Shown here piece by piece: positions 1 to 64,000 of a DNA stretch of 64,000 bases. The notes beneath the pieces were generated by a model. It searched no databases. It was not told where the DNA came from and saw only the letters and a list, made by a program, of their open reading frames with translations. The position numbers and the translations under genes were made by a program. Source of the stretch: Clostridiaceae bacterium Marseille-Q4143 (GTDB lineage Bacteria; Bacillota; Clostridia; Lachnospirales; Lachnospiraceae); contig CP073693.1 in the NCBI GenBank assembly GCA_018228645.1, positions 2,366,416 through 2,430,415 of the forward strand, in the 5' to 3' direction. Each line of letters begins with the position of its first letter. The stretch's first letter is position 1.

Positions 1-11
1 AAGAGCATAAA

Positions 12-650
12 TTGAAGATTAATTCCTATATACTGGCAGTTGCAAAAGATGGAGCAGCAGGAGTGATGACCCCAAAAAGTAAAAAGCTGTCTCCGGAGAA
101 TGTGATTCCGGATAAAGAGAAACCGGGGTATCAGCATGTAGAGCATACATTTGAACCAGTCTATGATGAAAATTCCGAGATTTTGATTCTGGGTACTTTT
201 CCATCGGTGAAATCCAGAGAAAATAATTTCTATTATGGACATCCCCAGAACCGGTTCTGGAAGCTGATAGCAGGGCTTACTAAAGAACCGGTGCCGGAGA
301 CGATAGAGGAAAAGAAGACTCTGCTTTTGAAACATCACATTGCCCTATGGGATGTGGTGCAGAGCTGTGATATCATCGGTTCCAGTGACAGCAGTATTAA
401 AAATGTGGTTCCGGCAGATATTGCAAAGATTCTAAAAGAAAGTTCTGTACAGAGAATTTATGCCAATGGAGACAAGGCGTACCGCCTATATAAAAAATAC
501 TGCGAAAAAGAAACAGGAAAGAAGGCAGAAAAACTACCTTCCACCAGTCCGGCGAATGCAATTTTCACCCTGGATCGTCTGATGGAGATCTGGGGCGCGG
601 AAATTTTCGGCAGAACAGAAGAAAACGAAAGCGTTAAGGGTACGGTGTGA
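12..650 (+). CDS. Uracil-DNA-glycosylase-superfamily DNA glycosylase (hypoxanthine/deoxyinosine type)
   Basis: The protein has the UDG-superfamily core: an LGTFPS motif at about residues 60-65, then SRENNFYYGHPQNRFW, then an ALWDVVQSCD segment, and a late STSPAN motif. This pattern fits the DNA-deoxyinosine/mismatch glycosylases that remove deaminated bases at the start of base-excision repair. The start is unresolved. A TTG at 12 begins the reading frame as given, but the frame stays open to the window edge, so the gene may be 5'-partial. An in-frame ATG at 66 has an AGGAG only 2 nt upstream. About 20-40 N-terminal residues precede the conserved fold. The stop lies 24 nt before the next gene, so the two may be co-transcribed. 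Confidence 0.78.
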   Translation: MKINSYILAVAKDGAAGVMTPKSKKLSPENVIPDKEKPGYQHVEHTFEPVYDENSEILILGTFPSVKSRENNFYYGHPQNRFWKLIAGLTKEPVPETIEEKKTLLLKHHIALWDVVQSCDIIGSSDSSIKNVVPADIAKILKESSVQRIYANGDKAYRLYKKYCEKETGKKAEKLPSTSPANAIFTLDRLMEIWGAEIFGRTEENESVKGTV

Positions 651-674
651 ATCGTCCCCGGAGAGGAGATACAG

Positions 675-1694
675 ATGAATTTCAAAGAAGTAATGGAGGC
701 AGCAAGAGGAAATATGGGACCCTACTGTAAGGTCTGTCCGGTATGTGATGGACGGGCATGTAAAAACCAGATGCCGGGACCGGGTGCCAAGGGTGTGGGA
801 GACAATGCGGTCCGCAATTACCAGAAATGGCAGGAGATCAGAGTGAATATGGACACGATTCACGAGAATGGTCCGGTGGATACCTCTCTGGAACTCTTTG
901 GAAAGACTTTCAAATACCCGTTCTTTGCAGGCCCGGTAGGAGCCATGACCCTGCATTATGGGGATAAATATGATGACCTGACTTACAATAATATTCTGGT
1001 AGATGCCTGTGCAAAAGGCGGAATTGCCGCATTTACCGGCGACGGAACCAATGAGAAGGTGATGATCGGTGCAACCGCAGCGATTAAGGCAGCAGGCGGG
1101 GCAGGTATCCCGACTGTAAAACCGTGGAATCTGGAGACCATCAAAGAAAAAATGAAGATGGTGAAAGAGTCCGGAGCATTTGCCGTTGCTATGGATATTG
1201 ACGGTGCAGGACTTCCGTTCCTGAAAAACCTTATGCCGCCTGCTGGAAGCAAGACCGTGGAAGAACTTCATGAAGTGGCAGAGATGGCAGGGGTTCCGTT
1301 TATTGTAAAAGGTATCATGACCAGAAAAGGAGCACTGAAAGCAGTAGAGGCAGGTGCATCTGCGATCATCGTATCCAATCATGGAGGTCGTGTGCTGGAT
1401 CAGTGTCCGGCAACTGCAGAGGTGCTGGAAGATATCGTAAAGGCTGTGGATGGAAAAGCAAAGATCATCGTTGATGGCGGTATCCGTTCCGGTGTAGATG
1501 TATTCAAAGCACTGGCTATGGGTGCAGACGCAGTTCTGATTGCCCGCCCGTTTGTAACCGCAGTCTATGGAGGCGCAGGAGAGGGTGTGCAGGCTTATAT
1601 CGATAAGATCGGTGCAGAACTTTCCGATACCATGACCATGTGTGGTGCGGCAAACCTGAAAGAAATTACCAGAGATATGGTGTGGAGAGCATAA
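675..1694 (+). CDS. Alpha-hydroxy-acid oxidizing protein (FMN-dependent dehydrogenase)
   Basis: This is a 339-aa TIM-barrel flavoenzyme of the lactate oxidase / glycolate oxidase / isopentenyl-isomerase-2-like group. It oxidises small 2-hydroxy acids using FMN. Diagnostic segments are IVSNHGGRVLD (about residues 233-243, active-site His and FMN-phosphate binding), IIVDGGIRSGVDVFKALAMGADAV and the C-terminal IARPF. A Cys-rich N-terminal stretch (CKVCPVCDGRACKNQMPG) is characteristic of the clostridial subfamily; its role is unknown and it could hold metal. The ATG at 675 has GAGAGGAG at a good distance. The exact substrate cannot be read from sequence. Confidence 0.88.
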   Translation: MNFKEVMEAARGNMGPYCKVCPVCDGRACKNQMPGPGAKGVGDNAVRNYQKWQEIRVNMDTIHENGPVDTSLELFGKTFKYPFFAGPVGAMTLHYGDKYDDLTYNNILVDACAKGGIAAFTGDGTNEKVMIGATAAIKAAGGAGIPTVKPWNLETIKEKMKMVKESGAFAVAMDIDGAGLPFLKNLMPPAGSKTVEELHEVAEMAGVPFIVKGIMTRKGALKAVEAGASAIIVSNHGGRVLDQCPATAEVLEDIVKAVDGKAKIIVDGGIRSGVDVFKALAMGADAVLIARPFVTAVYGGAGEGVQAYIDKIGAELSDTMTMCGAANLKEITRDMVWRA

Positions 1695-1710
1695 AGAATA
1701 TCATAAAAAA

Positions 1711-1752
1711 ATGACCGGCTGTGAAAAAGTAAATCACAGCCGGTCATTTTGT
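1711..1752. terminator. Bidirectional intrinsic terminator
   Basis: A 14-bp perfect stem (ATGACCGGCTGTGA at 1711-1724, complement at 1734-1747) is followed by TTTT on the plus strand and preceded by a run of A on that strand. It separates the convergent 675-1694 and purine genes. Confidence 0.9.
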
Positions 1753-1759
1753 GTGGTTC

Positions 1760-2938
1760 TTAGTGATGGAATAACCGGATTCCGGTAAATGCCATCGCCA
1801 TGTCATATTTATCACAGCACTCGATCACCAGGTCATCACGGACACTTCCACCCGGCTGGGCAATGTATTTGACACCGCTCTTGTGAGCACGCTCAATATT
1901 GTCTGCAAAGGGGAAGAAAGCATCAGAACCAAGCGTAACATCAGTCATCTGGTCGAGCCATGCGCGTTTGGCTTCGCGGGTGAAGACTTCAGGTTTTACT
2001 TTAAAGATCTTTTCCCATGCACCGTCAGCCAGCACATCCATATATTCATCACCGATATAAACATCGATCGCATTGTCACGCTCTGCACGGCCGAGGGTAT
2101 CCACAAACTGAAGTCCCAGAACCTGCGGAGACTGACGGAGGAACCAGTTGTCAGCTTTGTTGCCTGCCAGTCTGGTACAGTGAACACGGGACTGCTGTCC
2201 GGCACCGATACCGATGGCCTGTCCGCCCTTAACATAGCATACAGAGTTGGACTGGGTATATTTCAGGGTGATGAGGGAGATTTTCATATCCATCAGCGCC
2301 TCAGCAGGAATCTCTTTCTTCTTTGTTACGATATTGGAGAGAAGATCACCGTTCACGTCAAGCTCATTGCGGCCCTGTTCAAAAGTAATGCCGAATACCT
2401 GCTTTTTCTCCAGGGGATCCGGTACGTAGGACGGGTCGATTTCGATGACATTGTAGTTGCCTTTTTTCTTCTGTTTCAGAATTTCAAGTGCTTCTTCTGT
2501 ATATCCTGGAGCAATGACACCGTCGGAAACCTCACGTTTGATGAGCTTTGCGGTATCCGCGTCACAGATGTCGGATAATGCGATGAAATCACCAAAGGAA
2601 GACATTCTGTCAGCGCCTCTTGCTCTTGCATAAGCACATGCCAGCGGGGAGAGTTCGCCGAGATCATCAACCCAGTAGATTTTTGCGAGTGTATCGGTCA
2701 GTGGAAGACCCACCGCAGCTCCTGCCGGGGATACATGCTTGAAAGAAGTGGCAGCAGGAAGACCGGTAGCTTTTTTTAATTCACTGACCAGCTGCCAGCC
2801 ATTGAATGCATCGAGAAAATTAATGTAGCCAGGACGTCCGTTGAGAACGGTGACCGGAAGATCGGCACCATTTTCCATAAAGATGCGGGACGGTTTCTGG
2901 TTCGGGTTACATCCATATTTTAACTGAAGTTCTTTCAT
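1760..2938 (-). CDS. purH: AICAR transformylase (stand-alone PurH C-terminal-type domain)
   Basis: This 392-aa protein corresponds only to the formyltransferase half of the usual bifunctional PurH. It transfers a formyl group from 10-formyl-THF to AICAR in step 9 of de novo purine synthesis. CNPNQKPSRIF near the N terminus, KHVSPAGAAVGLPL at about residues 67-80 and the C-terminal GGSVRDDLVIE are family landmarks. The start codon (ATG at 2938) has AGGAG about 8 nt upstream. The cyclohydrolase domain is missing, and the gene just upstream (purO-like) supplies that activity. The two genes are 17 nt apart and share the ZTP-riboswitch leader. Confidence 0.93.
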   Translation of the reverse strand: MKELQLKYGCNPNQKPSRIFMENGADLPVTVLNGRPGYINFLDAFNGWQLVSELKKATGLPAATSFKHVSPAGAAVGLPLTDTLAKIYWVDDLGELSPLACAYARARGADRMSSFGDFIALSDICDADTAKLIKREVSDGVIAPGYTEEALEILKQKKKGNYNVIEIDPSYVPDPLEKKQVFGITFEQGRNELDVNGDLLSNIVTKKKEIPAEALMDMKISLITLKYTQSNSVCYVKGGQAIGIGAGQQSRVHCTRLAGNKADNWFLRQSPQVLGLQFVDTLGRAERDNAIDVYIGDEYMDVLADGAWEKIFKVKPEVFTREAKRAWLDQMTDVTLGSDAFFPFADNIERAHKSGVKYIAQPGGSVRDDLVIECCDKYDMAMAFTGIRLFHH

Positions 2939-2955
2939 GTTCGTATTCTCCTGAA

Positions 2956-3669
2956 TTAATTATTTTTATTGATGATCTTTGTTTCATAAGTTCCGGTCTG
3001 GATATCAATATAACGAACGAACAGGGATACTTTGTTGTCCTCGTTCAGACTGTTCCAGAGCATATCCGTAAATGCGTCCATATCATCGGAGATTTCTACC
3101 AGTTTCGGCTCGCCTTCGAAGCTGGGAAGGGGATCTCCATCATGCATATAGGTATGAATGAAATGACCCTGGCCCGCTTTCGGATTTTCATAAGCAAAGG
3201 TGTAACGGTGGCAGGAATCCGGATCTCCGTCATTGCTCTTTAAGATGGACATGGCATAATTGTAGGATCCATTCTCAAGATGTAAAATACCGGAAATTCT
3301 CGGTGTGTAGTTCGGTCCGTCCGGCTCGAATTTACGGGAACGTAAGGACTGTTCAAAGGTCATCTGATGATCCATACCCTCGTAGATGGTATCCGTCTGG
3401 TCACCGTTGGTAACGATGGTTTTATTGCCAAGAACACGTACCGGAGCATAGATGATAAGACTCGGGTCAGTGAGCTTGGAAGGATCAAATGCCTGGGTGC
3501 GGATGCCTTCTCCGTCCTCTACAAAGACGCGGTTGCGGCTGTTGGTACTGCGGCCCATAATAAAATAAGCAGTCACAGCATGTGTGCCGTCCGGGGTGCG
3601 GCCAATGACAATTCCACGTCCGGGATATGCGTTGGATTTCAGTTCCTGTTCCAGGGATAAAGCTTTCAT
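2956..3669 (-). CDS. purO: IMP cyclohydrolase, archaeal PurO type
   Basis: The protein is 237 aa and closes FAICAR to IMP, the final step of purine synthesis. It resembles PurO (PF07826): YPGRGIVIGRTPDG and YFIMGRSTNSRNRVF at the N terminus, then YEGMDHQMTFEQSLRSR. This family was defined in archaea and is unrelated to the bacterial PurH N-terminal domain. I chose the ATG at 3669, which has AGAGGAAC 8 nt upstream. A longer frame runs upstream to 3741, but it would translate the riboswitch terminator. The gene forms an operon with the stand-alone AICAR transformylase, and that gene pair supports the assignment. Confidence 0.9.
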   Translation of the reverse strand: MKALSLEQELKSNAYPGRGIVIGRTPDGTHAVTAYFIMGRSTNSRNRVFVEDGEGIRTQAFDPSKLTDPSLIIYAPVRVLGNKTIVTNGDQTDTIYEGMDHQMTFEQSLRSRKFEPDGPNYTPRISGILHLENGSYNYAMSILKSNDGDPDSCHRYTFAYENPKAGQGHFIHTYMHDGDPLPSFEGEPKLVEISDDMDAFTDMLWNSLNEDNKVSLFVRYIDIQTGTYETKIINKNN

Positions 3670-3712
3670 TCTTGTTCCTCTCTTTCTGGTAAATAAGTAG
3701 ATAAACACAGAA

Positions 3713-3840
3713 GACCGCCTGAGTGCACAGCGGTTCCGCAATGCGCCCAGGCGGTCGGCAATTCTTTTACTTCTGCACTCCCTGTAGGTCGCCCTACCAC
3801 AGACTGTGTCTGCTTTTCCGCCAGTCGTGCAGTTCCTTTC
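3713..3840 (-). promoter_or_regulatory. ZTP riboswitch (pfl motif) with terminator
   Basis: Read on the minus strand, the leader holds CTGCACGACTGGCGGAA, then GGAGTGCAG closing P1 (CTGCAC/GTGCAG), and after a linker CCGCCTGGGC (3745-3754). GACUGGCG and CCGCCUGGGC are the two conserved blocks of the ZTP/ZMP aptamer that form its pseudoknot. The second block is also the 5' arm of a 9-bp hairpin (3748-3756 with 3713-3721), so ligand binding would compete with terminator formation. Z-nucleotides build up when 10-formyl-THF is short, which fits control of the AICAR transformylase and IMP cyclohydrolase genes. Confidence 0.9.
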
Positions 3841-3843
3841 TTC

Positions 3844-3872
3844 ATATTATCCGATCTTTCAGGTTTTGGCAA
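3844..3872 (-). promoter_or_regulatory. Promoter for purO-purH
   Basis: Minus-strand TTGCCA (3867-3872), a 17-nt spacer and TATTAT-like TAATAT (3844-3849). Transcription would begin just before the ZTP aptamer. Confidence 0.75.
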
Positions 3873-3897
3873 GTCCCAATTTACGGTTTTCAATATA

Positions 3898-3935
3898 AGT
3901 GACCGAAAGTGACATGCTGTCACTCCCGGTCACTT
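3898..3935 (-). terminator. Terminator-like hairpin after galT
   Basis: AGTGACCG and CGGTCACT form the outer stem and TGACA/TGTCA the inner stem. It lies between the galT stop and the purO promoter. The U tract is weak on the minus strand. Confidence 0.55.
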
Positions 3936-3948
3936 AGTCAACGGCAAA

Positions 3949-5439
3949 CTATAATGTTTTTACAAACTTCAGGAAGGCTTCCCGTCCTTCTGGCGTACAT
4001 TTATAGACACCAGCGTCTTCCAGTACCTGAACAAAGACTTTGCCGATTTCCTGGCGGAGAATTTCATCGATATTTTCCCCATTGATCTCCGGATAGGATG
4101 GCAGGAATTCTGCTACCCATTCTGCATGCTTCTGAAGCACTTCGTTTTTTTCCAGATCGCTGCCGGTGAGAATGGCATCTTTCAGAAGTGCCATTTCCTG
4201 TTTCAGGCGGGAAGGAAGGACAGCCAGTCCCATAACTTCGATGAGACCGATATTTTCTTTCTTGATGTGATGAAGCTTTGCATGTGGATGGTAGACTCCC
4301 AGAGGATGCTCTTCCGTGGTAATATTGTTCCGGAGAGTCAGGTCCAGCTCGTAAGTGTCACCCACTTTCCTTGCAATCGGGGTAATGGTATTGTGCGGCT
4401 CTCCATCTGTACAGGCAAAGATGAAGGCATCTTCGTCGGTATAAGATCTCCAGCAGTCCAGCACATGGGTGGCAAGGTCGATGAGCCGGTTCTCGTCTTT
4501 GTGACGGATACGAAGCACTGACAAAGGCCATTTCACAATACCGGCTTCCACATCATCATAACCAGGAATGGTAACCGGGAGTTCGATAGGAGCCTTCGCC
4601 ATGGCAAAGGTATAATTTCCGCCCTGGAAATGATCGTGGCTTAAGATGGAACCGCCTACAATCGGAAGGTCTGCGTTGGAGCCAAGGAAATAATGGGGGA
4701 ACTGTTTTACAAAATCAAACAGTTTCCGGAATGCTGCACGGTCAATCTTCATAGGAGTGTGCTGTCCATTAAAAACGATGCAGTGTTCATTATAGTATAC
4801 ATAAGGAGAGTACTGGAATCCCCACTGGCTGTCGTTGATGGTCAGCGGAATGATCCGGTGGTTCTCTCTGGCCGGATGGTTGACGCGGCCGGCATAGCCT
4901 TCATTTTCCATACAGAGCTGGCATTTCGGATAAGCACTTGCCTTTGCTTTTCCAGCGGCTGCGATGGCTTTCGGATCTTTCTCCGGCTTTGACAGGTTGA
5001 TGGTGATGTCAATGTCGCCGTAGATACTGGGCACTTTCCATTTCTGGTCTTTGCAGACCCGGTAGCGGCGGATATAGTTGCTGTCCTGAGACAGTTTGTA
5101 AAAATAGTCCGTTGCTTCCTTCGGGGAAACGGCATATTTCTCGCGGAAGGTTTCCTGAATCTGGGAAGGTCTTGGCATCAGGCAGTTCATAAGCCGGGTG
5201 TCAAAAAGATCCCGATAAGTGATGCTGTCCGGAATCAATTCCCGTCTGCAGGCTTCGTCGAGAAGTCCTTCCAGAATCTCTTCCAGGGAAAGAGAAGGGA
5301 TGGCATCCGGTTCTTCGTAATCGTCTTCGTGGAACTGGTCCAGTAGAAGATTGGTAGTGTAGATTCTTTCGCAGGCCGGGGTAAGACCGGTGTCAATGCC
5401 GTACTGTACCAGAGCTGCGATCAGTTCGTATAATTTCAT
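3949..5439 (-). CDS. galT: UDP-glucose--hexose-1-phosphate uridylyltransferase, class II GalT
   Basis: Leloir-pathway enzyme that swaps UMP between UDP-glucose and galactose-1-phosphate. Its length of 496 aa and the motif content (CQLCMENEGYAGRVNHPARENHR; GGSILSHDHFQGG with the catalytic His region; YHPHAKLHHIKKENIGLIEVMGLAVLP) match the Gram-positive class II family, not the roughly 350-aa class I. I use the ATG at 5439, which has AGGAGG 11 nt upstream; the frame extends 7 codons further to 5460 without a better site. It follows galK on the minus strand with a 46-nt gap, so the pair should form one operon. Confidence 0.95.
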   Translation of the reverse strand: MKLYELIAALVQYGIDTGLTPACERIYTTNLLLDQFHEDDYEEPDAIPSLSLEEILEGLLDEACRRELIPDSITYRDLFDTRLMNCLMPRPSQIQETFREKYAVSPKEATDYFYKLSQDSNYIRRYRVCKDQKWKVPSIYGDIDITINLSKPEKDPKAIAAAGKAKASAYPKCQLCMENEGYAGRVNHPARENHRIIPLTINDSQWGFQYSPYVYYNEHCIVFNGQHTPMKIDRAAFRKLFDFVKQFPHYFLGSNADLPIVGGSILSHDHFQGGNYTFAMAKAPIELPVTIPGYDDVEAGIVKWPLSVLRIRHKDENRLIDLATHVLDCWRSYTDEDAFIFACTDGEPHNTITPIARKVGDTYELDLTLRNNITTEEHPLGVYHPHAKLHHIKKENIGLIEVMGLAVLPSRLKQEMALLKDAILTGSDLEKNEVLQKHAEWVAEFLPSYPEINGENIDEILRQEIGKVFVQVLEDAGVYKCTPEGREAFLKFVKTL

Positions 5440-5485
5440 GATGGTTTTTCCTCCTGCCATAGACTGAATGAATACGTCAACCAGA

Positions 5486-6661
5486 TTAGTTCAGTGGACG
5501 GGCACCGTCTCCGATGTCTACTACATAAAATTCTGCCGTGTGTCCGGTTTTTTCTTTATATGCGGTACCTACCTTGTCGATAAAGGTATCAATAGCATCA
5601 TTTTTCACAATGCTGACGGTACATCCGCCGAATCCGCCGCCGGTGATACGGGAACCATAGACACCCGGAATCTGCCATGCCAGTTCAGCAAGAATATCGG
5701 TTTCCTCACAGGAAGTTTCATAGTCATCTCGCAGAGAAATATGGGATTCATTGATCAGCTTTCCGAAGGTGACAATATCATTTGCTTTCAGTGCTTCTAC
5801 TGCATGGATCGTTCTCTGGTTTTCGTAAACTGCATGTTTTGCCCGTTTCTGGCAGATGGGATCCTTGATGGCATCCTTGTGGGCTTCAAACTGCTCCTCG
5901 GTCAGATCACCAAGTGTTTTAATATCCATAACGGTCTGAAGATCCTTGAGGGCAGTCTCACTTTCCCGTCTTCTGTCATTGTAAGCAGAAGATACCAGAC
6001 TGTGTTTTACTTTGCTGTTGGTGATGACAATGCGGGCATCCGGAAGCTTTACCGGTGCATATTCATAATGAAGCGTATTGGTGTCCAGGAAAATCGCACA
6101 GTCCTTTTTCCCCATGGCGGATGCAAACTGGTCCATAATACCGCAGTTCATACCATTAAAATTATTTTCGGAATACTGTCCGATGAGTGCCAGATCCACC
6201 ATGGAAATGTCGAATCCAAAAGTATCACGCAGCATAATTCCGGTCAGCACTTCCAGAGAAGCAGAAGAGGAAAGTCCGCTGCCTGCCGGAATGTCTCCGT
6301 AGATGAGAATATCAGCACCTGCCGGAAGCTGGAAACCTCTCTTTTCAAAGGTCCACATAACTCCCTTCGGATAATTCGTCCATCCGGCTTCGTCGTTCGG
6401 CACCAGATCATCAAGAGAAGTGGTGACAACACCCATCGTGTCAAAATTCATGGAGTAGAAGCGGACAGTACGGTCCTTGCGCGGACGGATCAGCCCGTAA
6501 GTTCCGATGGTTAGTGCGCATGGAAATACATGACCGCCATTGTAATCGGTATGTTCACCAATCAGATTGACACGTCCCGGTGCAAAATAAGCTTTCGGTT
6601 CACCTTCTGTGCCGTAGAGTTCTGCAAATTTGTCCTGTAACTGCTGCATAGTGAATTCCAT
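5486..6661 (-). CDS. galK: Galactokinase
   Basis: A GHMP-family kinase of 391 aa that phosphorylates galactose at C1. It shows the galactokinase signature APGRVNLIGEHTDYNGG near residue 30, the ATP-binding PAGSGLSSSASLEV and the C-terminal GSRITGGGFGGCTVSIV. The ATG at 6661 has GGGGGA upstream. The frame continues upstream past the promoter, so that extension is not coding. It is the first gene of galK-galT, and its promoter overlaps that of the divergent AraC-type regulator. Confidence 0.96.
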   Translation of the reverse strand: MEFTMQQLQDKFAELYGTEGEPKAYFAPGRVNLIGEHTDYNGGHVFPCALTIGTYGLIRPRKDRTVRFYSMNFDTMGVVTTSLDDLVPNDEAGWTNYPKGVMWTFEKRGFQLPAGADILIYGDIPAGSGLSSSASLEVLTGIMLRDTFGFDISMVDLALIGQYSENNFNGMNCGIMDQFASAMGKKDCAIFLDTNTLHYEYAPVKLPDARIVITNSKVKHSLVSSAYNDRRRESETALKDLQTVMDIKTLGDLTEEQFEAHKDAIKDPICQKRAKHAVYENQRTIHAVEALKANDIVTFGKLINESHISLRDDYETSCEETDILAELAWQIPGVYGSRITGGGFGGCTVSIVKNDAIDTFIDKVGTAYKEKTGHTAEFYVVDIGDGARPLN

Positions 6662-6722
6662 AAGTAATATCCCCCTTTTTGCTGAATGATACCTCCGGTA
6701 TGTCTTCTGCCCGGATGGAATC

Positions 6723-6750
6723 TTGACATTGTTTATAATATCAATATAAT
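6723..6750 (+). promoter_or_regulatory. Promoter of the AraC-family gene
   Basis: TTGACA (6723-6728), 16-nt spacer and TATAAT (6745-6750). Both hexamers are consensus. It overlaps the galK promoter on the other strand. Confidence 0.75.
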
Positions 6751-6771
6751 GAGAAACAGAGGACAATTCAA
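6743..6771 (-). promoter_or_regulatory. galK-galT promoter
   Basis: Minus-strand TTGAAT (6766-6771), 17-nt spacer and TATATT (6743-6748). Its -10 overlaps the -10 of the divergent regulator promoter, so the two polymerases should compete. Confidence 0.65.
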
Positions 6772-6809
6772 CAAGTATATTTGCATAAAAGTGAAGGATA
6801 TTGAGAAAT

Positions 6810-7697
6810 ATGCGGCTGAATATTGATAAAGAACACAAAGAACTGAAAGCCCATGGAAATTATGCATTTCCGGTGCTGGTCAGTGATGAGCGTCTTTCCT
6901 GGTTTGATACGGGAGAATTTCCCTGGCACTGGCATCCTGAGATTGAGCTGACGATTGTACTGGATGGAAACATGACCTATCTGGTCAATGATAATGAATA
7001 CATACTGAGGGCAGGAGAAGGGCTTTTCTGCAATACCAACGTGCTCCATTCCGGAAGACATTACGATGCGGAAGACTGCAGTTATTTATCCATTACCTTT
7101 CATCCGCGCCTTCTCTATGGCTACACATCCAGTCTCATGCAGAGTAAATATATGGAAAGAATTCTGCAAAGTCCGACTCTGTCCTCCATTCATTTTACAC
7201 CGGATGTGTCCTGGCAGCGGGAGATTCTGGAACAGATGGAAGAGATTCATCATTTGCGGGATAAAGGACCGGACAGCCGGGAACTGCAGATGCAGATTGC
7301 ACTGATGGAAATCTGGCTCAGGATATATGAACATGCGGACTGCCCGGAAGAACCAGAGGAAAACGGCAGAGATATCGAACGCATCCGTACTCTTATGGAA
7401 TATATGCAGAAACATTATGGGGAGAAGGTAACGCTGGAGGAACTGGCAGATCAGATTCATCTCTGTAAAAGTGAAAGCTGCCGTCTCTTCAAACGTTATA
7501 TGAAAGAATCTTTATTTGATTACCTGCTGGCTTACCGGGTGGAACGAAGTCTGGAATTATTACGGCATACGGATCTTGATGTAACCGGTATCGCGGGAAA
7601 CTGCGGATTTACCAATCCTGGCTATTATGCCCGGATTTTTCGTCGAAAGATGGGATGTACCCCCCTCCAGTACAGAAAAAACCGGAGGGAAAGTTGA
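6810..7697 (+). CDS. AraC-family transcriptional regulator, probable control of galKT
   Basis: The protein is 295 aa. The N-terminal cupin-like sensor (about residues 1-130) has the FPWHWHPEIELTIVLDG signature typical of sugar-responsive AraC proteins. The C-terminal double helix-turn-helix spans about residues 195-292, with VTLEELADQIHLCKSESCRLFKRYM and a second helix pair ending GFTNPGYYARIFRRKMGCTPLQYR. An AAGGA sits 11 nt before the ATG at 6810; the TTG at 6801 would be too close. It is divergent from galK and shares the promoter region, so it likely activates galKT in response to a sugar. The ligand is not known from sequence. Confidence 0.88.
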   Translation: MRLNIDKEHKELKAHGNYAFPVLVSDERLSWFDTGEFPWHWHPEIELTIVLDGNMTYLVNDNEYILRAGEGLFCNTNVLHSGRHYDAEDCSYLSITFHPRLLYGYTSSLMQSKYMERILQSPTLSSIHFTPDVSWQREILEQMEEIHHLRDKGPDSRELQMQIALMEIWLRIYEHADCPEEPEENGRDIERIRTLMEYMQKHYGEKVTLEELADQIHLCKSESCRLFKRYMKESLFDYLLAYRVERSLELLRHTDLDVTGIAGNCGFTNPGYYARIFRRKMGCTPLQYRKNRRES

Positions 7698-7722
7698 CAA
7701 ATTGGTTATTTCTTCCTATAAT
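7694..7722 (+). promoter_or_regulatory. Consensus sigma-A promoter for the DUF6465 gene
   Basis: TTGACA (7694-7699), 17-nt spacer, TATAAT (7717-7722): a perfect consensus. It overlaps the AraC stop codon. A strong, constitutive promoter is expected. Confidence 0.85.
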
Positions 7723-7797
7723 ATCTCTTGACACAAATTTAAAGACTTACAAAAGAGATACATATAGGCATAAAGCGTTATGAGGAGGAAATGAAAT

Positions 7798-8160
7798 ATG
7801 GCAAGACCGGCGAAACACACCAAGACTGCTGCAGTGAAAGCGGTAAAAGATGCTGCTGCTGAAGCAAAAGCAACTGCAGTAAAGGCACAGGAGAAAGTAG
7901 TAGCAGAAGTAAAGGAAGTTGCTAAAACTGCTGCAAAGACCACCACAAGAAAAACCTGCAAGACCAGCGTATGCGTAGAGATGAATGGATTAAGCGTTGC
8001 AGTTGCAGATATTCAGTCCGCAGTAAAGGCTGCTGTGAAAGCACAGGGACTGGAAGCTTCTGAACTGAAGATCTATGTAAATGCAAATGAGCAGGCTGCT
8101 TATTATACGGTAGATGGACAGGGTGGCGAGAGCTACAAAGTAGATCTGAAGGCTTTATAA
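7798..8160 (+). CDS. DUF6465-family Lys/Ala-rich small protein
   Basis: This 120-aa protein has two parts. Residues 1-58 are Lys/Ala/Thr-rich, very basic and helix-prone (TAAVKAVKDAAAEAKATAVKA), resembling a histone-H1-like tail. Residues 60-120 form a compact domain (CVEMNGLSVAVADIQ, then LKIYVNANEQAAYYTVDG). It resembles the DUF6465 family of Clostridia, which has no established function. The basic tail could bind nucleic acid; that is inference only. The perfect promoter and GAGGAGG ribosome binding site imply high expression. It is monocistronic, ending at a terminator. Confidence 0.8.
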   Translation: MARPAKHTKTAAVKAVKDAAAEAKATAVKAQEKVVAEVKEVAKTAAKTTTRKTCKTSVCVEMNGLSVAVADIQSAVKAAVKAQGLEASELKIYVNANEQAAYYTVDGQGGESYKVDLKAL

Positions 8161-8186
8161 GATCGAAGAATGAATGTGAAAGATGG

Positions 8187-8222
8187 GAAGAGATCGTGCA
8201 TCACGGTTTCTTCTCATTTTTT
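8187..8222 (+). terminator. Intrinsic terminator
   Basis: Interrupted stem GAAGA/CGTG with CACG/TCTTC (8187-8213) followed by TCATTTTTT. Confidence 0.8.
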
Positions 8223-8240
8223 GTGTGTCCAAAACGGGTG

Positions 8241-8269
8241 TTGCATCTTTTGGTTTCTCCATATAAAAT
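8241..8269 (+). promoter_or_regulatory. Candidate promoter of cbiK
   Basis: TTGCAT (8241-8246), 17-nt spacer, TAAAAT (8264-8269). No cobalamin riboswitch is visible in this short leader. Confidence 0.5.
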
Positions 8270-8316
8270 AGGGACAGACATGTATGAAAAACGGGTAACT
8301 GCAGGAAGGAAAATTC

Positions 8317-9105
8317 ATGAATCAGATGAAAAAAGGATTACTGGCAGTCAGCTTTGGAACCAGTGTAAATGAGACAAGAGAGAAAACCATTGATGCAATT
8401 GAACGGGAGCTTGCAGCCGCATGTCCGGATTGTCAGCTGTACCGGGCATGGACCAGCCGTATGATTATCCGAAAACTGAAACAGCGGGACCAGGTGCAGA
8501 TTGATACGGTAAAAGAAGCTTTTGCACGGATGCTCGCAGATGGGATCACGGAAGTGATGGTTCAGCCTACCCATGTGATCAAAGGAATCGAAAATGAACA
8601 GATGATGGAGGAAATCCGCTCATTTTCAGAGCATTTTGAAAAGATCAGTGTAGGAGAGCCCCTGCTTTCCAGTGAGGAAGATTTTCGGAAAGTAATCGAG
8701 GCGGTGATGGAGGAACAGGAAGATCTGGAGCCGCAGGAGGCACTGCTGCTTATGGGACATGGGACAGAGCATCATGTGAATCCGGTCTATGCGGCACTTG
8801 ATTATATGTTCAAAGACATGGGTTATGAAAATGTACATGTGGGAACCGTAGAAGCTTATCCGTCATTAGAGTCAGCATTACGTCTGATTAGAGTATCCGG
8901 AGTGAAAGAGATCCGCCTGGCTCCATTCATGGTAGTAGCAGGAGACCATGCCATAAATGACATGGCAGGCGAGGAAGAGGATTCCTGGAAAAGCCGTCTG
9001 GAAGCGGAAGGATACAGCGTAAGCTGTGTGATGAAAGGCCTGGGTGAATATAGAGAAATCCAGAATCTGTATGCGGAGCATGCAAAAAATGCGAAACCAC
9101 TGTAA
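8317..9105 (+). CDS. cbiK: Sirohydrochlorin cobaltochelatase, CbiK type
   Basis: CbiK inserts Co2+ into sirohydrochlorin in the anaerobic cobalamin pathway. The 262-aa protein has the expected KGLLAVSFGTSVNETREKTI start. Both metal-binding His regions are present: MGHGTEHHVNP at about residues 147-157 and VVAGDHAINDMAGEE at about 205-219. There is no signal peptide, so it acts in the cytoplasm, unlike the secreted Desulfovibrio enzyme. No other cbi genes are next to it. The window also carries three cobalamin-riboswitch-like leaders 7-8 kb away, so the organism both makes or salvages corrinoids and senses them. Confidence 0.9.
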   Translation: MNQMKKGLLAVSFGTSVNETREKTIDAIERELAAACPDCQLYRAWTSRMIIRKLKQRDQVQIDTVKEAFARMLADGITEVMVQPTHVIKGIENEQMMEEIRSFSEHFEKISVGEPLLSSEEDFRKVIEAVMEEQEDLEPQEALLLMGHGTEHHVNPVYAALDYMFKDMGYENVHVGTVEAYPSLESALRLIRVSGVKEIRLAPFMVVAGDHAINDMAGEEEDSWKSRLEAEGYSVSCVMKGLGEYREIQNLYAEHAKNAKPL

Positions 9106-9145
9106 CAGGAACCAATGAACAGAGGAAAAGAGTGACAACGAAGAG

Positions 9146-10117
9146 ATGTATCTGAGAGTGAAATATGCGGAAACAGAAAATGGGATCTGCGTCCTCCGCT
9201 GCTATGGATATGAGCAGACACTGGTGATCCCGGATGAACTGATGGGGCGTCCGGTGACGGAACTGGCTCCCTATGCCTGCTCTTCATCAGATCCGGGAGA
9301 CCGGTGGAAGAAATACGAGATTCAGGAGACCGTACTTCATGAAGAGGAGAAGCTGCCTGGAGAAGAACAGGAGCTTGCAGGAGAATTATTAACAGAAGTT
9401 TATCTTCCGAGACATCTGAAAAGGATCGGCACCTATGCCTTTTATTTTTGCAGGCAATTAAAAATCCTTCATGTGCAGGGAGAACTGGAAGATATCGAGG
9501 GCGGCGCCTTTATGTGGTGCAAGGGATTGAACCGTCTGACCTTTCGAAATATTCCATGGGAAAACAAAGTCGTTTACAACGTCCTCTCAGAGTTTACACA
9601 GGAACTGGAAGCGTCACTTTTTTTTGCGGACGGAACAACGCTTACTCTGACTTTCCCGGAGTACTATGAAGAATCCGTGGAAAATACGCCGGCCCGGATT
9701 ATCGATACTCACTGGCATGGCTCCGGTTACAAATACCGCCAGTGTTTCCCGGAACGCAAACTGGATCTGGGCGGATATGACAGATTATTTCCTTATGCCG
9801 TGGCCAATGAGCTGCCGGACACCTGCCTGCAGCTGGCGCTGAACCGGTTGAAATATCCCTTAAGTCTCACCGAAGAGGCAGCAGAACAGTACAGAAAATT
9901 TCTGGCAGATCATGGAAAAGAACTGGTGAAGCGTGCAGTACAGAAAGAAGATCCGGATTTGCTTGCCCTGATGGAAGAGCAAGGACTTCTAAGTGAAGAA
10001 CTGACCGCATTTGCCACACCGTATGCGGCAGAGCGCGGTGCCGCAGAAGTGGGCAGTTTCCTTATGGACTACCGGAGACGGCACAGCGGAAGACGGAAAA
10101 AAACATTTGAATTGTAG
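9146..10117 (+). CDS. Leucine-rich-repeat (BspA-type) cytoplasmic protein of a MoxR/VWA operon
   Basis: A 323-aa protein without signal peptide. Residues 1-150 contain LRR_5/BspA-type units: LVIPDELMGRPVTELAPYAC, YLPRHLKRIGTYAFYFCRQLK and EDIEGGAFMWCKGLNRL. The C-terminal third (about 215-310) is helical and looks like short ankyrin-like pairs (DPDLLALMEEQGLLSEEL). Function is unknown. It lies 17 nt before the VWA-metallopeptidase gene and in the same direction as the MoxR ATPase, so it is probably a client or adaptor of that ATPase; this is inferred from context. Confidence 0.7.
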   Translation: MYLRVKYAETENGICVLRCYGYEQTLVIPDELMGRPVTELAPYACSSSDPGDRWKKYEIQETVLHEEEKLPGEEQELAGELLTEVYLPRHLKRIGTYAFYFCRQLKILHVQGELEDIEGGAFMWCKGLNRLTFRNIPWENKVVYNVLSEFTQELEASLFFADGTTLTLTFPEYYEESVENTPARIIDTHWHGSGYKYRQCFPERKLDLGGYDRLFPYAVANELPDTCLQLALNRLKYPLSLTEEAAEQYRKFLADHGKELVKRAVQKEDPDLLALMEEQGLLSEELTAFATPYAAERGAAEVGSFLMDYRRRHSGRRKKTFEL

Positions 10118-10134
10118 ATAGAAAGGCGTAAGCC

Positions 10135-11445
10135 ATGGCATACGAAATCGAGGCCGGGTTTGAAAACATCTGCAGGAAAATCCTGGAAAGCTCCAGAAAT
10201 GCCCTGTATATCAATATGCGATATCTGGATGTGGCATTATCAAGCCTTGCCTGGGAGATTACCACAGACATTCCGCGCATTGGCACGGACGGATTAAAAA
10301 TTGCATACGAACCCCATTATCTGGCAGATCTCTATCGGGAAAATCCCATGCTGGTGAACCGGGTGTATCTCCATATGGTGTTTCACTGCATTTTTCGGCA
10401 TCTGTTCCGGCCTTGTCCGGAAGACTGGGAGCTGTGGAATCTGTCCTGTGATATGGCAGTGGAAGCGCTCATCGACGGGATGCATCACCGAAGCATCCGC
10501 ATGGGCGTCCATCCGTTCCGGCGTGCAGTCTATGACGAACTGCGGAAAACTCTGAAAGTGCTGACGGCAGAAGGCATTTACCGGGAACTGAAGAAAGCGG
10601 ATTACCGTCCGGAGCAGAGGGCAAGGATGGTACAGGAATTCTGCATCGATGACCATACATACTGGCCGGCTCCGCCGGAGGAGGAAGGTCCGAAGCCGCC
10701 GTCACCGCTGATGGCAAAGCTTAAGAAGCACTGGAAGGATGTCAGCGACCGGATGCAGACGGAGCTTTCTATCGGAAGAGAAGCGGGAACAGAGGACGGA
10801 GACCTGTCCGATGAACTGGCGGTGGAGAACCGGGAGCGATATGATTACCGGACGTTTCTGAAGAAATTTGCAGTCTTAAAAGAAGAAATGCAGATCGATC
10901 CGGATTCTTTTGATTATGTATTTTACAGCTACGGTCTCCGGATGTATGGCAATATGCCGCTTATCGAACCACAGGAATGGAAAGAAACTCATAAAATCGA
11001 GGAATTTGTCATTGTGATTGACACATCCATGTCCTGCAGCGGCGATCTGGTGAGAAAATTTCTGGAGGAGACGTATCACATCCTGGCTGAGACGGAGAGC
11101 TTCTTTCGGAAAGTACATATCCGGATTCTGCAATGTGATGATGCAGTACGTGCAGATCAGCTGATTACAACAGGAGAAGAGCTGAAACAGTACATGGATC
11201 ATCTGCAGCTCTATGGAGATGGAGGAACGGATTTCCGCCCCGCATTCACCTATGTGCAGCAGCTCATCGACCAGGGTGAATTTAAAAATCTGAAAGGATT
11301 ATTGTATTTCACCGATGGAAAAGGAACCTTCCCGCGGAAGAGGCCGCCCTATGATGCGGCGTTTATTTTACTCAGGGAAGATTATAAGGAGGTAAGTGTT
11401 CCGCCTTGGGCAATCCGCCTGATGCTGGACGAAGAAGACTTATGA
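10135..11445 (+). CDS. VWA-like domain protein with metallopeptidase-like N domain (DUF2201)
   Basis: The 436-aa protein has a DUF2201-type N-terminal domain with HMVFHCIFRH near residues 82-91, which resembles a zinc-peptidase H-x3-H helix although a canonical HExxH is absent. A C-terminal VWA-like fold begins near residue 290, where VIVIDTSMSCSGD supplies the DxSxS MIDAS metal site. Such proteins act with MoxR AAA+ ATPases as chaperone or complex-assembly pairs. The stop overlaps the MoxR start as ATGA, consistent with translational coupling. Confidence 0.85.
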   Translation: MAYEIEAGFENICRKILESSRNALYINMRYLDVALSSLAWEITTDIPRIGTDGLKIAYEPHYLADLYRENPMLVNRVYLHMVFHCIFRHLFRPCPEDWELWNLSCDMAVEALIDGMHHRSIRMGVHPFRRAVYDELRKTLKVLTAEGIYRELKKADYRPEQRARMVQEFCIDDHTYWPAPPEEEGPKPPSPLMAKLKKHWKDVSDRMQTELSIGREAGTEDGDLSDELAVENRERYDYRTFLKKFAVLKEEMQIDPDSFDYVFYSYGLRMYGNMPLIEPQEWKETHKIEEFVIVIDTSMSCSGDLVRKFLEETYHILAETESFFRKVHIRILQCDDAVRADQLITTGEELKQYMDHLQLYGDGGTDFRPAFTYVQQLIDQGEFKNLKGLLYFTDGKGTFPRKRPPYDAAFILLREDYKEVSVPPWAIRLMLDEEDL

Positions 11446-12797
11446 ATATCAAGCGAGCAAAAGAAGAAATCAAACATACCATTGATGCATATCACCTGCG
11501 GGGAGCGGACGGAAAGTACCGGATTCCGGTGATCCGCCAGCGCCCGGTGCTGCTCATGGGACCTCCAGGTATCGGCAAGACCCAGATTATGGAGCAGGTG
11601 GCCGAAGAGTGCGGACTGCCCCTTCTTTCCTACACCATCACCCATCATACCCGCCAGAGTGCCATTGGCCTTCCTTTTATCAGGGAAAAAGAATATCAGG
11701 GAAAGGTGCATTCTGTGACGGAATATACCATGAGCGAGATCATTTCCGCGGTCTATGAGAAGATGGAAGAGACAGGGCAGCAGGAAGGAATTCTCTTTAT
11801 CGATGAGATTAACTGCGTGTCTGAGACACTGGCACCCACCATGCTTCAGTTTCTGCAGTGTAAGACCTTCGGTAACCAGCAGGTGCCGGAAGGATGGATC
11901 ATTGTGGCAGCAGGCAACCCGCCGGAATATAACAAATCCGTCCGGGAGTTCGATGTTGTTACCCTGGACCGTGTGAAGAAGATTGAGATAGAGGCAGACT
12001 ATCAGGTGTGGAAAGAATTTGCCTATGAGCAGAAGATTCATGGCGCCATCATTTCGTATCTGGATATTAAACCGGACAATTTTTATCAGATCGAGACGAC
12101 TGTGGACGGGAAACGTTTTGTGACGGCCAGAGGCTGGCAGGATCTTTCAGAAATTTTGCAGGTTTACGAGGCACTGGATATTCCGGTGGACCAGGAAGTG
12201 GTGGGACAGTATCTCCAGCATGGCAGAATTGCCAAGGACTTTGCGGCGTATCTCGACCTCTATGCAAAATATAAGACCGATTACCAGATTGACGGTATCT
12301 TAAAAGGCGTGTGGAAACCGTCCGCCATTGAGAAACTTAAATTTGCCGCTTTCGATGAGCGGCTCAGTGTGGTGGGGCTTCTCATCAGCCGTCTGGGAGA
12401 GATTTTTTCCCAGGTACAGGCTGTGGATGAGCAGGTCACAGAGGTATATGAGCAGCTGAAAGCGAAGAAAGCGTTGGAAGGGGAACTGGATGAAGCGATC
12501 CGGGCAGATTTTGAAGCCCAGGTGAGCAGAAGAGAGCAGATGGTGGAGGAAGCTGCGGAAAATCTGGAATGCGCCTTTGATTTCTGCGAGACTGCATTCG
12601 GAGAGGGACAGGAACTGGTAGTCTTTGTCACGGAGCTTACGATCAATCCCTACAGTTCCTGGTTTATCAGTGAAAATGGCTGCGACCGCTACTACAAATA
12701 CAATAAAGGACTCTTATTCCGGGAAGGCCGGCAGGGAATCCTCGATGATATGGATGCTCTCCGTGACCGGATGGAAAGAAGAGAAGGAGGACAGTAG
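11442..12797 (+). CDS. MoxR-family AAA+ ATPase
   Basis: The protein is 451 aa. Walker A is GPPGIGKT (about residues 38-45), Walker B is ILFIDEIN (about 121-128), and a sensor-1-like IVAAGNPPEYN follows. I chose the ATG at 11442, which overlaps the preceding TGA; an in-frame start at 11406 would lie well inside the VWA gene. MoxR ATPases remodel or activate partner proteins together with VWA-domain proteins, and here the two genes are fused at the translation level. A helical tail (about 330-400) extends past the AAA core. Confidence 0.9.
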   Translation: MNIKRAKEEIKHTIDAYHLRGADGKYRIPVIRQRPVLLMGPPGIGKTQIMEQVAEECGLPLLSYTITHHTRQSAIGLPFIREKEYQGKVHSVTEYTMSEIISAVYEKMEETGQQEGILFIDEINCVSETLAPTMLQFLQCKTFGNQQVPEGWIIVAAGNPPEYNKSVREFDVVTLDRVKKIEIEADYQVWKEFAYEQKIHGAIISYLDIKPDNFYQIETTVDGKRFVTARGWQDLSEILQVYEALDIPVDQEVVGQYLQHGRIAKDFAAYLDLYAKYKTDYQIDGILKGVWKPSAIEKLKFAAFDERLSVVGLLISRLGEIFSQVQAVDEQVTEVYEQLKAKKALEGELDEAIRADFEAQVSRREQMVEEAAENLECAFDFCETAFGEGQELVVFVTELTINPYSSWFISENGCDRYYKYNKGLLFREGRQGILDDMDALRDRMERREGGQ

Positions 12798-12798
12798 G

Positions 12799-13131
12799 AT
12801 GGCGGATATTCTGAATGTACTGGAATTTTGTATGGATCATCTGGTGGAAATTGCCATTCTGATCTTTGAATTTATCGGCGTGGGGATTATCATCTTTTCC
12901 GGACTGCATGGATTCTGGCTGTATCTGAAACGGTCGCCGGAGACAAAGCTGACTCTGGCGAAAGGTCTTGCCATGGGTTTGGAGTTTAAGCTGGGAAGCG
13001 AGATTTTAAGAACGGTGATTGTCCGGGACTGGAAAGAGATCGGCACCGTAGCAGGTATTATTGCCCTGCGTGCAGCCTTAACATTCCTCATTCACTGGGA
13101 AATCAAAGAAGAAGAAAAGGAAATGCATTAA
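12799..13131 (+). CDS. DUF1622 small membrane protein
   Basis: A 110-aa integral membrane protein with about three hydrophobic segments (residues 14-38, 80-100 and an amphipathic middle) and the GLEFKLGSEILRTVIVRDWKE core typical of DUF1622. Function is unknown. The ATG at 12799 lies 1 nt after the MoxR stop and has GAAGGAGGA upstream. The frame continues 58 codons further upstream inside moxR, but that part is not coding. It is last in the four-gene operon and may be the membrane anchor for the ATPase/VWA pair (inference). Confidence 0.8.
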   Translation: MADILNVLEFCMDHLVEIAILIFEFIGVGIIIFSGLHGFWLYLKRSPETKLTLAKGLAMGLEFKLGSEILRTVIVRDWKEIGTVAGIIALRAALTFLIHWEIKEEEKEMH

Positions 13132-13147
13132 GCATAAAGATCAAAAG

Positions 13148-13195
13148 AGCCGTCATCCGCTGGCAGAAGATGCCAGATGGATGGCGGCTTTTTGG
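13148..13195 (+). terminator. Intrinsic terminator of the MoxR operon
   Basis: AGCCGTCATCC pairs with GGATGGCGGCT (13148-13189), with a GCTGGC/GCCAG inner stem, followed by TTTTT. Confidence 0.88.
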
Positions 13196-13209
13196 GAGTT
13201 CAAATGTAA

Positions 13210-13764
13210 TTATCTGCGGGCAGGTAATGCCACACGTACCACTTTCTGGAATGCTTCCAGAAATACATAGATGATGACGATATTTACAAAGAAGTTCATG
13301 GTACATTTAATGATTCTGGTGGTCAGAAGTACCTGAAGCGGGGTGCCGTACATCAGGTACAGCCAAGTGGATGTCAGCGTAATGCTGATAACGAATTCCA
13401 CTAGTGCACAGGCAACAGCGCGGAGCTTGGTGATTTTGGAACGATACAGAATCAGTCCGCAAAGTGCGCCAACCAGAGCATAGCTTAAGGAAAATCCCGG
13501 AAAATAGGAAAATCCTCTGACAAAGCAGTTCAGCATGTCGCCAAGGAATCCAACCGTGAAGCCCATCACCGGGCCGCCCATCATACCGGCAGCAATAAAT
13601 GCCAGGAATCCGATACGGATCTCAACGATAGAAGAGATCGGGATGTTGAAGAATGACAGTACCACGTGCAGTGCAATGAAGAAACCACAGATACATAAAT
13701 TCTGTACTTTGCACAGTTCCTGCAGCTGGTATTTGAGATCCAGCGCTTCTTTTGAAATCTGCAT
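13210..13764 (-). CDS. folT: Folate ECF transporter S component (FolT)
   Basis: A 184-aa polytopic protein with five or six membrane segments that binds folate and docks on a shared EcfA-EcfA'-EcfT energising module. The region from EIRIGFLAFIAAGMMGGPVMGFTVGFLGDML matches the substrate-binding core of FolT. The ATG at 13764 has GGAGGTG upstream; the frame extends to 13836 but would then run towards the riboswitch. The THF riboswitch directly upstream strongly supports the substrate. No ecfA/ecfT lies next to it, so it would use a module encoded elsewhere (group II ECF). Confidence 0.92.
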   Translation of the reverse strand: MQISKEALDLKYQLQELCKVQNLCICGFFIALHVVLSFFNIPISSIVEIRIGFLAFIAAGMMGGPVMGFTVGFLGDMLNCFVRGFSYFPGFSLSYALVGALCGLILYRSKITKLRAVACALVEFVISITLTSTWLYLMYGTPLQVLLTTRIIKCTMNFFVNIVIIYVFLEAFQKVVRVALPARR

Positions 13765-13869
13765 AAAAAATACACCTCCATAGATGAAATGCAGGGGTGA
13801 AGGAACCAGTCCTTCGCTGAATGATAAGTGACTCATAAATAATATCTTTCAGGCACCACATCTGAGATG

Positions 13870-13978
13870 TATCCTCATATGTAGCAACGGGTGCGAATCA
13901 GACACCGTAAGCCTTTGGGCTTTTCGTCCCGTGACAACTCCCCATCCACGGGCACTTAACGCGTAAGATTCTACTTCG
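13870..13978 (-). promoter_or_regulatory. Tetrahydrofolate (THF) riboswitch
   Basis: On the minus strand the leader contains GTAGAATC, then GCGTTAAGTG, GGATGGGGAGTTGTC, a variable hairpin (AAGCCCAAAGGCTT), CGGTG and the closing GATTC with GCTAC. The GCGUUAAGUG and GGGAxGUxG blocks are hallmarks of the folT-type THF aptamer. It lies between the isomerase stop (14009) and folT, and should repress folT when reduced folate is plentiful. Confidence 0.88.
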
Positions 13979-14008
13979 CTATTATTTACTTGTTTTTTAT
14001 TATAGCAG

Positions 14009-14974
14009 TTATTCCCAATTCGTCAATGGATTAACAAAGATTTTTTCATTTTTTAACGCGGCCATGCCCTGGCTTAAATATTCTGCCAGCTGTTCCCGGC
14101 TTTCTGTGATATATTCCAGCGTCACATATTCCGGTTGAATCCGTTCCACCAGTTCCCGGACGCCGGGGGCGGTGAAAGGCCGGTGCTTATCGATGGCAAA
14201 AATATGGGTGAACAGCTGGTTCATCTGTTCCATGGGATCGTCTGACAGTATATGGGGGTGGGTGAGCCAGTCCTCCACATAGGCACCGGTCAGGGACTGC
14301 TGCAGGTGGATGCCGTGAATCCATGCCAGGAAATCTTCGCCGTCCGCTCCTGTTCGGGCACTGTGGAAATAGGCCTCATGCTCATCCAACATCTGGTTCA
14401 GAGAAAGAAGTGCCTCCTCCTGTGTCCGGAGCTTATGGTTCGTATGCATAAAATGTCCTGTATCCAGCATCAGGCCTTTCTTCTGATAATGGATACTTTC
14501 CAACAGAAGATAAGTCATCTCCGGACGCCGGAAATTCAGTCCCGGCCACCACAGATTTTCCATGAGAAACCAGAACGAAGGCTCCTGCTCACTGAGCAGC
14601 TCATTGACGAGGTCAGCAGTGGCGAGGATGACTTCCTCATCTGTATGCTCCGGCACATAGGTAAAACTCTCCAGGGGAGAGACCTGAGTTACATGGAAAA
14701 CCACATATTCTGCACCAAGAGTACGGGCGGTTTCAAGATTCTGACGGTAGTGGGCAAGAAGCTGCTCACGGTCCATCCTCATCCAGTCGCTGGGACAGCA
14801 CAGATGGATGCCGACCGTCATATCCGGCAGAACCAAAAGCCTCGTATCAGGCTCTAGGGGCATGACCTCCAGACCGTCACACCCGGCATTTCTGTAAAAA
14901 TCCCGCAGTTCCTCTGCAGAAGAAAAACGGATCATATCATCATAAGATAAAGAAAAATTCATCGTAACCTTCAT
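14009..14974 (-). CDS. Sugar-phosphate isomerase/epimerase-like TIM barrel
   Basis: A 321-aa protein of the xylose-isomerase-like / AP-endonuclease-2 superfamily. Visible elements are the N-terminal LSYDDMIRF, a central VGIHLCCPSDW, then MENLWWPGLNF, LMLDTGHFMHTNHK (metal-ligand region) and IHGIHLQQSLTGAY. Substrate unknown. The ATG at 14974 has AAGGAG about 12 nt upstream, which overlaps the preceding LRR stop. It is the second gene of a minus-strand unit headed by a cobalamin riboswitch, so its expression may follow corrinoid supply. The function there is not known. Confidence 0.75.
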   Translation of the reverse strand: MKVTMNFSLSYDDMIRFSSAEELRDFYRNAGCDGLEVMPLEPDTRLLVLPDMTVGIHLCCPSDWMRMDREQLLAHYRQNLETARTLGAEYVVFHVTQVSPLESFTYVPEHTDEEVILATADLVNELLSEQEPSFWFLMENLWWPGLNFRRPEMTYLLLESIHYQKKGLMLDTGHFMHTNHKLRTQEEALLSLNQMLDEHEAYFHSARTGADGEDFLAWIHGIHLQQSLTGAYVEDWLTHPHILSDDPMEQMNQLFTHIFAIDKHRPFTAPGVRELVERIQPEYVTLEYITESREQLAEYLSQGMAALKNEKIFVNPLTNWE

Positions 14975-14990
14975 GATTTTCCCATTCTCC

Positions 14991-15839
14991 TTATAAATAT
15001 TCTGTCTGATAACCATATTCCCGGCAGTAAGCATCCACAGCAGATCCTTTCCGGCAGCGGATGACAGTGGAATGGTTTACGATGTGTTCACCCAGAAAAT
15101 CCGGGTCGTGATCGATCTCCAGTATCTTCATCCGGTCACAGCCGCTGAAGGCCTGCTCACCGATATAACGGACGCCGGACGGAATTCGCACATAAGTAAG
15201 CGAAGAGCAGCGCTGAAAGGCCGATGCCTCCAGCGTCTTCAGTGATTCCGGCAGGATCAGCTCCGTAAGTCCTGCAAAATGAAATGCTTTCCGGCAGATG
15301 ACGGTCAGCCCTTCCGGCAGGTGAATGGAGGTCATGGATTTGCATCTGGCGAAAGCCTGCTCATCCACAGACCGGATTCCTTCCGGAAGCAATACTGCAT
15401 TCAGCATCTGCCCGTTGTAAAATGCCTTTTCCGGAATTTTCTGCAGTCTGCTTCCGGCAACAAATTCCACATGCTGCAGCCTGCGGTTATCCTGAAAAAC
15501 GCCATATCCAAGCTCGTTAAGAGATGCCGGAATCCGAACGGTATGAAGTGCTGCACATTCGGAGAAGGCTTCATTTTCCACACTCTGAATACGGGAAGGC
15601 AGGGTAAGCTCCTGAAGCTTGGTGCAGGAGGAAAAAGCGCGGGGCATAATAACCCGTAAAGATTCCGGAAATACAATCGTGCGGATCTTCACCTGACGGG
15701 AGAAGGCATCCGGCAGGATACGCCGGATACCACCGGGAATGGTGACATGAGCGGTAATCATGTTTTTTGCATCATATCTTCCCAGTGAAGAGGATGGGGT
15801 GACAGGCAGACGGAAAGTGGATTTTGTGGTGTACAACAT
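14991..15839 (-). CDS. BspA-type leucine-rich-repeat protein under cobalamin riboswitch
   Basis: This 282-aa protein is almost entirely LRR_5/BspA repeats of about 23 residues, for example IVFPESLRVIMPRAFSSCTK and IHLPEGLTVICRKAFHFAG. It ends in a distinctive cap (ILEIDHDPDFLGEHIVN; GSAVDAYCREYGYQTEYL). It has no signal peptide, membrane segment or wall-sorting signal, so it is probably cytoplasmic. The same cap ends the paralogue at 34034-34873. The start ATG at 15839 has AAGGAG 8 nt upstream, and that site is buried in the riboswitch terminator hairpin. Role unknown; the regulation ties it to cobalamin. Confidence 0.85.
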   Translation of the reverse strand: MLYTTKSTFRLPVTPSSSLGRYDAKNMITAHVTIPGGIRRILPDAFSRQVKIRTIVFPESLRVIMPRAFSSCTKLQELTLPSRIQSVENEAFSECAALHTVRIPASLNELGYGVFQDNRRLQHVEFVAGSRLQKIPEKAFYNGQMLNAVLLPEGIRSVDEQAFARCKSMTSIHLPEGLTVICRKAFHFAGLTELILPESLKTLEASAFQRCSSLTYVRIPSGVRYIGEQAFSGCDRMKILEIDHDPDFLGEHIVNHSTVIRCRKGSAVDAYCREYGYQTEYL

Positions 15840-15841
15840 AA

Positions 15842-15887
15842 TAAAAACTCCTTCGCAATTGGATTTTCGTTCCGACTGCAAAGGAGT
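15842..15887 (-). terminator. Terminator / Shine-Dalgarno-sequestering hairpin of the minus-strand riboswitch
   Basis: Minus-strand ACTCCTTTGCA pairs with TGCGAAGGAGT (15847-15887), followed by a T run. The 3' arm contains the AAGGAG ribosome binding site of the LRR gene, so one hairpin could block both transcription and translation. Confidence 0.75.
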
Positions 15888-16021
15888 GATGATTACGATC
15901 TGATCTGAAAAATCATATCTGCAACATACCGTACTGCTTGTCACCTGTACAGAGGAAACGAATAAGGGAGATGATATTTCTGCATGAGAAATAAATCACC
16001 TCGCCATTTCCAATTGCGTGT

Positions 16022-16240
16022 TGTAAGTGGCAGCAGCTTCAGGCATGTATCCTGGCTTACGCAGTAACGTCCTGTCTCCCTTCTCACGAAAGTTGATTCG
16101 CAATGGTAATGAAACAGAACTGCACGTATACAGTTGCACGACAGCCCCAGATTCTCACTGGATTCCATCTTGGCTGCAGACCCGACATCCTTGTGCCGTG
16201 GTGAGCAGAACCCGAAACCGGTAATTGTTGAGTCTTATGA
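16022..16240 (-). promoter_or_regulatory. Cobalamin riboswitch (minus strand)
   Basis: The minus-strand RNA has the class landmarks in order: GGTTTCGGGTTCTG, then GGAATCCAGTGAGAATCTGG followed by GGCTGTCGTGCAACTGTA, and finally the B12 box AGCCAGGATACATGCC near 16042-16060. No conserved gene lies between it and the LRR gene at 15839, so that gene and the TIM-barrel gene behind it are the presumed targets. Confidence 0.9.
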
Positions 16241-16252
16241 AATTTTGCTACT

Positions 16253-16281
16253 AGTATAGTTGAAATATTCGTGAAAAACAA
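16253..16281 (-). promoter_or_regulatory. Promoter for the minus-strand cobalamin leader
   Basis: TTGTTT (16276-16281), 17-nt spacer, TATACT (16253-16258) on the minus strand. Confidence 0.6.
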
Positions 16282-16331
16282 CTTCCAAAATGGAATACCT
16301 CTTTAAAAATTGTGGAATTTGCATAAAGTGG

Positions 16332-16360
16332 TTGACAAAAAGAAACAATACGTCTATAGT
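16332..16360 (+). promoter_or_regulatory. Promoter of the corrinoid operon
   Basis: TTGACA (16332-16337), 17-nt spacer, TATAGT (16355-16360). It starts transcription just before the first plus-strand cobalamin aptamer. Confidence 0.8.
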
Positions 16361-16374
16361 TCTTGTTAGAAACA

Positions 16375-16608
16375 TCACAAAGATATTTCGGAAGATATAT
16401 AAGAAGCAGGTACTGCTTCAGGAAGTCCGGTGAGATTCCGGCACAGTTTATCCCTACTGTAATGATCTACGAAAGCTGCAGTGAACCATTTGCCTTGAAG
16501 GAGGCTGAGAAGGGCGGCGAGTAGGCAGAAAGATCGAGTCAGGATACGATATCGGAAGAAACTATAAGAAGAGCTATCCGTAGGCATAAACGGAGGTCTG
16601 TTTTTTTT
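16375..16608 (+). promoter_or_regulatory. Cobalamin riboswitch 1 (plus strand) with terminator-like end
   Basis: Landmarks: AGTCCGGTGAGATTCCGGCACAG near 16418, then CCCTACTGTAATGA, a GAAGGAGGCTGAGAAGG segment and the B12 box GAGTCAGGATACG near 16535-16547. A short TCCGT/ACGGA hairpin (16577-16594) followed by eight T (16601-16608) follows and could terminate. The two arms of the core (CCGGTGAGATTCCGG) are perfectly paired. Confidence 0.88.
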
Positions 16609-16639
16609 GCAATTTCATACAGACAATGCGTGATAGCAG

Positions 16640-16859
16640 ATAGCTGATAACGAAAAAATTAAGAACAGATACCAGTAAAGAAATCAAAGAGCACAAGTCG
16701 GTGGAATTCCGGCACAGGAAATGTGGTACCGTAACAGTCGGAGTGCACTGGTTCGTTGGAAGAAGATAGAGGACGCAACAGACGTTCGGTTTACGCATGA
16801 GGAACACTATCAGGTAGCAGAAGATGCCCGTAAAAGGGAGCTTTTTGCTACCTTTTTTA
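16640..16859 (+). promoter_or_regulatory. Second, divergent cobalamin-riboswitch-like element with strong terminator
   Basis: Downstream of riboswitch 1 a second core appears: AAGTCGGTGGAATTCCGGCACAG (about 16696-16717) with a following CCGTAACAGTCGGAGTGCACTGG. The usual B12 box is not clear; CTATCAGG near 16808 is the nearest match. The element ends in a strong terminator, GGTAGCA/TGCTACC (16813-16852) with T6. This fits two aptamers in series or one decayed copy. Confidence 0.62.
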
Positions 16860-16888
16860 TTACCCATTTTCAAGGGAGGGAAAACAAA

Positions 16889-17827
16889 ATGAAAAGGAAA
16901 TGGTTAAAAAAGTCAGTCATAGCATTGATGCTGGCAACCGTACTTATGAGTACTGTCGGCTGCGGCGTTGATGATATCGGCGGTTCCGGAAGCTCCGGCA
17001 AACTGGATATTGATTATGTCGGGGAAGATGGAGAGGTCACCGAGGAAGAAGTTACTCCGGAAAGTACCGGTGTGATGGCGTGGCTGAAAGGAAAATTATC
17101 CGCTGATAAGAAACAGTCCGGCCGTCATGCAACAGAAGTCGCTTCTGCCAATAATAATACAGAAGAAGAGGAGAGTGGCTTAAGAGGTCTGTATGGACTG
17201 ACAGAGAGCGCCAATACAGAGAAGAAGAAAGAGACGGAAGCCGAACAGGAGCAGACAGTTCCAGAGCAGGAGACCGATGGAAACGATCAGAAAGCTCCAT
17301 CAAGGGAAGAAGAAAAAAAGAACGAAGCTCCTATTCCGAATTCTGGAACTGATAAGAACGAGGATAATAAGAAAAATCCGACTACAGTGAAGAAAAACAC
17401 CGTAACCTTCACCATTCGATGTGATACAGCTGTCAATAACGGCATGGACAAGGAAGCCAAATGGGCCGGCATCGTACCGTCCAGCGGATGTATCCTTCCG
17501 GTAACTACGATGGAATTTGAGGAGGGTGAAACCGTATTCGATCTTCTTTGCACGATAAGGGATACTTACAAACTGCAGATGGAATATACGGGAACCAATG
17601 GTGGTCAGTATATTCAGGGTATCAATAACCTGTATGAGTTTGACGGCGGCCGCTGGTCCGGCTGGATGTATTGTGTGAATGGCTGGTATCCCAATTATGG
17701 CTGCGGTCAGTATGTAGTGAAAAGTGGGGATGTCATCGAGTGGAATTACACCTGTGACTTAGGGTGTGATCTGGAAAATGGAGATCCCAATGGATACGGC
17801 AAAGAATGGAAAGACAATCATGACTGA
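16889..17827 (+). CDS. DUF4430 (transcobalamin C-terminal-like) lipoprotein
   Basis: A 312-aa surface lipoprotein. The signal ends in a lipobox, STVGC, so Cys25 would be lipid-anchored. Residues about 30-195 are an acidic, Lys/Glu/Asn-rich tether. Residues about 200-305 form the DUF4430 domain, homologous to the beta domain of intrinsic factor and transcobalamin: EEGETVFDLLCTIRDTY, then INNLYEFDGGRWSGWMY, then NGWYPNYGCGQY and the C-terminal DVIEWNYTCDLG. In the mammalian proteins this domain clamps one face of cobalamin. I use the ATG at 16889 with AGGGAGGG upstream; the 56 upstream codons lie in the riboswitch. First gene of the operon. Confidence 0.9.
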   Translation: MKRKWLKKSVIALMLATVLMSTVGCGVDDIGGSGSSGKLDIDYVGEDGEVTEEEVTPESTGVMAWLKGKLSADKKQSGRHATEVASANNNTEEEESGLRGLYGLTESANTEKKKETEAEQEQTVPEQETDGNDQKAPSREEEKKNEAPIPNSGTDKNEDNKKNPTTVKKNTVTFTIRCDTAVNNGMDKEAKWAGIVPSSGCILPVTTMEFEEGETVFDLLCTIRDTYKLQMEYTGTNGGQYIQGINNLYEFDGGRWSGWMYCVNGWYPNYGCGQYVVKSGDVIEWNYTCDLGCDLENGDPNGYGKEWKDNHD

Positions 17828-17856
17828 TAACTGACAGACAACAACGAGGGAATGAA

Positions 17857-18738
17857 ATGACAAAATACTTTGAACACCTTCATCCGGTGTGTATCTTCCT
17901 GTACTTTGTGCTGGTGATCGGTATGACGTTGGCCTGTATGCACCCGGTGATGCTGCTCATTTCCACAGTGGGGGCCATCCTCTTCCTGGGAATGTTGGGC
18001 GGCAGACGTAAGGTAGTGGGAATCCTGCGATTCGTAGGTCCCATGTTTCTGTTAATTGCAATCGCCAATCCATTGGTGAACCATCGAGGGGTGACACTCC
18101 TTGGAATGTTTATGGATCAGTGGATTACGCTGGAAGCTATCTGCTATGGAATCACAGCAGGACTTTCACTGGGAGCACTGATTCTGTGGTTTGCCTGTTA
18201 TCAGGAGATTATGACCAGTGATAAATTCCTTTATCTCTTTGGAAAGATAGCACCGGCAACGTCGCTTCTGATTACCATGACACTGCAGTTGATTCCCAAA
18301 CTGCAGAACCAGTTATCAGATATCCGGCAGGGGCAGGAGATGCTGCGGGAGCAGAAAAAAGGAATCATGGCGAAATTACATACAGCCATTCGCCATACAT
18401 CCACTCTGATTGGATGGAGCGTGGAAAATGCAGTGGAACAGGCAGATTCCATGAAAGCAAGAGGGTATGGTCTGAAAAGAAGGACGACCTTCCATCTGTT
18501 CCATTTTGATTCCAGAGATGCCAGATTTTTAACAGGTATTCTGATCTTGGGAGGCATGTGTATCATTGCCAGAGCTTTCGGGCATGGCACCATGGAATTC
18601 TACCCACGCATGGACGTGGTGATTACGGGGGAGAGCGGCATTTTTCTGTATTGCATCTTTGCAGTGCTTGTATGCCTGCCGACCATCCTGGAAGGCAAGG
18701 AGGCAGTAAGATGGCGTTCTTACGGATTGACAAGTTAA
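17857..18738 (+). CDS. ecfT: ECF transporter transmembrane component T
   Basis: The 293-aa EcfT couples ATP hydrolysis by EcfA to tilting of the substrate-binding S component. It has about six hydrophobic segments and the coupling-helix Ala-Arg-Gly motif in DSMKARGYGLKRRT (about residues 198-211). The start ATG at 17857 follows GAGGG. It overlaps the next gene (ecfA) by 28 nt, and lies 29 nt after the DUF4430 lipoprotein. Confidence 0.93.
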   Translation: MTKYFEHLHPVCIFLYFVLVIGMTLACMHPVMLLISTVGAILFLGMLGGRRKVVGILRFVGPMFLLIAIANPLVNHRGVTLLGMFMDQWITLEAICYGITAGLSLGALILWFACYQEIMTSDKFLYLFGKIAPATSLLITMTLQLIPKLQNQLSDIRQGQEMLREQKKGIMAKLHTAIRHTSTLIGWSVENAVEQADSMKARGYGLKRRTTFHLFHFDSRDARFLTGILILGGMCIIARAFGHGTMEFYPRMDVVITGESGIFLYCIFAVLVCLPTILEGKEAVRWRSYGLTS

Positions 18739-20375
18739 GCTTTGCTTATCCGGATGCCAGGACAAGGGCATTGGATGAGATCAGCTTTTCCATAGACAAA
18801 GGTGAATATCTGGTGGTATGCGGCGAATCCGGCTGCGGAAAGACGACTCTTCTCAGGCAGATAAAGCCGGAACTGACTCCGGCAGGAGCAAGAGAAGGAA
18901 CCGTATATTTCCATGACAAAAATGTACACGGGATGTCGCCGGAAGAGACCGCGGTAAAGATTGGATTTGTCCAACAGGACCCGGACAATCAGATTGTGAC
19001 GGATTTTGTCTGGCACGAGCTGGCTTTTGGCCTTGAAAATATGGCGCTTTCCACCTCCGCGATCCGACGCAGGGTCAGCGAGATGGCGAGCTTCTTCGGC
19101 ATGGAGGACTGGTTCCATAAGAAAACTTACGAACTGTCCGGCGGACAGAAGCAGATGCTCAATCTGGCATCCATTATGGCCATGAATCCGGAACTTCTGG
19201 TTCTGGATGAGCCAACCAGTATGCTGGACCCGCTGGCATCTCAGAATCTCTTGCAGATGGTTTCCCGGATTAACCGGGAATTGGGAGTGGCAGTGATCAT
19301 CTGCGAGCATCGTCTGGAAGAAGTCTTTCAGACTGCAGATCGAGTCCTGCTCATGGAGAAAGGACAGATACAGCTTCTGGATACTCCGCAATGGGTGGCA
19401 GAGGAATTATCAAGAAATCTGACAGATTCATCAAAGAACATATCAAGAATCTATCCGGGGTTACCCGGGGCAGTCCGAATCTTCAGTGGACTGAGACAGG
19501 AGGGGTTGTATCCGACGGAGGAGAAGACCCCCATCAGCATCCGGGAGGCAAGAAATGCGCTTCCGAAATTGCTTGAAAATACTCATATTCATATACTTCC
19601 CGATAAAAAGATTCCGACGAAGGAATCGCAGAAACACAAGACGGTGCTGGAAGCAAGGGAGCTCTGGTTCCGATATCAGGAAAAAAGTCCCGATGTATTA
19701 AGAGGATTATCCTTATCCGTCGGGGAAGGGGAACTGACCGCCCTGCTGGGCGGGAATGGTTCCGGCAAAAGCACCTTGTTAAAACTACTCTCAGGTGTCT
19801 CCAAACCCCTGAGAGGAAAAGTCAAAATGGAAAAAAGCAGACGACTGGCCATGCTGCCCCAGAGCCCCAAAGCGCTCTTTACCACAGATACCCTGTGGGA
19901 AGACCTTATGGACAGCGCGGATGGAAATGAGGAAAAGGCAAAGACCATGGCGGCAAGGATGAACCTGTCGGACAAGATTTATGCCCATCCCTATGATTTA
20001 AGTGGTGGAGAGCTGCAAAGAGCAGCCATTGGAAAACTCTTATTAAGAGATGCAGATATTCTTCTGCTCGACGAACCCACCAAGGGACTGGATGCAGGTC
20101 TCAAAGGAGATCTGGCAGGGTATCTGAAAGAACTCTGCAGGGAGGGCATTTCCATCTTACTGGTCACCCATGATCTGGAATTCGCCGCGGCCTATGCCGA
20201 CCGGTGTGCGTTGCTCTTTGACGGACAGATCGTATCAGAGGAAGAACCGCATGCTTTCTTTAGCGGTAACCGGTTCTATACCACCTCTGCCGGACTTATT
20301 GCAGGTGACTGCATTCCGGAAGCCATTACCTGCGAGGAGGTGATTGCTGCATGCAGAAAAGCGGCGTCTTCGTAA
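18711..20375 (+). CDS. ecfA: ECF transporter ATPase, fused double EcfA
   Basis: This 554-aa protein contains two ABC ATPase domains, the equivalent of EcfA1 and EcfA2 in one chain. Domain 1 has Walker A GESGCGKT (about 34-41), ELSGGQKQ and Walker B LLVLDEP. Domain 2 has GGNGSGKS (about 347-354), DLSGGELQ and ILLLDEP. A linker of about 90 residues separates them. The ATG at 18711 has AAGGAGG upstream, inside ecfT. It energises the ECF complex of this operon. Confidence 0.94.
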   Translation: MAFLRIDKLSFAYPDARTRALDEISFSIDKGEYLVVCGESGCGKTTLLRQIKPELTPAGAREGTVYFHDKNVHGMSPEETAVKIGFVQQDPDNQIVTDFVWHELAFGLENMALSTSAIRRRVSEMASFFGMEDWFHKKTYELSGGQKQMLNLASIMAMNPELLVLDEPTSMLDPLASQNLLQMVSRINRELGVAVIICEHRLEEVFQTADRVLLMEKGQIQLLDTPQWVAEELSRNLTDSSKNISRIYPGLPGAVRIFSGLRQEGLYPTEEKTPISIREARNALPKLLENTHIHILPDKKIPTKESQKHKTVLEARELWFRYQEKSPDVLRGLSLSVGEGELTALLGGNGSGKSTLLKLLSGVSKPLRGKVKMEKSRRLAMLPQSPKALFTTDTLWEDLMDSADGNEEKAKTMAARMNLSDKIYAHPYDLSGGELQRAAIGKLLLRDADILLLDEPTKGLDAGLKGDLAGYLKELCREGISILLVTHDLEFAAAYADRCALLFDGQIVSEEEPHAFFSGNRFYTTSAGLIAGDCIPEAITCEEVIAACRKAASS

Positions 20376-21235
20376 GCAGGCGGACAAAGATGGCGGCAGC
20401 CATCATCACGTTGGTACTTCCGGTATTATTACTGGCCTATGCATGGTTCATGAACCACCGTCCGGCACTCCATATCAAGTCCGAGTGGACTTTCCGGGAT
20501 ACTTTATTACAGAACAGTGATGTGATGCTGGCTTTTTTGTTTTTGCTTGTATCGGCACTGCCCTTCTATCTGGTCTTTGACCGGAAGAGAGGCCCTGACG
20601 GACATCGGGCGCAGGCAAGGGAACTGGTTCCCATTGCATTGATGGCAGCCCTGTGCGTGGTGGGAAGAACTGCATTTGCCTTGATTCCCTTACCGAACTT
20701 TAAGCCAGTCAGTGCCATCATCATTATCACAGCGGCAGCCTTCGGACCGGAGGCCGGATATCTCACCGGAGCGTTGGCAGGATTCGTCAGTAACTTCCTG
20801 TTTGGACAGGGACCATGGACTCCGTGGCAGATGTTCTGCTGGGGCTGCATCGGATTTGTGGCGGGACTTCTTACCAGAGCCGGAGCATTCGGCCCCATCG
20901 GACGGGAACTTCCGCAGAAGAATGGAAGGAGAAAGCGTCCCATCCGCCTGTGCATCTACGGACTGGCATCCGGATTTGCTTATGGGTGGGTGATGAACCT
21001 CTTCTACATCATCGGTTATGTCAGACCCCTGACCTGGCAGACCGTGGCAGCCGCCTATGTATCCAGCTTTTTCTTCGATCTGAGTCATGGCATCTGCACC
21101 ATGCTGGTGCTGTACTTCGTGGGGGAAGCATGGATTCGGAAATTATTACGGATTAAACGAAAATTCGGACTGACAGGGGAAGAACGATCCTATGTGATGC
21201 CTCCGGGCAGACATGAGGAGGAAGGAACACTATGA
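20351..21235 (+). CDS. ECF transporter S component, CbrT-like (probable cobalamin/corrinoid)
   Basis: The 294-aa membrane protein has an N-terminal extension with two hydrophobic segments (about 12-30 and 55-75) and an S-component core (about 88-270). The core segment NFLFGQGPWTPWQMFCWGCIGF is typical of S components of the CbrT/HmpT-like group. It overlaps ecfA by 25 nt (GAGGAGG precedes the ATG at 20351). The cobalamin riboswitches and the DUF4430 neighbour point to corrinoid as substrate; the sequence alone does not prove this. Confidence 0.82.
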   Translation: MQKSGVFVSRRTKMAAAIITLVLPVLLLAYAWFMNHRPALHIKSEWTFRDTLLQNSDVMLAFLFLLVSALPFYLVFDRKRGPDGHRAQARELVPIALMAALCVVGRTAFALIPLPNFKPVSAIIIITAAAFGPEAGYLTGALAGFVSNFLFGQGPWTPWQMFCWGCIGFVAGLLTRAGAFGPIGRELPQKNGRRKRPIRLCIYGLASGFAYGWVMNLFYIIGYVRPLTWQTVAAAYVSSFFFDLSHGICTMLVLYFVGEAWIRKLLRIKRKFGLTGEERSYVMPPGRHEEEGTL

Positions 21236-21933
21236 AACCAATCATCGAAACAAGACAGGCAGAGAAGCTTTATCAGGTAGGAGATTCCACCATCCATGCA
21301 GTGGATGGGATTAACCTGCAGGTAGAAAAAGGAGAGTTCCTCTGCATCAGCGGACGGAGTGGTTCCGGTAAATCAACTCTTCTAAGCCTGCTGGCGGGAC
21401 TGGAAAGCCCCACAGCCGGGGAGATTGAGATTCTGGGGCAGCATCTGGAACAGCTGAATGAAAAAGAACGGAGCCGTTTCCGACGGGCACACATCGGATT
21501 CGTGTTCCAGTCCTACAACCTGCTTCCTCAGTTCAGCGCTTGGGAGAATGTGGCCATGCCCCTGCAGATCCGGGGAATCTCACTAAAAGAACGAAAAGAA
21601 CGTGCCATGGAGATATTAGATCTGGTAGGACTCCGGGATCACGCCTTACATAAACCAACAGAGCTGTCCGGTGGACAGCAGCAGCGGATCGGCATTGCCC
21701 GCGCCATTGTAACGGGCCCGGCCATCGTCTTCGCAGACGAGCCAACCGGAAACCTGGATTCCAGAACCGGACAGGAAGTGATGGAACTCCTGGGACGGAT
21801 ATTCCGGAAATGGGGAACGACTTTTATCTTAGTAAGTCATGATGAGGAAATGTACCGCTATACAGACCGGGAGATCCGGTTAAAGGACGGAAAGATCGAA
21901 CAGCAAACATTACGGGAGGAAAGAATGTTATGA
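21232..21933 (+). CDS. MacB/LolD-type ABC transporter ATP-binding protein
   Basis: The 233-aa ATPase has Walker A GRSGSGKST (about residues 40-48), Q-loop VFQSYNLLPQFSAWENV, signature LSGGQQQRIGIARA and Walker B IVFADEPTGNLDS. This is the MacB/LolD/FtsE-like family, which drives mechanical work by FtsX-type permeases and not import. Its start overlaps the S-component stop and its stop overlaps the next start as ATGA, so it is translationally coupled on both sides. The partner permease is at 24037-25719. Confidence 0.93.
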   Translation: MKPIIETRQAEKLYQVGDSTIHAVDGINLQVEKGEFLCISGRSGSGKSTLLSLLAGLESPTAGEIEILGQHLEQLNEKERSRFRRAHIGFVFQSYNLLPQFSAWENVAMPLQIRGISLKERKERAMEILDLVGLRDHALHKPTELSGGQQQRIGIARAIVTGPAIVFADEPTGNLDSRTGQEVMELLGRIFRKWGTTFILVSHDEEMYRYTDREIRLKDGKIEQQTLREERML

Positions 21934-24044
21934 ATATGAAGAAACGATTACTGATTCTGTCCCTGTCCCTCTGTCTGGGACTCGGAGGCAGCCTGACCGC
22001 CTATGCGGAAGAGGCCAACCCTCCGGCGGCAGAAAGTACAGAAAATGCAGAGACCGCAGTCCAGACGGAAAGTGCACCGGCGGCAGAGGCAGCATCCGCA
22101 GCGGAAAATGCAGAAAGTACACCTGCTGCAGAAAACACACAGACAGAAGCCGCACCAGCGACGCAAGCAGCTACTGACGATACTGCAAAGGCAGCCAATA
22201 CCACCACGACCGATGATGGCAAGAAAGACGGAAACAGCAATACCGTTACCACGGAAAAGCCGAACACAGATATTAAGGTGACTCCGAGTAATGCCAATGC
22301 CCTGATCCTCATGGACGCAGGTGCACAGTCTCCGAAAGCAGCTCCGGGACAGACTGTAGAAGTAGTTCTTCCGCTGGCAGTCAACAGAGAATATCTGCCG
22401 AGTGAAAAATACCTGCTCCGCAATATTACCATCCGTCTGGACATCCCGAAGGATTCCACGAAAGATACCTGGCCATTTAATGTAGTGGATGCTTCTTCCA
22501 CCAAACATCTGGATGACATGAGTTATAACAGCACTGCAGAAGTATGGTACAAGCTCACCGTCTCCGAGTTCGCCAAAGAGGGCGTGTATCCGGTGAACTT
22601 CACTGTGAATGCCACCGTATGGAGAGAAGACAGCGTTAATGGAACCGATGTACAGGAAGATGTTACCTTCTCTATGAATGTCTTCATGACCGTTGTGGGT
22701 AACGGAAATATGTCCGGTGTTACCAGTGCCATCAGCCCGCTTGAGATTGCAGGAAGAGAAGACCATGCCATTGCATCACCCACCGGAAAACCGGGTGAGA
22801 CCGTGGTTATGAGTATTCCCATCGTCAATAAAGGACAGACCCTTACCAACGTGACCGTAGCACCGGTTGTCACCGGAGATTTGGAGACCTTCCCCTTCGT
22901 GACCACCGATATCAACTATGGCAGAGAGTTGGGCACCATGGAAAATGGCACCCGCCAGACCGTTGACTGGCCCATGACGATCTCTCCTTACGCCACTACC
23001 GGAAATAAAGTCGTTACCTTCCGTGCTACTTACGAAGAAAATGGTGTTTACGGTGAGTGTACCTTCAATGCTTATGTCTATGTCAAAGATGGCTGGGTAC
23101 AGGAATCTGCTCCGTCCCTCATGGTAGAGAGTTATGGCCTCTACGTGGATGACGAGGAAGTGCAGACCGTAGAAGCCGGAAAAGACGTTGTCCTGAAGCT
23201 GAAACTGAAAAATAACGCAGCAAAAGATATTATCTACAAAACCGTAGCAACCCTGAAACTGGCAGATGCCAATTCTCTGATTCTGACCAGCGGTTATTCC
23301 GATGCAGCCTATGTCCGCAGCATTTCGGCAGGACAGACCACGGATATTGAGTACCATATCACCGCAAGGGCATCCGCTTCCGTAGGACCCAGCGCCGCAA
23401 CTATTACGCTGGCCTATGAAAATCAGGATGTAGTCCAGGGAAGTGCCACTTCCACCATCCAGATCCCTATTAAGCAGCCCATGAACCTGCAGCTGGATAC
23501 CCCGGTGGTCTATGGCACTCCGGTACAGGGCGAGCCGGTGGCAGTATCCCTGAACATGGTCAATCTGGGACGTTCCCGTGCTTACAATGTGAGCATTGTA
23601 GCCATGAACGGCATCAGCATGCAGGATGCTTACTTTGGAGGAGATATCCTCGCGGCAGGAAACTTGAATGCAGATATCCAGATCATTCCGAACAAATCCG
23701 GCCAGTACGCAGGAACCCTTGTCGTACAGTATGAAGACGCAGATGGTGAGCAGTACACCCAGAACGTCAATGTAGACCTGGACACGGCTCCGGCGGTAGA
23801 TGAGACTGCTGTACAGGCCGACAGTGAAAATGTGGAAGTACAGAAGAAGGGCGGACTGCCCTGGTGGCTGGTCACTTTCCTGATCCTGCTCATTATTATC
23901 TGTGCCCTGCTGGCATGGTACTTCCTCGTATATAAGAAAAAGCAGGAAGCACAGGCTGAAGGAGCGCCGGAAGAAAAAGCACAGGCAGACAAAGATCAGG
24001 ACGAAATTCAGATCATTAATTTAGAGGATGAAGACAATGAATAA
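21930..24044 (+). CDS. Membrane-anchored extracellular protein with NEW3/S-layer-like Ig domains
   Basis: A 704-aa secreted protein with a signal peptide (cleavage probably after SLTAYA, residue 26), an Ala/Glu/Thr-rich stalk (27-110), then several beta-sandwich units of the NEW3/COG1361 kind (PGQTVEVVLPLAVN; GKPGETVVMSIPIVNKGQTLTNVTV; VNLGRSRAYNVSI). The C terminus has one membrane helix (about 645-668, WWLVTFLILLIIICALLAWYF) and an acidic cytoplasmic tail. It sits between the ATPase and the permease. By analogy with MacAB-type systems it may be an accessory that links the permease to surface partners; this is inference. Confidence 0.78.
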   Translation: MNMKKRLLILSLSLCLGLGGSLTAYAEEANPPAAESTENAETAVQTESAPAAEAASAAENAESTPAAENTQTEAAPATQAATDDTAKAANTTTTDDGKKDGNSNTVTTEKPNTDIKVTPSNANALILMDAGAQSPKAAPGQTVEVVLPLAVNREYLPSEKYLLRNITIRLDIPKDSTKDTWPFNVVDASSTKHLDDMSYNSTAEVWYKLTVSEFAKEGVYPVNFTVNATVWREDSVNGTDVQEDVTFSMNVFMTVVGNGNMSGVTSAISPLEIAGREDHAIASPTGKPGETVVMSIPIVNKGQTLTNVTVAPVVTGDLETFPFVTTDINYGRELGTMENGTRQTVDWPMTISPYATTGNKVVTFRATYEENGVYGECTFNAYVYVKDGWVQESAPSLMVESYGLYVDDEEVQTVEAGKDVVLKLKLKNNAAKDIIYKTVATLKLADANSLILTSGYSDAAYVRSISAGQTTDIEYHITARASASVGPSAATITLAYENQDVVQGSATSTIQIPIKQPMNLQLDTPVVYGTPVQGEPVAVSLNMVNLGRSRAYNVSIVAMNGISMQDAYFGGDILAAGNLNADIQIIPNKSGQYAGTLVVQYEDADGEQYTQNVNVDLDTAPAVDETAVQADSENVEVQKKGGLPWWLVTFLILLIIICALLAWYFLVYKKKQEAQAEGAPEEKAQADKDQDEIQIINLEDEDNE

Positions 24045-25719
24045 ATCAGATCTCCGGATTCAGCATATGCGGGCGGGGGATCTCCTCCGCACCGGATGCG
24101 TGAACCTGTGGAGGCGCAAGACCAGAACCATCCTCACGGCCCTGTCCATGACCGTCGGTGTCATGTGTATTGTGGTGCTGATCTCTGTCGGTATCGGTTA
24201 TGGAAGATCCTATGAAGAAAGCGTTGCTTCCATGGGAAGCCTGACCAAGATCGACGTCACGCCCCAGACCAAGATGAATGACAGCCAGAAGAGTGCATTG
24301 CTCAATGATAAGGCAGTGAACAGCTTTAAAGGGATTGATGGCGTGGAAGCCGTCACTCCGGTGGAACAGAGCACCGGTTACCTGAAGAGCGGAAATTATA
24401 TCGCTATCGCAAAGCTCTATGGCATTGACCTTTCCACAGCAGAAAGCTTCCTTCTCACTCCCGTAGAGGGAACCATGCCGGAGGCGGGGTTGAGACTTCA
24501 TCCTGAACTGATGGTGACGGATGACCTGGCAAAATCCTTCGCGGATCCTAACCGGAACTGGGAGGATGCCGTGGATGCCGATGGCAATCCTCTGGTCGAT
24601 CCATTGAGTTCACCCATCAAGCTGACCTTTGATTACAATACCTTAAATGGTGAGCAGACCGCCGACAAGGAAGGACGGGCTACCCAGTCCGGAACCTTTT
24701 ATAACCTGGACATTACAGGCGTTTGCTCCAGTTTGAACTATACCTACGCAACTTCCGCCTTTCTCGATAAAGACCGGCTGAAAGAGTGGAAGGATGCAGT
24801 GGAAAAGCAGACCTCTGCTTCCAGCAGCAATTCCAGTACCTCAGGAAGCAGTTCCGGAAACAGCTCCGGAAGTACCGATAACAGTTCCACTACCAACAGT
24901 GGAACGAACAGTAATACCAACAGCAGCACCAACAGTGGAACGAAAAGTAATACCAACAGCAGCACCAACAGTTCCGATACGAACAGTAATTCCAATAGCG
25001 GAACAGGAAACAGCACAGATACCAGCAATACCGGAACGACAGCCAACAGCAGTTCCACTTCCGGCAATACACAAGGAACCCGGAGTACCACCAATAGCCG
25101 TGATACCGAGCGGGCAGCTGTAGGAAGTCAGACCTCTTCCAGTAGCTCCAGCAGCGCACGTGGCGGTTCCAGCAACCCGGCACTGAAAGACACCTACGAT
25201 CTGGTCTGGATCAAGGCAGAGAAGGTATCTGATGTGGAGCGGATCTGTAAGCTGGTGCAGGACGCAGGATTTGAGACTACCTCCCTTAATGACATGCTGG
25301 AGGCGGTAAAGAAACAATCCCGCCAGATCCAGGGTATGCTGGGAGCCATCGGACTCATGGCACTTCTGGTCGCAGGCTTCGGTGTGGCCAACACCATGAT
25401 GATGTCCATTAACGAGCGGACCAGAGAAGTCGGTATCCTGAAAGTCATGGGTATGGAGTTCTCGGATATCGCAAGGATGTTCCTGACGGAAGCACTTTTA
25501 GTCGGACTGACCGGAGGAGTGGCAGGATTACTCTTAAGCTTCCTCATGGGACAGATCATCCCGGTACTCTTCGCAGATCAGGGAATCCGCTGTATCTTCC
25601 CCTGGTGGCTCATGGCAGGAGGCGTCCTCTTCGCAGGACTGGTAGCCCTGCTGGCAGCCTGGATTCCGGCAAAACGGGCTATGAATATCAGCCCGAATGA
25701 GGCCATCCGTACCGAGTAA
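24037..25719 (+). CDS. MacB/FtsX-family ABC permease with Ser/Asn/Thr-rich insertion
   Basis: The 560-aa permease has the family layout: TM1 (about 35-57, TALSMTVGVMCIVVLISVGIGYG), a MacB_PCD extracellular domain, then three C-terminal helices in the FtsX domain (INERTREVGILKVMG signature, two further helices, and RAMNISPNEAIRTE at the end). Unusually, about residues 250-385 are an uncharged Ser/Asn/Thr/Gly linker encoded in part by 36-bp tandem repeats. I use the ATG at 24037, 9 nt after AGAGGA; 24028 is also in frame. It overlaps the preceding stop. Partner of the 21232 ATPase. Confidence 0.9.
   Translation: MNKSDLRIQHMRAGDLLRTGCVNLWRRKTRTILTALSMTVGVMCIVVLISVGIGYGRSYEESVASMGSLTKIDVTPQTKMNDSQKSALLNDKAVNSFKGIDGVEAVTPVEQSTGYLKSGNYIAIAKLYGIDLSTAESFLLTPVEGTMPEAGLRLHPELMVTDDLAKSFADPNRNWEDAVDADGNPLVDPLSSPIKLTFDYNTLNGEQTADKEGRATQSGTFYNLDITGVCSSLNYTYATSAFLDKDRLKEWKDAVEKQTSASSSNSSTSGSSSGNSSGSTDNSSTTNSGTNSNTNSSTNSGTKSNTNSSTNSSDTNSNSNSGTGNSTDTSNTGTTANSSSTSGNTQGTRSTTNSRDTERAAVGSQTSSSSSSSARGGSSNPALKDTYDLVWIKAEKVSDVERICKLVQDAGFETTSLNDMLEAVKKQSRQIQGMLGAIGLMALLVAGFGVANTMMMSINERTREVGILKVMGMEFSDIARMFLTEALLVGLTGGVAGLLLSFLMGQIIPVLFADQGIRCIFPWWLMAGGVLFAGLVALLAAWIPAKRAMNISPNEAIRTE
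24892..24993 (+). repeat. 36-bp tandem repeat in the permease linker
   Basis: Two near-identical 36-bp units (24892-24927 and 24928-24963, one mismatch) and a partial third encode Thr-Asn-Ser-Gly-type dodecapeptides. This is a slippage-prone coding minisatellite. Confidence 0.85.
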
Positions 25720-25725
25720 AGGAGT

Positions 25726-26223
25726 GTGTCAGATATGAAAAAGAAGACAACACAGACGAAAATGGAGAAACGGTTCTTCCTGCTTATCGTTATCCTGGCT
25801 CTTATTGCCATCGGTGTAGTGGCCTATGGAGTGGGAACAAACCTGACAGGTGGAAACCATGTGAAAAATACCGACAGCGGAACGGAAGAAGAAACGGATG
25901 AAACCAGTGATTCCGGGGAAAATGATCCTCTGGCCATCCACTCCATCATCATCGGAGATACAGAAGCTTCAATTCTGCATGATACGACAGACGGCGCAGA
26001 TGATTACATCATCAAAGCAGCCCTCCCTGTGGATTTCTCCTTCGAGAAAACCACGCTGAATCTGGAACTGGCAGACGGGGCAGTAGTATCAGATAAAAGT
26101 AACTGCCTGCTTAATGATCTGGGCGGCAGGCCGGTGGTAAACCTGACTGTGGAAAATGCCAGTCTGGTCATCGCCAATGATGGAGAGACAAGAACCTATC
26201 AGTTTCAGTTGGATATTCAATAA
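25726..26223 (+). CDS. Small membrane-anchored extracellular protein
   Basis: The 165-aa protein has one N-terminal membrane segment (about residues 14-34, FFLLIVILALIAIGVVAYGVG), a Ser/Glu/Asp-rich tether (40-70), and a small beta domain (75-165) ending ENASLVIANDGETRTYQFQLDI. The domain resembles the DUF5018-like Ig modules of the next gene (polypeptide with YTVT/TYTV edge strands), so it may pair with that large protein. No enzyme motif is seen. It starts 6 nt after the permease stop. Confidence 0.65.
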   Translation: MSDMKKKTTQTKMEKRFFLLIVILALIAIGVVAYGVGTNLTGGNHVKNTDSGTEEETDETSDSGENDPLAIHSIIIGDTEASILHDTTDGADDYIIKAALPVDFSFEKTTLNLELADGAVVSDKSNCLLNDLGGRPVVNLTVENASLVIANDGETRTYQFQLDIQ

Positions 26224-26328
26224 TGGGGGTGATATATAGAGTGAATGAAAAAGCAATGATAAGAGAGGCAGGTGGTATATGATATGAGTAGAAAAATAGA
26301 AAACAGTAGAGGAGGTGAGAAAGCGAAT

Positions 26329-29300
26329 ATGAAAAAAGGGATGAAACGATTGATTCCGCTGATATTGGCAGTTGTACTATTGTTGAGTCAGACAATTACA
26401 TCGTTTGCGTTATGGGATGGAATTCGTGCCAATGGAAGCTATCGTGGGCATGAGACAATCACCAGTACGGCAACTGCTACAATTGTACAGATTCTTCAGA
26501 TGGATGAAAATGAGTCTTCTGTTATGCCTTTGAAGAGCTTTGAAGCAATTCAGGATAATAAACGCGTTTTCTTTACTCCGGTCTCTGATGCGGAGCAGGC
26601 GGATTTTTCTTCGCCTGTTCCGTATATTGTAACTTCTGAAGACGGTCGCAGGGGTCATGTCTGGCTCCTGGCCAGACCGGCTTCCACACTAGAACCGTGG
26701 ACGGAGAAGGACAAACAAGAGTGGATAGATCTGGCCCCGCGGTGGCTGGAGGTCAGAGACCGATTAATCTCTCTGCTGGATAAGCTGAATAAAGCAGTAG
26801 ATGAGAGAACAGTGGAGATTGGCGGATTGCAGACCGCATATCAGCCGATGGTATATTACCTGAGAAATTATAACTATTGGGTAATGTTGGATGGAAATGA
26901 AGTTCCAGGTTATGGAAAGGATGAAGTACTTTATACAGAGGAGACTCTGCGGGCATTGATGGAAAAAGACCTGGAAAAGTTTGATTTATGTAAGAAAAAT
27001 CTTCTGAAAGCGGATCAGACAGCCAAGCTTCTGGACTGCATAGAAGCATATTGCGATGAAATTGAAAATGATCGGATTGCTGCCCCGGAACTGACGGGAT
27101 TTCAGCTGGGAGAGTATAAGGGAATTATAGATGGAGCAACCCATGTAACTCTTACGGTTCCTGCAGATGCAAATCTTCCGGATCCGTCAGAGGCAAAGAT
27201 CAGTACGGATGGTTCTGTAAAATCCAACTTGTTTGCCGGTTCGATTGAGAGTGGACAGTTGCTGTATCGTCTGACTCCTTATGCTGCATGGACGGGTGCC
27301 GTGTACAATGGAACGGGCGGCTACGTGTTTGATAAAGACCTTGGAAAGACTTGGATTGTTGAGGTTAAAAGAGGGGATCCGGTACTGAAAGTGCAGGATT
27401 TGAGTATTACATTAGGCGAGCGTATCTATCATGCCCAGATTGATGATGAGGAACAGACCATCAGCCTCACATTGCCGATAGGGACGAATCTGACCTCTCT
27501 GACACCGGTATTGAAGCATACAGCGTCGACGGCAACGATTGGTGGAAAAGTAGAAGGAACAGCGTTGGATTTAAGCAAACCGGTGCAGGTAGAACTGATG
27601 CTGGATAAGTATAAATGTTCTTATACCTTGACAGTTCAGACGGGAGATTCCGCAGAGTGTGATATCTTATCCTATAAGATTGGGGATCAGACGGCGACCA
27701 TTAATGGAGATCAGATTACACTGACCCTTCCTTATGGAACAGATCTCTCTAAATGTACGCCGGAAATACAGATATCAGAAGATGCAAAACTGATTCAATC
27801 TCCTTCATCACTTGTCTTTAACAGAGAATTGACGTATGTGGTACAGGCGCAGAATAAGACAACAAAAACTTATAAAGTAACGCTGAAAGAGACACCGATC
27901 TCCGATGCCAACCAGATTCTTTCGTTTTCATATGGAAGTATTAAAGGAAGTATTGACCAGAATCAGGGAACAATCCGTTTGGAAGTACCCATGGGAACGA
28001 ATTTGAAGAAGTTGACGCCGAAAGTACAGGTGTCAGAGTTTGCAGAGGTATATCCGGTTTCCGGAGCGGAAGTGGATTTCAGCGGAACCAGTCCGGTAGA
28101 ATATACAGTTACGGCGCAAAATGGAGTGACAAATACCTACCGGGTAACCGTTGTTCTGGTAGACATGGGGGAGAATCCTTACAAGAACTCCATGGTCAGT
28201 CTCCGGGATAATATTATTGACAGATATGAGACCAAAGCATCGGATGACTGGGAGTGGATGAACCTTGGCTTTTATAAAGGAGTTACGCAGAAGAAGACAC
28301 CTGGTTCTTTACCAAAAGATCTGGAAAACCATGTAAGAAAAAAACTGGCGAAACTGGATACGACATCCAGTGTGGCAATGACCAATCTGGATCGTACCAT
28401 TATGATGCTGACGGCATGTGGAATTGATGCATCAAAACTGGACGCTTATACCACAGAGGATAATCCTTTTAAAAATGCAAAAGGAGAGCCGATTAAGGAT
28501 TTGACGGCATATCTCTATAATTATTCCGGATCCTACACGATCAATGGTCCCATATTTGCCCTAATTGCACTGGATATGGGTAATTATACGATTCCTAAGA
28601 ACGCAGTATGGACAAGGGATAAATTATTGGAAACCATTCTGACACATAAATATGGATCCGACGGGTTTGGCGTCGACATGGTAGGAATGCTGATGCAGTC
28701 CATTGCTCCCTATCAGAACGATCCGGTCTATGGGTCGAGAGTGAAGGCAAAGCTGGAGGAAGGCATTGATCTCTTCCTCGGAAACAAGAAGGCAGACACA
28801 GTAGATGCCATGCAGCCGGATTTCACATTCGGAGGCTTTGGCTACCAGAGCAGCGAGAGTGCGGCGCAGGCTATCTGTGCATTGAGTGCAGCTGGAGTGG
28901 ACTGTCATACAGATGCCAGATTTTCTGATGGAAACGGGAAGAGCGCACTGACGGCATTTCTGGACTATGCAGATGGAGAATATTTTGCACATACCGTAGC
29001 AGTGAAGAAGAATTCTATGGCAACTTATCAGGGATGTTATACCGTGCAGTGGTATCTTGGGTTCCTGGAGAATGGCGGGGCAGGACATCCTTATTCGCTT
29101 TACTATCATCAGCAGGATTTTTCCCGGCCGTTGAGCAAAGAAGCGGAGATTAAGAGCTTTGTACTGGAAGGAAAGACGGCGGAGATCAATGGGGATCAGA
29201 TTACCGTGACGCTTCCAAAGGGAACACCGCTTACCAATATGACGCCGGAAATTACATTGTCAGACTATGCGACCCTGGATGCACCCAGCTTCCCCGTTAC

Positions 29301-30381
29301 ATTTGCAGAAAATATAGCACAGCCGTTCACGGTACGTGCGGAGGACGGAGAGACCACAAAAACATACTATGTAACAGTAAAACTGGCAGAAGGTATTAAG
29401 GCATCCGGTACGAATCTGGATGCAGACAGTCTGAAACTGCAGGATGCAAATATCTTAAGAGATATCGAGATTACAGCGCGGAAAGTAACTACAAATGAGG
29501 CAACTACAGACATTCTTCTAAGTGTGGCAGCCGGAGTAGATACGCAGAATCTTTTCGTTAAGGGAACGCTGTCTTATGGTGCAACCACGGAGCCTGAACA
29601 GATTCTGGATGGAAAGACGAAGATAGATTTGAGCGGTTGGACGACGATCAAAGTAACATCGGAAGATAAAGAGAATGTAAGAACGTACCGGATCAAGGTG
29701 GATGCTCAGGAGACTGCATCTATAGACAGTTTTGTGGTAACCATTGATGGTATTGCATATAGGGGCGTTATTGACAACTCTGCCAATACCATTCAGGTGT
29801 TGGGAGTCCCGACGGAATCCGATGTAAGTTCCCTGGCGCCGGAGATTGAACTGGGCGAAGGAACGAATGTCTGCAGTCCTTTATCCGGCGTGGCACAGAA
29901 CTTTACATCGACGGTAAACTATACCGTATCAGGAAACGGACTGGCTACCAGAGTGTATGCAGTGGATATTTTCGATGCAGAGGGCAAGCATCCGACTGGT
30001 AAGAAGACGGATGACAATCCGGTGACGCCGGGGAAACCGGATACACCGACCATATCAGCGGCAAAGATCAATAGCTTTACTTTGCTTGGCGTGGAAGGAA
30101 CTATTGATGATGCAGCGGGAACGATCTTGATTACTTTGCCGGAAGGAACGGATGTCAGCTGTGTGGCACCGACGGTAGAAGTAGGAAGCGGATGTACGGT
30201 GAGCCCGGTTTCGGGTGAAGTCGTGGATCTGACCAGTCCCAGAGTCTATACTGTTACAAACGGAACAGAAACGAATACATATACCGTCATTGTGACGCTG
30301 GAGAAGAGTGTATCACAGCAGCTCTGGGAGAAAGTGGAAGATGACAGTACAGTAGCGGACCATCAGGTAGTCCGGGATTAG
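26329..30381 (+). CDS. Giant secreted protein: DUF5018-like Ig modules around an alpha/alpha-toroid-like domain
   Basis: A 1350-aa secreted protein; signal peptide about residues 1-28, cleavage likely after TSFA. It starts at the ATG at 26329, which has GGAGGTGA at 10 nt. Approximate layout: helical N region (110-240), Ig-like units (255-440), DUF5018-like modules at 445-520 and 530-612, an all-helical region at 620-930, then modules at 940-1020, 1130-1215 and 1245-1325. The helical part carries FTFGGFGYQSSESAAQAICALSAAG-like segments typical of alpha/alpha-toroids (terpenoid-cyclase/transcobalamin alpha domain). There is no LPXTG or C-terminal membrane helix; it ends in a short QLW...DH tail. 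Function is inferred to be corrinoid binding at the surface. Confidence 0.72.
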   Translation: MKKGMKRLIPLILAVVLLLSQTITSFALWDGIRANGSYRGHETITSTATATIVQILQMDENESSVMPLKSFEAIQDNKRVFFTPVSDAEQADFSSPVPYIVTSEDGRRGHVWLLARPASTLEPWTEKDKQEWIDLAPRWLEVRDRLISLLDKLNKAVDERTVEIGGLQTAYQPMVYYLRNYNYWVMLDGNEVPGYGKDEVLYTEETLRALMEKDLEKFDLCKKNLLKADQTAKLLDCIEAYCDEIENDRIAAPELTGFQLGEYKGIIDGATHVTLTVPADANLPDPSEAKISTDGSVKSNLFAGSIESGQLLYRLTPYAAWTGAVYNGTGGYVFDKDLGKTWIVEVKRGDPVLKVQDLSITLGERIYHAQIDDEEQTISLTLPIGTNLTSLTPVLKHTASTATIGGKVEGTALDLSKPVQVELMLDKYKCSYTLTVQTGDSAECDILSYKIGDQTATINGDQITLTLPYGTDLSKCTPEIQISEDAKLIQSPSSLVFNRELTYVVQAQNKTTKTYKVTLKETPISDANQILSFSYGSIKGSIDQNQGTIRLEVPMGTNLKKLTPKVQVSEFAEVYPVSGAEVDFSGTSPVEYTVTAQNGVTNTYRVTVVLVDMGENPYKNSMVSLRDNIIDRYETKASDDWEWMNLGFYKGVTQKKTPGSLPKDLENHVRKKLAKLDTTSSVAMTNLDRTIMMLTACGIDASKLDAYTTEDNPFKNAKGEPIKDLTAYLYNYSGSYTINGPIFALIALDMGNYTIPKNAVWTRDKLLETILTHKYGSDGFGVDMVGMLMQSIAPYQNDPVYGSRVKAKLEEGIDLFLGNKKADTVDAMQPDFTFGGFGYQSSESAAQAICALSAAGVDCHTDARFSDGNGKSALTAFLDYADGEYFAHTVAVKKNSMATYQGCYTVQWYLGFLENGGAGHPYSLYYHQQDFSRPLSKEAEIKSFVLEGKTAEINGDQITVTLPKGTPLTNMTPEITLSDYATLDAPSFPVTFAENIAQPFTVRAEDGETTKTYYVTVKLAEGIKASGTNLDADSLKLQDANILRDIEITARKVTTNEATTDILLSVAAGVDTQNLFVKGTLSYGATTEPEQILDGKTKIDLSGWTTIKVTSEDKENVRTYRIKVDAQETASIDSFVVTIDGIAYRGVIDNSANTIQVLGVPTESDVSSLAPEIELGEGTNVCSPLSGVAQNFTSTVNYTVSGNGLATRVYAVDIFDAEGKHPTGKKTDDNPVTPGKPDTPTISAAKINSFTLLGVEGTIDDAAGTILITLPEGTDVSCVAPTVEVGSGCTVSPVSGEVVDLTSPRVYTVTNGTETNTYTVIVTLEKSVSQQLWEKVEDDSTVADHQVVRD

Positions 30382-30391
30382 GAGGCAATGA

Positions 30392-33300
30392 ATGAAAAGG
30401 TGGAGAAAGAGGCTGATATTGTTCAGCCTCCTGGTTGTCGGATGTTTAATCTGGAATCTATCAGGAGTTGGGGTGAAAGCAGAAGAGGCAGTATCTGTAC
30501 CACAGATAGAACTTACAATTAAAAATGGTGAAGATATTTTTCTGGATAGAAAAAATAATGTTGTATTAGAAGCCGCTATTACGGTAGAAAACTATAAGAA
30601 CTTATCATCAAGTGATTTTGAAAAAGCAGATAAGTGGACCAATATATCGAGTGATGCGGCTTTGTTTCAAAATGGCAAAAAAAAATGTATTACTCCGGGA
30701 AAGATTGTTTTAACAATTAAAGCGGGTCAGAAATCTTCAGTACTTAATGGATCAGGTGCTACAATTTCTAAGTTGGCGCCCAATATCGCATTTACAAGTA
30801 CAAATGGAGGAACAATTAGAGCTCCCCAAAAATCTGATAATGCAGGTTCTTTGGTAAGTTTTTATGGAACTAACAAGTTTATAGTAACCTATGCGAACAG
30901 GTTGACCGGCATTGTACAATTTTTGGATTACAAAGGAGGAATATATGTTATAAATTATCCAGTGGAAATAAAGTGCAGTGATTATCTTGATCCGATTGAT
31001 GATTCGTGGAAAGATAAGGCGCTTGCTTCTGCGAATAGCAGTAAGAATTTGAATAGTTACATTGAAGCAATAAATTTATCTGATGATATAATTACAATTG
31101 CAGCATCTCGGTATAGTCAAACGGATGTTGCTACAGCAGATGTTTTTATACCTCAGTTAGCATATGGAGCAAGCATGGTTGGCGAAGATGCAACAACTAT
31201 GACCATAGGGGGCAAGGAACAAACAGTATATAATGTTAAGCAGTTTTTGGCTAAAATGAAAGATGGATATTCTTTTATGATTAAAAATGCAGAAGGCTTA
31301 ACAAAAAAATATAAAGTAATAGTTAATACACCTTGGCAGCTATCAATGGGTACAGGTACAGATGATTTTGATCCTGCGATTACCATCGATAATGTTCCTC
31401 AACAGAAAAAAACAATCGATACTGTAGCAGAAAACAGCAATATAAAAGTGGTGTTTAATGGGATACCGGCAAAAAAGAAACTGATTGGAATAAAAACAAA
31501 ACATAACACAAGGACAAGTACAGGAGCTTCTTCATGGGAAGAATATGAACTAACATATTCTATAAGTGGCAATAGCGTGGAATTTGTAATGCCACGGGAT
31601 GAGGTTGAGATCTCAGAAGTGCTTCTGGATGATGATTTTTCTACAGAACCCAGACAGATTACGGTTACTCCGGTAGTGGAGAATGGCGAAGAAACGGATT
31701 TTGCAGTCATTGAAAAGAAGGTAGATGGAGCAGAAAAGTCTACAGCCACAGAAAACCAGACCGTAACATTAACAGACAAGGGTATGTATCCTGATTATAG
31801 AAGTTTTTGCGGTTATGAGTTTGACCACTGGGAAAGTGCTTCGATTACTATTTCTGATACAGAAAAAATAAATTCAACTTTGACATTTTCCATGCCAGAT
31901 CAGGATGTGGATATAAAAGCAGTTTATAGACGAACAGGTGTCTCCATTACGGCTGGCATCAGCAATGTAATAGTCGGAAATATCAGTTTTGGAAATGCAC
32001 GTGTGGGGGTGATGTCTTCTACATCTCAAAAGAATCAGAAGATAACAGAGCTTTGCAGATCAGGAGAAACATATGATATTGATTTAGGAGGTGCTAATTT
32101 TGCTGCAAATCGATTCCTTGGATGGGTAGATAAAACAGGTGCTTCCATAGCAAAAACAGATGCAAATGGGATTCATTGGGTAGATGCAACAGATGCGAAG
32201 ACAGGAGTTGCATATTATTATCCTAAAATTACAGTATTTGATCAGACGGAATCGATGACATTCATTGCTTCTTTTGAGGCGAAGACTGCATGTACATTGA
32301 CGTTTACATCAAGTGATGAGAACAAAGGTACAGTATCAGCAAGTGTAGATGGAACCAGCATTAAATCCGGAGATAATACGATTTACGATGAGGACGTCGT
32401 AACGTTGAAAGCGAAGAAGAAGACCGGTTATAAATTTGCAGGATGGGAAGTAACCAGTCCGGCTGATGTTAGCGTTACTTTTGCAAATGCAGCCGCAGAA
32501 GAGACAACATTTACAATGCCGAAGATTACGTCTGGAAGTTTGACAATTCAGGGTGTATTTGAAGTGGATCCGGCTTATTTAAGTCCTGACTGCGAGTTAA
32601 CTAAAGTGGAACTTCTAAAGAAAGACAATGGTACTGTAGTAAAACAGGCGAACAAGAATGGAACCACGTTTACGATTAAGCTTTCTGCAAAGGATATGAG
32701 CCTGGAAGAAGCAGGAAATCTTACTGGTGGTGCGTATATGCTTCGTCTGACTTATCCAGAAACAGCAATCGCTAAGATGGATGGTGGCTTTGGTGATCGT
32801 GAGAATGGAGATGACCGTTGGCTGACTGGTATTACGAATGGAATTGGAAAAGGCGGAAAAGAGACATTTACCATTACTGCAGAGAATGGTACGAATAAGA
32901 ATACTTATACTATTGCCATTGAGTATGACGATCGCCCGACTTTGACAGCGGGCACAGTGAAGCGTGTCAGTGACACGGAAGCTAGTGTTGGATTCCGTTC
33001 AAGCAGTGCAGGAACCTATTACTGGGCAGTTGTGGATGCCGGAGAAGCGAAGCCGGATATTCCGACGAACGGTGCAGGTACTACGTTTAAGTATGCGGAT
33101 CGGGAAAATACCATTAAGTTGACCAGCCTGACAGCAGGAGCAAAAGATCTTTATATCGTTGTGAAGAATGATGATGATTCGACCAATGTGAAGATTTCTG
33201 ATGTATTGAAGATTTCTATTCCGGCTTTTGGAGGAGCGGAGACGACTTATAAAGTAAATGTGACAGGAAGTCTTCCAGGTGGTAAACTTACGGTAGATAA

Positions 33301-33904
33301 GAAAGAAGCAAAAGCAGGAGAGACAGTGACCGTAACGGTTACTCCGGATTCTGGTAAGAAAATGACGACAAACAGTTTGATCTACTCACAGTCCAGCGCT
33401 CCGTATGAGGTAGTGCATATTGATGAGAAGACAAAACAGTTTATCATGCCTGCGTATGAATTGTCTGTTTCCTGCCGTTTTGAGGATGAGAATTCTTCAA
33501 CGACGCCGGAGACAACCACCGGAAAGATCGGAGCATTTGTAGTCAATGGCGTATCCGGAACCGTGGATAACACCACAGGCACGATTACGGTAACCCTTCC
33601 CAACGGAACGGATCTTACCAGTCTTGCACCGGTGATTACCATCAGTGGAGCAAAATCCATCTCTCCGGCCAGCGGAGCAACTGTGAATCTTTCTTCACCG
33701 GTAACTTACACATTGACGTTGGAGGACGGAACAACAAAGACATATACGGTACGGGCTTACGTAGAAGGACCTTCCAAATCTGATCAGCTGTGGAATGATA
33801 TGCTGAACAATGTGGATGGCAGCCCGGATCACAGCGGATCTAAGACATGGTGGAAGAAAGCCAAGGATCTGAAGAAACATAACGATTATCCGGAATACTG
33901 GTAA
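30392..33904 (+). CDS. Large secreted protein with InlB-B-like repeats and C-terminal DUF5018-like module
   Basis: 1170 aa with a signal peptide (cleavage after VKA, residue 30). Residues 35-420 are a beta-rich region I do not recognise. InlB-B-repeat-like units lie at about 425-515, 630-725 and 950-1030 (KKKTGYKFAGWEV motif in the middle one), and a DUF5018-like module at about 1045-1125. It ends in SDQLWNDMLNNVDGSPDH plus a basic, aromatic tail, and it shares the QLW/DH feature with the preceding protein. GGAGG lies just before the ATG at 30392, 10 nt after the previous stop. There is no catalytic motif; it is probably a structural or adhesive surface protein working with the 1350-aa protein. 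Confidence 0.72.
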   Translation: MKRWRKRLILFSLLVVGCLIWNLSGVGVKAEEAVSVPQIELTIKNGEDIFLDRKNNVVLEAAITVENYKNLSSSDFEKADKWTNISSDAALFQNGKKKCITPGKIVLTIKAGQKSSVLNGSGATISKLAPNIAFTSTNGGTIRAPQKSDNAGSLVSFYGTNKFIVTYANRLTGIVQFLDYKGGIYVINYPVEIKCSDYLDPIDDSWKDKALASANSSKNLNSYIEAINLSDDIITIAASRYSQTDVATADVFIPQLAYGASMVGEDATTMTIGGKEQTVYNVKQFLAKMKDGYSFMIKNAEGLTKKYKVIVNTPWQLSMGTGTDDFDPAITIDNVPQQKKTIDTVAENSNIKVVFNGIPAKKKLIGIKTKHNTRTSTGASSWEEYELTYSISGNSVEFVMPRDEVEISEVLLDDDFSTEPRQITVTPVVENGEETDFAVIEKKVDGAEKSTATENQTVTLTDKGMYPDYRSFCGYEFDHWESASITISDTEKINSTLTFSMPDQDVDIKAVYRRTGVSITAGISNVIVGNISFGNARVGVMSSTSQKNQKITELCRSGETYDIDLGGANFAANRFLGWVDKTGASIAKTDANGIHWVDATDAKTGVAYYYPKITVFDQTESMTFIASFEAKTACTLTFTSSDENKGTVSASVDGTSIKSGDNTIYDEDVVTLKAKKKTGYKFAGWEVTSPADVSVTFANAAAEETTFTMPKITSGSLTIQGVFEVDPAYLSPDCELTKVELLKKDNGTVVKQANKNGTTFTIKLSAKDMSLEEAGNLTGGAYMLRLTYPETAIAKMDGGFGDRENGDDRWLTGITNGIGKGGKETFTITAENGTNKNTYTIAIEYDDRPTLTAGTVKRVSDTEASVGFRSSSAGTYYWAVVDAGEAKPDIPTNGAGTTFKYADRENTIKLTSLTAGAKDLYIVVKNDDDSTNVKISDVLKISIPAFGGAETTYKVNVTGSLPGGKLTVDKKEAKAGETVTVTVTPDSGKKMTTNSLIYSQSSAPYEVVHIDEKTKQFIMPAYELSVSCRFEDENSSTTPETTTGKIGAFVVNGVSGTVDNTTGTITVTLPNGTDLTSLAPVITISGAKSISPASGATVNLSSPVTYTLTLEDGTTKTYTVRAYVEGPSKSDQLWNDMLNNVDGSPDHSGSKTWWKKAKDLKKHNDYPEYW

Positions 33905-33937
33905 GAGCAGATATTATCCGGAAAGAAATGGCAGTAT

Positions 33938-33977
33938 CCAGCGGGTGCAAAAGCATCCGCTGGTGTTGTCGTCTTTA
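33938..33977 (+). terminator. Terminator-like hairpin at the end of the corrinoid operon
   Basis: CCAGCGGGTGC pairs with GCATCCGCTGG (33938-33963). The downstream U tract (TGTTGTCGTCTTT) is weak. Confidence 0.6.
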
Positions 33978-34033
33978 AACAAAGGTCCTGAAAGGAAGGA
34001 TCAGAGGGAAAGAACGGAGAAAAATAACGCCAT

Positions 34034-34873
34034 ATGATGAAATATAAAGGATCAGCGCAGCGGCCATTGCTGACGCTGGACAAGAAAAGTGCGGTGGTAT
34101 ACAGGAAGCAGGAAGAAGTTTCAATTCCTGAGAAATATCAGATGATCGCCGCAGAAGCTTTCAAAGGAAATCCTAAGATGAAGAGCCTGGAGATTGGACC
34201 CGGTATGAAGAAAATCGGAATGCGGGCATTTCAGGGATGTATAAAACTGACGAAAGTGCGGATGGCCCACAGTGTGAATCATCTGTCGGAAGGATGCTTT
34301 TCCGCCTGCCCGCACCTGTCGGAAATGCAGATTTCCTCCAAAGTGTCGGAGATCCCGCCCTCCGCATTTAAAGAAGACCGCAAATTAAGACAGGTGGATT
34401 TTGCAGACAATAGCCTCCTGCTGAAAATAAGAGAGGACGCCTTCAATGAATGTGCCTCCCTGGCATATATCAAAATCCCGGAAAGCGTCATCGACATTGG
34501 TGACAGGGCTTTTTACCGCTGCAAATCCCTGAGCCGGATCGAATTTCCGAAGACACTGGAACGCATCGGCAAAGAAGCATTCTACTTCTGCGGCATGGAG
34601 GAACTCCACCTGCCGGAGTCACTGGAAGTACTGGAGGAATCTGCATTTTTCAAATGTACAAAACTGACCGAAGTCTGTCTTCCGGAGAGCGTCCGCTATA
34701 TTGGCAAATGGGTCTTCCACGGCTGTAACCGCCTTCGTATCCTCGAGATCCGGCATGATCCGGAATATATAGGGCCGTGGATTATTAACAAGGCTGCAAA
34801 GATTCGATGTTATCAGGGATCAAAGGTGGATGCATATTGTCAGGAATCTGGCTTTGAGGTGGAGTATCTGTAA
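34034..34873 (+). CDS. BspA-type leucine-rich-repeat protein, paralogue of the 14991 gene
   Basis: A 279-aa protein with about nine LRR_5 repeats (VCLPESVRYIGKWVFHGCN type) and no signal peptide or anchor. The C-terminal cap (LEIRHDPEYIGPWIIN; GSKVDAYCQESGFEVEYL) matches the cap of the cobalamin-riboswitch-controlled LRR protein at 14991-15839. It ends at a GGGG/CCCC terminator. Its last 98 codons are duplicated at 37321-37614. The position just after the corrinoid operon suggests a linked role; this is inference. Confidence 0.83.
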   Translation: MMKYKGSAQRPLLTLDKKSAVVYRKQEEVSIPEKYQMIAAEAFKGNPKMKSLEIGPGMKKIGMRAFQGCIKLTKVRMAHSVNHLSEGCFSACPHLSEMQISSKVSEIPPSAFKEDRKLRQVDFADNSLLLKIREDAFNECASLAYIKIPESVIDIGDRAFYRCKSLSRIEFPKTLERIGKEAFYFCGMEELHLPESLEVLEESAFFKCTKLTEVCLPESVRYIGKWVFHGCNRLRILEIRHDPEYIGPWIINKAAKIRCYQGSKVDAYCQESGFEVEYL

Positions 34874-34899
34874 AGGGGTGTAGGATGCCCCTTTTTTTG
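34873..34899 (+). terminator. Intrinsic terminator after LRR gene
   Basis: AAAGGGG pairs with CCCCTTT, followed by further T. Confidence 0.8.
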
Positions 34900-34948
34900 T
34901 TGTCTTGCCGGGGCGAGGCCGCCCCTTTTTGACAAAGCTGCCGGGGCT

Positions 34949-35111
34949 GTGGGTCTATATCACTTCCACCCCTGCTCCAGTTCCTGTTTCCCGGCGCCAC
35001 AACAAGCTTTCGTGGGTGAAATGGGTCAGAAACGCAGATTGGTGGCCGCGAGTTCCTATGTTTTCGAAAAGGGAAGGAATTTTAGTAAGCAAGTTGGGCA
35101 CTGAGACCCAC
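34949..35111. repeat. 163-nt inverted-repeat-bounded element, copy A
   Basis: It begins with GTGGGTCT (34949-34956) and ends with AGACCCAC (35104-35111); flanking GC-rich bases extend the pairing imperfectly. Inside lies TTCCT...AGGAA around the palindrome TTTTCGAAAA. Copy B (37689-37851) has the same length and differs at about nine positions counted by eye. The 494-nt gap between the LRR gene and rloA otherwise shows only repeated GCCGCGGGCA motifs (35117-35165) and the rloA promoter. Confidence 0.75.
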
Positions 35112-35268
35112 GGTCCTGGCCGCGGGCAAGAAAACAAGCTTTCCTCAGTCCTGGCCGCGGGCAGGAAAATAAAAGCCCTATCTCGGCGAAGAGGCACCTG
35201 ACTGTCGTGTACCATTGGATGTCAATTTTTCACTCCACCGAAAATTGTCGAAATGCAAATTTTGATAT

Positions 35269-35295
35269 GAAATATGAGGATTTGTCTCATATTTC
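35269..35295. promoter_or_regulatory. Perfect 10-bp inverted repeat upstream of rloA
   Basis: GAAATATGAG (35269-35278) and CTCATATTTC (35286-35295) separated by 7 nt, ending 2 nt before the -35 hexamer. Possible operator. Confidence 0.5.
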
Positions 35296-35297
35296 TG

Positions 35298-35325
35298 TTG
35301 TAAAAATAAAAAAATGGAATATAAT
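35298..35325 (+). promoter_or_regulatory. Promoter of the rloA-rloB module
   Basis: TTGTAA (35298-35303), 16-nt spacer, TATAAT (35320-35325). Confidence 0.65.
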
Positions 35326-35367
35326 AAGAATATAGGAAAGAAGTTTGGACAAGTGGAGGTAAATAAA

Positions 35368-36594
35368 ATGTTATGCCAATTTACAGTGAAAAATTTTAAG
35401 AGTATACGGGATGAGGTAACATTTGATATGCAGGCTGCCGCCATTTCTGAGCATGAAGACAGAATTATAAAAGATAAAGATGAGGAATTATATTTACCGG
35501 TATCTGCTGTATACGGACCAAATGGCGGAGGAAAATCCAACGTTCTTGAAGCATTGCATAGTCTGGTTACGAAAGTACTGAGACCATTATATGCTACAAG
35601 TAATAACGAAGAGATCGCAATGAAAATGAAAAAACCTGTGATAGAGCCATTTGCTTTCAATGAAGGAACAAGAAATGAGCCAACAGAATTTGAATTGTTT
35701 TTTAGAACGGCAATGTCAGAGTATCGCTATGAATTGACCGTAAAAAAAGAAGTAATCGAATACGAAAGGCTGGACCGTATAAAATTGGAAACGGGACGAA
35801 AATCAGCACTTTTCGAACGAGATGAGGATGGAATTATTTTGAAAGGTGCATTTGCAAGATTAAAAACCAATGATGAATTATCCGATACATTGCCGCTGTT
35901 ATCATATCTTGGAATTACTTATGGCAAAAACGAAGTGGTACAGGAGGTGCTTGACTGGTTTGATGAAGAGATTAATTTTCTGAATTATGGAAATCCTATG
36001 CAGGAATTACGAATGGCTATTTCTAAGTCAGAGGATGTAAAAAGACTGATGCTTCAGATGATTCAGGAAATGGATTTGGATATTGTAGATTTCCGTGTAG
36101 AAGAAAAGGAGAATGACCGGATCGAAGTGTTTACAAAACACGTAGTGGATGGATATGAAGCAGAATTGAATTTGGTTGATGAATCCAGTGGAACAAAAAA
36201 ATTATTTGGATTGCTCCCATTCATTGCAAAAAGTTTATTGAGAGGAACGACACTTGTGATTGACGAACTGGATGCAAAGATCCATCCGGTATTGCTTAGA
36301 TATCTTATTATGATGTTTAGCAATATGGAAAAGAATAAAAAGGGTGCACAGTTGATTTTTACATCGCATGATTTGTCTACTATGAACAGCGAAGTTTTCA
36401 GAAGAGACGAAATCTGGTTTGTAGCAAAAGGGAACCGTCAGAATTCAAAATTATATTCTCTTGTAGAATTTAAAAATAAGAAAGGTGAATCTGTACGTAA
36501 GGATGCTAAGTTCGATAAACAGTATCTGGAAGGAAAATATGGTGCAGATCCATACCTCAGAAAGATTATAGATTGGGGGACGGTGAATGGCTAA
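35368..36594 (+). CDS. RloA-type AAA ATPase (AbiL/RloAB defence module)
   Basis: The 408-aa ABC/SMC-like ATPase has Walker A YGPNGGGKSN (about residues 49-58) and Walker B TLVIDELDAKIHP near 295, then TSHD (H-loop). The N-terminal FTVKNFKSIRDEVTFDM is typical of AAA_15/AAA_21 OLD-like proteins. Followed by rloB with an 8-nt overlap, this is the two-gene RloA/RloB (AbiL-type) arrangement, proposed to act in phage defence with a TOPRIM nuclease partner. ATG at 35368 has GGAGGT upstream. The gene is intact, but its partner is broken. Confidence 0.85.
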   Translation: MLCQFTVKNFKSIRDEVTFDMQAAAISEHEDRIIKDKDEELYLPVSAVYGPNGGGKSNVLEALHSLVTKVLRPLYATSNNEEIAMKMKKPVIEPFAFNEGTRNEPTEFELFFRTAMSEYRYELTVKKEVIEYERLDRIKLETGRKSALFERDEDGIILKGAFARLKTNDELSDTLPLLSYLGITYGKNEVVQEVLDWFDEEINFLNYGNPMQELRMAISKSEDVKRLMLQMIQEMDLDIVDFRVEEKENDRIEVFTKHVVDGYEAELNLVDESSGTKKLFGLLPFIAKSLLRGTTLVIDELDAKIHPVLLRYLIMMFSNMEKNKKGAQLIFTSHDLSTMNSEVFRRDEIWFVAKGNRQNSKLYSLVEFKNKKGESVRKDAKFDKQYLEGKYGADPYLRKIIDWGTVNG

Positions 36595-37299
36595 AAGAGG
36601 CAGAAAAGAGAAAGACAACTGGAAGAAGAAACGTCGGCAGGAATATCTGGAAAAGAAAGAATTCCGCTACTATATTTTCTGCGAGGGACAAGCAACGGAA
36701 CCTAAATATTTCCAATGATTCAAACGGTATATTGAAGATAATCCTATTTATCGGGATATGGTTTTAATAGAAATTGAAGGCTGCCAGGCTGAGACGATGC
36801 GTGTAATCGGGAAAGCTGAAGAGTATGTGCGTGAGAATAAGATTACAAAAGGGCAGATATGGTGTGTCTATGATAAAGACAGTTTTCCATCCAGTGATGT
36901 CAATGGAGTAGTCCAGCGGGCAGAAGTATTGAATCAAAAAAATTCGGATGTTCAGTACTATGCGGCGTGGAGTAACGAGTGTATTGAATTCTGGTTCATG
37001 TTACATTTTGCATATTACACGGCAAATAATCATAGATCCGAGTGTAAGAAATTTTTGAATGAGAAATTTCAAGAACTGGGGATTGGAAAGTATGAGAGAA
37101 TATGGATAACATATTTGAGACACTGATGAATGGTGGAAATCCGAAGCTGGCAATTCGATATGCGAGACGGATTATTAAAAATGGAGAGGGAAGAACACCG
37201 GCGGAGATAGCACCAGGAACGAAGGTGTATGAGTTGGTGGAGGAACTAGCGAAATATTTGCCGGAGGAACAGAAGAAATATTTTACGGAGGATGTATGA
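36587..37299 (+). pseudogene. RloB-family TOPRIM-like protein, disrupted by nonsense and frameshift
   Basis: From the ATG at 36587 the reading frame gives MAKRGRKEKDNWKKKRR, then the family segment YYIFCEGQATEPKYFQ. It stops at an in-frame TGA (36716-36718) at codon 44. The same frame resumes with FKRYIEDNPIYRD and continues to WSNECIEFWFMLHF; near 37100 it shifts into another frame that carries the rest (MDNIFETLMNGGNPKLAIRYA through EDV). Undoing one TGA (probably TGG before) and one indel would restore about 235 residues. Resolved at RNA or protein level the gene could still be partly active, but loss of function is most likely. Confidence 0.82.
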
Positions 37300-37320
37300 G
37301 GATACTTATGCATACTCTTA

Positions 37321-37614
37321 TTCTACTTCTGCGGCATGGAGGAACTGCATCTGCCGGAGTCACTGGAAGTGCTGGAAGAGTCCGCATTTTTCAAATGCAC
37401 GAAACTGACCGAAGTCTGCCTCCCGGAGAGCGTCCGCTATATCGGTAAATGGGTGTTCCATGGCTGTAACCGCCTCCGCACCCTAGAGATCCGGCACGAT
37501 CCCGAATACATAGGTCCGTGGATCATTAACAAGGCTACCAAGATCCGGTGTTATCAGGAGTCAAAGGTGGATGCATATTGCCAGGAATCTGACTTTGAGG
37601 TGGAGTATCTCTAA
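37321..37614 (+). pseudogene. 3' fragment of an LRR gene
   Basis: Homologous to the last 98 codons of the 34034 gene, starting abruptly at 37320, 20 nt after rloB. Counted by eye, the 295-nt overlap has about 32 differences, nearly all synonymous; about four amino acids differ. The 5' part of the gene is missing and no start with a ribosome binding site is visible (the ATG at 37336 is an internal Met). It ends at a GGGG/CCCC terminator (37613-37637). Confidence 0.85.
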
Positions 37615-37637
37615 AGGGGCGTAGGATGCCCCTTTTT
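37613..37637 (+). terminator. Terminator after the LRR fragment
   Basis: AAAGGGG pairs with CCCCTTT, copy of the hairpin at 34873. Confidence 0.75.
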
Positions 37638-37688
37638 TGTTGTCTCGCCGGGATCGTGGCTGCTCCCTTTGCTCAAGCCGCCGGGGGC

Positions 37689-37851
37689 GTGGGTCTATAT
37701 CATTTCCACCCCTGTTCCAGTTCCTGCTTTCTGGCGCCACAACAAGCTTTCGTAGGTGAAATGGGCCAGAAACGCAGATTGGTGGCCGCGAGTTCCTATG
37801 TTTTCGAAAAGGGCAGGAATTTTAGTAAGCAAGTTGGGCGCTGAGACCCAC
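37689..37851. repeat. 163-nt inverted-repeat-bounded element, copy B
   Basis: GTGGGTCT (37689-37696) and AGACCCAC (37844-37851) at the ends, with the same internal palindrome as copy A. The 428-nt gap between 37615 and 38042 otherwise holds a GCGGGCA-containing tail and the adh promoter. Confidence 0.75.
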
Positions 37852-37958
37852 AGCCCCGACCGCGGGCAGGAAAAACAAAGCACCACGCCTCAGTCGCGGG
37901 CATTAAAACAGGGTCATAAGATATTCCAAATCAGTATGTCAATAATATAACAAACTTA

Positions 37959-37986
37959 TTGACTATTTGAAAAACAGGTGTATAGT
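37959..37986 (+). promoter_or_regulatory. Promoter of the alcohol dehydrogenase gene
   Basis: TTGACT (37959-37964), 16-nt spacer, TATAGT (37981-37986). Confidence 0.65.
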
Positions 37987-38042
37987 AAAGATTGTGAAAG
38001 AAAAAACAATTTCACCTATCAGCAGAATGGAGGATTGAAAAG

Positions 38043-39191
38043 ATGGCAAACAGAATCGTTTTAAATGAAACATCTTATCATGGGAAAGGAGCCATTCAGG
38101 AGATCGCAGGAGAAGTAACCCGCAGAGGCTTCCGAAAGGCATTTGTATGTTCGGGTCCGACCCTTTATAAGCATGGGGTAACCAAGAAAGTGACCGATGT
38201 ACTGGAGCAGGCAGGATGTCCTTATGAGGTTTATACCAATATTAAAGAGAACCCGACCATTGAGAATGTGCAGGATGGTGTGAAAGCATACAAAGCATCC
38301 GGAGCAGACTTTATCGTAGCACTGGGAGGTGGTTCTCCCATGGATACGGCAAAGGCAATCGGAATTATCATCAATAACCCGGAGTTCGAGGATGTGAGAA
38401 GTCTGGAAGGTGTAGCACCGACCAAGAATCCGTCGGTTCCGATTATTGCAGTTCCGACCACAGCAGGTACTGCATCAGAGATTACCATTAACTATGTCAT
38501 TACCGACACCGAAAAGAGAAGAAAATTCGTATGTGTTGATACCCATGATATTCCGATTGTGGCAGTGGTTGACCCGGATATGATGTCATCTATGCCGAAG
38601 GGACTGACGGCAGCAACCGGCATGGACGCGCTGACCCACGCCATTGAAGGATACATTACCAAGGCAGCATGGGAGATGACGGACATGTTCCATCTGAAAG
38701 CCATCGAGCTGATTTCTTCTTCCTTAAGAGGTGCAGTTGAGAATACACCGGAAGGCCGGGAAGGAATGGCACTTGGCCAGTATGTTGCAGGAATGGGATT
38801 TTCCAACGTAGGACTTGGAATTGTACATTCCATGGCACATGCATTGGGAGCTGTCTATGACACTCCGCATGGTGTGGCAAATGCAATTCTGCTTCCGACG
38901 GTTATGGAATTTAACGCAGATGCGACCGGAGAGAAATACAGAGACATTGCAAAGGCAATGGGCGTTCAAGGAACAGAGACCATGAGTCAGGAAGAATACC
39001 GGAAAGCAGCCGTTGATGCGGTCCGCAAACTGGCTTCTGATGTTGGTATTCCGAAAGACCTGAAAGGAATTGCAAAAGAAGAGGATGTACGGTTCTTAAG
39101 TGAAAGTGCAGTGGCAGATGCCTGCGCACCGGGTAACCCGAAAGAGGCAACTCTGGAAGATATTGAGATGCTGTACCGCAAACTTCTGTAA
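38043..39191 (+). CDS. Iron-containing alcohol dehydrogenase (lactaldehyde/1,2-propanediol type)
   Basis: A 382-aa group-III dehydrogenase that interconverts aldehydes and alcohols with NAD(P)H. Landmarks: ALGGGSPMDTAKAIG (nucleotide binding, about 93-107), the metal-binding GMDALTHAIEGYI and the long signature GIVHSMAHALGAVYDTPHGVANAILLP with its His ligands. The sequence looks closest to FucO/lactaldehyde reductases, but substrate is uncertain. ATG at 38043 follows GGAGG. Monocistronic; ends at a hairpin (39233-39275). Confidence 0.92.
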   Translation: MANRIVLNETSYHGKGAIQEIAGEVTRRGFRKAFVCSGPTLYKHGVTKKVTDVLEQAGCPYEVYTNIKENPTIENVQDGVKAYKASGADFIVALGGGSPMDTAKAIGIIINNPEFEDVRSLEGVAPTKNPSVPIIAVPTTAGTASEITINYVITDTEKRRKFVCVDTHDIPIVAVVDPDMMSSMPKGLTAATGMDALTHAIEGYITKAAWEMTDMFHLKAIELISSSLRGAVENTPEGREGMALGQYVAGMGFSNVGLGIVHSMAHALGAVYDTPHGVANAILLPTVMEFNADATGEKYRDIAKAMGVQGTETMSQEEYRKAAVDAVRKLASDVGIPKDLKGIAKEEDVRFLSESAVADACAPGNPKEATLEDIEMLYRKLL

Positions 39192-39232
39192 AGACGTTAT
39201 CCACCATTACATACTTCCTATATACGATATGG

Positions 39233-39277
39233 AAATGCCGCTATGCCGTTTACCAAGACGGTAAAGCGGCATTTTCA
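39233..39277 (+). terminator. Intrinsic terminator
   Basis: AAATGCCGCT pairs with AGCGGCATTT (inner CCGTTTACC/GGTAAAG-like stem), followed by T. Confidence 0.82.
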
Positions 39278-39362
39278 TGTTTCTGGAAACTTAAGAAAAT
39301 CTTCATTTGATTTATTCCGTAAATCTGATACAATAGGCGGCACAGGAGGAGCATAATTGTAA

Positions 39363-40244
39363 ATGGAAAAGAAAAGAATAATAGCAGTGGGTATCCTTCT
39401 GGCAGCTCTGGTAGCGGTATGGCTGGGGGTACGGCAGCTGTCCGGAACGGAGCAGATCACACATCCGGCGCTTACGATTACGGCGCTGCCGGTAGGAAAG
39501 GCAGACGCACTGATTCTTAGGACGGATGACTGGGCGGCCATGATTGACACTGGAGAGGAAAGGAATGGTTTCTATATCCGTGAGACACTGGAGGCGGCAG
39601 GCATTGATCACCTGAATCTTCTGCTGGTCACTCATTTTGATAAGGATCATGTGGGCAGTGCGGCAGAGCTTCTGGAGACGGTTGGCGCAGATCAGGTACT
39701 GATGCCGGATTATGAAGGAACAAGACCCGAGTATGCGGCATTTCTGTCGGCATTGGAAGTACATCCGGAGACGGAGGTGCAGCGGATAACTGGAACGGAA
39801 ACACTGGAAATTCCTGCAGGATCGGTGAACACATCTCTTACGATTTATTCGGCGGATGATCCGGAAGAAATTCAGGATACGGAAGATGAATATGATAATG
39901 ATATGTCTCTGGTAGCAAAGCTTACCTGCGGCGAACGGAAATTTTTATTTACCGGTGATATTGAAAAGACCAGAATCAGTCAGATGCTGGACTCTGGTGT
40001 GGACTGGACGGCGGACTGGATCAAGATGCCGCATCACGGCCGTTATCAGAAAAAGACAGAGAAACTGCTGGAAGCGGTAAAACCGACTTATGCAGTGATC
40101 TGTGATGCAGAGGAACAACCGGTGGAAGATAAGACGATGGAAGCACTTCAAAAGAGAAAAATTTACAGCTGGGAGACAGAAAATGGCCTGGTGGAAACCA
40201 TAACCGATGGAAAGAAAATAGAAATCAGACAGGAGAATGAATAA
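39363..40244 (+). CDS. Membrane-anchored MBL-fold hydrolase (ComEC-like)
   Basis: A 293-aa protein with one N-terminal hydrophobic segment (about 6-24), then a metallo-beta-lactamase fold like the C-terminal part of ComEC. Key motifs are the zinc site LVTHFDKDHVGSA (about 78-90), the FLFTGDIE segment and KMPHHGRYQKK near 216-226. It is a probable hydrolase facing outside. It lacks the rest of ComEC, so a DNA-uptake role is not implied. AGGAGGAG precedes the ATG by about 11 nt. It is followed within 1 nt by a lipoprotein gene. Confidence 0.85.
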   Translation: MEKKRIIAVGILLAALVAVWLGVRQLSGTEQITHPALTITALPVGKADALILRTDDWAAMIDTGEERNGFYIRETLEAAGIDHLNLLLVTHFDKDHVGSAAELLETVGADQVLMPDYEGTRPEYAAFLSALEVHPETEVQRITGTETLEIPAGSVNTSLTIYSADDPEEIQDTEDEYDNDMSLVAKLTCGERKFLFTGDIEKTRISQMLDSGVDWTADWIKMPHHGRYQKKTEKLLEAVKPTYAVICDAEEQPVEDKTMEALQKRKIYSWETENGLVETITDGKKIEIRQENE

Positions 40245-40245
40245 T

Positions 40246-40953
40246 ATGAAGAAAAAACAACTGGCAGTATGGATGATGACAGCAGCGTTGAGCGCAGTAA
40301 TGATGACAGGATGTGGACAGAAAGACACCGTAGAACAGACCGAAAATACCGAGCAGGTAGAAAATACAGAAGATCAGGCAGCGGGTTCTGAAGAAGCTGC
40401 TATACCGGATGAAGATATGGAAATGGACCCGGAATTTGGTGTAGATTCTGAAGAAACGTCTGCAGCTGTATTTGGAGTCATCACCGATGTAGGTGAAAAT
40501 GAAATTATAGTAGATAATCAGTCCGGTGTTTCTTCAGAAGGTGAGATCATCCTGATGATTGACCCGGATCATACGTATCTTCTGGATGCATCAACCGGAC
40601 TTCCAGTGGATGTGAAGGATGTACAGGCAGGAGACAGCTTTGAAGCTTATCTTGGGGATGCTATGACCATGTCCCTTCCGCCGCAGAATACACCGGATAT
40701 CGTATTTGTAAATGTTCCGGAAGACATTGCCATGCCGGCCTACGCTGTGGCAGCGGAAGACCCGACAGAAACGAACGGCATCTGGACACTGAAGGCAACT
40801 GACGGAACGGTTTATGAAGTGACAGAAGATGCCCAGGTAGTGCCGTATCTTACCAAAAATATCGTGAAGATGCAGGATGTACAGAAAGGAACCGCATGTG
40901 CCATCTGGTATGATGATCAGAATCAGGTACAGAAAGTGATGATCCTGGAGTAA
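40246..40953 (+). CDS. Lipoprotein of unknown function
   Basis: A 235-aa protein with a signal peptide and lipobox MMTGC (about residues 19-23), an acidic Glu/Thr tether (25-65), then a small beta-rich domain (70-235) with repeated VTEDAQVVPYLTKNIVKMQDV / DVQAGDSFEAYL-like strands. No enzymatic motif is visible. I chose the ATG at 40246 because AGGAG lies 10 nt upstream; the ATG at 40237 is too near. It forms a two-gene unit with the MBL hydrolase. Confidence 0.75.
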   Translation: MKKKQLAVWMMTAALSAVMMTGCGQKDTVEQTENTEQVENTEDQAAGSEEAAIPDEDMEMDPEFGVDSEETSAAVFGVITDVGENEIIVDNQSGVSSEGEIILMIDPDHTYLLDASTGLPVDVKDVQAGDSFEAYLGDAMTMSLPPQNTPDIVFVNVPEDIAMPAYAVAAEDPTETNGIWTLKATDGTVYEVTEDAQVVPYLTKNIVKMQDVQKGTACAIWYDDQNQVQKVMILE

Positions 40954-40955
40954 TG

Positions 40956-40995
40956 TGAAATCCCCGGCAGTGTATAAATTGCCGGGGATTTTTAT
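40956..40995 (+). terminator. Intrinsic terminator (palindrome 1 of a near-identical pair)
   Basis: AATCCCCGGCA pairs with TGCCGGGGATT, followed by TTTTA. A nearly identical hairpin is at 42091-42125, beyond the Rpn gene. Confidence 0.88.
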
Positions 40996-41005
40996 CGAAT
41001 AATTG

Positions 41006-41034
41006 TTGTTTTCTTTATAACTATGTGTTACAAT
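41006..41034 (+). promoter_or_regulatory. Candidate promoter of the Rpn-type gene
   Basis: TTGTTT (41006-41011), 17-nt spacer, TACAAT (41029-41034). It leaves a leader of about 190 nt in which I see no RNA motif. Confidence 0.5.
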
Positions 41035-41231
41035 CTGAATACAAAGATAACAACATATCTTATATCTTATTCTCGGAGCTCTGATCGAGCGAAATTCCCG
41101 GAAAAGGAAAAAATTAATATAGAACGGATGCGGGAAGAAGCTTCTTTCAGGGAAGGAGGATCTGTGATAAAATAATAGAAAACAAGTTTTTCTTCTGATA
41201 TCTGGGCTATGGAGTGTAAGGGGACAATAAT

Positions 41232-42083
41232 ATGAAAAAGAAGAAAAACGATGATTTTTTAATGTCACCGACAGTAGATTACTGTTTTAAAGAACTTTTG
41301 GCTTATCCGGAAGTGAGAAAGGGATTTGTGGCGGCTATTCTTGGTAAGAATCCAGAGGAAATTGAAGAAACCATATTAATGCCGACGATTCTGAGCAAAG
41401 ATACGGAAAATGGAAAATATGGTATTCTGGATGTTCGGGTTTGTATGAAAAATGGTACACAGATGGATCTGGAAATGCAGGTTGCGCCATTCAAATTCTG
41501 GGACAATCGGGTGATTTTTTATCTTAGTAAAATGTATACGGATCAAATCAAAGAGGGCCATAAATACGAAGATTTAAAACCCTGTATTCATGTCAGTATT
41601 TTGAATTTTAACCTGTTTCCGGAAGATCAGGAATGTATCCGTGAAATTGCGTTTTGTGATTTGACAACAAAGCAGAAGTATACAGATTTGATGGAGATTT
41701 ATGTGTTGGAACTGAAGAAACTTCCACCGGAACAAAAGAAGGAACCGCTGATTGTCAAATGGATGCGGTTTCTGTCCGCAGAAAAGAAGGAGGATTTTGA
41801 AAAAATGGCAGAAGAAGATACTTATATCAATGAAGCCTACGAAGTTCTGCAAAAATTAAGTGCTGACGAACGAAAGCGCCTGGAATACGAAGCGAGACAG
41901 AAAGCAATATTGGATTATAATTCACAAATGAGCAGTTCGAGAGAAGAAGGAATTCGAATTGGTGAAGCACGCCTTAAGGTTTTGTGTGATCATCTGTTAA
42001 ATGATGGTCGTATAGAAGATCTACGGAAGGCGGTCTCCGATGAAGCGTATACAGAAAAACTGTATAAAGAATATGGACTATAA
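41232..42083 (+). CDS. Rpn-family recombination-promoting nuclease (PD-(D/E)xK, transposase-like)
   Basis: The 283-aa protein matches the Rpn/PDDEXK_2 group. It starts MKKKKNDDFLMSPTVDYCFKEL-like with the conserved DYCFKELLAYPEVRKGFVAAILG. The catalytic core is ILDVRVCMKNGTQMDLEMQ (Asp near 71 and Glu-x-Gln at 83-85). The C terminus is a Glu/Lys-rich helix with EARQKAILDYNSQ. These proteins are widespread in Firmicutes, often in many copies, and produce DNA breaks that promote recombination. It is flanked by two near-identical palindromes. Confidence 0.88.
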   Translation: MKKKKNDDFLMSPTVDYCFKELLAYPEVRKGFVAAILGKNPEEIEETILMPTILSKDTENGKYGILDVRVCMKNGTQMDLEMQVAPFKFWDNRVIFYLSKMYTDQIKEGHKYEDLKPCIHVSILNFNLFPEDQECIREIAFCDLTTKQKYTDLMEIYVLELKKLPPEQKKEPLIVKWMRFLSAEKKEDFEKMAEEDTYINEAYEVLQKLSADERKRLEYEARQKAILDYNSQMSSSREEGIRIGEARLKVLCDHLLNDGRIEDLRKAVSDEAYTEKLYKEYGL

Positions 42084-42090
42084 TAAGAAA

Positions 42091-42125
42091 AATCCCCGGC
42101 AGCGTATAAACTGCCGGGGATTATT
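42091..42125. terminator. Bidirectional terminator (palindrome 2)
   Basis: AATCCCCGGCAG pairs with CTGCCGGGGATT, then TATTTT; close copy of the hairpin at 40956-40995. It serves the Rpn gene and possibly the convergent coaBC. Confidence 0.85.
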
Positions 42126-43310
42126 TTACTTAAAAATTCTATTCAAAATCTGATGCGCCACTTCTTCTTTACTCATAAGCGGCAGTTCTTCCGCACCTTC
42201 TCTGGTGATCAGGGTGACTACATTGGTATCGGTGCCAAAACCTGCACCGGTGGTTTTCAGGTTATTCGCCACAATCATATCCACATTCTTTTTCGTGAGC
42301 TTGGCAGTGGAATTTTCCAGCATATGCTCCGTTTCCATGGAGAAGCCGCACAGAAACTGACCGTCGTGTTTGTGATCGCCCAGATATTTTAAAATATCGG
42401 TGGTTCGTTTCAGCGGAATACTCATGTCTCCGTCTTTTTTCTTTACCTTTTCGGAGCTGACGTCTGCAGGGGTGTAGTCAGCTACAGCGGCCGCTTTGAT
42501 GATGGCATCCTGTTCGGCTGCGTGAGCAGACACTGCCTCGAACATATCCTGCGCAGATGTGATGGGGATTACCTTCACAAAGGGCGGTGGGGTAATGGAG
42601 ACAGGACCGGATATCAGGGTGACATCTGCACCGCGAAGTGAAGCGGCATGGGCGATGGCATATCCCATCTTTCCGGTGGAATGGTTGGTAAGATAGCGGA
42701 CCGGATCCAATGCCTCCTGGGTAGGTCCGGCAGTGACCAGCACTTTCTTACCGAGCAGATCTTTTTCGCATGCCAGATGCTGCTCAATATGGGAGAGAAG
42801 TACTTCCGGTTCCGGCATTTTACCTGCACCGGTGTCACCGCATGCCAGATATCCGCTGGCAGGCTCGATCACTTCCCAACCGTACTTTTTGAGGATGGAC
42901 AGGTTATCCTGAACGATCGGATTTTCAAACATGGCAGTGTTCATGGCCGGAGACAGAAGCTTCGGGCATTTGCAGGCCAGGATGGTGGTGGTGAGCATAT
43001 CGTCGGCAATGCCGTGAGCAAGCTTTCCAATGATATTGGCGGAAGCCGGGGCAACCAGTACCAGATCCGCTTTCTTTGCTACGGAAATATGTTCCACCTC
43101 GAAAGTGAAATTCCGGTCAAAAGTATCGATGAGACATTTATTTCCAGTGAGGGTCTCAAAGGTCACCGGTGTGATAAACTGCGCTGCATTTCTGGTCATA
43201 ATGACCTGCACATCGCAGTGCTGCTTTTTCAGGGCACTGGCTAAAGATGCAATTTTATAAGCAGCGATGCTCCCGGTTACGCCGAGAACTACGCATTTAT
43301 TCTTTAACAT
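42126..43310 (-). CDS. coaBC: Bifunctional phosphopantothenoylcysteine decarboxylase/synthetase
   Basis: The 394-aa CoaBC carries out the second and third steps of coenzyme A synthesis. The N-terminal CoaC (HFCD flavoprotein) half has the substrate-recognition motif SPAMNTAMFENP (about 105-116) and VAPASANIIGKLAHGIADD. The C-terminal CoaB half has VTAGPTQEALDPVRYLTNHSTGKMG near 195-219. The start ATG at 43310 has GGAGG upstream; 51 further codons in the same frame lie in the spacer. It is divergent from coaX, so CoA biosynthesis genes share this locus. Confidence 0.95.
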   Translation of the reverse strand: MLKNKCVVLGVTGSIAAYKIASLASALKKQHCDVQVIMTRNAAQFITPVTFETLTGNKCLIDTFDRNFTFEVEHISVAKKADLVLVAPASANIIGKLAHGIADDMLTTTILACKCPKLLSPAMNTAMFENPIVQDNLSILKKYGWEVIEPASGYLACGDTGAGKMPEPEVLLSHIEQHLACEKDLLGKKVLVTAGPTQEALDPVRYLTNHSTGKMGYAIAHAASLRGADVTLISGPVSITPPPFVKVIPITSAQDMFEAVSAHAAEQDAIIKAAAVADYTPADVSSEKVKKKDGDMSIPLKRTTDILKYLGDHKHDGQFLCGFSMETEHMLENSTAKLTKKNVDMIVANNLKTTGAGFGTDTNVVTLITREGAEELPLMSKEEVAHQILNRIFK

Positions 43311-43432
43311 AGAAAACCTCCATGGTTTGTAATCATCATAAATATGGCATAAAGCCATGGAAAAGTAAAGGAAAAGATGGTAGAATAAGAGATAATTTGG
43401 CATTTGATTATAACGAAATGAGGGATAAAAAT

Positions 43433-44197
43433 ATGATATTAGCAGTAGATATTGGAAATACAAACATTGTGGTGGGCTGCATTCACGGCGAGGAGATCTG
43501 TTTTGTGGAGCGCCTGTCTACGGTATCCACCCGAACGGAACTGGAATATGCCATTAGCTTTAAGAACGTGCTGGAAATGTACGGTGTCAGCATTGAAGAG
43601 CTGGATGGCGGTATCATTTCTTCGGTAGTTCCTCCGGTGACGAACATTGTGAAGCATTCCATGGAGAAGATTCTGAATCAGAAAGTGATGCTCATTGGGC
43701 CGGGTGTAAAGACCGGACTGAATGTGCTGATGGACGATCCGCGTCAGGTGGGAAGTGACCGCATCGTCAATGCGGTGGCAGTGGTACATGAGTATCCGGT
43801 TCCGGCGGCAATCATCGATATGGGAACAGCGACCACCATCTGCGTGGTGGATGGTAAAAAGAATTACATTGGCGGAGCCATCATTCCGGGTATGCGGATT
43901 GCGGCAGATACTTTAACTGCCAGAACTGCCCAGCTTCCAAAGATCAGTCTGGAGGCACCGGCGAAGCTCATTGGTAAAAATACGGTAGACTGTATGAAGA
44001 GTGGTGTGTTCTATGGAAATGTAGCTCTGATTGATGGAATGCTGGATAAGATCGAAGAAGAGATGGGACAGAAGCTTACCATTATCGCGACTGGTGGGCT
44101 GGCAAAGGCACTGATTCCTTATTGTAAGCATGACATCATTCTGGATGACGCTCTGCTGTTGAAAGGTCTGAAGATCATCTACGAGAAGAATAAATAA
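43433..44197 (+). CDS. coaX: Type III pantothenate kinase
   Basis: A 254-aa ASKHA-fold kinase for the first step of coenzyme A synthesis. Motifs: LAVDIGNTNIVVGC at the N terminus (phosphate 1), AIIDMGTATTICVVDGK (about 125-141; adenosine/phosphate-2 region) and GGAIIPGMR. The ATG at 43433 follows GAGGGAT; the 37 upstream in-frame codons overlap the divergent promoter region and are not coding. It is insensitive to CoA feedback in this family. Divergent from coaBC. Confidence 0.94.
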   Translation: MILAVDIGNTNIVVGCIHGEEICFVERLSTVSTRTELEYAISFKNVLEMYGVSIEELDGGIISSVVPPVTNIVKHSMEKILNQKVMLIGPGVKTGLNVLMDDPRQVGSDRIVNAVAVVHEYPVPAAIIDMGTATTICVVDGKKNYIGGAIIPGMRIAADTLTARTAQLPKISLEAPAKLIGKNTVDCMKSGVFYGNVALIDGMLDKIEEEMGQKLTIIATGGLAKALIPYCKHDIILDDALLLKGLKIIYEKNK

Positions 44198-44201
44198 AAA
44201 A

Positions 44202-44236
44202 CGGGCAGCCGGTTACAAAATACCAGGCTGCCTGTT
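44202..44236. terminator. Bidirectional terminator between coaX and the M50 gene
   Basis: GGGCAGCC pairs with GGCTGCCT around a TACAAAATA loop region. Confidence 0.75.
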
Positions 44237-44241
44237 CTGCC

Positions 44242-44907
44242 TTAAATCATAGGTTGAGGGAGCCGCAGAAGAATCATGCGGATGATGCTCCACATACCGT
44301 TTAAAACCGCATCATTTAAGAAACCAAGGGGGCGGCTCAAGGCACCGGATGCCAGGAGAAGAATCAGAGTGAGTCCCCAGTAACGGGCATAGCGTCCGTA
44401 AAGTTCTGCAGCCTTTGGAGACAGCTCTCCCAATACGTGGGAACCGTCCAGGGGCGGTACCGGAATCAGGTTAAAAATGCCAAGACCAATGTTCAGAACG
44501 GCGGAATAGTAAGCAAGACTCATGGCTGTCTGCACAATCGAAGAGCTGGAGGAACCATAGAGCATGAGCAGTCCTTCGATGAGCAGGGATACAAAGGCCA
44601 GCAGCAGATTGACAGCGGGACCAGCCAAAGAGACCAGAATGATGCCTTTTTTCCGATCCTTATAATAGTAGGGATTGATAGGAACCGGATTGGCCCATCC
44701 CATATGGAAGATCAGAAGGCACAGAGTTCCCATGGGATCCAGATGCTTTAGCGGATTTAAGGTCAGGCGTCCTGACATTCTGGGCGTGGGATCGCCCAAA
44801 CGGTCGGAGACAAATCCGTGGGCACATTCGTGGCAGATAATGGCTAACAGCATGACAGGTGCCACATAGAGGATCACCTGCAACTGTGTAATATAATAAC
44901 GCAGCAT
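44242..44907 (-). CDS. Site-2-protease (M50) family membrane metallopeptidase
   Basis: The 221-aa protein has about five membrane helices. The zinc site is AIICHECAHGF (HExxH, about residues 22-32). The third ligand segment is NLIPVPPLDGSHVLG (about 150-164). Small M50 proteins of this Rhomboid/YwhC-like type cut within membranes, but the substrate is unknown. I chose the ATG at 44907 (AAGGAA upstream); a GTG at 44925 is possible but lacks a site. Confidence 0.86.
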   Translation of the reverse strand: MLRYYITQLQVILYVAPVMLLAIICHECAHGFVSDRLGDPTPRMSGRLTLNPLKHLDPMGTLCLLIFHMGWANPVPINPYYYKDRKKGIILVSLAGPAVNLLLAFVSLLIEGLLMLYGSSSSSIVQTAMSLAYYSAVLNIGLGIFNLIPVPPLDGSHVLGELSPKAAELYGRYARYWGLTLILLLASGALSRPLGFLNDAVLNGMWSIIRMILLRLPQPMI

Positions 44908-45010
44908 AAAATTTCCTTCTTTCACAAAATCTCCGCCAGAAATGTACAGCGGATTATCGTACTATTCTACCTTATTTCTAATGAAAAGAAAAGTTCCACT
45001 TTCCCGGCTC

Positions 45011-45039
45011 TTGTAAATCCTGAATCAATCGTTTATAAT
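45011..45039 (+). promoter_or_regulatory. gltX promoter
   Basis: TTGTAA (45011-45016), 17-nt spacer, TATAAT (45034-45039). No T-box is seen in the 60-nt leader. Confidence 0.7.
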
Positions 45040-45099
45040 ATAGATCAATATGGGCACCTGCCCTGATGATAGTTAAGAAACAAGGAGATAAGAAGAAAG

Positions 45100-46551
45100 A
45101 TGGCTGATAAGATTCGTACAAGATTCGCGCCGAGCCCGACCGGACGTATGCACGTAGGAAATTTAAGAACGGCGCTGTATGCATATTTGATCGCAAAACA
45201 TGAGGGAGGAGATTTCCTTCTCCGTATTGAGGATACTGACCAGGAGCGTCTGGTAGAGGGAGCGGTCGATATTATTTACCGCACCATGCAGGCAACCGGC
45301 CTTGTCCATGACGAGGGTCCTGACAAAGATGGCGGTGTTGGCCCCTATGTACAGAGTGATCGTGTAAAATCCGGAATTTATATGGAGTATGCAAAGAAAC
45401 TGATCGATAAAGGGGAAGCTTATTACTGCTTCTGTGATAAGGAGCGCCTGGAGAGCCTGAAACAGGAAGTGGCAGGCAAGGAGATCATGATCTATGACAA
45501 ACACTGTCTGCATCTCTCCAAAGAAGAGGTAGAGGAGAAGTTAAAAGCAGGGGTTCCCTACGTTATCCGCCAGAATAACCCGCAGACAGGAACGACTACT
45601 TTCCATGACGAGATTTACGGAGATATCACCGTGGATAACTCCGAGCTGGATGATATGATTCTGATCAAGTCCGATGGATATCCGACCTACAATTTTGCAA
45701 ACGTAGTAGATGATCATCTTATGGGTATCACTCACGTAGTCAGAGGAAATGAGTATCTGTCCTCCTCACCAAAATACAATCGTCTTTATGATGCATTTGG
45801 CTGGGAAGTACCGGTATACGTACACTGCCCGCTGATTACCGATGAGAACCACAAGAAGCTGAGCAAGCGCTGCGGACATTCTTCCTATGAAGATCTGATT
45901 GAGCAGGGATTCCTGACCGAGGCAGTGGTAAACTTCGTTGCACTGCTTGGATGGTCTCCGGAGGATAATCAGGAGATTATGTCCCTTCAGGAACTGATTG
46001 AGAAATTTGATTATCATCACATCAGCAAATCCCCGGCAGTCTTTGACTACGGCAAACTGAAATGGATGAACGGCGAGTACATTAAGAAGATGGACTTTGA
46101 GCCGTTCTATGAGAGAGCACTTCCGTATATGAAAGAAGTCATTACGAAGGATTATGACTTTAAGAAGATTGCCCAGATGGTGAAGACCCGTATCGAGATC
46201 TTCCCGGATATCAAGGATCTGATTGATTTCTTTGAGGAAGTACCGGAATATGATGTGGCAATGTATACCCACAAGAAGATGAAGACCACTGCTGAGTCCT
46301 CTCTTCAGGTATTAAAAGAAGTGCTTCCGCTTCTGAAAGCACAGGAAGACTACAGCAACGATGCTCTGTATGAGATGCTGTGTGCATTTGTGAAGGAGAA
46401 AGGTTACAAAAACGGTTATGTCATGTGGCCGATCCGTACCGCTGCTTCCGGAAAACAGATGACCCCTTGCGGTGCAACTGAGATTCTGGAGATCCTTGGC
46501 AAAGAAGAGAGCATTGCACGTATTGAGAAAGCAATCGAGAAATTAAGCTAA
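45100..46551 (+). CDS. gltX: Glutamyl-tRNA synthetase
   Basis: A class I aminoacyl-tRNA synthetase of 483 aa. The HIGH motif is in [19 protein letters not shown] (about residues 6-24), followed by [13 protein letters not shown]. The KMSKS equivalent is HKKLSKR (about 249-255). The C-terminal anticodon-binding domain is present ([21 protein letters not shown]). It may be discriminating or non-discriminating; this needs the anticodon-loop contact residues. It begins just after its promoter and ends 12 nt before the helicase gene. Confidence 0.96.
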
Positions 46552-46563
46552 AAGCGAGTCTGT

Positions 46564-48423
46564 ATGAGTTCTTTTACAAAATCACAGAGCGAAGCGATCC
46601 GTCATCAGGACGGACCGTTGCTCGTTCTGGCAGGTCCCGGTTCGGGAAAAACTACCGTTGTAACAAAAAGAGTCCAGTACCTGGTGCAGGACTGTCATAT
46701 TTCTCCCTCCTCCATTCTGGTGATTACCTTCACCAAGGCAGCTGCCACGGAAATGAAGGAGCGCTTTTTGCGCCTGATGGAACAGTCTGAGGAGAAGCCG
46801 CAGGGTTATGGAAATGTGTTGTTTGGCACTTTTCATGCAGTATTTTTCAATATTTTAAAGCTGTCTTATGGATTTACAGCGGCTAATATTTTAAGGGAAG
46901 AGACCAGATATCAGTATATGAAGGAAATCGTGGATCGGCTGAAGCTGGAGATCGATGATGAAAATGAATTTATCTCCGGCGTACTGGGCGAAATCAGCCT
47001 GATCAAGAATGAACGGATTTCGCTGGAGCACTATTTTTCCAAAAACTGTGCGGAAGATATTTTTCGGAAAATCTTTGCATCATATGAGCAGCGGAAGCGG
47101 AATGCGAGACTGATTGATTTTGATGATATGCTCAGCTATACCTGGGAACTTTTAACGAAACGGCCGGACATTCTGGAAGCGTGGCAGAAGAAATTCCGGT
47201 ATATTTTGGTAGATGAGTTTCAGGACATCAACCGCCTGCAGTATGATATTTTGCGGCTTCTGGCACAGCCGGAAAATAATCTCTTTATCGTGGGAGATGA
47301 TGACCAGTCCATCTATCGCTTCCGGGGTGCGAAACCGGAGATTATGCTGAACTTCCAGAAGGACTTTCCGACAGCGGGTCGTGTATTGTTAAATGATAAT
47401 TTCCGTTCTACCAGACAGATTGTCAATGCAGCAGGCCGGGTCATTCGGAAAAATCAGTCCCGGTTTGCAAAAGAGATTACGGCCAGAGGAGGAGAGGGAC
47501 CGGGTGTGCGAATCCTCGCCTTTGAAGATCAGCAGCAGGAATGTCTGTATCTGTTGAAAGAAATGCAGGAGTATAAGAAAAATGGCGGCGCCTGGCAGCA
47601 GATGGCGGTGCTTTACCGTACCAACACTCAGCCAAGGCTTCTTATACAGAAATTCATGGAATTCAATGTGCCATTCCGGGTAAGAGATCAGGTGCCAAAT
47701 CTTTTTGAACACTGGATTGCGAAAAATCTGTTCTGTTATATCCGGCTGGCCTGTGGCTCGAAGCTTCGGAAGGATTTACTGCCGGTACTCAACCGGCCCA
47801 AACGGTACATGAACCGGGAGTGTTTGAATGATGAGATCATCTGTTGGGAGTATATGATGGACTATTATAAGGACAAACCCTATGTCTGTGATAAGATTGA
47901 ACGGCTTCAGTATGATCTGAAGATGCTGGGCAGGATGGGACCTTTTGCGGCCATCAATTACATCCGGCATGTGATGGGATATGAGGAGTATCTGAAAGAG
48001 TATGCAGAATTTCGCCGGATGAATGCGGAAGATCTTATGGAGGTGTTAAATGAACTTCAGGAGAGTGCCCGTGCTTATAAGACTTACGATGAATGGTTTG
48101 CATACATGGAACGCTATAAAAAAGAAATGGATGAGATGCGGAAGCGGCAGCAGGAAGTAAAAGAAAGTGTCCACCTGGCCACTATGCACAGCAGCAAAGG
48201 GCTGGAGTATGATAAGGTTTTTATTCTGGATGCGGCGGAAGGCATCACGCCTTATAAAAAGGCAGTACTGGATGCGGATCTGGAGGAAGAACGGCGGATG
48301 TTTTACGTAGCCATGACCAGGGCGAAGAAGGAGCTGACCATTTGCTGGGCGAAGAAGCAGTTCAGTCATGAGCTGACCGTATCAAGGTTTGTGGAGGAGA
48401 TGAAAGATGACAGAGCAGTATAA
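46564..48423 (+). CDS. UvrD/PcrA-like ATP-dependent DNA helicase
   Basis: A 619-aa superfamily-1A helicase. Motif I GPGSGKTTVV (about 24-33), motif Ia VITFTKAAATEM, motif II VDEFQDINRLQ (about 217-227), motif III VGDDDQSIYRFRGA, motif IV NFRSTRQIV, motif V LATMHSSKGLEYDKVF and motif VI RRMFYVAMTRAK are all present. At 619 aa it is shorter than PcrA (about 720) and lacks its C-terminal tail, so it is a separate UvrD-like family. Overlaps the next gene by 17 nt. Confidence 0.93.
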   Translation: MSSFTKSQSEAIRHQDGPLLVLAGPGSGKTTVVTKRVQYLVQDCHISPSSILVITFTKAAATEMKERFLRLMEQSEEKPQGYGNVLFGTFHAVFFNILKLSYGFTAANILREETRYQYMKEIVDRLKLEIDDENEFISGVLGEISLIKNERISLEHYFSKNCAEDIFRKIFASYEQRKRNARLIDFDDMLSYTWELLTKRPDILEAWQKKFRYILVDEFQDINRLQYDILRLLAQPENNLFIVGDDDQSIYRFRGAKPEIMLNFQKDFPTAGRVLLNDNFRSTRQIVNAAGRVIRKNQSRFAKEITARGGEGPGVRILAFEDQQQECLYLLKEMQEYKKNGGAWQQMAVLYRTNTQPRLLIQKFMEFNVPFRVRDQVPNLFEHWIAKNLFCYIRLACGSKLRKDLLPVLNRPKRYMNRECLNDEIICWEYMMDYYKDKPYVCDKIERLQYDLKMLGRMGPFAAINYIRHVMGYEEYLKEYAEFRRMNAEDLMEVLNELQESARAYKTYDEWFAYMERYKKEMDEMRKRQQEVKESVHLATMHSSKGLEYDKVFILDAAEGITPYKKAVLDADLEEERRMFYVAMTRAKKELTICWAKKQFSHELTVSRFVEEMKDDRAV

Positions 48424-49057
48424 GACCGTATATGAAGGCGGAGAAGGAGAGCTGGTGGAGAAAAAGTCCCGTTTTATCGCCACGGTCCGTCCGGTAAAGA
48501 CAGAGGAAGAAGCCAATCAGTTCGTAGAGGAAATGCGGAAGAAATACTGGGATGCCAGACACAACTGCTGGGCATTCATTCTGGGTGAACGGCAGGAATT
48601 CAAGCGATGCAGTGATGACGGGGAACCGTCCCAGACGGCAGGAAAACCTATGATGGATGTGCTGACTGGGGCGGGTCTTACAGATGTGGCAGTGGTAGTA
48701 ACCCGTTATTTTGGCGGAACTCTTCTTGGTACCGGCGGACTGGTGAGAGCCTATTCCGGAGCAGTGCAGGAAGGTCTGAAAAACAGTACCGTTATTACGA
48801 AATATCTGGGTGTGAAGTTGTCTGTGACTACGGATTATAATGGAGTGGGAAAACTCCAATATTTGTTTGGACAAAAAGAGATTCCGATCCTGTCTGCGGA
48901 GTACACGGACAAGGTGGTGTTTACGGTTCTGGTGGAGTCTTCGTGGATACAGGAGATCAAAAAAGCCATCACGGAAGCCACCAGCGCCACTGCGCAGATG
49001 GAGGAGTCAGATCCTGTCTATTTTGCGGAAATTAACGGGAAATTTACGGTTATGTAA
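48407..49057 (+). CDS. YigZ/IMPACT-family protein
   Basis: A 216-aa member of the IMPACT (UPF0029) family. The core motif CSDDGEPSQTAGKPMMDVL (about 66-84) and YFGGTLLGTGGLVRAYSGA (about 103-121) are diagnostic; a ferredoxin-like C-terminal domain follows. Molecular function is not settled in bacteria; the eukaryotic relative affects translation control. GGAGGAG lies inside the helicase gene upstream of the ATG, implying coupling. Its last codons fall in the first Pho-box-like unit. Confidence 0.88.
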   Translation: MTEQYKTVYEGGEGELVEKKSRFIATVRPVKTEEEANQFVEEMRKKYWDARHNCWAFILGERQEFKRCSDDGEPSQTAGKPMMDVLTGAGLTDVAVVVTRYFGGTLLGTGGLVRAYSGAVQEGLKNSTVITKYLGVKLSVTTDYNGVGKLQYLFGQKEIPILSAEYTDKVVFTVLVESSWIQEIKKAITEATSATAQMEESDPVYFAEINGKFTVM

Positions 49058-49116
49058 AATCTATGTAAAATCAAAATAAGGCCTGCGTAAAATCTCGCTG
49101 AAAGCTGTGTAAAGCG
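49051..49116 (+). promoter_or_regulatory. Six-unit 11-bp-periodic Pho-box-like array
   Basis: Units of exactly 11 bp: TATGTAAAATC, TATGTAAAATC, AAAATAAGGCC, TGCGTAAAATC, TCGCTGAAAGC, TGTGTAAAGCG. They end right at the -35 hexamer. Four of the six carry GTAAA at the same register. 11-bp direct repeats abutting a promoter are the layout of PhoB/PhoP binding sites. Confidence 0.7.
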
Positions 49117-49146
49117 TTGACACAGGGGGAAAAACACTGATATAGT
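49117..49146 (+). promoter_or_regulatory. Promoter of the Na/Pi cotransporter gene
   Basis: TTGACA (49117-49122), 18-nt spacer, TATAGT (49141-49146). It follows directly on the 11-bp repeat array. Confidence 0.75.
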
Positions 49147-49215
49147 CAAGCCAGAAGGATTGTGATAGTACAATCCTTCTTTTACGTTACGTGTAAATCT
49201 ATGGAGGATAGAGGT

Positions 49216-50967
49216 ATGAGTGTATTTAATGTGCTGACCCTTTTCGGGGGTCTGGCAATGTTCCTGTTTGGAATGGAACTGATGGGCCAGGGACTGGAAT
49301 CCGCATCCGGTGGAAAGCTGGAGAAAATTCTGGAAAATCTGACGTCCAATCTGATCAAGGCAGTGCTTCTTGGTATTGTGGTCACTGGCGTGATTCAGAG
49401 TTCTTCCGCTACCACAGTTATGGTAGTTGGTTTTGTAAACAGTGGAATCATGACACTTTCCCGGGCAGTCGGCGTCATTATGGGTGCCAATATCGGTACG
49501 ACAGTGACTTCCTGGATTCTGTCACTGGCAGGAATCGAGAGTGACAGTTTCTTTATGCAGCTGTTAAAACCATCCACCTTCTCCCCGATACTGGGTGTGA
49601 TCGGTATGGCCATGATCATGTTTTCCAAACGGGAGAAGAAGAAGGATATTGGAAATATCCTGATTGGCTTTACTATTTTGATGTATGGTATGGAAACCAT
49701 GTCCGGCGCAGTAAAACCGCTGGCAGACGTACCGGAGTTTACCAACATTCTTTTGATTTTTTCCAACCCGGTGCTGGGAGTTCTTGCAGGTGCCATGCTG
49801 ACTGCGGTGATCCAGAGCTCCAGTGCTTCTGTTGGTATCCTGCAGGCACTGTGTATGACTGGAGCAGTTCCTTATAGTACAGCACTTCCGATTATCATGG
49901 GACAGAATATTGGTACCTGTGTGACTGCCATGTTGTCTGCCATCGGAGCAAAGAAAAATGCAAAACGTGCGGCAACGATCCATCTGATGTTCAATATGAT
50001 TGGTACGGTGTTGTTTCTGACCGTCTTCTATACATTGAATCTGTTTGTGCATTTTGCGTTCCTTGGTGAAAATGCAGCACCGGTGGGAATAGCCATGATC
50101 CATACCATCTTCAATGTGACGGTAACACTGGTCCTGCTTCCGTTTAACCAGATGCTGGTAAAACTGGCATACGTTGTGATTCCGGTTACTGACGACGAGA
50201 AGAGCAAAAATTCCGGAAAACTCACCATTCTGGACGAACGTTTTCTGGAAGTACCTGGGTATGCATTGGAGATCAGTGAGACAGCAGCTCTGACCATGTT
50301 TCAGGAGGTGAGAAGATCTCTGGGAATGTCTGAGACGCTGATAAAAAATTATCAGCCGGATACCGTGGTGGAGATGAAAGACAGTGAAGAACTGGTGGAT
50401 GGCTACGAGAATCAGATCTCCAACTATCTTCTGGCTCTGTCCCACAAGGGAATCAATGAGGCAGAGAGCCAGAAACTTTCCGTCCTTCTTTATACGGTCA
50501 ATGATATTGAGACCATCAGTGACCAGGTCTGCAATATTGGGATTGCTTACCGGGGACTGGATGCCAAAGAAAATGCATTTTCTGAGATGGCGCTGGATGA
50601 GCTTTCCATACTTCAGGAGCTGGAAACCGAGCTGGTTGACAAGACAATTGAGATGTTCCATGCAAAAGGAGAGACGATGCTGGATGTCTATGCATGCCGT
50701 CACCTGCTGTTGGATCTGTCCGGCAAGGTGAAAGAGCGTCATATGTCCCGATTGATCAAGAACAAATGTTCTATGGAAGTGGGAATCGTGTTGACAGATA
50801 TTCTGAACAGCTATGAACGAATCAGTCTAAGATGTTTAAGAATTGCCAACTACCTGTCCCAGAAGGATAAAAAGTCTCTGACAATTCACGATCTGGAAAC
50901 CATGCTTCCGGAGTCGGAATATCATGCAGAATATGAGCAGTATAAGGCAAAATATCAGCTGGCTTAA
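49216..50967 (+). CDS. Na+/phosphate cotransporter with PhoU-like C domain
   Basis: This 583-aa NptA/PNaS-family protein imports phosphate driven by Na+. Each transport repeat carries the QSSS motif: TGVIQSSSATTVMVVGF (about 70) and TAVIQSSSASVGILQAL (about 210). The last 230 residues form a PhoU-like helical bundle. Start: ATG at 49216 with GGAGGATAGAGG upstream; 18 in-frame codons further upstream are not supported. The upstream Pho-box-like array agrees with phosphate-starvation control. Confidence 0.92.
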   Translation: MSVFNVLTLFGGLAMFLFGMELMGQGLESASGGKLEKILENLTSNLIKAVLLGIVVTGVIQSSSATTVMVVGFVNSGIMTLSRAVGVIMGANIGTTVTSWILSLAGIESDSFFMQLLKPSTFSPILGVIGMAMIMFSKREKKKDIGNILIGFTILMYGMETMSGAVKPLADVPEFTNILLIFSNPVLGVLAGAMLTAVIQSSSASVGILQALCMTGAVPYSTALPIIMGQNIGTCVTAMLSAIGAKKNAKRAATIHLMFNMIGTVLFLTVFYTLNLFVHFAFLGENAAPVGIAMIHTIFNVTVTLVLLPFNQMLVKLAYVVIPVTDDEKSKNSGKLTILDERFLEVPGYALEISETAALTMFQEVRRSLGMSETLIKNYQPDTVVEMKDSEELVDGYENQISNYLLALSHKGINEAESQKLSVLLYTVNDIETISDQVCNIGIAYRGLDAKENAFSEMALDELSILQELETELVDKTIEMFHAKGETMLDVYACRHLLLDLSGKVKERHMSRLIKNKCSMEVGIVLTDILNSYERISLRCLRIANYLSQKDKKSLTIHDLETMLPESEYHAEYEQYKAKYQLA

Positions 50968-50983
50968 TCTGCAGTATGTGAGA

Positions 50984-51020
50984 AAAGGTCATGTGTTCAG
51001 ATGGATGCATGACTTTTTTT
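50984..51020 (+). terminator. Intrinsic terminator
   Basis: GTCATG pairs with CATGAC across 50988-51013, followed by seven T. Confidence 0.8.
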
Positions 51021-51023
51021 ACT

Positions 51024-51051
51024 TTGACATTCGCCTGGATTTCTTTAAAAT
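51024..51051 (+). promoter_or_regulatory. Promoter of the aminotransferase gene
   Basis: TTGACA (51024-51029), 16-nt spacer, TAAAAT (51046-51051). Confidence 0.6.
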
Positions 51052-51084
51052 AGAAACGTACAATTGTAATCGGAGGAAAGACAG

Positions 51085-52257
51085 ATGGATATCAGATTTT
51101 CAGAAAGAGCACTTGGAATAGAGGAAGGTATCTTTTCGGTACTGAATACAAAGAAGGAAGAACTTATAAAGGCCGGACGCACAGTTTATAATTTTTCTGT
51201 GGGAACACCGGATTTTAAGACGCCGGATCATATCATGAAAGCCATGCAGGAAGCCTGCAAGGATCCGGAAAATTATAAATATGCATTGGCAGACCGGCCG
51301 GAGATGCTGGAAGCTATGCGAGATTTCTACCAGACACGTTTTGGAGTGGAACTCATGACCGACCAGATTATGAGTATGTATGGTTCGCAGGAAGGCATGG
51401 CGCACATCGGCCTGGCACTCTGTGATCCGGGGGATGTGATGCTGGTGCCAAACCCTGGATATCCGGTATTTGGAATGGGCCCACAGCTGATGGGAGCAAA
51501 GGTGGAGACCTATCCCCTCTATAAGGAAAATAATTTTATTCCGGATTTTAATGATATTCCGGAAGAAACGGCCAGAAAGGCAAAATTCATGATCATTTCT
51601 TACCCGGCCAATCCGGTATGTTCTGTGGCAGATGATGATTTTTATGAGAGAGCTATTGCATTTGCAAAGAAATATGATGTTGTGCTTCTTCATGACAATG
51701 CATATTCTGATATTGTATTTGGCGGAAAGAAGGGAAAATCATTTCTGTCTTATCCAGGAGCAATGGAGGTGGGCATTGAGTTTTATTCCCTGTCTAAATC
51801 CTATAATATGACTGGTATGCGGATTTCTTTTGCACTTGGAAACCGTGAGATCATCAATATGTTCAAAAAAGTTCGTTCCCAGATTGACTATGGCATCTTT
51901 CTTCCGATCCAGAAGGCAGCAGTGGCAGCACTGACCGGACCTCAGGAGAGTGTGTGGGAACAGTGCGCAGAGTATGAGAGACGGAATTATGCGCTGTGCA
52001 GAGGCCTGACTAAGATTGGCTGGGAGGTTCCGGATGGACAGGGAACGATGTTTGTATGGGCGCCGATTCCGAAAAATTATCAGAGCAGTGAGAAGTTTGT
52101 AATTGATCTGATGGAAAAAGCAGGCATGATCGTGACGCCTGGAACGGCATTTGGTAACCTTGGAGAAGGATATGTGCGGATTGCACTGGTATATCCGGTG
52201 GAAATGATCGAGAAAGCTATAAAAGCAGTGGCAGACAGCGGAATTTTAAAAGACTGA
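51085..52257 (+). CDS. PLP-dependent class I/II aminotransferase (LL-DAP aminotransferase-like)
   Basis: The 390-aa fold-type I enzyme carries PNPGYPVFGMGPQL, the SYPANPVCSVADDDFYE segment, HDNAYSDIVFGG (Tyr/Asp contacts) and the PLP-binding lysine in SLSKSYNMTGMRISF (about 234-248). It closely resembles the aspartate/LL-diaminopimelate aminotransferase group; DapL activity would supply lysine and peptidoglycan precursors. The substrate is not proved; a general aspartate aminotransferase remains possible. It begins with its own promoter and ends at a strong terminator. Confidence 0.85.
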   Translation: MDIRFSERALGIEEGIFSVLNTKKEELIKAGRTVYNFSVGTPDFKTPDHIMKAMQEACKDPENYKYALADRPEMLEAMRDFYQTRFGVELMTDQIMSMYGSQEGMAHIGLALCDPGDVMLVPNPGYPVFGMGPQLMGAKVETYPLYKENNFIPDFNDIPEETARKAKFMIISYPANPVCSVADDDFYERAIAFAKKYDVVLLHDNAYSDIVFGGKKGKSFLSYPGAMEVGIEFYSLSKSYNMTGMRISFALGNREIINMFKKVRSQIDYGIFLPIQKAAVAALTGPQESVWEQCAEYERRNYALCRGLTKIGWEVPDGQGTMFVWAPIPKNYQSSEKFVIDLMEKAGMIVTPGTAFGNLGEGYVRIALVYPVEMIEKAIKAVADSGILKD

Positions 52258-52260
52258 CAG

Positions 52261-52304
52261 AAAATACCCGGGAGCGATACAAAAATCGAATTCCCGGGTT
52301 TTTT
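52261..52304. terminator. Bidirectional terminator between aminotransferase and luxS
   Basis: TACCCGGGA pairs with TCCCGGGT(A) with A/T flanks on both sides and a T6 run. Confidence 0.88.
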
Positions 52305-52315
52305 GGCTTTTTCTG

Positions 52316-52795
52316 TTATTCCGGATAACGCAGACGGTCCGGAGTGATGTCGTAGAGAACTTCATCCAGATATTTTCTGGCAAGCCATTTTGCCATGGGA
52401 AGATTCATGTCCAGATAATTGCCGCAGTCTTTTGCACTGGCACCTGGTATTTCTCCTTCAAAATCGCGGATGAATTCGTACATTTCAATCATGAGATTTA
52501 CGATATCCGTAGATTCGTAATCACCCGCAAGCAGCAGGTAAAAGCCAGTACGGCATCCCATAGGCCCGAAATAAATGATTCTGGAACCGAAGACGGGATG
52601 GTTTCTTAAGAAGGTTGCCCCCAGATGCTCCATCGCATGCATTTCTGCTGTATTCATGACTGGCTCCTCATTGGGATTGGTCATGCGAAGATCAAATGTT
52701 GTGATGACAGAGTCACCTACCGGATCCTTTCTGGATACGTAGACGCCTGGAATCAGGCGGATGTGGTCGATAGTAAAACTAGTGATTTTTTCCAT
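52316..52795 (-). CDS. luxS: S-ribosylhomocysteine lyase
   Basis: A 159-aa Fe/Zn enzyme that splits S-ribosylhomocysteine to homocysteine and DPD, the AI-2 precursor. All three metal ligands are visible: the HAMEHLGATF motif (His near 52 and 56) and a Cys in AKDCGNYLDMNL (about 122). The catalytic Cys is in FGPMGCRTGFYLL near 82. Start ATG at 52795 with AGGAGG. The in-frame upstream extension contains the promoter. Confidence 0.96.
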   Translation of the reverse strand: MEKITSFTIDHIRLIPGVYVSRKDPVGDSVITTFDLRMTNPNEEPVMNTAEMHAMEHLGATFLRNHPVFGSRIIYFGPMGCRTGFYLLLAGDYESTDIVNLMIEMYEFIRDFEGEIPGASAKDCGNYLDMNLPMAKWLARKYLDEVLYDITPDRLRYPE

Positions 52796-52822
52796 GCGAA
52801 AGCCTCCTTTTCTCTGGTTTTC

Positions 52823-52867
52823 ATGATAGCAAAGTTTGTTGACAAAGGCAAGGAAGAAAGATAAAAT
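52823..52867. promoter_or_regulatory. Interlocked divergent promoters of luxS and mgtE
   Basis: Minus strand: TTGCCT (52846-52851), 17-nt spacer, TATCAT (52823-52828) for luxS. Plus strand: TTGACA (52839-52844), 17-nt spacer, TAAAAT (52862-52867) for mgtE. The two -35 boxes are adjacent within 13 bp. Confidence 0.65.
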
Positions 52868-52904
52868 TGTAACTGTTGGGAATAGTAAAAAGGTGGTTCC
52901 CGGC

Positions 52905-52940
52905 ATGTTTAAAAATCAGAAAAGACGAGGAATACGGTAG
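52905..52940 (+). CDS. Short leader ORF before mgtE (11 aa)
   Basis: ATG at 52905 with AAAAAGGTGG 8 nt upstream encodes MFKNQKRRGIR and stops at TAG (52938-52940). The last base of that stop is the first base of the mgtE GTG start. The peptide itself has no known function. The arrangement suggests translational coupling. Confidence 0.45.
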   Translation: MFKNQKRRGIR

Positions 52941-54292
52941 TGACAGCGGAAAATTTTGATATGGAAGAACTGCTTCAATATGTGGAGGAGCGGAAATTCC
53001 GGTTATTAAGATCCCGTCTTGCGGAGATGAACGAAGCGGATATTGCAGAGTTCATGGAAGAACTGGACGATAACAAAAAAGTGTTGATTTTCCGTATGCT
53101 GCCCAAGGATCAGGCGGCGGATGCTTTTGCATTTCTGGAGCCGGATATTCAGCAGCATATTATCAACAGTATTACCGATGCGGAGGTCAGTAAGATTATC
53201 GAAGATCTGTTTGTTGATGATGCGGTAGATATGCTGGAAGAGCTTCCTGCAACGGTGGTAAAGCGTGTCATGAGGACAGCCGGAACCGAGACGAGACAGC
53301 TGATCAATCAGTTTCTGCAGTATCCGGAAAACAGTGCCGGAAGCATTATGACGGCAGAATATATCGGTCTGAAGAAATATATGAATGTGGAGCAGGCGTT
53401 TGCCTATATCCGTGCGCATGGTGTGGATAAAGAGACGATCTATACCTGTTTTGTGACGGATGGCCAGCGGAGGCTGGAAGGTGTTGTCACGATCAAGGAT
53501 CTTCTGATGAATCCGTATGAGATGAAGATTCAGGACATCATGGATGAAAATGTCATTAAGGCAGTGACTACAGAAGATCAGGAAGAGGTCGTAGATCTTT
53601 TTAATAAATATGACCTGATGTGTCTGCCGGTGGTGGATCACGAGGAACGGCTGGTTGGTATTGTCACAGTTGATGACGTTGTGGACGTCATGGAAGAGGA
53701 GGCGACCGAAGATATCGAGAAGATGGCGGCTATGCTTCCCAGTGACAAACCTTATCTGAAAACCGGTATTTTTGAACTGGCGAAGAACCGTATTGTATGG
53801 CTGACGGTACTGATGATCAGTTCTATGATTACGGGAAGTATCCTGACTTACTATGAGGCGGCATTTGCAGCACTTCCATTGCTGGTAAGTTTTGTGCCCA
53901 TGTTGACGGGAACCGGTGGAAATGCCGGAAGCCAGTCAAGTACGACGATTATCCGTGCCATGACGATTGGTGACGTGGAGCCGAGAGATATCCTCAGGAT
54001 TGTATGGAAAGAGATCCGGGTGGCCGTTGTGGTAGGTGTCATTCTGGCAGGACTTAACTTTATCCGCCTGATGCTTCAGTATCCGGGAGAAACACTGGTC
54101 TGTGTAACTGTCGTCGTGAGTCTGATGCTGACAATTATTCTGGCAAAGACCATTGGATGTACGCTGCCGATTTTGGCGCAGCTTCTGCATCTGGATCCGG
54201 CAATTATGGCAGCACCGTTGATTTCAACTATTGTAGACGCATGTAGTCTGATCGTATATTTTCAGATAGCGTGTCATTTATTAGCGATATAG
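52940..54292 (+). CDS. mgtE: Magnesium transporter MgtE
   Basis: A 450-aa Mg2+ channel. Layout: N-terminal MgtE_N superhelix (about 1-125, DIAEFMEELDDNKK), two CBS domains (about 130-255), plug helix and five C-terminal helices including the pore segment VPMLTGTGGNAGSQSSTTIIRAM (about 308-330). The start is a GTG at 52940 with GAGGA upstream, overlapping the stop of an 11-codon leader frame; an ATG 21 nt further in is the alternative. No M-box riboswitch is visible. Confidence 0.94.
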   Translation: MTAENFDMEELLQYVEERKFRLLRSRLAEMNEADIAEFMEELDDNKKVLIFRMLPKDQAADAFAFLEPDIQQHIINSITDAEVSKIIEDLFVDDAVDMLEELPATVVKRVMRTAGTETRQLINQFLQYPENSAGSIMTAEYIGLKKYMNVEQAFAYIRAHGVDKETIYTCFVTDGQRRLEGVVTIKDLLMNPYEMKIQDIMDENVIKAVTTEDQEEVVDLFNKYDLMCLPVVDHEERLVGIVTVDDVVDVMEEEATEDIEKMAAMLPSDKPYLKTGIFELAKNRIVWLTVLMISSMITGSILTYYEAAFAALPLLVSFVPMLTGTGGNAGSQSSTTIIRAMTIGDVEPRDILRIVWKEIRVAVVVGVILAGLNFIRLMLQYPGETLVCVTVVVSLMLTIILAKTIGCTLPILAQLLHLDPAIMAAPLISTIVDACSLIVYFQIACHLLAI

Positions 54293-54307
54293 AAAAGGAG
54301 AACAAAT

Positions 54308-54805
54308 ATGAAAGAGATAAAACCGGAAGAACTTCAGAAGAATCCGTTTCAGATGATTGGAAAAGAGTGGCTCCTGGTCACAGCAGAAAAAGAAGGTAAA
54401 ACCAATACCATGACTGCTTCATGGGGAGGCGTTGGCATTATGTGGGGCAAGCCGGTTGCTTACGTATTTATCCGCCCGCAGCGTTATACGAAGGAATTCA
54501 TTGACGCTGGAGATCATTTCTCATTATCTGTGCTTGGAGAGGATTACAGAAAGACTCTGAATTATTTTGGGACTGTTTCCGGTCGCGATGAGGACAAGAT
54601 TGCAAAATCAGGTCTGCATGTGGCACATGAGAACGGAACGCCGTATTTTGAGGAAGCCAATACAGTACTGGTGTGCAGAAAACTGTATGCACAGCCCTAT
54701 GATCCGGCTTGCTTTATTGATAAGAGCTGCGACGAGAAATGGTATCCGAACAAGGATTATCATACGATGTACATTGCAGAGATCGAGAAAGTGCTTGTAG
54801 ATTAA
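54308..54805 (+). CDS. Flavin reductase-like FMN-binding protein
   Basis: A 165-aa split-barrel FMN-binding protein (flavoredoxin/FMN reductase family). Landmarks: MTASWGGVGIMWGKPVAYVFIRPQRYTKEFID and SVLGEDYRKTLNYFGTVSGRDEDK. It transfers electrons between NAD(P)H-derived flavin and unknown acceptors. Lies 15 nt after mgtE with its own AAAGGAG, and 1 nt before the pseudouridine synthase gene. Confidence 0.88.
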   Translation: MKEIKPEELQKNPFQMIGKEWLLVTAEKEGKTNTMTASWGGVGIMWGKPVAYVFIRPQRYTKEFIDAGDHFSLSVLGEDYRKTLNYFGTVSGRDEDKIAKSGLHVAHENGTPYFEEANTVLVCRKLYAQPYDPACFIDKSCDEKWYPNKDYHTMYIAEIEKVLVD

Positions 54806-54806
54806 G

Positions 54807-55730
54807 ATGATACGGACACTGGCCTATACGGTAACGGAGGAAGAAGCAGGCGTCAGCCTTCTGGAGTGGCTCCGTGACAAAGGCTGTTCCCGGCAGGTGC
54901 TTGCTCATCTGAAAAATACAAAAGGACTCTTCAAAAATGGAGAACGTCCTTTTGCAAAGGAGCCGGTGCGATCAGGTGACCAGATAAAACTTCGACTGAC
55001 GGAAGAGGCAGGCAGTGAGGGAATTGTTCCTGTCTGCCTGCCTTTTTCTGTGGTATATGAAGATGAAGATCTGCTGGTGATTGACAAACCTGCGGGACTG
55101 CCGGTCCACCCGTCTATTAACCATTATGAAAATACGCTGGCGAATGGAGTCATGTGGAGATGTCAACAGACGGGTGAACCCTTTCCTTTCCGCTGTATCA
55201 ATCGTCTGGATGCGGGAACGACTGGGCTTTTAATTATTGCCAAAAATATGTTCAGCGCGGCAGTTCTTTACAGTGCCATGAAGAAGAGGAAGATTAAAAG
55301 AACCTATCTGGCGGTGGCATCCGGTGAAATTCGGAAACCGGGGACGGTGGACCTTCCCATTGGGCGAGTATCGGATTCTGTGATTGAACGATGTATTGAT
55401 CAGGAACACGGAGAGCGGGCAGTGACTCATTACGAGCCGGTGGTTGTCTGCAAAGTACCGGGCAATGGAAGCTATACTATGCTGCGTCTTCAGCTGGAGA
55501 CAGGACGGACCCATCAGATCCGGGTACACATGAAAGCCATCGGGCATCCACTGGCAGGTGACTATCTCTATGCACCGGAGGATTGTTCGGCAGACCGGCC
55601 GCTTCTGCATTCCCGGAGCCTTGCGTTTACCCATCCGGTGACGCAAGAACCGATGAAACTGACAGCGGAACTGCCGGAAGATATGAAAAATTATGCAGAA
55701 TGGAAAAGAAGAGAAGAAGATGAAATTTAA
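54807..55730 (+). CDS. RluA-family pseudouridine synthase
   Basis: A 307-aa enzyme converting uridine to pseudouridine in rRNA or tRNA. The catalytic loop is CINRLDAGTTGLLIIAKN (Asp near residue 138), preceded by LLVIDKPAGLPVHPS and followed by RTHQIRVHMKAIGHPLAGDYLY. The first 80 residues form an S4-like RNA-binding region. The particular target uridine cannot be assigned. The ATG at 54807 is 1 nt after the flavin reductase stop. Confidence 0.92.
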   Translation: MIRTLAYTVTEEEAGVSLLEWLRDKGCSRQVLAHLKNTKGLFKNGERPFAKEPVRSGDQIKLRLTEEAGSEGIVPVCLPFSVVYEDEDLLVIDKPAGLPVHPSINHYENTLANGVMWRCQQTGEPFPFRCINRLDAGTTGLLIIAKNMFSAAVLYSAMKKRKIKRTYLAVASGEIRKPGTVDLPIGRVSDSVIERCIDQEHGERAVTHYEPVVVCKVPGNGSYTMLRLQLETGRTHQIRVHMKAIGHPLAGDYLYAPEDCSADRPLLHSRSLAFTHPVTQEPMKLTAELPEDMKNYAEWKRREEDEI

Positions 55731-55749
55731 AATGATTCATGAGAACTAG

Positions 55750-56409
55750 TTAGACATCTAACGGAGCGTCGTCGCTGGCTATAACGGTCTCCGGGTGACG
55801 TTCCAGATAGGAAAAGACACATCCACAGTAGTCCTGCCGGTACATGCCGTATTCGTGGGATAATTCCGTGGAGCGTTTATAACCGTTTTTCTTCTTGAAA
55901 TCGCTGGGGAGCCAGCGGACATGATAGGTGTCTGCCAGTTCTTCACCGATTTCATTTAGTTTGGAGGCATTTTTTAAGGGACTGATTGTGAGGGTAGTTG
56001 CAAAATAGTCAAGCCCCAGTTCCTTTGCTGCGTTGGCAGCTTCCGTAAGCCGCAGCCGATAGCAGGCAAAACAGCGCTCGCCGCCTTCATGAATATGCTC
56101 CAGGCCCTTTACTGTCTGGTAGAAATCTTTTGGAATATAATCACCTTCCACAAAAGAGATGGGATGCTTCACGGACAGAAGGCTGATGAAACGCTTCTGC
56201 TCCTCGGCGCGATATCGGTACTCACTTTCCGGGTAAATGTTCGGGTTGTAGTACAGGACTGTGATTTTAAAATACTGGGACAGATATTCCAGTACATAAC
56301 TGCTGCATGGCGCACAGCAGGAATGAAGGAGGAGTGTTGGCACTTCGCCGCTTGTTTCGAGTTCTTGTATTAATTTGTCCAGTTCATGCTGGTAATTTCG
56401 TTTGTTCAT
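55750..56409 (-). CDS. queH: Epoxyqueuosine reductase QueH
   Basis: A 219-aa enzyme for the last step of queuosine synthesis in tRNA, a non-B12 alternative to QueG. It shows the conserved Cys pairs: LLHSCCAPCSSYV (about residues 27-39), CFACYRLRL (about 110-118) and CGCVFS (about 197-202), which bind Fe-S clusters. The ATG at 56409 has AAAGGA upstream. The use of the B12-independent form is noteworthy in a genome whose B12 genes are riboswitch-controlled. Converges with the RluA gene without a clear terminator. Confidence 0.93.
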   Translation of the reverse strand: MNKRNYQHELDKLIQELETSGEVPTLLLHSCCAPCSSYVLEYLSQYFKITVLYYNPNIYPESEYRYRAEEQKRFISLLSVKHPISFVEGDYIPKDFYQTVKGLEHIHEGGERCFACYRLRLTEAANAAKELGLDYFATTLTISPLKNASKLNEIGEELADTYHVRWLPSDFKKKNGYKRSTELSHEYGMYRQDYCGCVFSYLERHPETVIASDDAPLDV

Positions 56410-56517
56410 AATGAGAATTCCTTTCTGAGGGGTATTATAGACTGCTGATACGATGGTTGCAAGTAGGAAGAGAACTTATTATAATAGAAAGCAAAAAAAG
56501 TGTGAGGAGGGTGACAG

Positions 56518-57060
56518 ATGGATACCGTTTCCAATATTAAAATCAGAAGAAGCATTCGAAAATATAAAGAAGATGCAATTCCCCATAGCCTGATCGAAGA
56601 GGTTGTGGAGACTGCAAGATTTGCACCTAGCTGGAAGAATACGCAGATCGTTCGATACGTGTGCGTGGAAGACCCGGTGCTGAAACAACAGATTGCAGAC
56701 TACTGTACAATGGGATTTGCACATAACGAGGATATTATCAGTCGTGCGCCGTCACTGATGGTACTTACATATATTTCTGGACGTTCTGGCTATGAGCGAG
56801 ACGGCTCTTTCAGTACAACCAGAGGTGATGCGTGGGAGTCTTTTGATGCAGGTATTGCAGCAGAAGCTTTCTGTCTGGCAGCCTATGAAAAAGGACTTGG
56901 TACCTGTATTCTGGGAATTTACGATGAGAAAAAGACAGCGGCATTTCTGGAACTGCCGGAAGGAGTCCGGATTGGTGCACTGATTCCGATTGGTTATCCG
57001 GCAGAAGAACCGGCGGCACCGAAAAGAAAAGATGTGGATATGCTGCTGGCATTTCGTTAA
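56518..57060 (+). CDS. Nitroreductase-family FMN protein
   Basis: A 180-aa NAD(P)H-dependent FMN flavoprotein. The start (IKIRRSIRKYKEDAIPHSLIEEVVE) and the FAPSWKNTQIVRYVCV segment are typical of the family, and the C terminus contains KGLGTCILGIYDEKKTAAFLELPEG. Substrates range over quinones, nitroaromatics and enals, so no specific role is assigned. GAGGAGG precedes the ATG. Confidence 0.88.
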   Translation: MDTVSNIKIRRSIRKYKEDAIPHSLIEEVVETARFAPSWKNTQIVRYVCVEDPVLKQQIADYCTMGFAHNEDIISRAPSLMVLTYISGRSGYERDGSFSTTRGDAWESFDAGIAAEAFCLAAYEKGLGTCILGIYDEKKTAAFLELPEGVRIGALIPIGYPAEEPAAPKRKDVDMLLAFR

Positions 57061-57075
57061 AGAAAAGGAGGACAG

Positions 57076-57324
57076 ATGGAAGATACAAAGAGACTTGCAA
57101 AAGTTCGCGCATTTCTGGAAGAGCGCGGCTGGAAATACAAATATACTGAGGAAGACGGCTGTGGCAGTATTGATTTTGATTACCGCGGCGTGCCTTATCA
57201 TATCTGGGAATTTCATGATGATATGTGGGGCGTGGAAAATAATCTCCGCCATGGCGGCAGACAGGAAGAGCTGACAGGGGATTATGAAACAGAGATTCTG
57301 GAGATTATGAAAGACTGGCATTGA
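57076..57324 (+). CDS. Conserved 82-aa hypothetical protein
   Basis: Small soluble protein with the aromatic/acidic core YRGVPYHIWEFHDDMWGVENNL and a following RQEELTGDYETEILEIM. No cofactor motif, signal peptide or membrane segment. AAAGGAGG precedes the ATG and the frame begins 15 nt after the nitroreductase stop, so it is probably co-transcribed. I do not recognise the family and assign no function. Confidence 0.7.
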   Translation: MEDTKRLAKVRAFLEERGWKYKYTEEDGCGSIDFDYRGVPYHIWEFHDDMWGVENNLRHGGRQEELTGDYETEILEIMKDWH

Positions 57325-57340
57325 TATTTGATGAGAAAGA

Positions 57341-57398
57341 AAAGGGGCTGTTGTAAAATGGATGATTACTCATCTGTTTTACAACAGCCTCTTCTGAT
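57341..57398 (-). terminator. Terminator of tRNA-Ser (bidirectional)
   Basis: Stem GGCTGTTGTAAAA with TTTTACAACAGCC (57347-57389); the minus strand then reads CCCCTTTTCTTT. Confidence 0.85.
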
Positions 57399-57401
57399 CA
57401 G

Positions 57402-57489
57402 CGGAGACAGTGGGATTCGAACCCACGTGCCGGTTGCCCGACAACTTGATTTCGAGTCAAGCTCGTTATGGCCACTTCGATATGTCTCC
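57402..57489 (-). tRNA. tRNA-Ser (anticodon CGA)
   Basis: The 88-nt minus-strand sequence has acceptor GGAGACA/TGTCTCC, anticodon stem CTTGA/TCAAG around loop CTCGAAA (anticodon CGA, reads UCG), a long variable arm typical of tRNA-Ser and the T arm GTGGGTTCGAATCCCAC. The 3' CCA is not encoded. About 440 nt between 57325 and 57768 hold this tRNA, its terminator and the rnf promoter. Confidence 0.95.
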
Positions 57490-57660
57490 ATAAAAAGAAC
57501 TGTTATAGTTTACCATAAGCAGAGAAAATTTGCAAATAGGAAATGAAGAGGAGAATGTATCAAAAAACATTGAAAAGTTGATGAAACGGTGCTCATATAA
57601 TGCATATTTGGTAGTTTGTTATAAAAATATCAATGAAGATTGATAGAAAATTATCGAAAG

Positions 57661-57689
57661 TTGACATGAAAAAAATGACATGTTATTCT
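57661..57689 (+). promoter_or_regulatory. Promoter of the Rnf operon
   Basis: TTGACA (57661-57666), 17-nt spacer, TATTCT (57684-57689). Confidence 0.6.
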
Positions 57690-57768
57690 ACTTTGAGTAA
57701 TAACTGATAGAGTGCGACAGGGAGACTGCCGTCTTTTCAGAAAAACAAAGTGGAGGAGAAAGTGCCAT

Positions 57769-59106
57769 ATGTACAATAAAACATTTCGTGGCGGTGTACA
57801 TCCCGATGACGGAAAAAGCTTTGCACGCGATATTCCGTTTCAGACATGGCTTCCTAAGGGAGACATGGTATTTCATCTGAATCAGCATATCGGAAAACCT
57901 GCAAAACCTGTAGTCCAGAAAGGAGATCAGGTGCTTGCTGGCCAGCTGATTGCCGAAGCTGACGGATTTGTATCAGCAAATATTGTCAGCTCCTGCTCCG
58001 GTAAAGTAAAAGCAATCGAGAAACGTAAAAACGTACTCGGTACATCTGATATGTCCATTGTCATTGAAAATGATGGTCAGTATACGCTGGCAGAAGGAAT
58101 CGGAACGGAGGTTGACTATACAACGCTGACCGGTCCGGAGATTCTGGATAAAGTAAAAGCTGCAGGTATCGTAGGTCTTGGAGGAGCCGGTTTCCCGACT
58201 CATGTGAAGCTTGCACCGAAGAACCCGAATGATATCCGTTTTGTTATCGCAAACGGTGCGGAGTGTGAGCCTTATATCTGCTGTGATGACCAGCTCATGA
58301 GAAATTATGCAGACGAGATCGTAGGCGGCCTGAAGATTATGCTGACCCTGTTCCCGAATGCAGAAGGTGTGATCCTGATCGAGGAGAACAAGCCGGAAGC
58401 TATTGCGGCTATGGAGAAAGCCTGTTCAGGAGAGAGCAATATCCGTGTGCATCGCGTAGTGCCGAAATACCCGCAGGGTGGTGAGCGTGCGATCATGGAC
58501 GTTGTTGCCGGAAAACATATCAAACTCGGTATGCTGCCTGCAGACGTAGGATGTGTGGTGGATAATGTGGCTACTGTAAGAGCAATTTATCGCGCTGTCT
58601 GTAAGTCAGAACCTCTGATGGAGAGAGGATTTACTGTATCTGGTGATGCAGTGAAGAATCCGTGCAACCTGATCGTGAAGATCGGCACCGGACTTGAGGA
58701 GATGCTGGAAGCAGCAGGCGGATTCAAGGATGGCGTAGAGCCAGAGAAACTGCTCTGCGGCGGACCGATGATGGGATTTGCCATGTCAGATTTGGATGCA
58801 GTGGTAAATAAAAATAACAATGCATTGACGATCCTTGCGAAGGATCCGGTAGCACAGGCAGAAGAGCAGCAGACAGCATGTATCCGCTGCGGACGCTGTG
58901 CACATGTATGTCCGCTCGGACTGACACCGCAGATGATGGCGGCGGCTGCTGAGAAAAAGGATTATGACAGATATGAGAACAAACTGTATGGACTGGAATG
59001 TATCGCATGTGGTTCCTGTACATTCGTCTGTCCTGCAAAGAGACCGCTGATGCAGCTGTTCAAACAGACTAAGTCTGAGATTATGGCAGCTAAGAGAAAG
59101 AAATAA
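57769..59106 (+). CDS. rnfC: Rnf complex subunit C
   Basis: The 445-aa peripheral subunit accepts or donates electrons at the NADH end of the Rnf ferredoxin:NAD+ oxidoreductase. Segments: NADH/FMN site GIVGLGGAGFPTHVK (about 135-149) and GAECEPYICCDDQL; [4Fe-4S] ligands CIRCGRCAHVCPLGL (about 378-392) and CIACGSCTFVCPAKRPL (about 417-433). The ATG at 57769 follows GGAGGAG; the 19 codons upstream in frame are leader. First gene of rnfC-DG-E-A-B-apbE. Confidence 0.94.
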   Translation: MYNKTFRGGVHPDDGKSFARDIPFQTWLPKGDMVFHLNQHIGKPAKPVVQKGDQVLAGQLIAEADGFVSANIVSSCSGKVKAIEKRKNVLGTSDMSIVIENDGQYTLAEGIGTEVDYTTLTGPEILDKVKAAGIVGLGGAGFPTHVKLAPKNPNDIRFVIANGAECEPYICCDDQLMRNYADEIVGGLKIMLTLFPNAEGVILIEENKPEAIAAMEKACSGESNIRVHRVVPKYPQGGERAIMDVVAGKHIKLGMLPADVGCVVDNVATVRAIYRAVCKSEPLMERGFTVSGDAVKNPCNLIVKIGTGLEEMLEAAGGFKDGVEPEKLLCGGPMMGFAMSDLDAVVNKNNNALTILAKDPVAQAEEQQTACIRCGRCAHVCPLGLTPQMMAAAAEKKDYDRYENKLYGLECIACGSCTFVCPAKRPLMQLFKQTKSEIMAAKRKK

Positions 59107-59120
59107 GGGGGAGGAAAAAG

Positions 59121-60671
59121 ATGAGTAACTTATACAATGTTTCTTCCAGCCCGCATGTGAGAAACAAACTGACGACAGGTTCTGTTATGCTTGACGTGGC
59201 ATTATGCCTGCTTCCGGCTACAGTCATGGGAATCTGGCATTTCAAACTGCAGGCGGTGATGGTAATTGCACTGGCAATTATTTCAGCAGTACTGACAGAA
59301 TATGTATTTGATTACATAGCAAAGAGAGGAAATACGGTAAAAGACTGCAGCGCAGTTGTAACCGGACTTCTCCTGGCACTCTGCCTTCCGGCAGGCGTAC
59401 CGTTCTATATTCCGGTACTCGGATCTGTATTTGCTATTTTGGTGGTGAAATGCTTTTTCGGTGGACTGGGACATAACTTTATGAACCCGGCACTGGCCGG
59501 AAGATGTTTCCTTCTGCTTTCCTTCAGCAGCATTGTTGCTGATTACACAGTAGATGGTTACAGTTCTGCAACACCTCTTGCAGAGCTGGCAGCAGGAAAT
59601 GCAGTGAATGTATTTGACATGCTGCTTGGAAATACAAGCGGCGTTATTGGTAATTCTGTACTGGCACTGTTTATAGGAGGTCTGATTCTGTGGGCAATGG
59701 GCGGAATCACCATCGAGATCCCGGCAGCAGTTCTGGTATCCTTTATTGCCTTCATCGCACTGTTCGGCGGTCACGGACTGGAACCGGCTTACATCCTGAT
59801 CCATCTGGCAGGCGGCGGTATTGTTCTGGGTGCATTTTTCATGGCAACGGATCCGGTTACCAGTCCTGTCACATCCATGGGACAGATTATCTACGGTGCA
59901 GCGATCGGTATTCTGGCAGGCGTATTTCGTGTATTCGGAAGTGCGGCAGACTCTGTCAGCTATGCAATTATCATGGGCAACCTTCTGACTCCGCTGATTG
60001 AGGAAGTAACGGTACCGGTACCGTACGGTAACAGAAAACCGAAGGAAGAGGGAGCAGCAAAGAAATGCCCGATTCCGATGCCGGCACTGATTCTTCTGGC
60101 AATTACCGTGATTGCAGGCGTATGCTTAAGTGGTGTCCATGAGATGACTGCAGATATTATCGCTGAGCAGCAGGCAGCAGCAAAACTTGCTTCCTATCAG
60201 GAAGTATGTCCGGCAGCAACTGATTTTGAACATGATGCAGCCATTGATCAGGCAATTGCAGATCTGAACGGTGAAGTATATGGCACTGATTTCGGTAAGG
60301 CATATATCAACGAGATGGTAGTAGGAAAAGATGCATCCGGTAATGTGGCAGGTTATGTAATCAGCGTAACCAGCAGTGATGGATACGCAGGCAATATTTC
60401 CCTTTCTGTTGGAATTTCCGCAGACGGAACCATTAACGGTATCGCGTTCACAGAACTGAATGAGACAGCCGGTATGGGCATGAAATGCGCGAATGCAGAA
60501 TTTAAAGATCAGTTTAACGGCGTAAATACAGATAAGTTTACACTGAACAAAGCAGGCGGATCTACAGCAGACAATGAGATCGACTCTGTATCCGGCGCAT
60601 CCACTTCTTCCGGTGCAGTTGTAAATGCTGTGAATGCCGCAATTGATTTTTATACCGCAAATGCGAAGTAA
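59121..60671 (+). CDS. rnfD: Fused Rnf subunits D and G
   Basis: The 516-aa chain joins two subunits that are usually separate. Residues about 1-300 are RnfD, polytopic, with the flavin-related GYSSATPLAEL (about 149-159) and MATDPVTSPVTSMG. Residues about 315-516 are RnfG: one membrane helix (about 318-336) and an extracytoplasmic FMN-binding domain with the flavinylation motif DSVSGAST (about 488-495; T495 the likely FMN-Thr). The window also has apbE, the enzyme that attaches FMN. The operon accordingly lacks a separate rnfG. Confidence 0.9.
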   Translation: MSNLYNVSSSPHVRNKLTTGSVMLDVALCLLPATVMGIWHFKLQAVMVIALAIISAVLTEYVFDYIAKRGNTVKDCSAVVTGLLLALCLPAGVPFYIPVLGSVFAILVVKCFFGGLGHNFMNPALAGRCFLLLSFSSIVADYTVDGYSSATPLAELAAGNAVNVFDMLLGNTSGVIGNSVLALFIGGLILWAMGGITIEIPAAVLVSFIAFIALFGGHGLEPAYILIHLAGGGIVLGAFFMATDPVTSPVTSMGQIIYGAAIGILAGVFRVFGSAADSVSYAIIMGNLLTPLIEEVTVPVPYGNRKPKEEGAAKKCPIPMPALILLAITVIAGVCLSGVHEMTADIIAEQQAAAKLASYQEVCPAATDFEHDAAIDQAIADLNGEVYGTDFGKAYINEMVVGKDASGNVAGYVISVTSSDGYAGNISLSVGISADGTINGIAFTELNETAGMGMKCANAEFKDQFNGVNTDKFTLNKAGGSTADNEIDSVSGASTSSGAVVNAVNAAIDFYTANAK

Positions 60672-60686
60672 GGAGGGGACTGAAAC

Positions 60687-61367
60687 TTGAAACCGTGGTT
60701 AGAACGTATTTATAATGGCGTAGTAAAAGAAAACCCGTCCTTCGTACTGATGCTTGGTATGTGTCCGACTCTGGCGGTCACAACTTCAGCAACGAATGGT
60801 ATCGGTATGGGTCTGTCCACAATGGCAGTCCTGATTGTATCCAATCTGATTATTTCTCTGGTGCGTAAGATCATTCCGGATGATGTACGTCTTCCGGCAT
60901 ACATTGTTATCGTTGCATCACTGGTAACGGTTGTAGAGCTTCTGATGGAAGCTTATACTCCGAGTATCTATAGTGCTCTTGGTATCTACATTCCGTTGAT
61001 TGTTGTAAACTGTATCATCCTTGGACGTGCAGAGGCATATGCTTCTAAGAACCCGCCGTTCCTGTCAGTTATGGACGGTGTTGGTATGGGACTTGGATTT
61101 ACCATCGCTCTGCTGGTTCTTGGTATCTTCCGTGAACTTCTCGGAGCCGGAACGGTATTTGGCGTGACTGTAACACCATCTATTTACAATCCGATCGGTA
61201 TTTTTGTAAATGCCCCGGGTGCATTTCTGGTACTTGCTTTTGTAGTGGCAGCTATGAACGCTTATGGTATTAAGACGAGAGCAAACAAAGTAGTAGAGGG
61301 TTGTGACGGCTGCTGTGCAAGCTGCTCCAAGACCTGTGCTGATGAGAAGAAGGAGGGAGAGGCATGA
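60687..61367 (+). CDS. rnfE: Rnf complex subunit E
   Basis: A 226-aa integral membrane subunit with about six helices and the Cys-containing LMLGMCPTLAVTTSATNGIGMG (about 22-43), which holds the intramembrane Fe-S cluster together with RnfA. The C terminus adds a CDGCCASCSKTC cysteine tail (about 207-218), which is unusual. The start is TTG at 60687 with AGGAGGGG at 6 nt; no ATG fits. Its stop overlaps rnfA (ATGA). Confidence 0.93.
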   Translation: MKPWLERIYNGVVKENPSFVLMLGMCPTLAVTTSATNGIGMGLSTMAVLIVSNLIISLVRKIIPDDVRLPAYIVIVASLVTVVELLMEAYTPSIYSALGIYIPLIVVNCIILGRAEAYASKNPPFLSVMDGVGMGLGFTIALLVLGIFRELLGAGTVFGVTVTPSIYNPIGIFVNAPGAFLVLAFVVAAMNAYGIKTRANKVVEGCDGCCASCSKTCADEKKEGEA

Positions 61368-61936
61368 CATCATTAATTATGATTGTAGTGAGCAGCGCGC
61401 TGGTCAGCAACGTTGTCCTGAATCAGTTCCTTGGTATCTGCTCATTCCTTGGAGTATCCAAACAGATTAAGACATCTGCCAGCCTTGGCGCGGCAGTTAT
61501 CTTTGTTATTACGATAGCATCTGCAGTGGCAAGTCTTCTGTATGATTATGTACTGGCACCGCTGAACCTGGATTATCTGAAAACGATCGTTTTCATTCTG
61601 GTTATTGCTGCACTGGTACAGCTGGTCGAGATGTTCCTGAAGAAAACCTCCCGTGCCATCTATGAGGCACTTGGTATTTACCTTCCGCTGATCACTACAA
61701 ACTGTGCAGTTCTGGGTGTTGCCCTGACAAATGTGCAGAACGGATATAATCTGCTGGAAAGCGTGCTTTCAGGATTTGGTACAGCCATTGGTTATACGAT
61801 CGCGATCGTACTTCTGGCAGGTATCAGAGGACGTCTGGATGAGGAAGCAATTCCGGCTCCGTTCCGCGGAGCACCGATTGTTCTTCTGTGCGCGGCGCTT
61901 ATGTCCATCGCATTTATGGGCTTCAGCGGACTGTAA
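61364..61936 (+). CDS. rnfA: Rnf complex subunit A
   Basis: The 190-aa membrane subunit has about six helices and the NQFLGICSFLGVSKQIKTSASLG segment (Cys near 27, cluster ligand) plus LPLITTNCAVLGVAL (about 103-117). Pairs with RnfE to form the membrane electron route and Na+/H+ path. The ATG at 61364 overlaps the rnfE stop codon. Confidence 0.95.
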   Translation: MTSLIMIVVSSALVSNVVLNQFLGICSFLGVSKQIKTSASLGAAVIFVITIASAVASLLYDYVLAPLNLDYLKTIVFILVIAALVQLVEMFLKKTSRAIYEALGIYLPLITTNCAVLGVALTNVQNGYNLLESVLSGFGTAIGYTIAIVLLAGIRGRLDEEAIPAPFRGAPIVLLCAALMSIAFMGFSGL

Positions 61937-61949
61937 GAAGGAGGAAAAT

Positions 61950-62738
61950 ATGCAGGAAATTATCGTTGCGACACTGGTCATCGGTGTCATCGGTCTTGTC
62001 ATCGGTATTGCACTGGTGGCAGCAGGAAAGAAATTTTATGTGGCAGTGGATGAGCGTGTGACTCAGGTTCGCGAGTGCCTGCCGGGAAATAACTGTGGTG
62101 CCTGCGGGTATGCAGGATGTGACGCGGTAGCCTCTGCAATTGTAAGCGGAGAAGCTCCGGTCAATGCCTGTCCGGTCGGACCGGCTTCCATGGTGGAGAA
62201 GATCGGTGCAATCATGGGTGTGGAAGCAGAAGCTTCTATGAGAAAAGTTGCATTTGTAAAGTGTAACGGAGACTGTGAACATACATCCAATAAGAATCAT
62301 TATGTGGGAATCAAGGACTGCCGTGCAGCTGCTCTGGCCGGCGTTTCCACTGCATCCTGTGATTATGGATGTCTGGGATTCGGCTCCTGTGTAAAGGCAT
62401 GCTCCCTTGATGCAATTCATATTGTAAATGGAGTAGCTGTAGTAGATACTTCAAAATGTAAGGGTTGCGGTATGTGTGCAGCAGCCTGCCCGAAGGGTCT
62501 GATTGAAGTCGTGCGTGCAGACAAGACATATGCTGTACGCTGCTCTAATAAGGACAAAGGACCGGCAGTGAAAAAGGTATGTTCCGCTGGATGTCTCGGA
62601 TGTAAGATTTGTGAGAAGCAGTGTGAACATGAAGCAATTCAGGTGGAAGGAAATGTGGCTCATATTGACTACGACAAGTGCGTAGGATGCGGCAAGTGTG
62701 CTGAAAAGTGCCCTGCTAAATGTATTGCCAAACAGTAA
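61950..62738 (+). CDS. rnfB: Rnf complex subunit B (ferredoxin-like)
   Basis: A 262-aa subunit with an N-terminal membrane anchor (about 4-26), the [4Fe-4S] cluster motif CLPGNNCGACGYAGC (about 45-59) and further ferredoxin-type clusters: CKGCGMCAAACPKG, CLGCKICEKQCEH and CVGCGKCAEKCPAKC. Accepts electrons from ferredoxin. I chose the ATG at 61950, which has GAAGGAGG upstream. It follows rnfA by 13 nt. Confidence 0.94.
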   Translation: MQEIIVATLVIGVIGLVIGIALVAAGKKFYVAVDERVTQVRECLPGNNCGACGYAGCDAVASAIVSGEAPVNACPVGPASMVEKIGAIMGVEAEASMRKVAFVKCNGDCEHTSNKNHYVGIKDCRAAALAGVSTASCDYGCLGFGSCVKACSLDAIHIVNGVAVVDTSKCKGCGMCAAACPKGLIEVVRADKTYAVRCSNKDKGPAVKKVCSAGCLGCKICEKQCEHEAIQVEGNVAHIDYDKCVGCGKCAEKCPAKCIAKQ

Positions 62739-62741
62739 AGT

Positions 62742-63779
62742 ATGAATCGTAAACCGCTGTTGATATTATTATCAATCATTGTAGCGGGACTGGCTGCCGG
62801 CTGTATTCTGAAGTACAGCCGGCAAAGTCATGCCCGAGAATATTCAAGACAGTTCTTTGCCATGGACACGGTGATGAGTTTCACCGCTTATGGAGAGCGT
62901 GGAGAAGAAGCTGTGGAAGCCGCGGTGCAGGAAGTAGAACGCCTGGATGCACTTCTCTCGACGGGAATTGCGGAGAGCGAAGTGTCGCGGATCAATGCAT
63001 CAGGAGAGGGAGATCTGTCTGAAGATACGGAAAAGATTTTATCTGAAGGTCTTACCATCTGGAAACAGACAGGAGGGCTTTTCGATGTGACGATTTATCC
63101 GCTCATGCAGCTGTGGGGATTCCAGACTGGAAACTATCATGTGCCGACAAAGGAGGAACTGAAACAGACTATGAGTCTGGTGGATTCTTCCAAAGTGATT
63201 CTTGATGGAAACCATGTGACACTGGGAGAAAAGCAGAAGATGGATCTCGGTGGAATTGCCAAAGGTTATACATCAAACCGGATTATGGAGATTTTCCAGG
63301 AATATGGCGTAACTTCTGCTATGGTGTCCCTTGGAGGAAATGTGCAGACGCTGGGAAAGAAACCGGATGGAACAGATTGGCAGGTTGGTATTCAGAATCC
63401 TGACAATGTGCAGGGAGACCTTCTGGGAGCAGTTGCTGTGCAGGACCAGGCCGTGATCACTTCGGGCGGATATGAACGTTATTTCGAGGAAAACGGACAG
63501 ACTTATATTCATATTCTGGACCCTCGAACTGGCTGCCCAGCAGAAAGTGGACTGGCTTCTGTGACGATTGTATCGTCGAACGGTATGCTGGCAGATGCGT
63601 TGTCGACATCTCTGTACATTATGGGACTGGATGAAGCAGAGGCGTACTGGAGAATCTATGCGGATGAATTTGATATGATATTGATGACGGATGATGGAAC
63701 GGTATATGTGACGGAAGGAATCCGGGACAGATTCCGAACAAAAGGAAAGATGGAGGTTCTTTACAGAGAAGAACCATAA
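62742..63779 (+). CDS. apbE: FAD:protein FMN transferase
   Basis: A 345-aa ApbE-family enzyme that links FMN covalently to Ser/Thr of RnfG, RnfD and NqrBC-like targets. An N-terminal hydrophobic segment (about 5-24) anchors it outside the membrane. Landmarks are FFAMDTVMSFTAYG, LDLGGIAKGYTSNRIMEIF, MVSLGGNVQTLG and HILDPRTGCPAESGLASVTIV. It is 3 nt after rnfB and has no clear ribosome binding site, so it depends on coupling. Its target motif is in the fused RnfD-G. Confidence 0.93.
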   Translation: MNRKPLLILLSIIVAGLAAGCILKYSRQSHAREYSRQFFAMDTVMSFTAYGERGEEAVEAAVQEVERLDALLSTGIAESEVSRINASGEGDLSEDTEKILSEGLTIWKQTGGLFDVTIYPLMQLWGFQTGNYHVPTKEELKQTMSLVDSSKVILDGNHVTLGEKQKMDLGGIAKGYTSNRIMEIFQEYGVTSAMVSLGGNVQTLGKKPDGTDWQVGIQNPDNVQGDLLGAVAVQDQAVITSGGYERYFEENGQTYIHILDPRTGCPAESGLASVTIVSSNGMLADALSTSLYIMGLDEAEAYWRIYADEFDMILMTDDGTVYVTEGIRDRFRTKGKMEVLYREEP

Positions 63780-63783
63780 AAGA

Positions 63784-63831
63784 AAATACCATGGTGCAGC
63801 TGATAAAACAGCGGTGCCATGGTATTTTTTT
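63784..63831. terminator. Bidirectional terminator
   Basis: AAATACCATGG pairs with CCATGGTATTT (63784-63827), with flanking A and T runs. Ends the Rnf operon and the convergent gene at the window end. Confidence 0.9.
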
Positions 63832-63833
63832 GC

Positions 63834-64000
63834 CTATGCCTGACGGATACCGGAAATATCAGAATCAATCATCATGGAGTAATTGGTGTAGTAAACAACG
63901 AATCCGGGTTTTGCACCGTTTGGTTTTTTTACATGTTTTTTCTCGATGTAATCAATTTCCACTTTTTCCGCATTTCGGTTACTGGAATAGTAAGCGGCCA
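63834..64000 (-). CDS. NFACT/RqcH-family protein, C-terminal fragment (runs off the window)
   Basis: The final 55 codons on the minus strand translate as AAYYSSNRNAEKVEIDYIE followed by KKHVKKPNGAKPGFVVYYTNYS and end at TAG (63834-63836). The HVKKPNGAKPG block is the conserved end of the NFACT-R domain in RqcH/FbpA-type proteins, which add alanine tails to stalled nascent chains. Only the 3' end lies in the window. Confidence 0.82.
   Translation of the reverse strand, partial: AAYYSSNRNAEKVEIDYIEKKHVKKPNGAKPGFVVYYTNYSMMIDSDISGIRQA

Follow-up and report, generated by a model that had tools for sequence, protein, structure and literature searches.

A candidate cobamide capture-and-import operon with intrinsic-factor-like folds and a second, MacB-type ABC module

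Gut microbes compete for B12, and to our knowledge the capture of this vitamin at Gram-positive surfaces is poorly known. The locus described here, from a window of 64,000 nucleotides that probably derives from a Gram-positive bacterium, raises the question of what an ECF importer, a MacB-type module and large surface proteins do together behind a cobalamin aptamer. We consider it likely that they form an operon for capture and import of cobamides (B12-type compounds), in which a split clamp is combined with the ECF importer and the MacB-type part. The locus joins intrinsic-factor-like proteins to a cobalamin aptamer, a CbrT-like importer and a conserved second ABC module. It bears on the origin of animal B12 carriers, and provides compact, testable proteins for the 2007 prediction that bacterial relatives of intrinsic factor and transcobalamin gather B12, a test of which seems to be missing from the open-licence papers searched.

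The gene run and its leader

Ten genes, all on the + strand and either spaced by small gaps or overlapping, occupy positions 16889-33904. Every gene named in the same-direction run of the initial annotation was found on this strand. That annotation also proposed looking for the same gene order elsewhere, and the gene set was indeed found again in distant Bacillota; the run is thus more than a chance arrangement. Both the gene set and the cobalamin aptamer are conserved among relatives of the locus.

The leader begins with a promoter-like site, TTGACA-17-TATAGT (16332-16360, +), which agrees with 11 of 12 consensus positions and is a consensus match only; promoter-like sites with at least 9/12 in 15900-34200 numbered 29 against 25.4 expected. 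It is followed by a cobalamin riboswitch aptamer (RF00174, model positions 47-167) at 16421-16547 (+), scoring 44.6 bits (gathering threshold 31.5; E 5.8e-8 in the 64 kb searched). By eye, its outer stem may span about 16394-16553. A pattern scan of the sequence placed a terminator-like hairpin followed by T8 at 16577-16608 (+), 3' of the aptamer (fold of 16560-16615, -12.1 kcal/mol), and a strong terminator-like hairpin with a T-run lies at 16812-16858 (+), just 5' of the ribosome-binding site of the first gene (fold of 16808-16866, -21.6 kcal/mol). The fold of 16640-16875 did not clearly exceed that of shuffled sequences in stability (z -1.01). The initial annotation spoke of cobalamin leaders in the plural. 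This holds for one + strand aptamer, while the possible second one, AdoCbl-II (class II cobalamin riboswitch, RF01689; 16681-16754, +), stayed below gathering (22.1 bits vs 36.5; E 0.023 in a 951-base search). Another strong cobalamin aptamer (82.9 bits) is situated on the opposite strand at 16025-16230. According to the excerpted text of PMC11477304, this riboswitch family senses finished cobalamin forms. In the reading we favour, cobalamin would turn the operon off via the leader.

Predicted clamp halves and the ECF importer

The first gene (16889-17827, +) encodes a lipoprotein consisting of a signal peptide with Cys25, a charged linker of ~140 residues and a C-terminal DUF4430 beta-grasp domain (17381-17824; PF14478, E 1.9e-19, 70.3 bits vs cutoff 23.8). 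In the predicted structure this domain has the beta fold of intrinsic factor, transcobalamin and haptocorrin, in agreement with the earlier statement that DUF4430 is homologous to the beta domain of the first two. Searches for solved relatives by sequence alone returned low-complexity stretches for the full lipoprotein profile and nothing credible for the single domain; the domain profile against solved structures gave weak matches to haptocorrin (E 0.009) and intrinsic factor (E 0.14).

The putative other half resides in a 1350-aa secreted protein (26329-30381, +) composed of repeated DUF5018 Ig-like domains (PF16410, E 1.6e-33, 5 stretches) and one alpha/alpha toroid domain (28150-29148, +). 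The toroid was present in the predicted model, and the finding which the initial annotation regarded as fatal to its reading, a lack of toroid fold, was therefore not obtained. Foldseek ranked transcobalamin/intrinsic factor first for this model; in VIA, sugar epimerases gave the best alignment, and GH105-type toroids aligned as well. At E<=0.001, 774 homologs were found for the region around the toroid, and the toroid profile found no solved relatives by sequence alone. As a marker of the toroid, PF01122 was tried and discarded: it was over cutoff nowhere in 7 genomes, and it is missing from the 6 families that a listing up to E 10 gave for 15 toroid domains. The 1350-aa protein is followed by a 1170-aa secreted protein (30392-33904, +) with InlB B-repeat-like (PF18998, E 1.8e-15) and DUF5018-like domains (PF16410, 30.5 bits, under the cutoff of 38.2).

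Between the two putative halves lies, among others, an ECF module. The EcfT/CbiQ-type membrane protein (17857-18738, +) matches CbiQ (PF02361) under cutoff (E 0.023), and its homologs in the same place in the Tissierella-order genomes G002 and G903 reach 31.8 and 39.1 bits (cutoff 25). G001 has a 73% identical homolog in this place, in which the model was likewise not over cutoff. The next gene encodes a double ECF ATPase, an EcfA-EcfA fusion (18711-20375, +; ABC_tran E 2.2e-55 in two stretches; TIGR04520 328 bits, cutoff 315), and is followed by the S component (20351-21235, +; PF07155, E 7.5e-16). The best PDB match of the latter was 6fnp (ECF-CbrT; E 1e-9, query residues 86-271, i.e. 186), with 4hzu as runner-up (E 0.0014).

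According to the model we favour, the tethered beta-grasp lipoprotein and the toroid domain on the large secreted protein would be the two halves of a clamp outside the membrane, and a corrinoid would be held between them as in an intrinsic-factor-like clamp. The CbrT-like S component would then receive it, and the dedicated ECF module would bring it into the cell. Corrinoid binding by the lipoprotein and the toroid is predicted and uncertain. Equally uncertain is whether this toroid pairs with the lipoprotein of 16889, because all seven relatives possess another DUF4430 gene directly 5' of the toroid gene.

The MacB-type module and the distribution of the system

Downstream of the S component, an ABC ATPase of MacB/LolD type (21232-21933, +; ABC_tran E 5.4e-37; best NCBIfam model LolD, 249.7 bits, below the cutoff of 307.75) is followed by a 704-aa surface protein (21930-24044, +) with NEW3/TRAP-beta-like repeats and, by eye, a signal peptide and a C-terminal transmembrane helix. 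The MacB/FtsX-type permease (24028-25719, +; FtsX E 1.7e-25, MacB_PCD E 1.9e-8) carries a low-complexity Ser/Thr/Asn/Gly insert; it matches MacB 5lil in PDB at E 3.8e-23 and the NCBIfam MacB model with 93.6 bits, below the cutoff of 966. A 165-aa protein with an N-terminal membrane anchor recognised by eye (25726-26223, +) had no Pfam match and none over cutoff in NCBIfam, and its homologs occupy the same position in G001 and L003.

In the 591 genomes searched, the order of G003 being left out, an ortholog-level 704-type protein occurred only in the six genomes having the toroid protein (E 2.6e-281 to 1.8e-107, vs 6.6e-22 in the best other genome). For the toroid protein the corresponding values were E 0 to 1.3e-183 vs 1.3e-42, the Tissierella-order search having listed no match weaker than 1e-40; for both proteins, the ortholog level was picked after the gap had been seen. 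More distant 704-aa relatives (E<=1e-10) were common, being found in 49/199 and 71/392 genomes with the six ortholog carriers included, and a search of genome contigs anchored on the 704-aa protein yielded no relatives. The MacB-type ATPase, the permease and the 704-aa protein are constant members of the system. Their task is uncertain, any action at the surface included, and no link between such a module and B12 was found in the literature searched. Most likely, they would use ATP to move surface proteins and not for export, for example to open the clamp and let a tightly bound ligand go.

When a 12-row toroid alignment was used as query, three loci were found. Order searches with it matched 14/392 genomes at E<=1e-20, with only G001 at full length, and 1/393 and 5/199 genomes at E<=1e-40; the full system is therefore rare among species representatives. 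In all five Tissierella-order loci, a small toroid gene immediately adjoins DUF4430 and EcfT. As for the hosts, CbiC, a single enzyme scored in the relatives, was present in 7/7 genomes with the system, which does not support the idea that the hosts are B12 auxotrophs. Proteins with B12-binding_2 were present in six of these genomes, G814 having none.

Known systems and alternative readings

The closest precedent is that of Burroughs et al. 2007 (PMC1796856), who predicted SLBB proteins encoded with CbiO/CbiQ to be bacterial B12 scavengers. The proposed Gram-positive surface catcher is therefore not the new idea that the initial annotation had supposed; its interpretation is supported in part, by the beta fold, the toroid, the CbrT-like S component and the conserved gene set and aptamer. 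The systems share a secreted or anchored domain resembling the transcobalamin C-terminus, an alpha/alpha toroid, a CbiO-like ATPase and a CbiQ-like protein, and those of 2007 often include a second extracellular SLBB protein. With EcfAA over the TIGR04520 cutoff and a CbiQ-type neighbour, the locus has the CbiO/CbiQ operon context of the DUF4430 SLBB clade. In the 2007 description toroid and SLBB domain form one fused protein, but at this locus each half has its own gene. The bacteria concerned are also said there usually to lack key B12 enzymes, whereas CbiC was present in all seven genomes with the present system. The main text of that paper contains no occurrence of riboswitch, MacB or FtsX, and the form with two ATP-driven machines seems undescribed.

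Animal intrinsic factor, transcobalamin and haptocorrin share the predicted toroid and beta-grasp folds, but in a single chain, and PF01122 does not recognise the toroid of the present system. Compared with ECF-CbrT of Lactobacillus delbrueckii (6FNP), which likewise has an EcfT/CbiQ-type protein and EcfA, our locus encodes a fused EcfAA and EcfT within the same operon, ~80 additional N-terminal residues in the S component, and predicted surface binding proteins. Lipoprotein capture feeding a transporter under riboswitch control would also resemble Bacteroides BtuG/BtuH/BtuJ with BtuB, as described in the excerpted sources, although none of the ten genes encodes a BtuB-like protein or any other transporter of the outer membrane, and BtuG is described there as a beta-propeller. 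The LolD-like ATPase and FtsX/MacB_PCD permease recall MacB/LolCDE; here their operon also has a cobalamin aptamer and encodes a large surface protein, and none of the ten genes encodes a MacA-like partner.

It is quite improbable that DUF4430 and the ECF module take up corrinoids alone, the toroid/DUF5018 and 1170-aa proteins being surface-layer or adhesion proteins (polysaccharide-binding or cell-joining) that share only the B12 control. The VIA alignments would fit this, as would the InlB B-repeat-like domains, the solved relatives of the DUF5018 part (labelled 'putative glycoside hydrolase' or DUF4960) and the occurrence of DUF5018 beside carbohydrate-acting domains in the available parts of two papers; it is opposed by the Foldseek ranking, the Tissierella-order gene neighbourhoods and the toroid-SLBB fusions reported in bacteria (PMC1796856). 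A lesser but real possibility is that the hosts build the corrin ring themselves and that the proteins catch not B12 itself but either a precursor such as cobinamide or a cobamide of foreign origin. Such a reading narrows the capture-and-import one, and both can hold. The presence of CbiC agrees with it, and CbrT accepts cobinamide besides cobalamin (PMC5997447, in excerpt), whereas the aptamer family senses finished cobalamin (PMC11477304, in excerpt), though the ligands of leader and proteins may differ.

As for the MacB-type part, it is conceivable though rather doubtful that it simply exports a small molecule, a peptide or the neighbouring surface proteins, apart from B12 handling. We hold a two-motor machine, in which the MacB/LolCDE-like ABC opens the split clamp on the outer face of a Gram-positive cell with ATP, so that a ligand bound too tightly to come off unaided goes to the CbrT-type ECF, to be unlikely; if true, it would mean energy-driven handover of a vitamin at a cell surface that lacks an outer membrane. 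An exporter would be in line with the MacB/LolCDE resemblance and the wide spread of distant 704-aa relatives, but the ortholog-level 704-type protein keeps to genomes with the toroid protein, and the secreted partners carry, by eye, signal peptides of their own.

The ten-gene run and its leader

Ten genes lie tightly packed on one strand from 16889 to 33904, which bears out the same-direction run of the initial annotation. The longest intergenic gap (105 bases) is found 5' of the ninth gene. In order, the genes encode a DUF4430 lipoprotein (16889-17827; PF14478, E 1.9e-19), EcfT, a double EcfA fusion, an ECF S component, a MacB/LolD-type ATPase, a 704-aa surface protein (21930-24044) carrying Ig-like repeats and, at its C-terminus, a membrane helix, an FtsX/MacB_PCD permease, a 165-aa anchored protein, a 1350-aa secreted protein (26329-30381) with repeated DUF5018 domains and an alpha/alpha toroid (28150-29148), and a 1170-aa secreted protein (30392-33904) with InlB B-repeat-like domains. 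Signal peptides and membrane anchors were assigned by eye, and from Bacillota relatives we infer a Gram-positive host. The CbiQ model matched the window EcfT below cutoff (E 0.023) and gave no match to its G001 counterpart; EcfT was identified because homologs in G002 and G903 exceeded the cutoff of 25 bits (31.8 and 39.1 bits, respectively). By sequence, the best solved relative of the S component is 6fnp (E 1e-9), the ECF-CbrT transporter, whose transport of cobalamin and cobinamide is reported as demonstrated in the available text of PMC5997447. The two secreted proteins, of 1350 aa and 1170 aa, end in a common S.S.QLW-type tail, which might serve docking or anchoring; LW near the C-terminus is retained in all nine toroid-protein copies compared and in two of seven copies of the 1170-type protein (window and G001).

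The proposed locus start, 16332, coincides with the start of a promoter-like site, 3' of which lies a cobalamin aptamer (16421-16547; 44.6 bits, gathering threshold 31.5) followed by a weak hairpin and eight T. A second aptamer-like stretch (16681-16754, +) resembles class II (AdoCbl-II) with a score of 22.1 bits, below the threshold of 36.5. Behind it, immediately 5' of the lipoprotein ribosome-binding site, come a strong hairpin (-21.6 kcal/mol) and its T-run. Judging from sequence, the leader possibly contains two distinct cobalamin switches in series, each followed by a terminator-like hairpin. A stronger aptamer (16025-16230, -; 82.9 bits) serves the opposite strand.

Conservation and co-occurrence

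At E<=0.001, 774 homologs of the toroid region and 1224 of the lipoprotein were detected. Full-length toroid genes were present in G001 (Eubacteriales MAG, locus L001), G002 (Tissierella sp. P1, L002), G003 (rumen Bacillota MAG, L003) and four more genomes from the order of G002, so that eight loci, including the window, were compared. In all eight, genes for a 704-type protein and the permease lie immediately upstream of the toroid gene, and both the MacB-type ATPase and EcfT-EcfAA-EcfS are present in 7/7 loci where the contig extends far enough. The ECF genes are placed second in the window and G001, and last in the five Tissierella-order loci, where genes for a further DUF4430 protein and a separate small toroid come before them. 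A cobalamin aptamer precedes the first DUF4430 gene in all seven loci having upstream sequence, scoring 112.6-134.2 bits in the five Tissierella-order loci and 25.9 bits, below threshold, in G001 (positions on reversed contigs were calculated by hand). In G002, the first DUF4430 gene and the permease (L048 4642-5603 and 8096-9404) are each split into two open frames, by either assembly error or a real break. G814 carries extra copies (L043, L044), namely a 768-aa toroid protein, two tandem small toroids and a second S component.

In a search of 591 genomes from two orders, six (G001; G002, G814, G848, G888, G903) carry the toroid protein at E<=1.3e-183, and the same six carry the 704-type protein at E<=1.8e-107; the other 585 contain neither at those cuts. 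The Fisher value of 1.7e-14 is an overstatement, because the genomes are related and the cuts were chosen after the gap was visible. The 704-aa protein also has frequent weaker relatives (71/392 and 49/199 genomes at E<=1e-10, the six carriers included), and pieces akin to the toroid protein occur in 14/392 genomes at E<=1e-20, G001 included. Even so, the MacB-type module looks tied to the toroid system rather than a chance neighbour.

Proposed corrinoid capture and its alternatives

The locus is real, conserved and functionally coherent; its connection with B12 is likely, and the lipoprotein and toroid forming two halves of an intrinsic-factor-like corrinoid holder is plausible. At low cobalamin, the leader would be left open. 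The lipoprotein would span the wall via its linker of ~140 residues, with the toroid protein presumably outside; the two could jointly hold corrinoid, as intrinsic factor does, and corrinoid could be handed on to the CbrT-like S component, while the MacB-type ABC would supply force at the outer face.

In relatives, the toroid may have another natural partner, since an additional DUF4430 gene lies directly 5' of the large toroid gene in 7/7 of them (in G888, G814 and G848 the match covers 52-54 residues only). Among window ORFs of at least 60 aa, a second DUF4430 gene was absent, the lipoprotein being the sole match. CbiC is encoded in all seven relatives' genomes, and therefore scavenging by cells lacking B12 is too simple a picture; uptake may instead target foreign cobamides or precursors. 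A polysaccharide role of the large toroid/DUF5018 protein is also possible, because DUF5018 domains accompany carbohydrate-acting proteins elsewhere, according to the available portions of PMC10076258 and PMC12109409.

Burroughs et al. 2007 (PMC1796856) had earlier described transcobalamin-like domains in bacteria, along with toroid fusions, CbiO/CbiQ operons and extracellular SLBB proteins that occur in pairs, and had put forward a role in gathering B12 as well as transfer to animals; riboswitch, MacB and FtsX have no mention in its main text. In open-licence literature, mostly titles and abstracts, we found neither an experimental test of bacterial transcobalamin-like proteins nor a MacB-type ABC joined with B12 uptake, and the available text of the B. 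thetaiotaomicron BtuJ/BtuK paper (PMC12751083) mentions neither transcobalamin, Firmicutes nor Gram-positive. The locus would be a variant of the bacterial B12-scavenging system predicted in 2007.

Neighbouring features

The 16025-16230 aptamer, with a hairpin of -25.2 kcal/mol that encloses the next ribosome-binding site, precedes a BspA-type leucine-rich-repeat gene (15839-14991, -), whose protein showed no signal peptide by eye. A xylose-isomerase-like TIM-barrel gene (about 14974-14009, -) also lies behind this aptamer; the two genes make an unusual combination for a unit under B12 control. The operon is flanked on both sides by leucine-rich-repeat proteins, the BspA-type one and that of 34034-34873 (+), which are 40% identical across 252 residues. 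A tetrahydrofolate riboswitch (13883-13980, -; 81.2 bits) and the gene it precedes, for an ECF S component of the folate family (13210-13836, -; TIGR04518 over cutoff), form an ordinary folT unit, and a ZMP/ZTP riboswitch is located at 3738-3838 (-; 52.7 bits).
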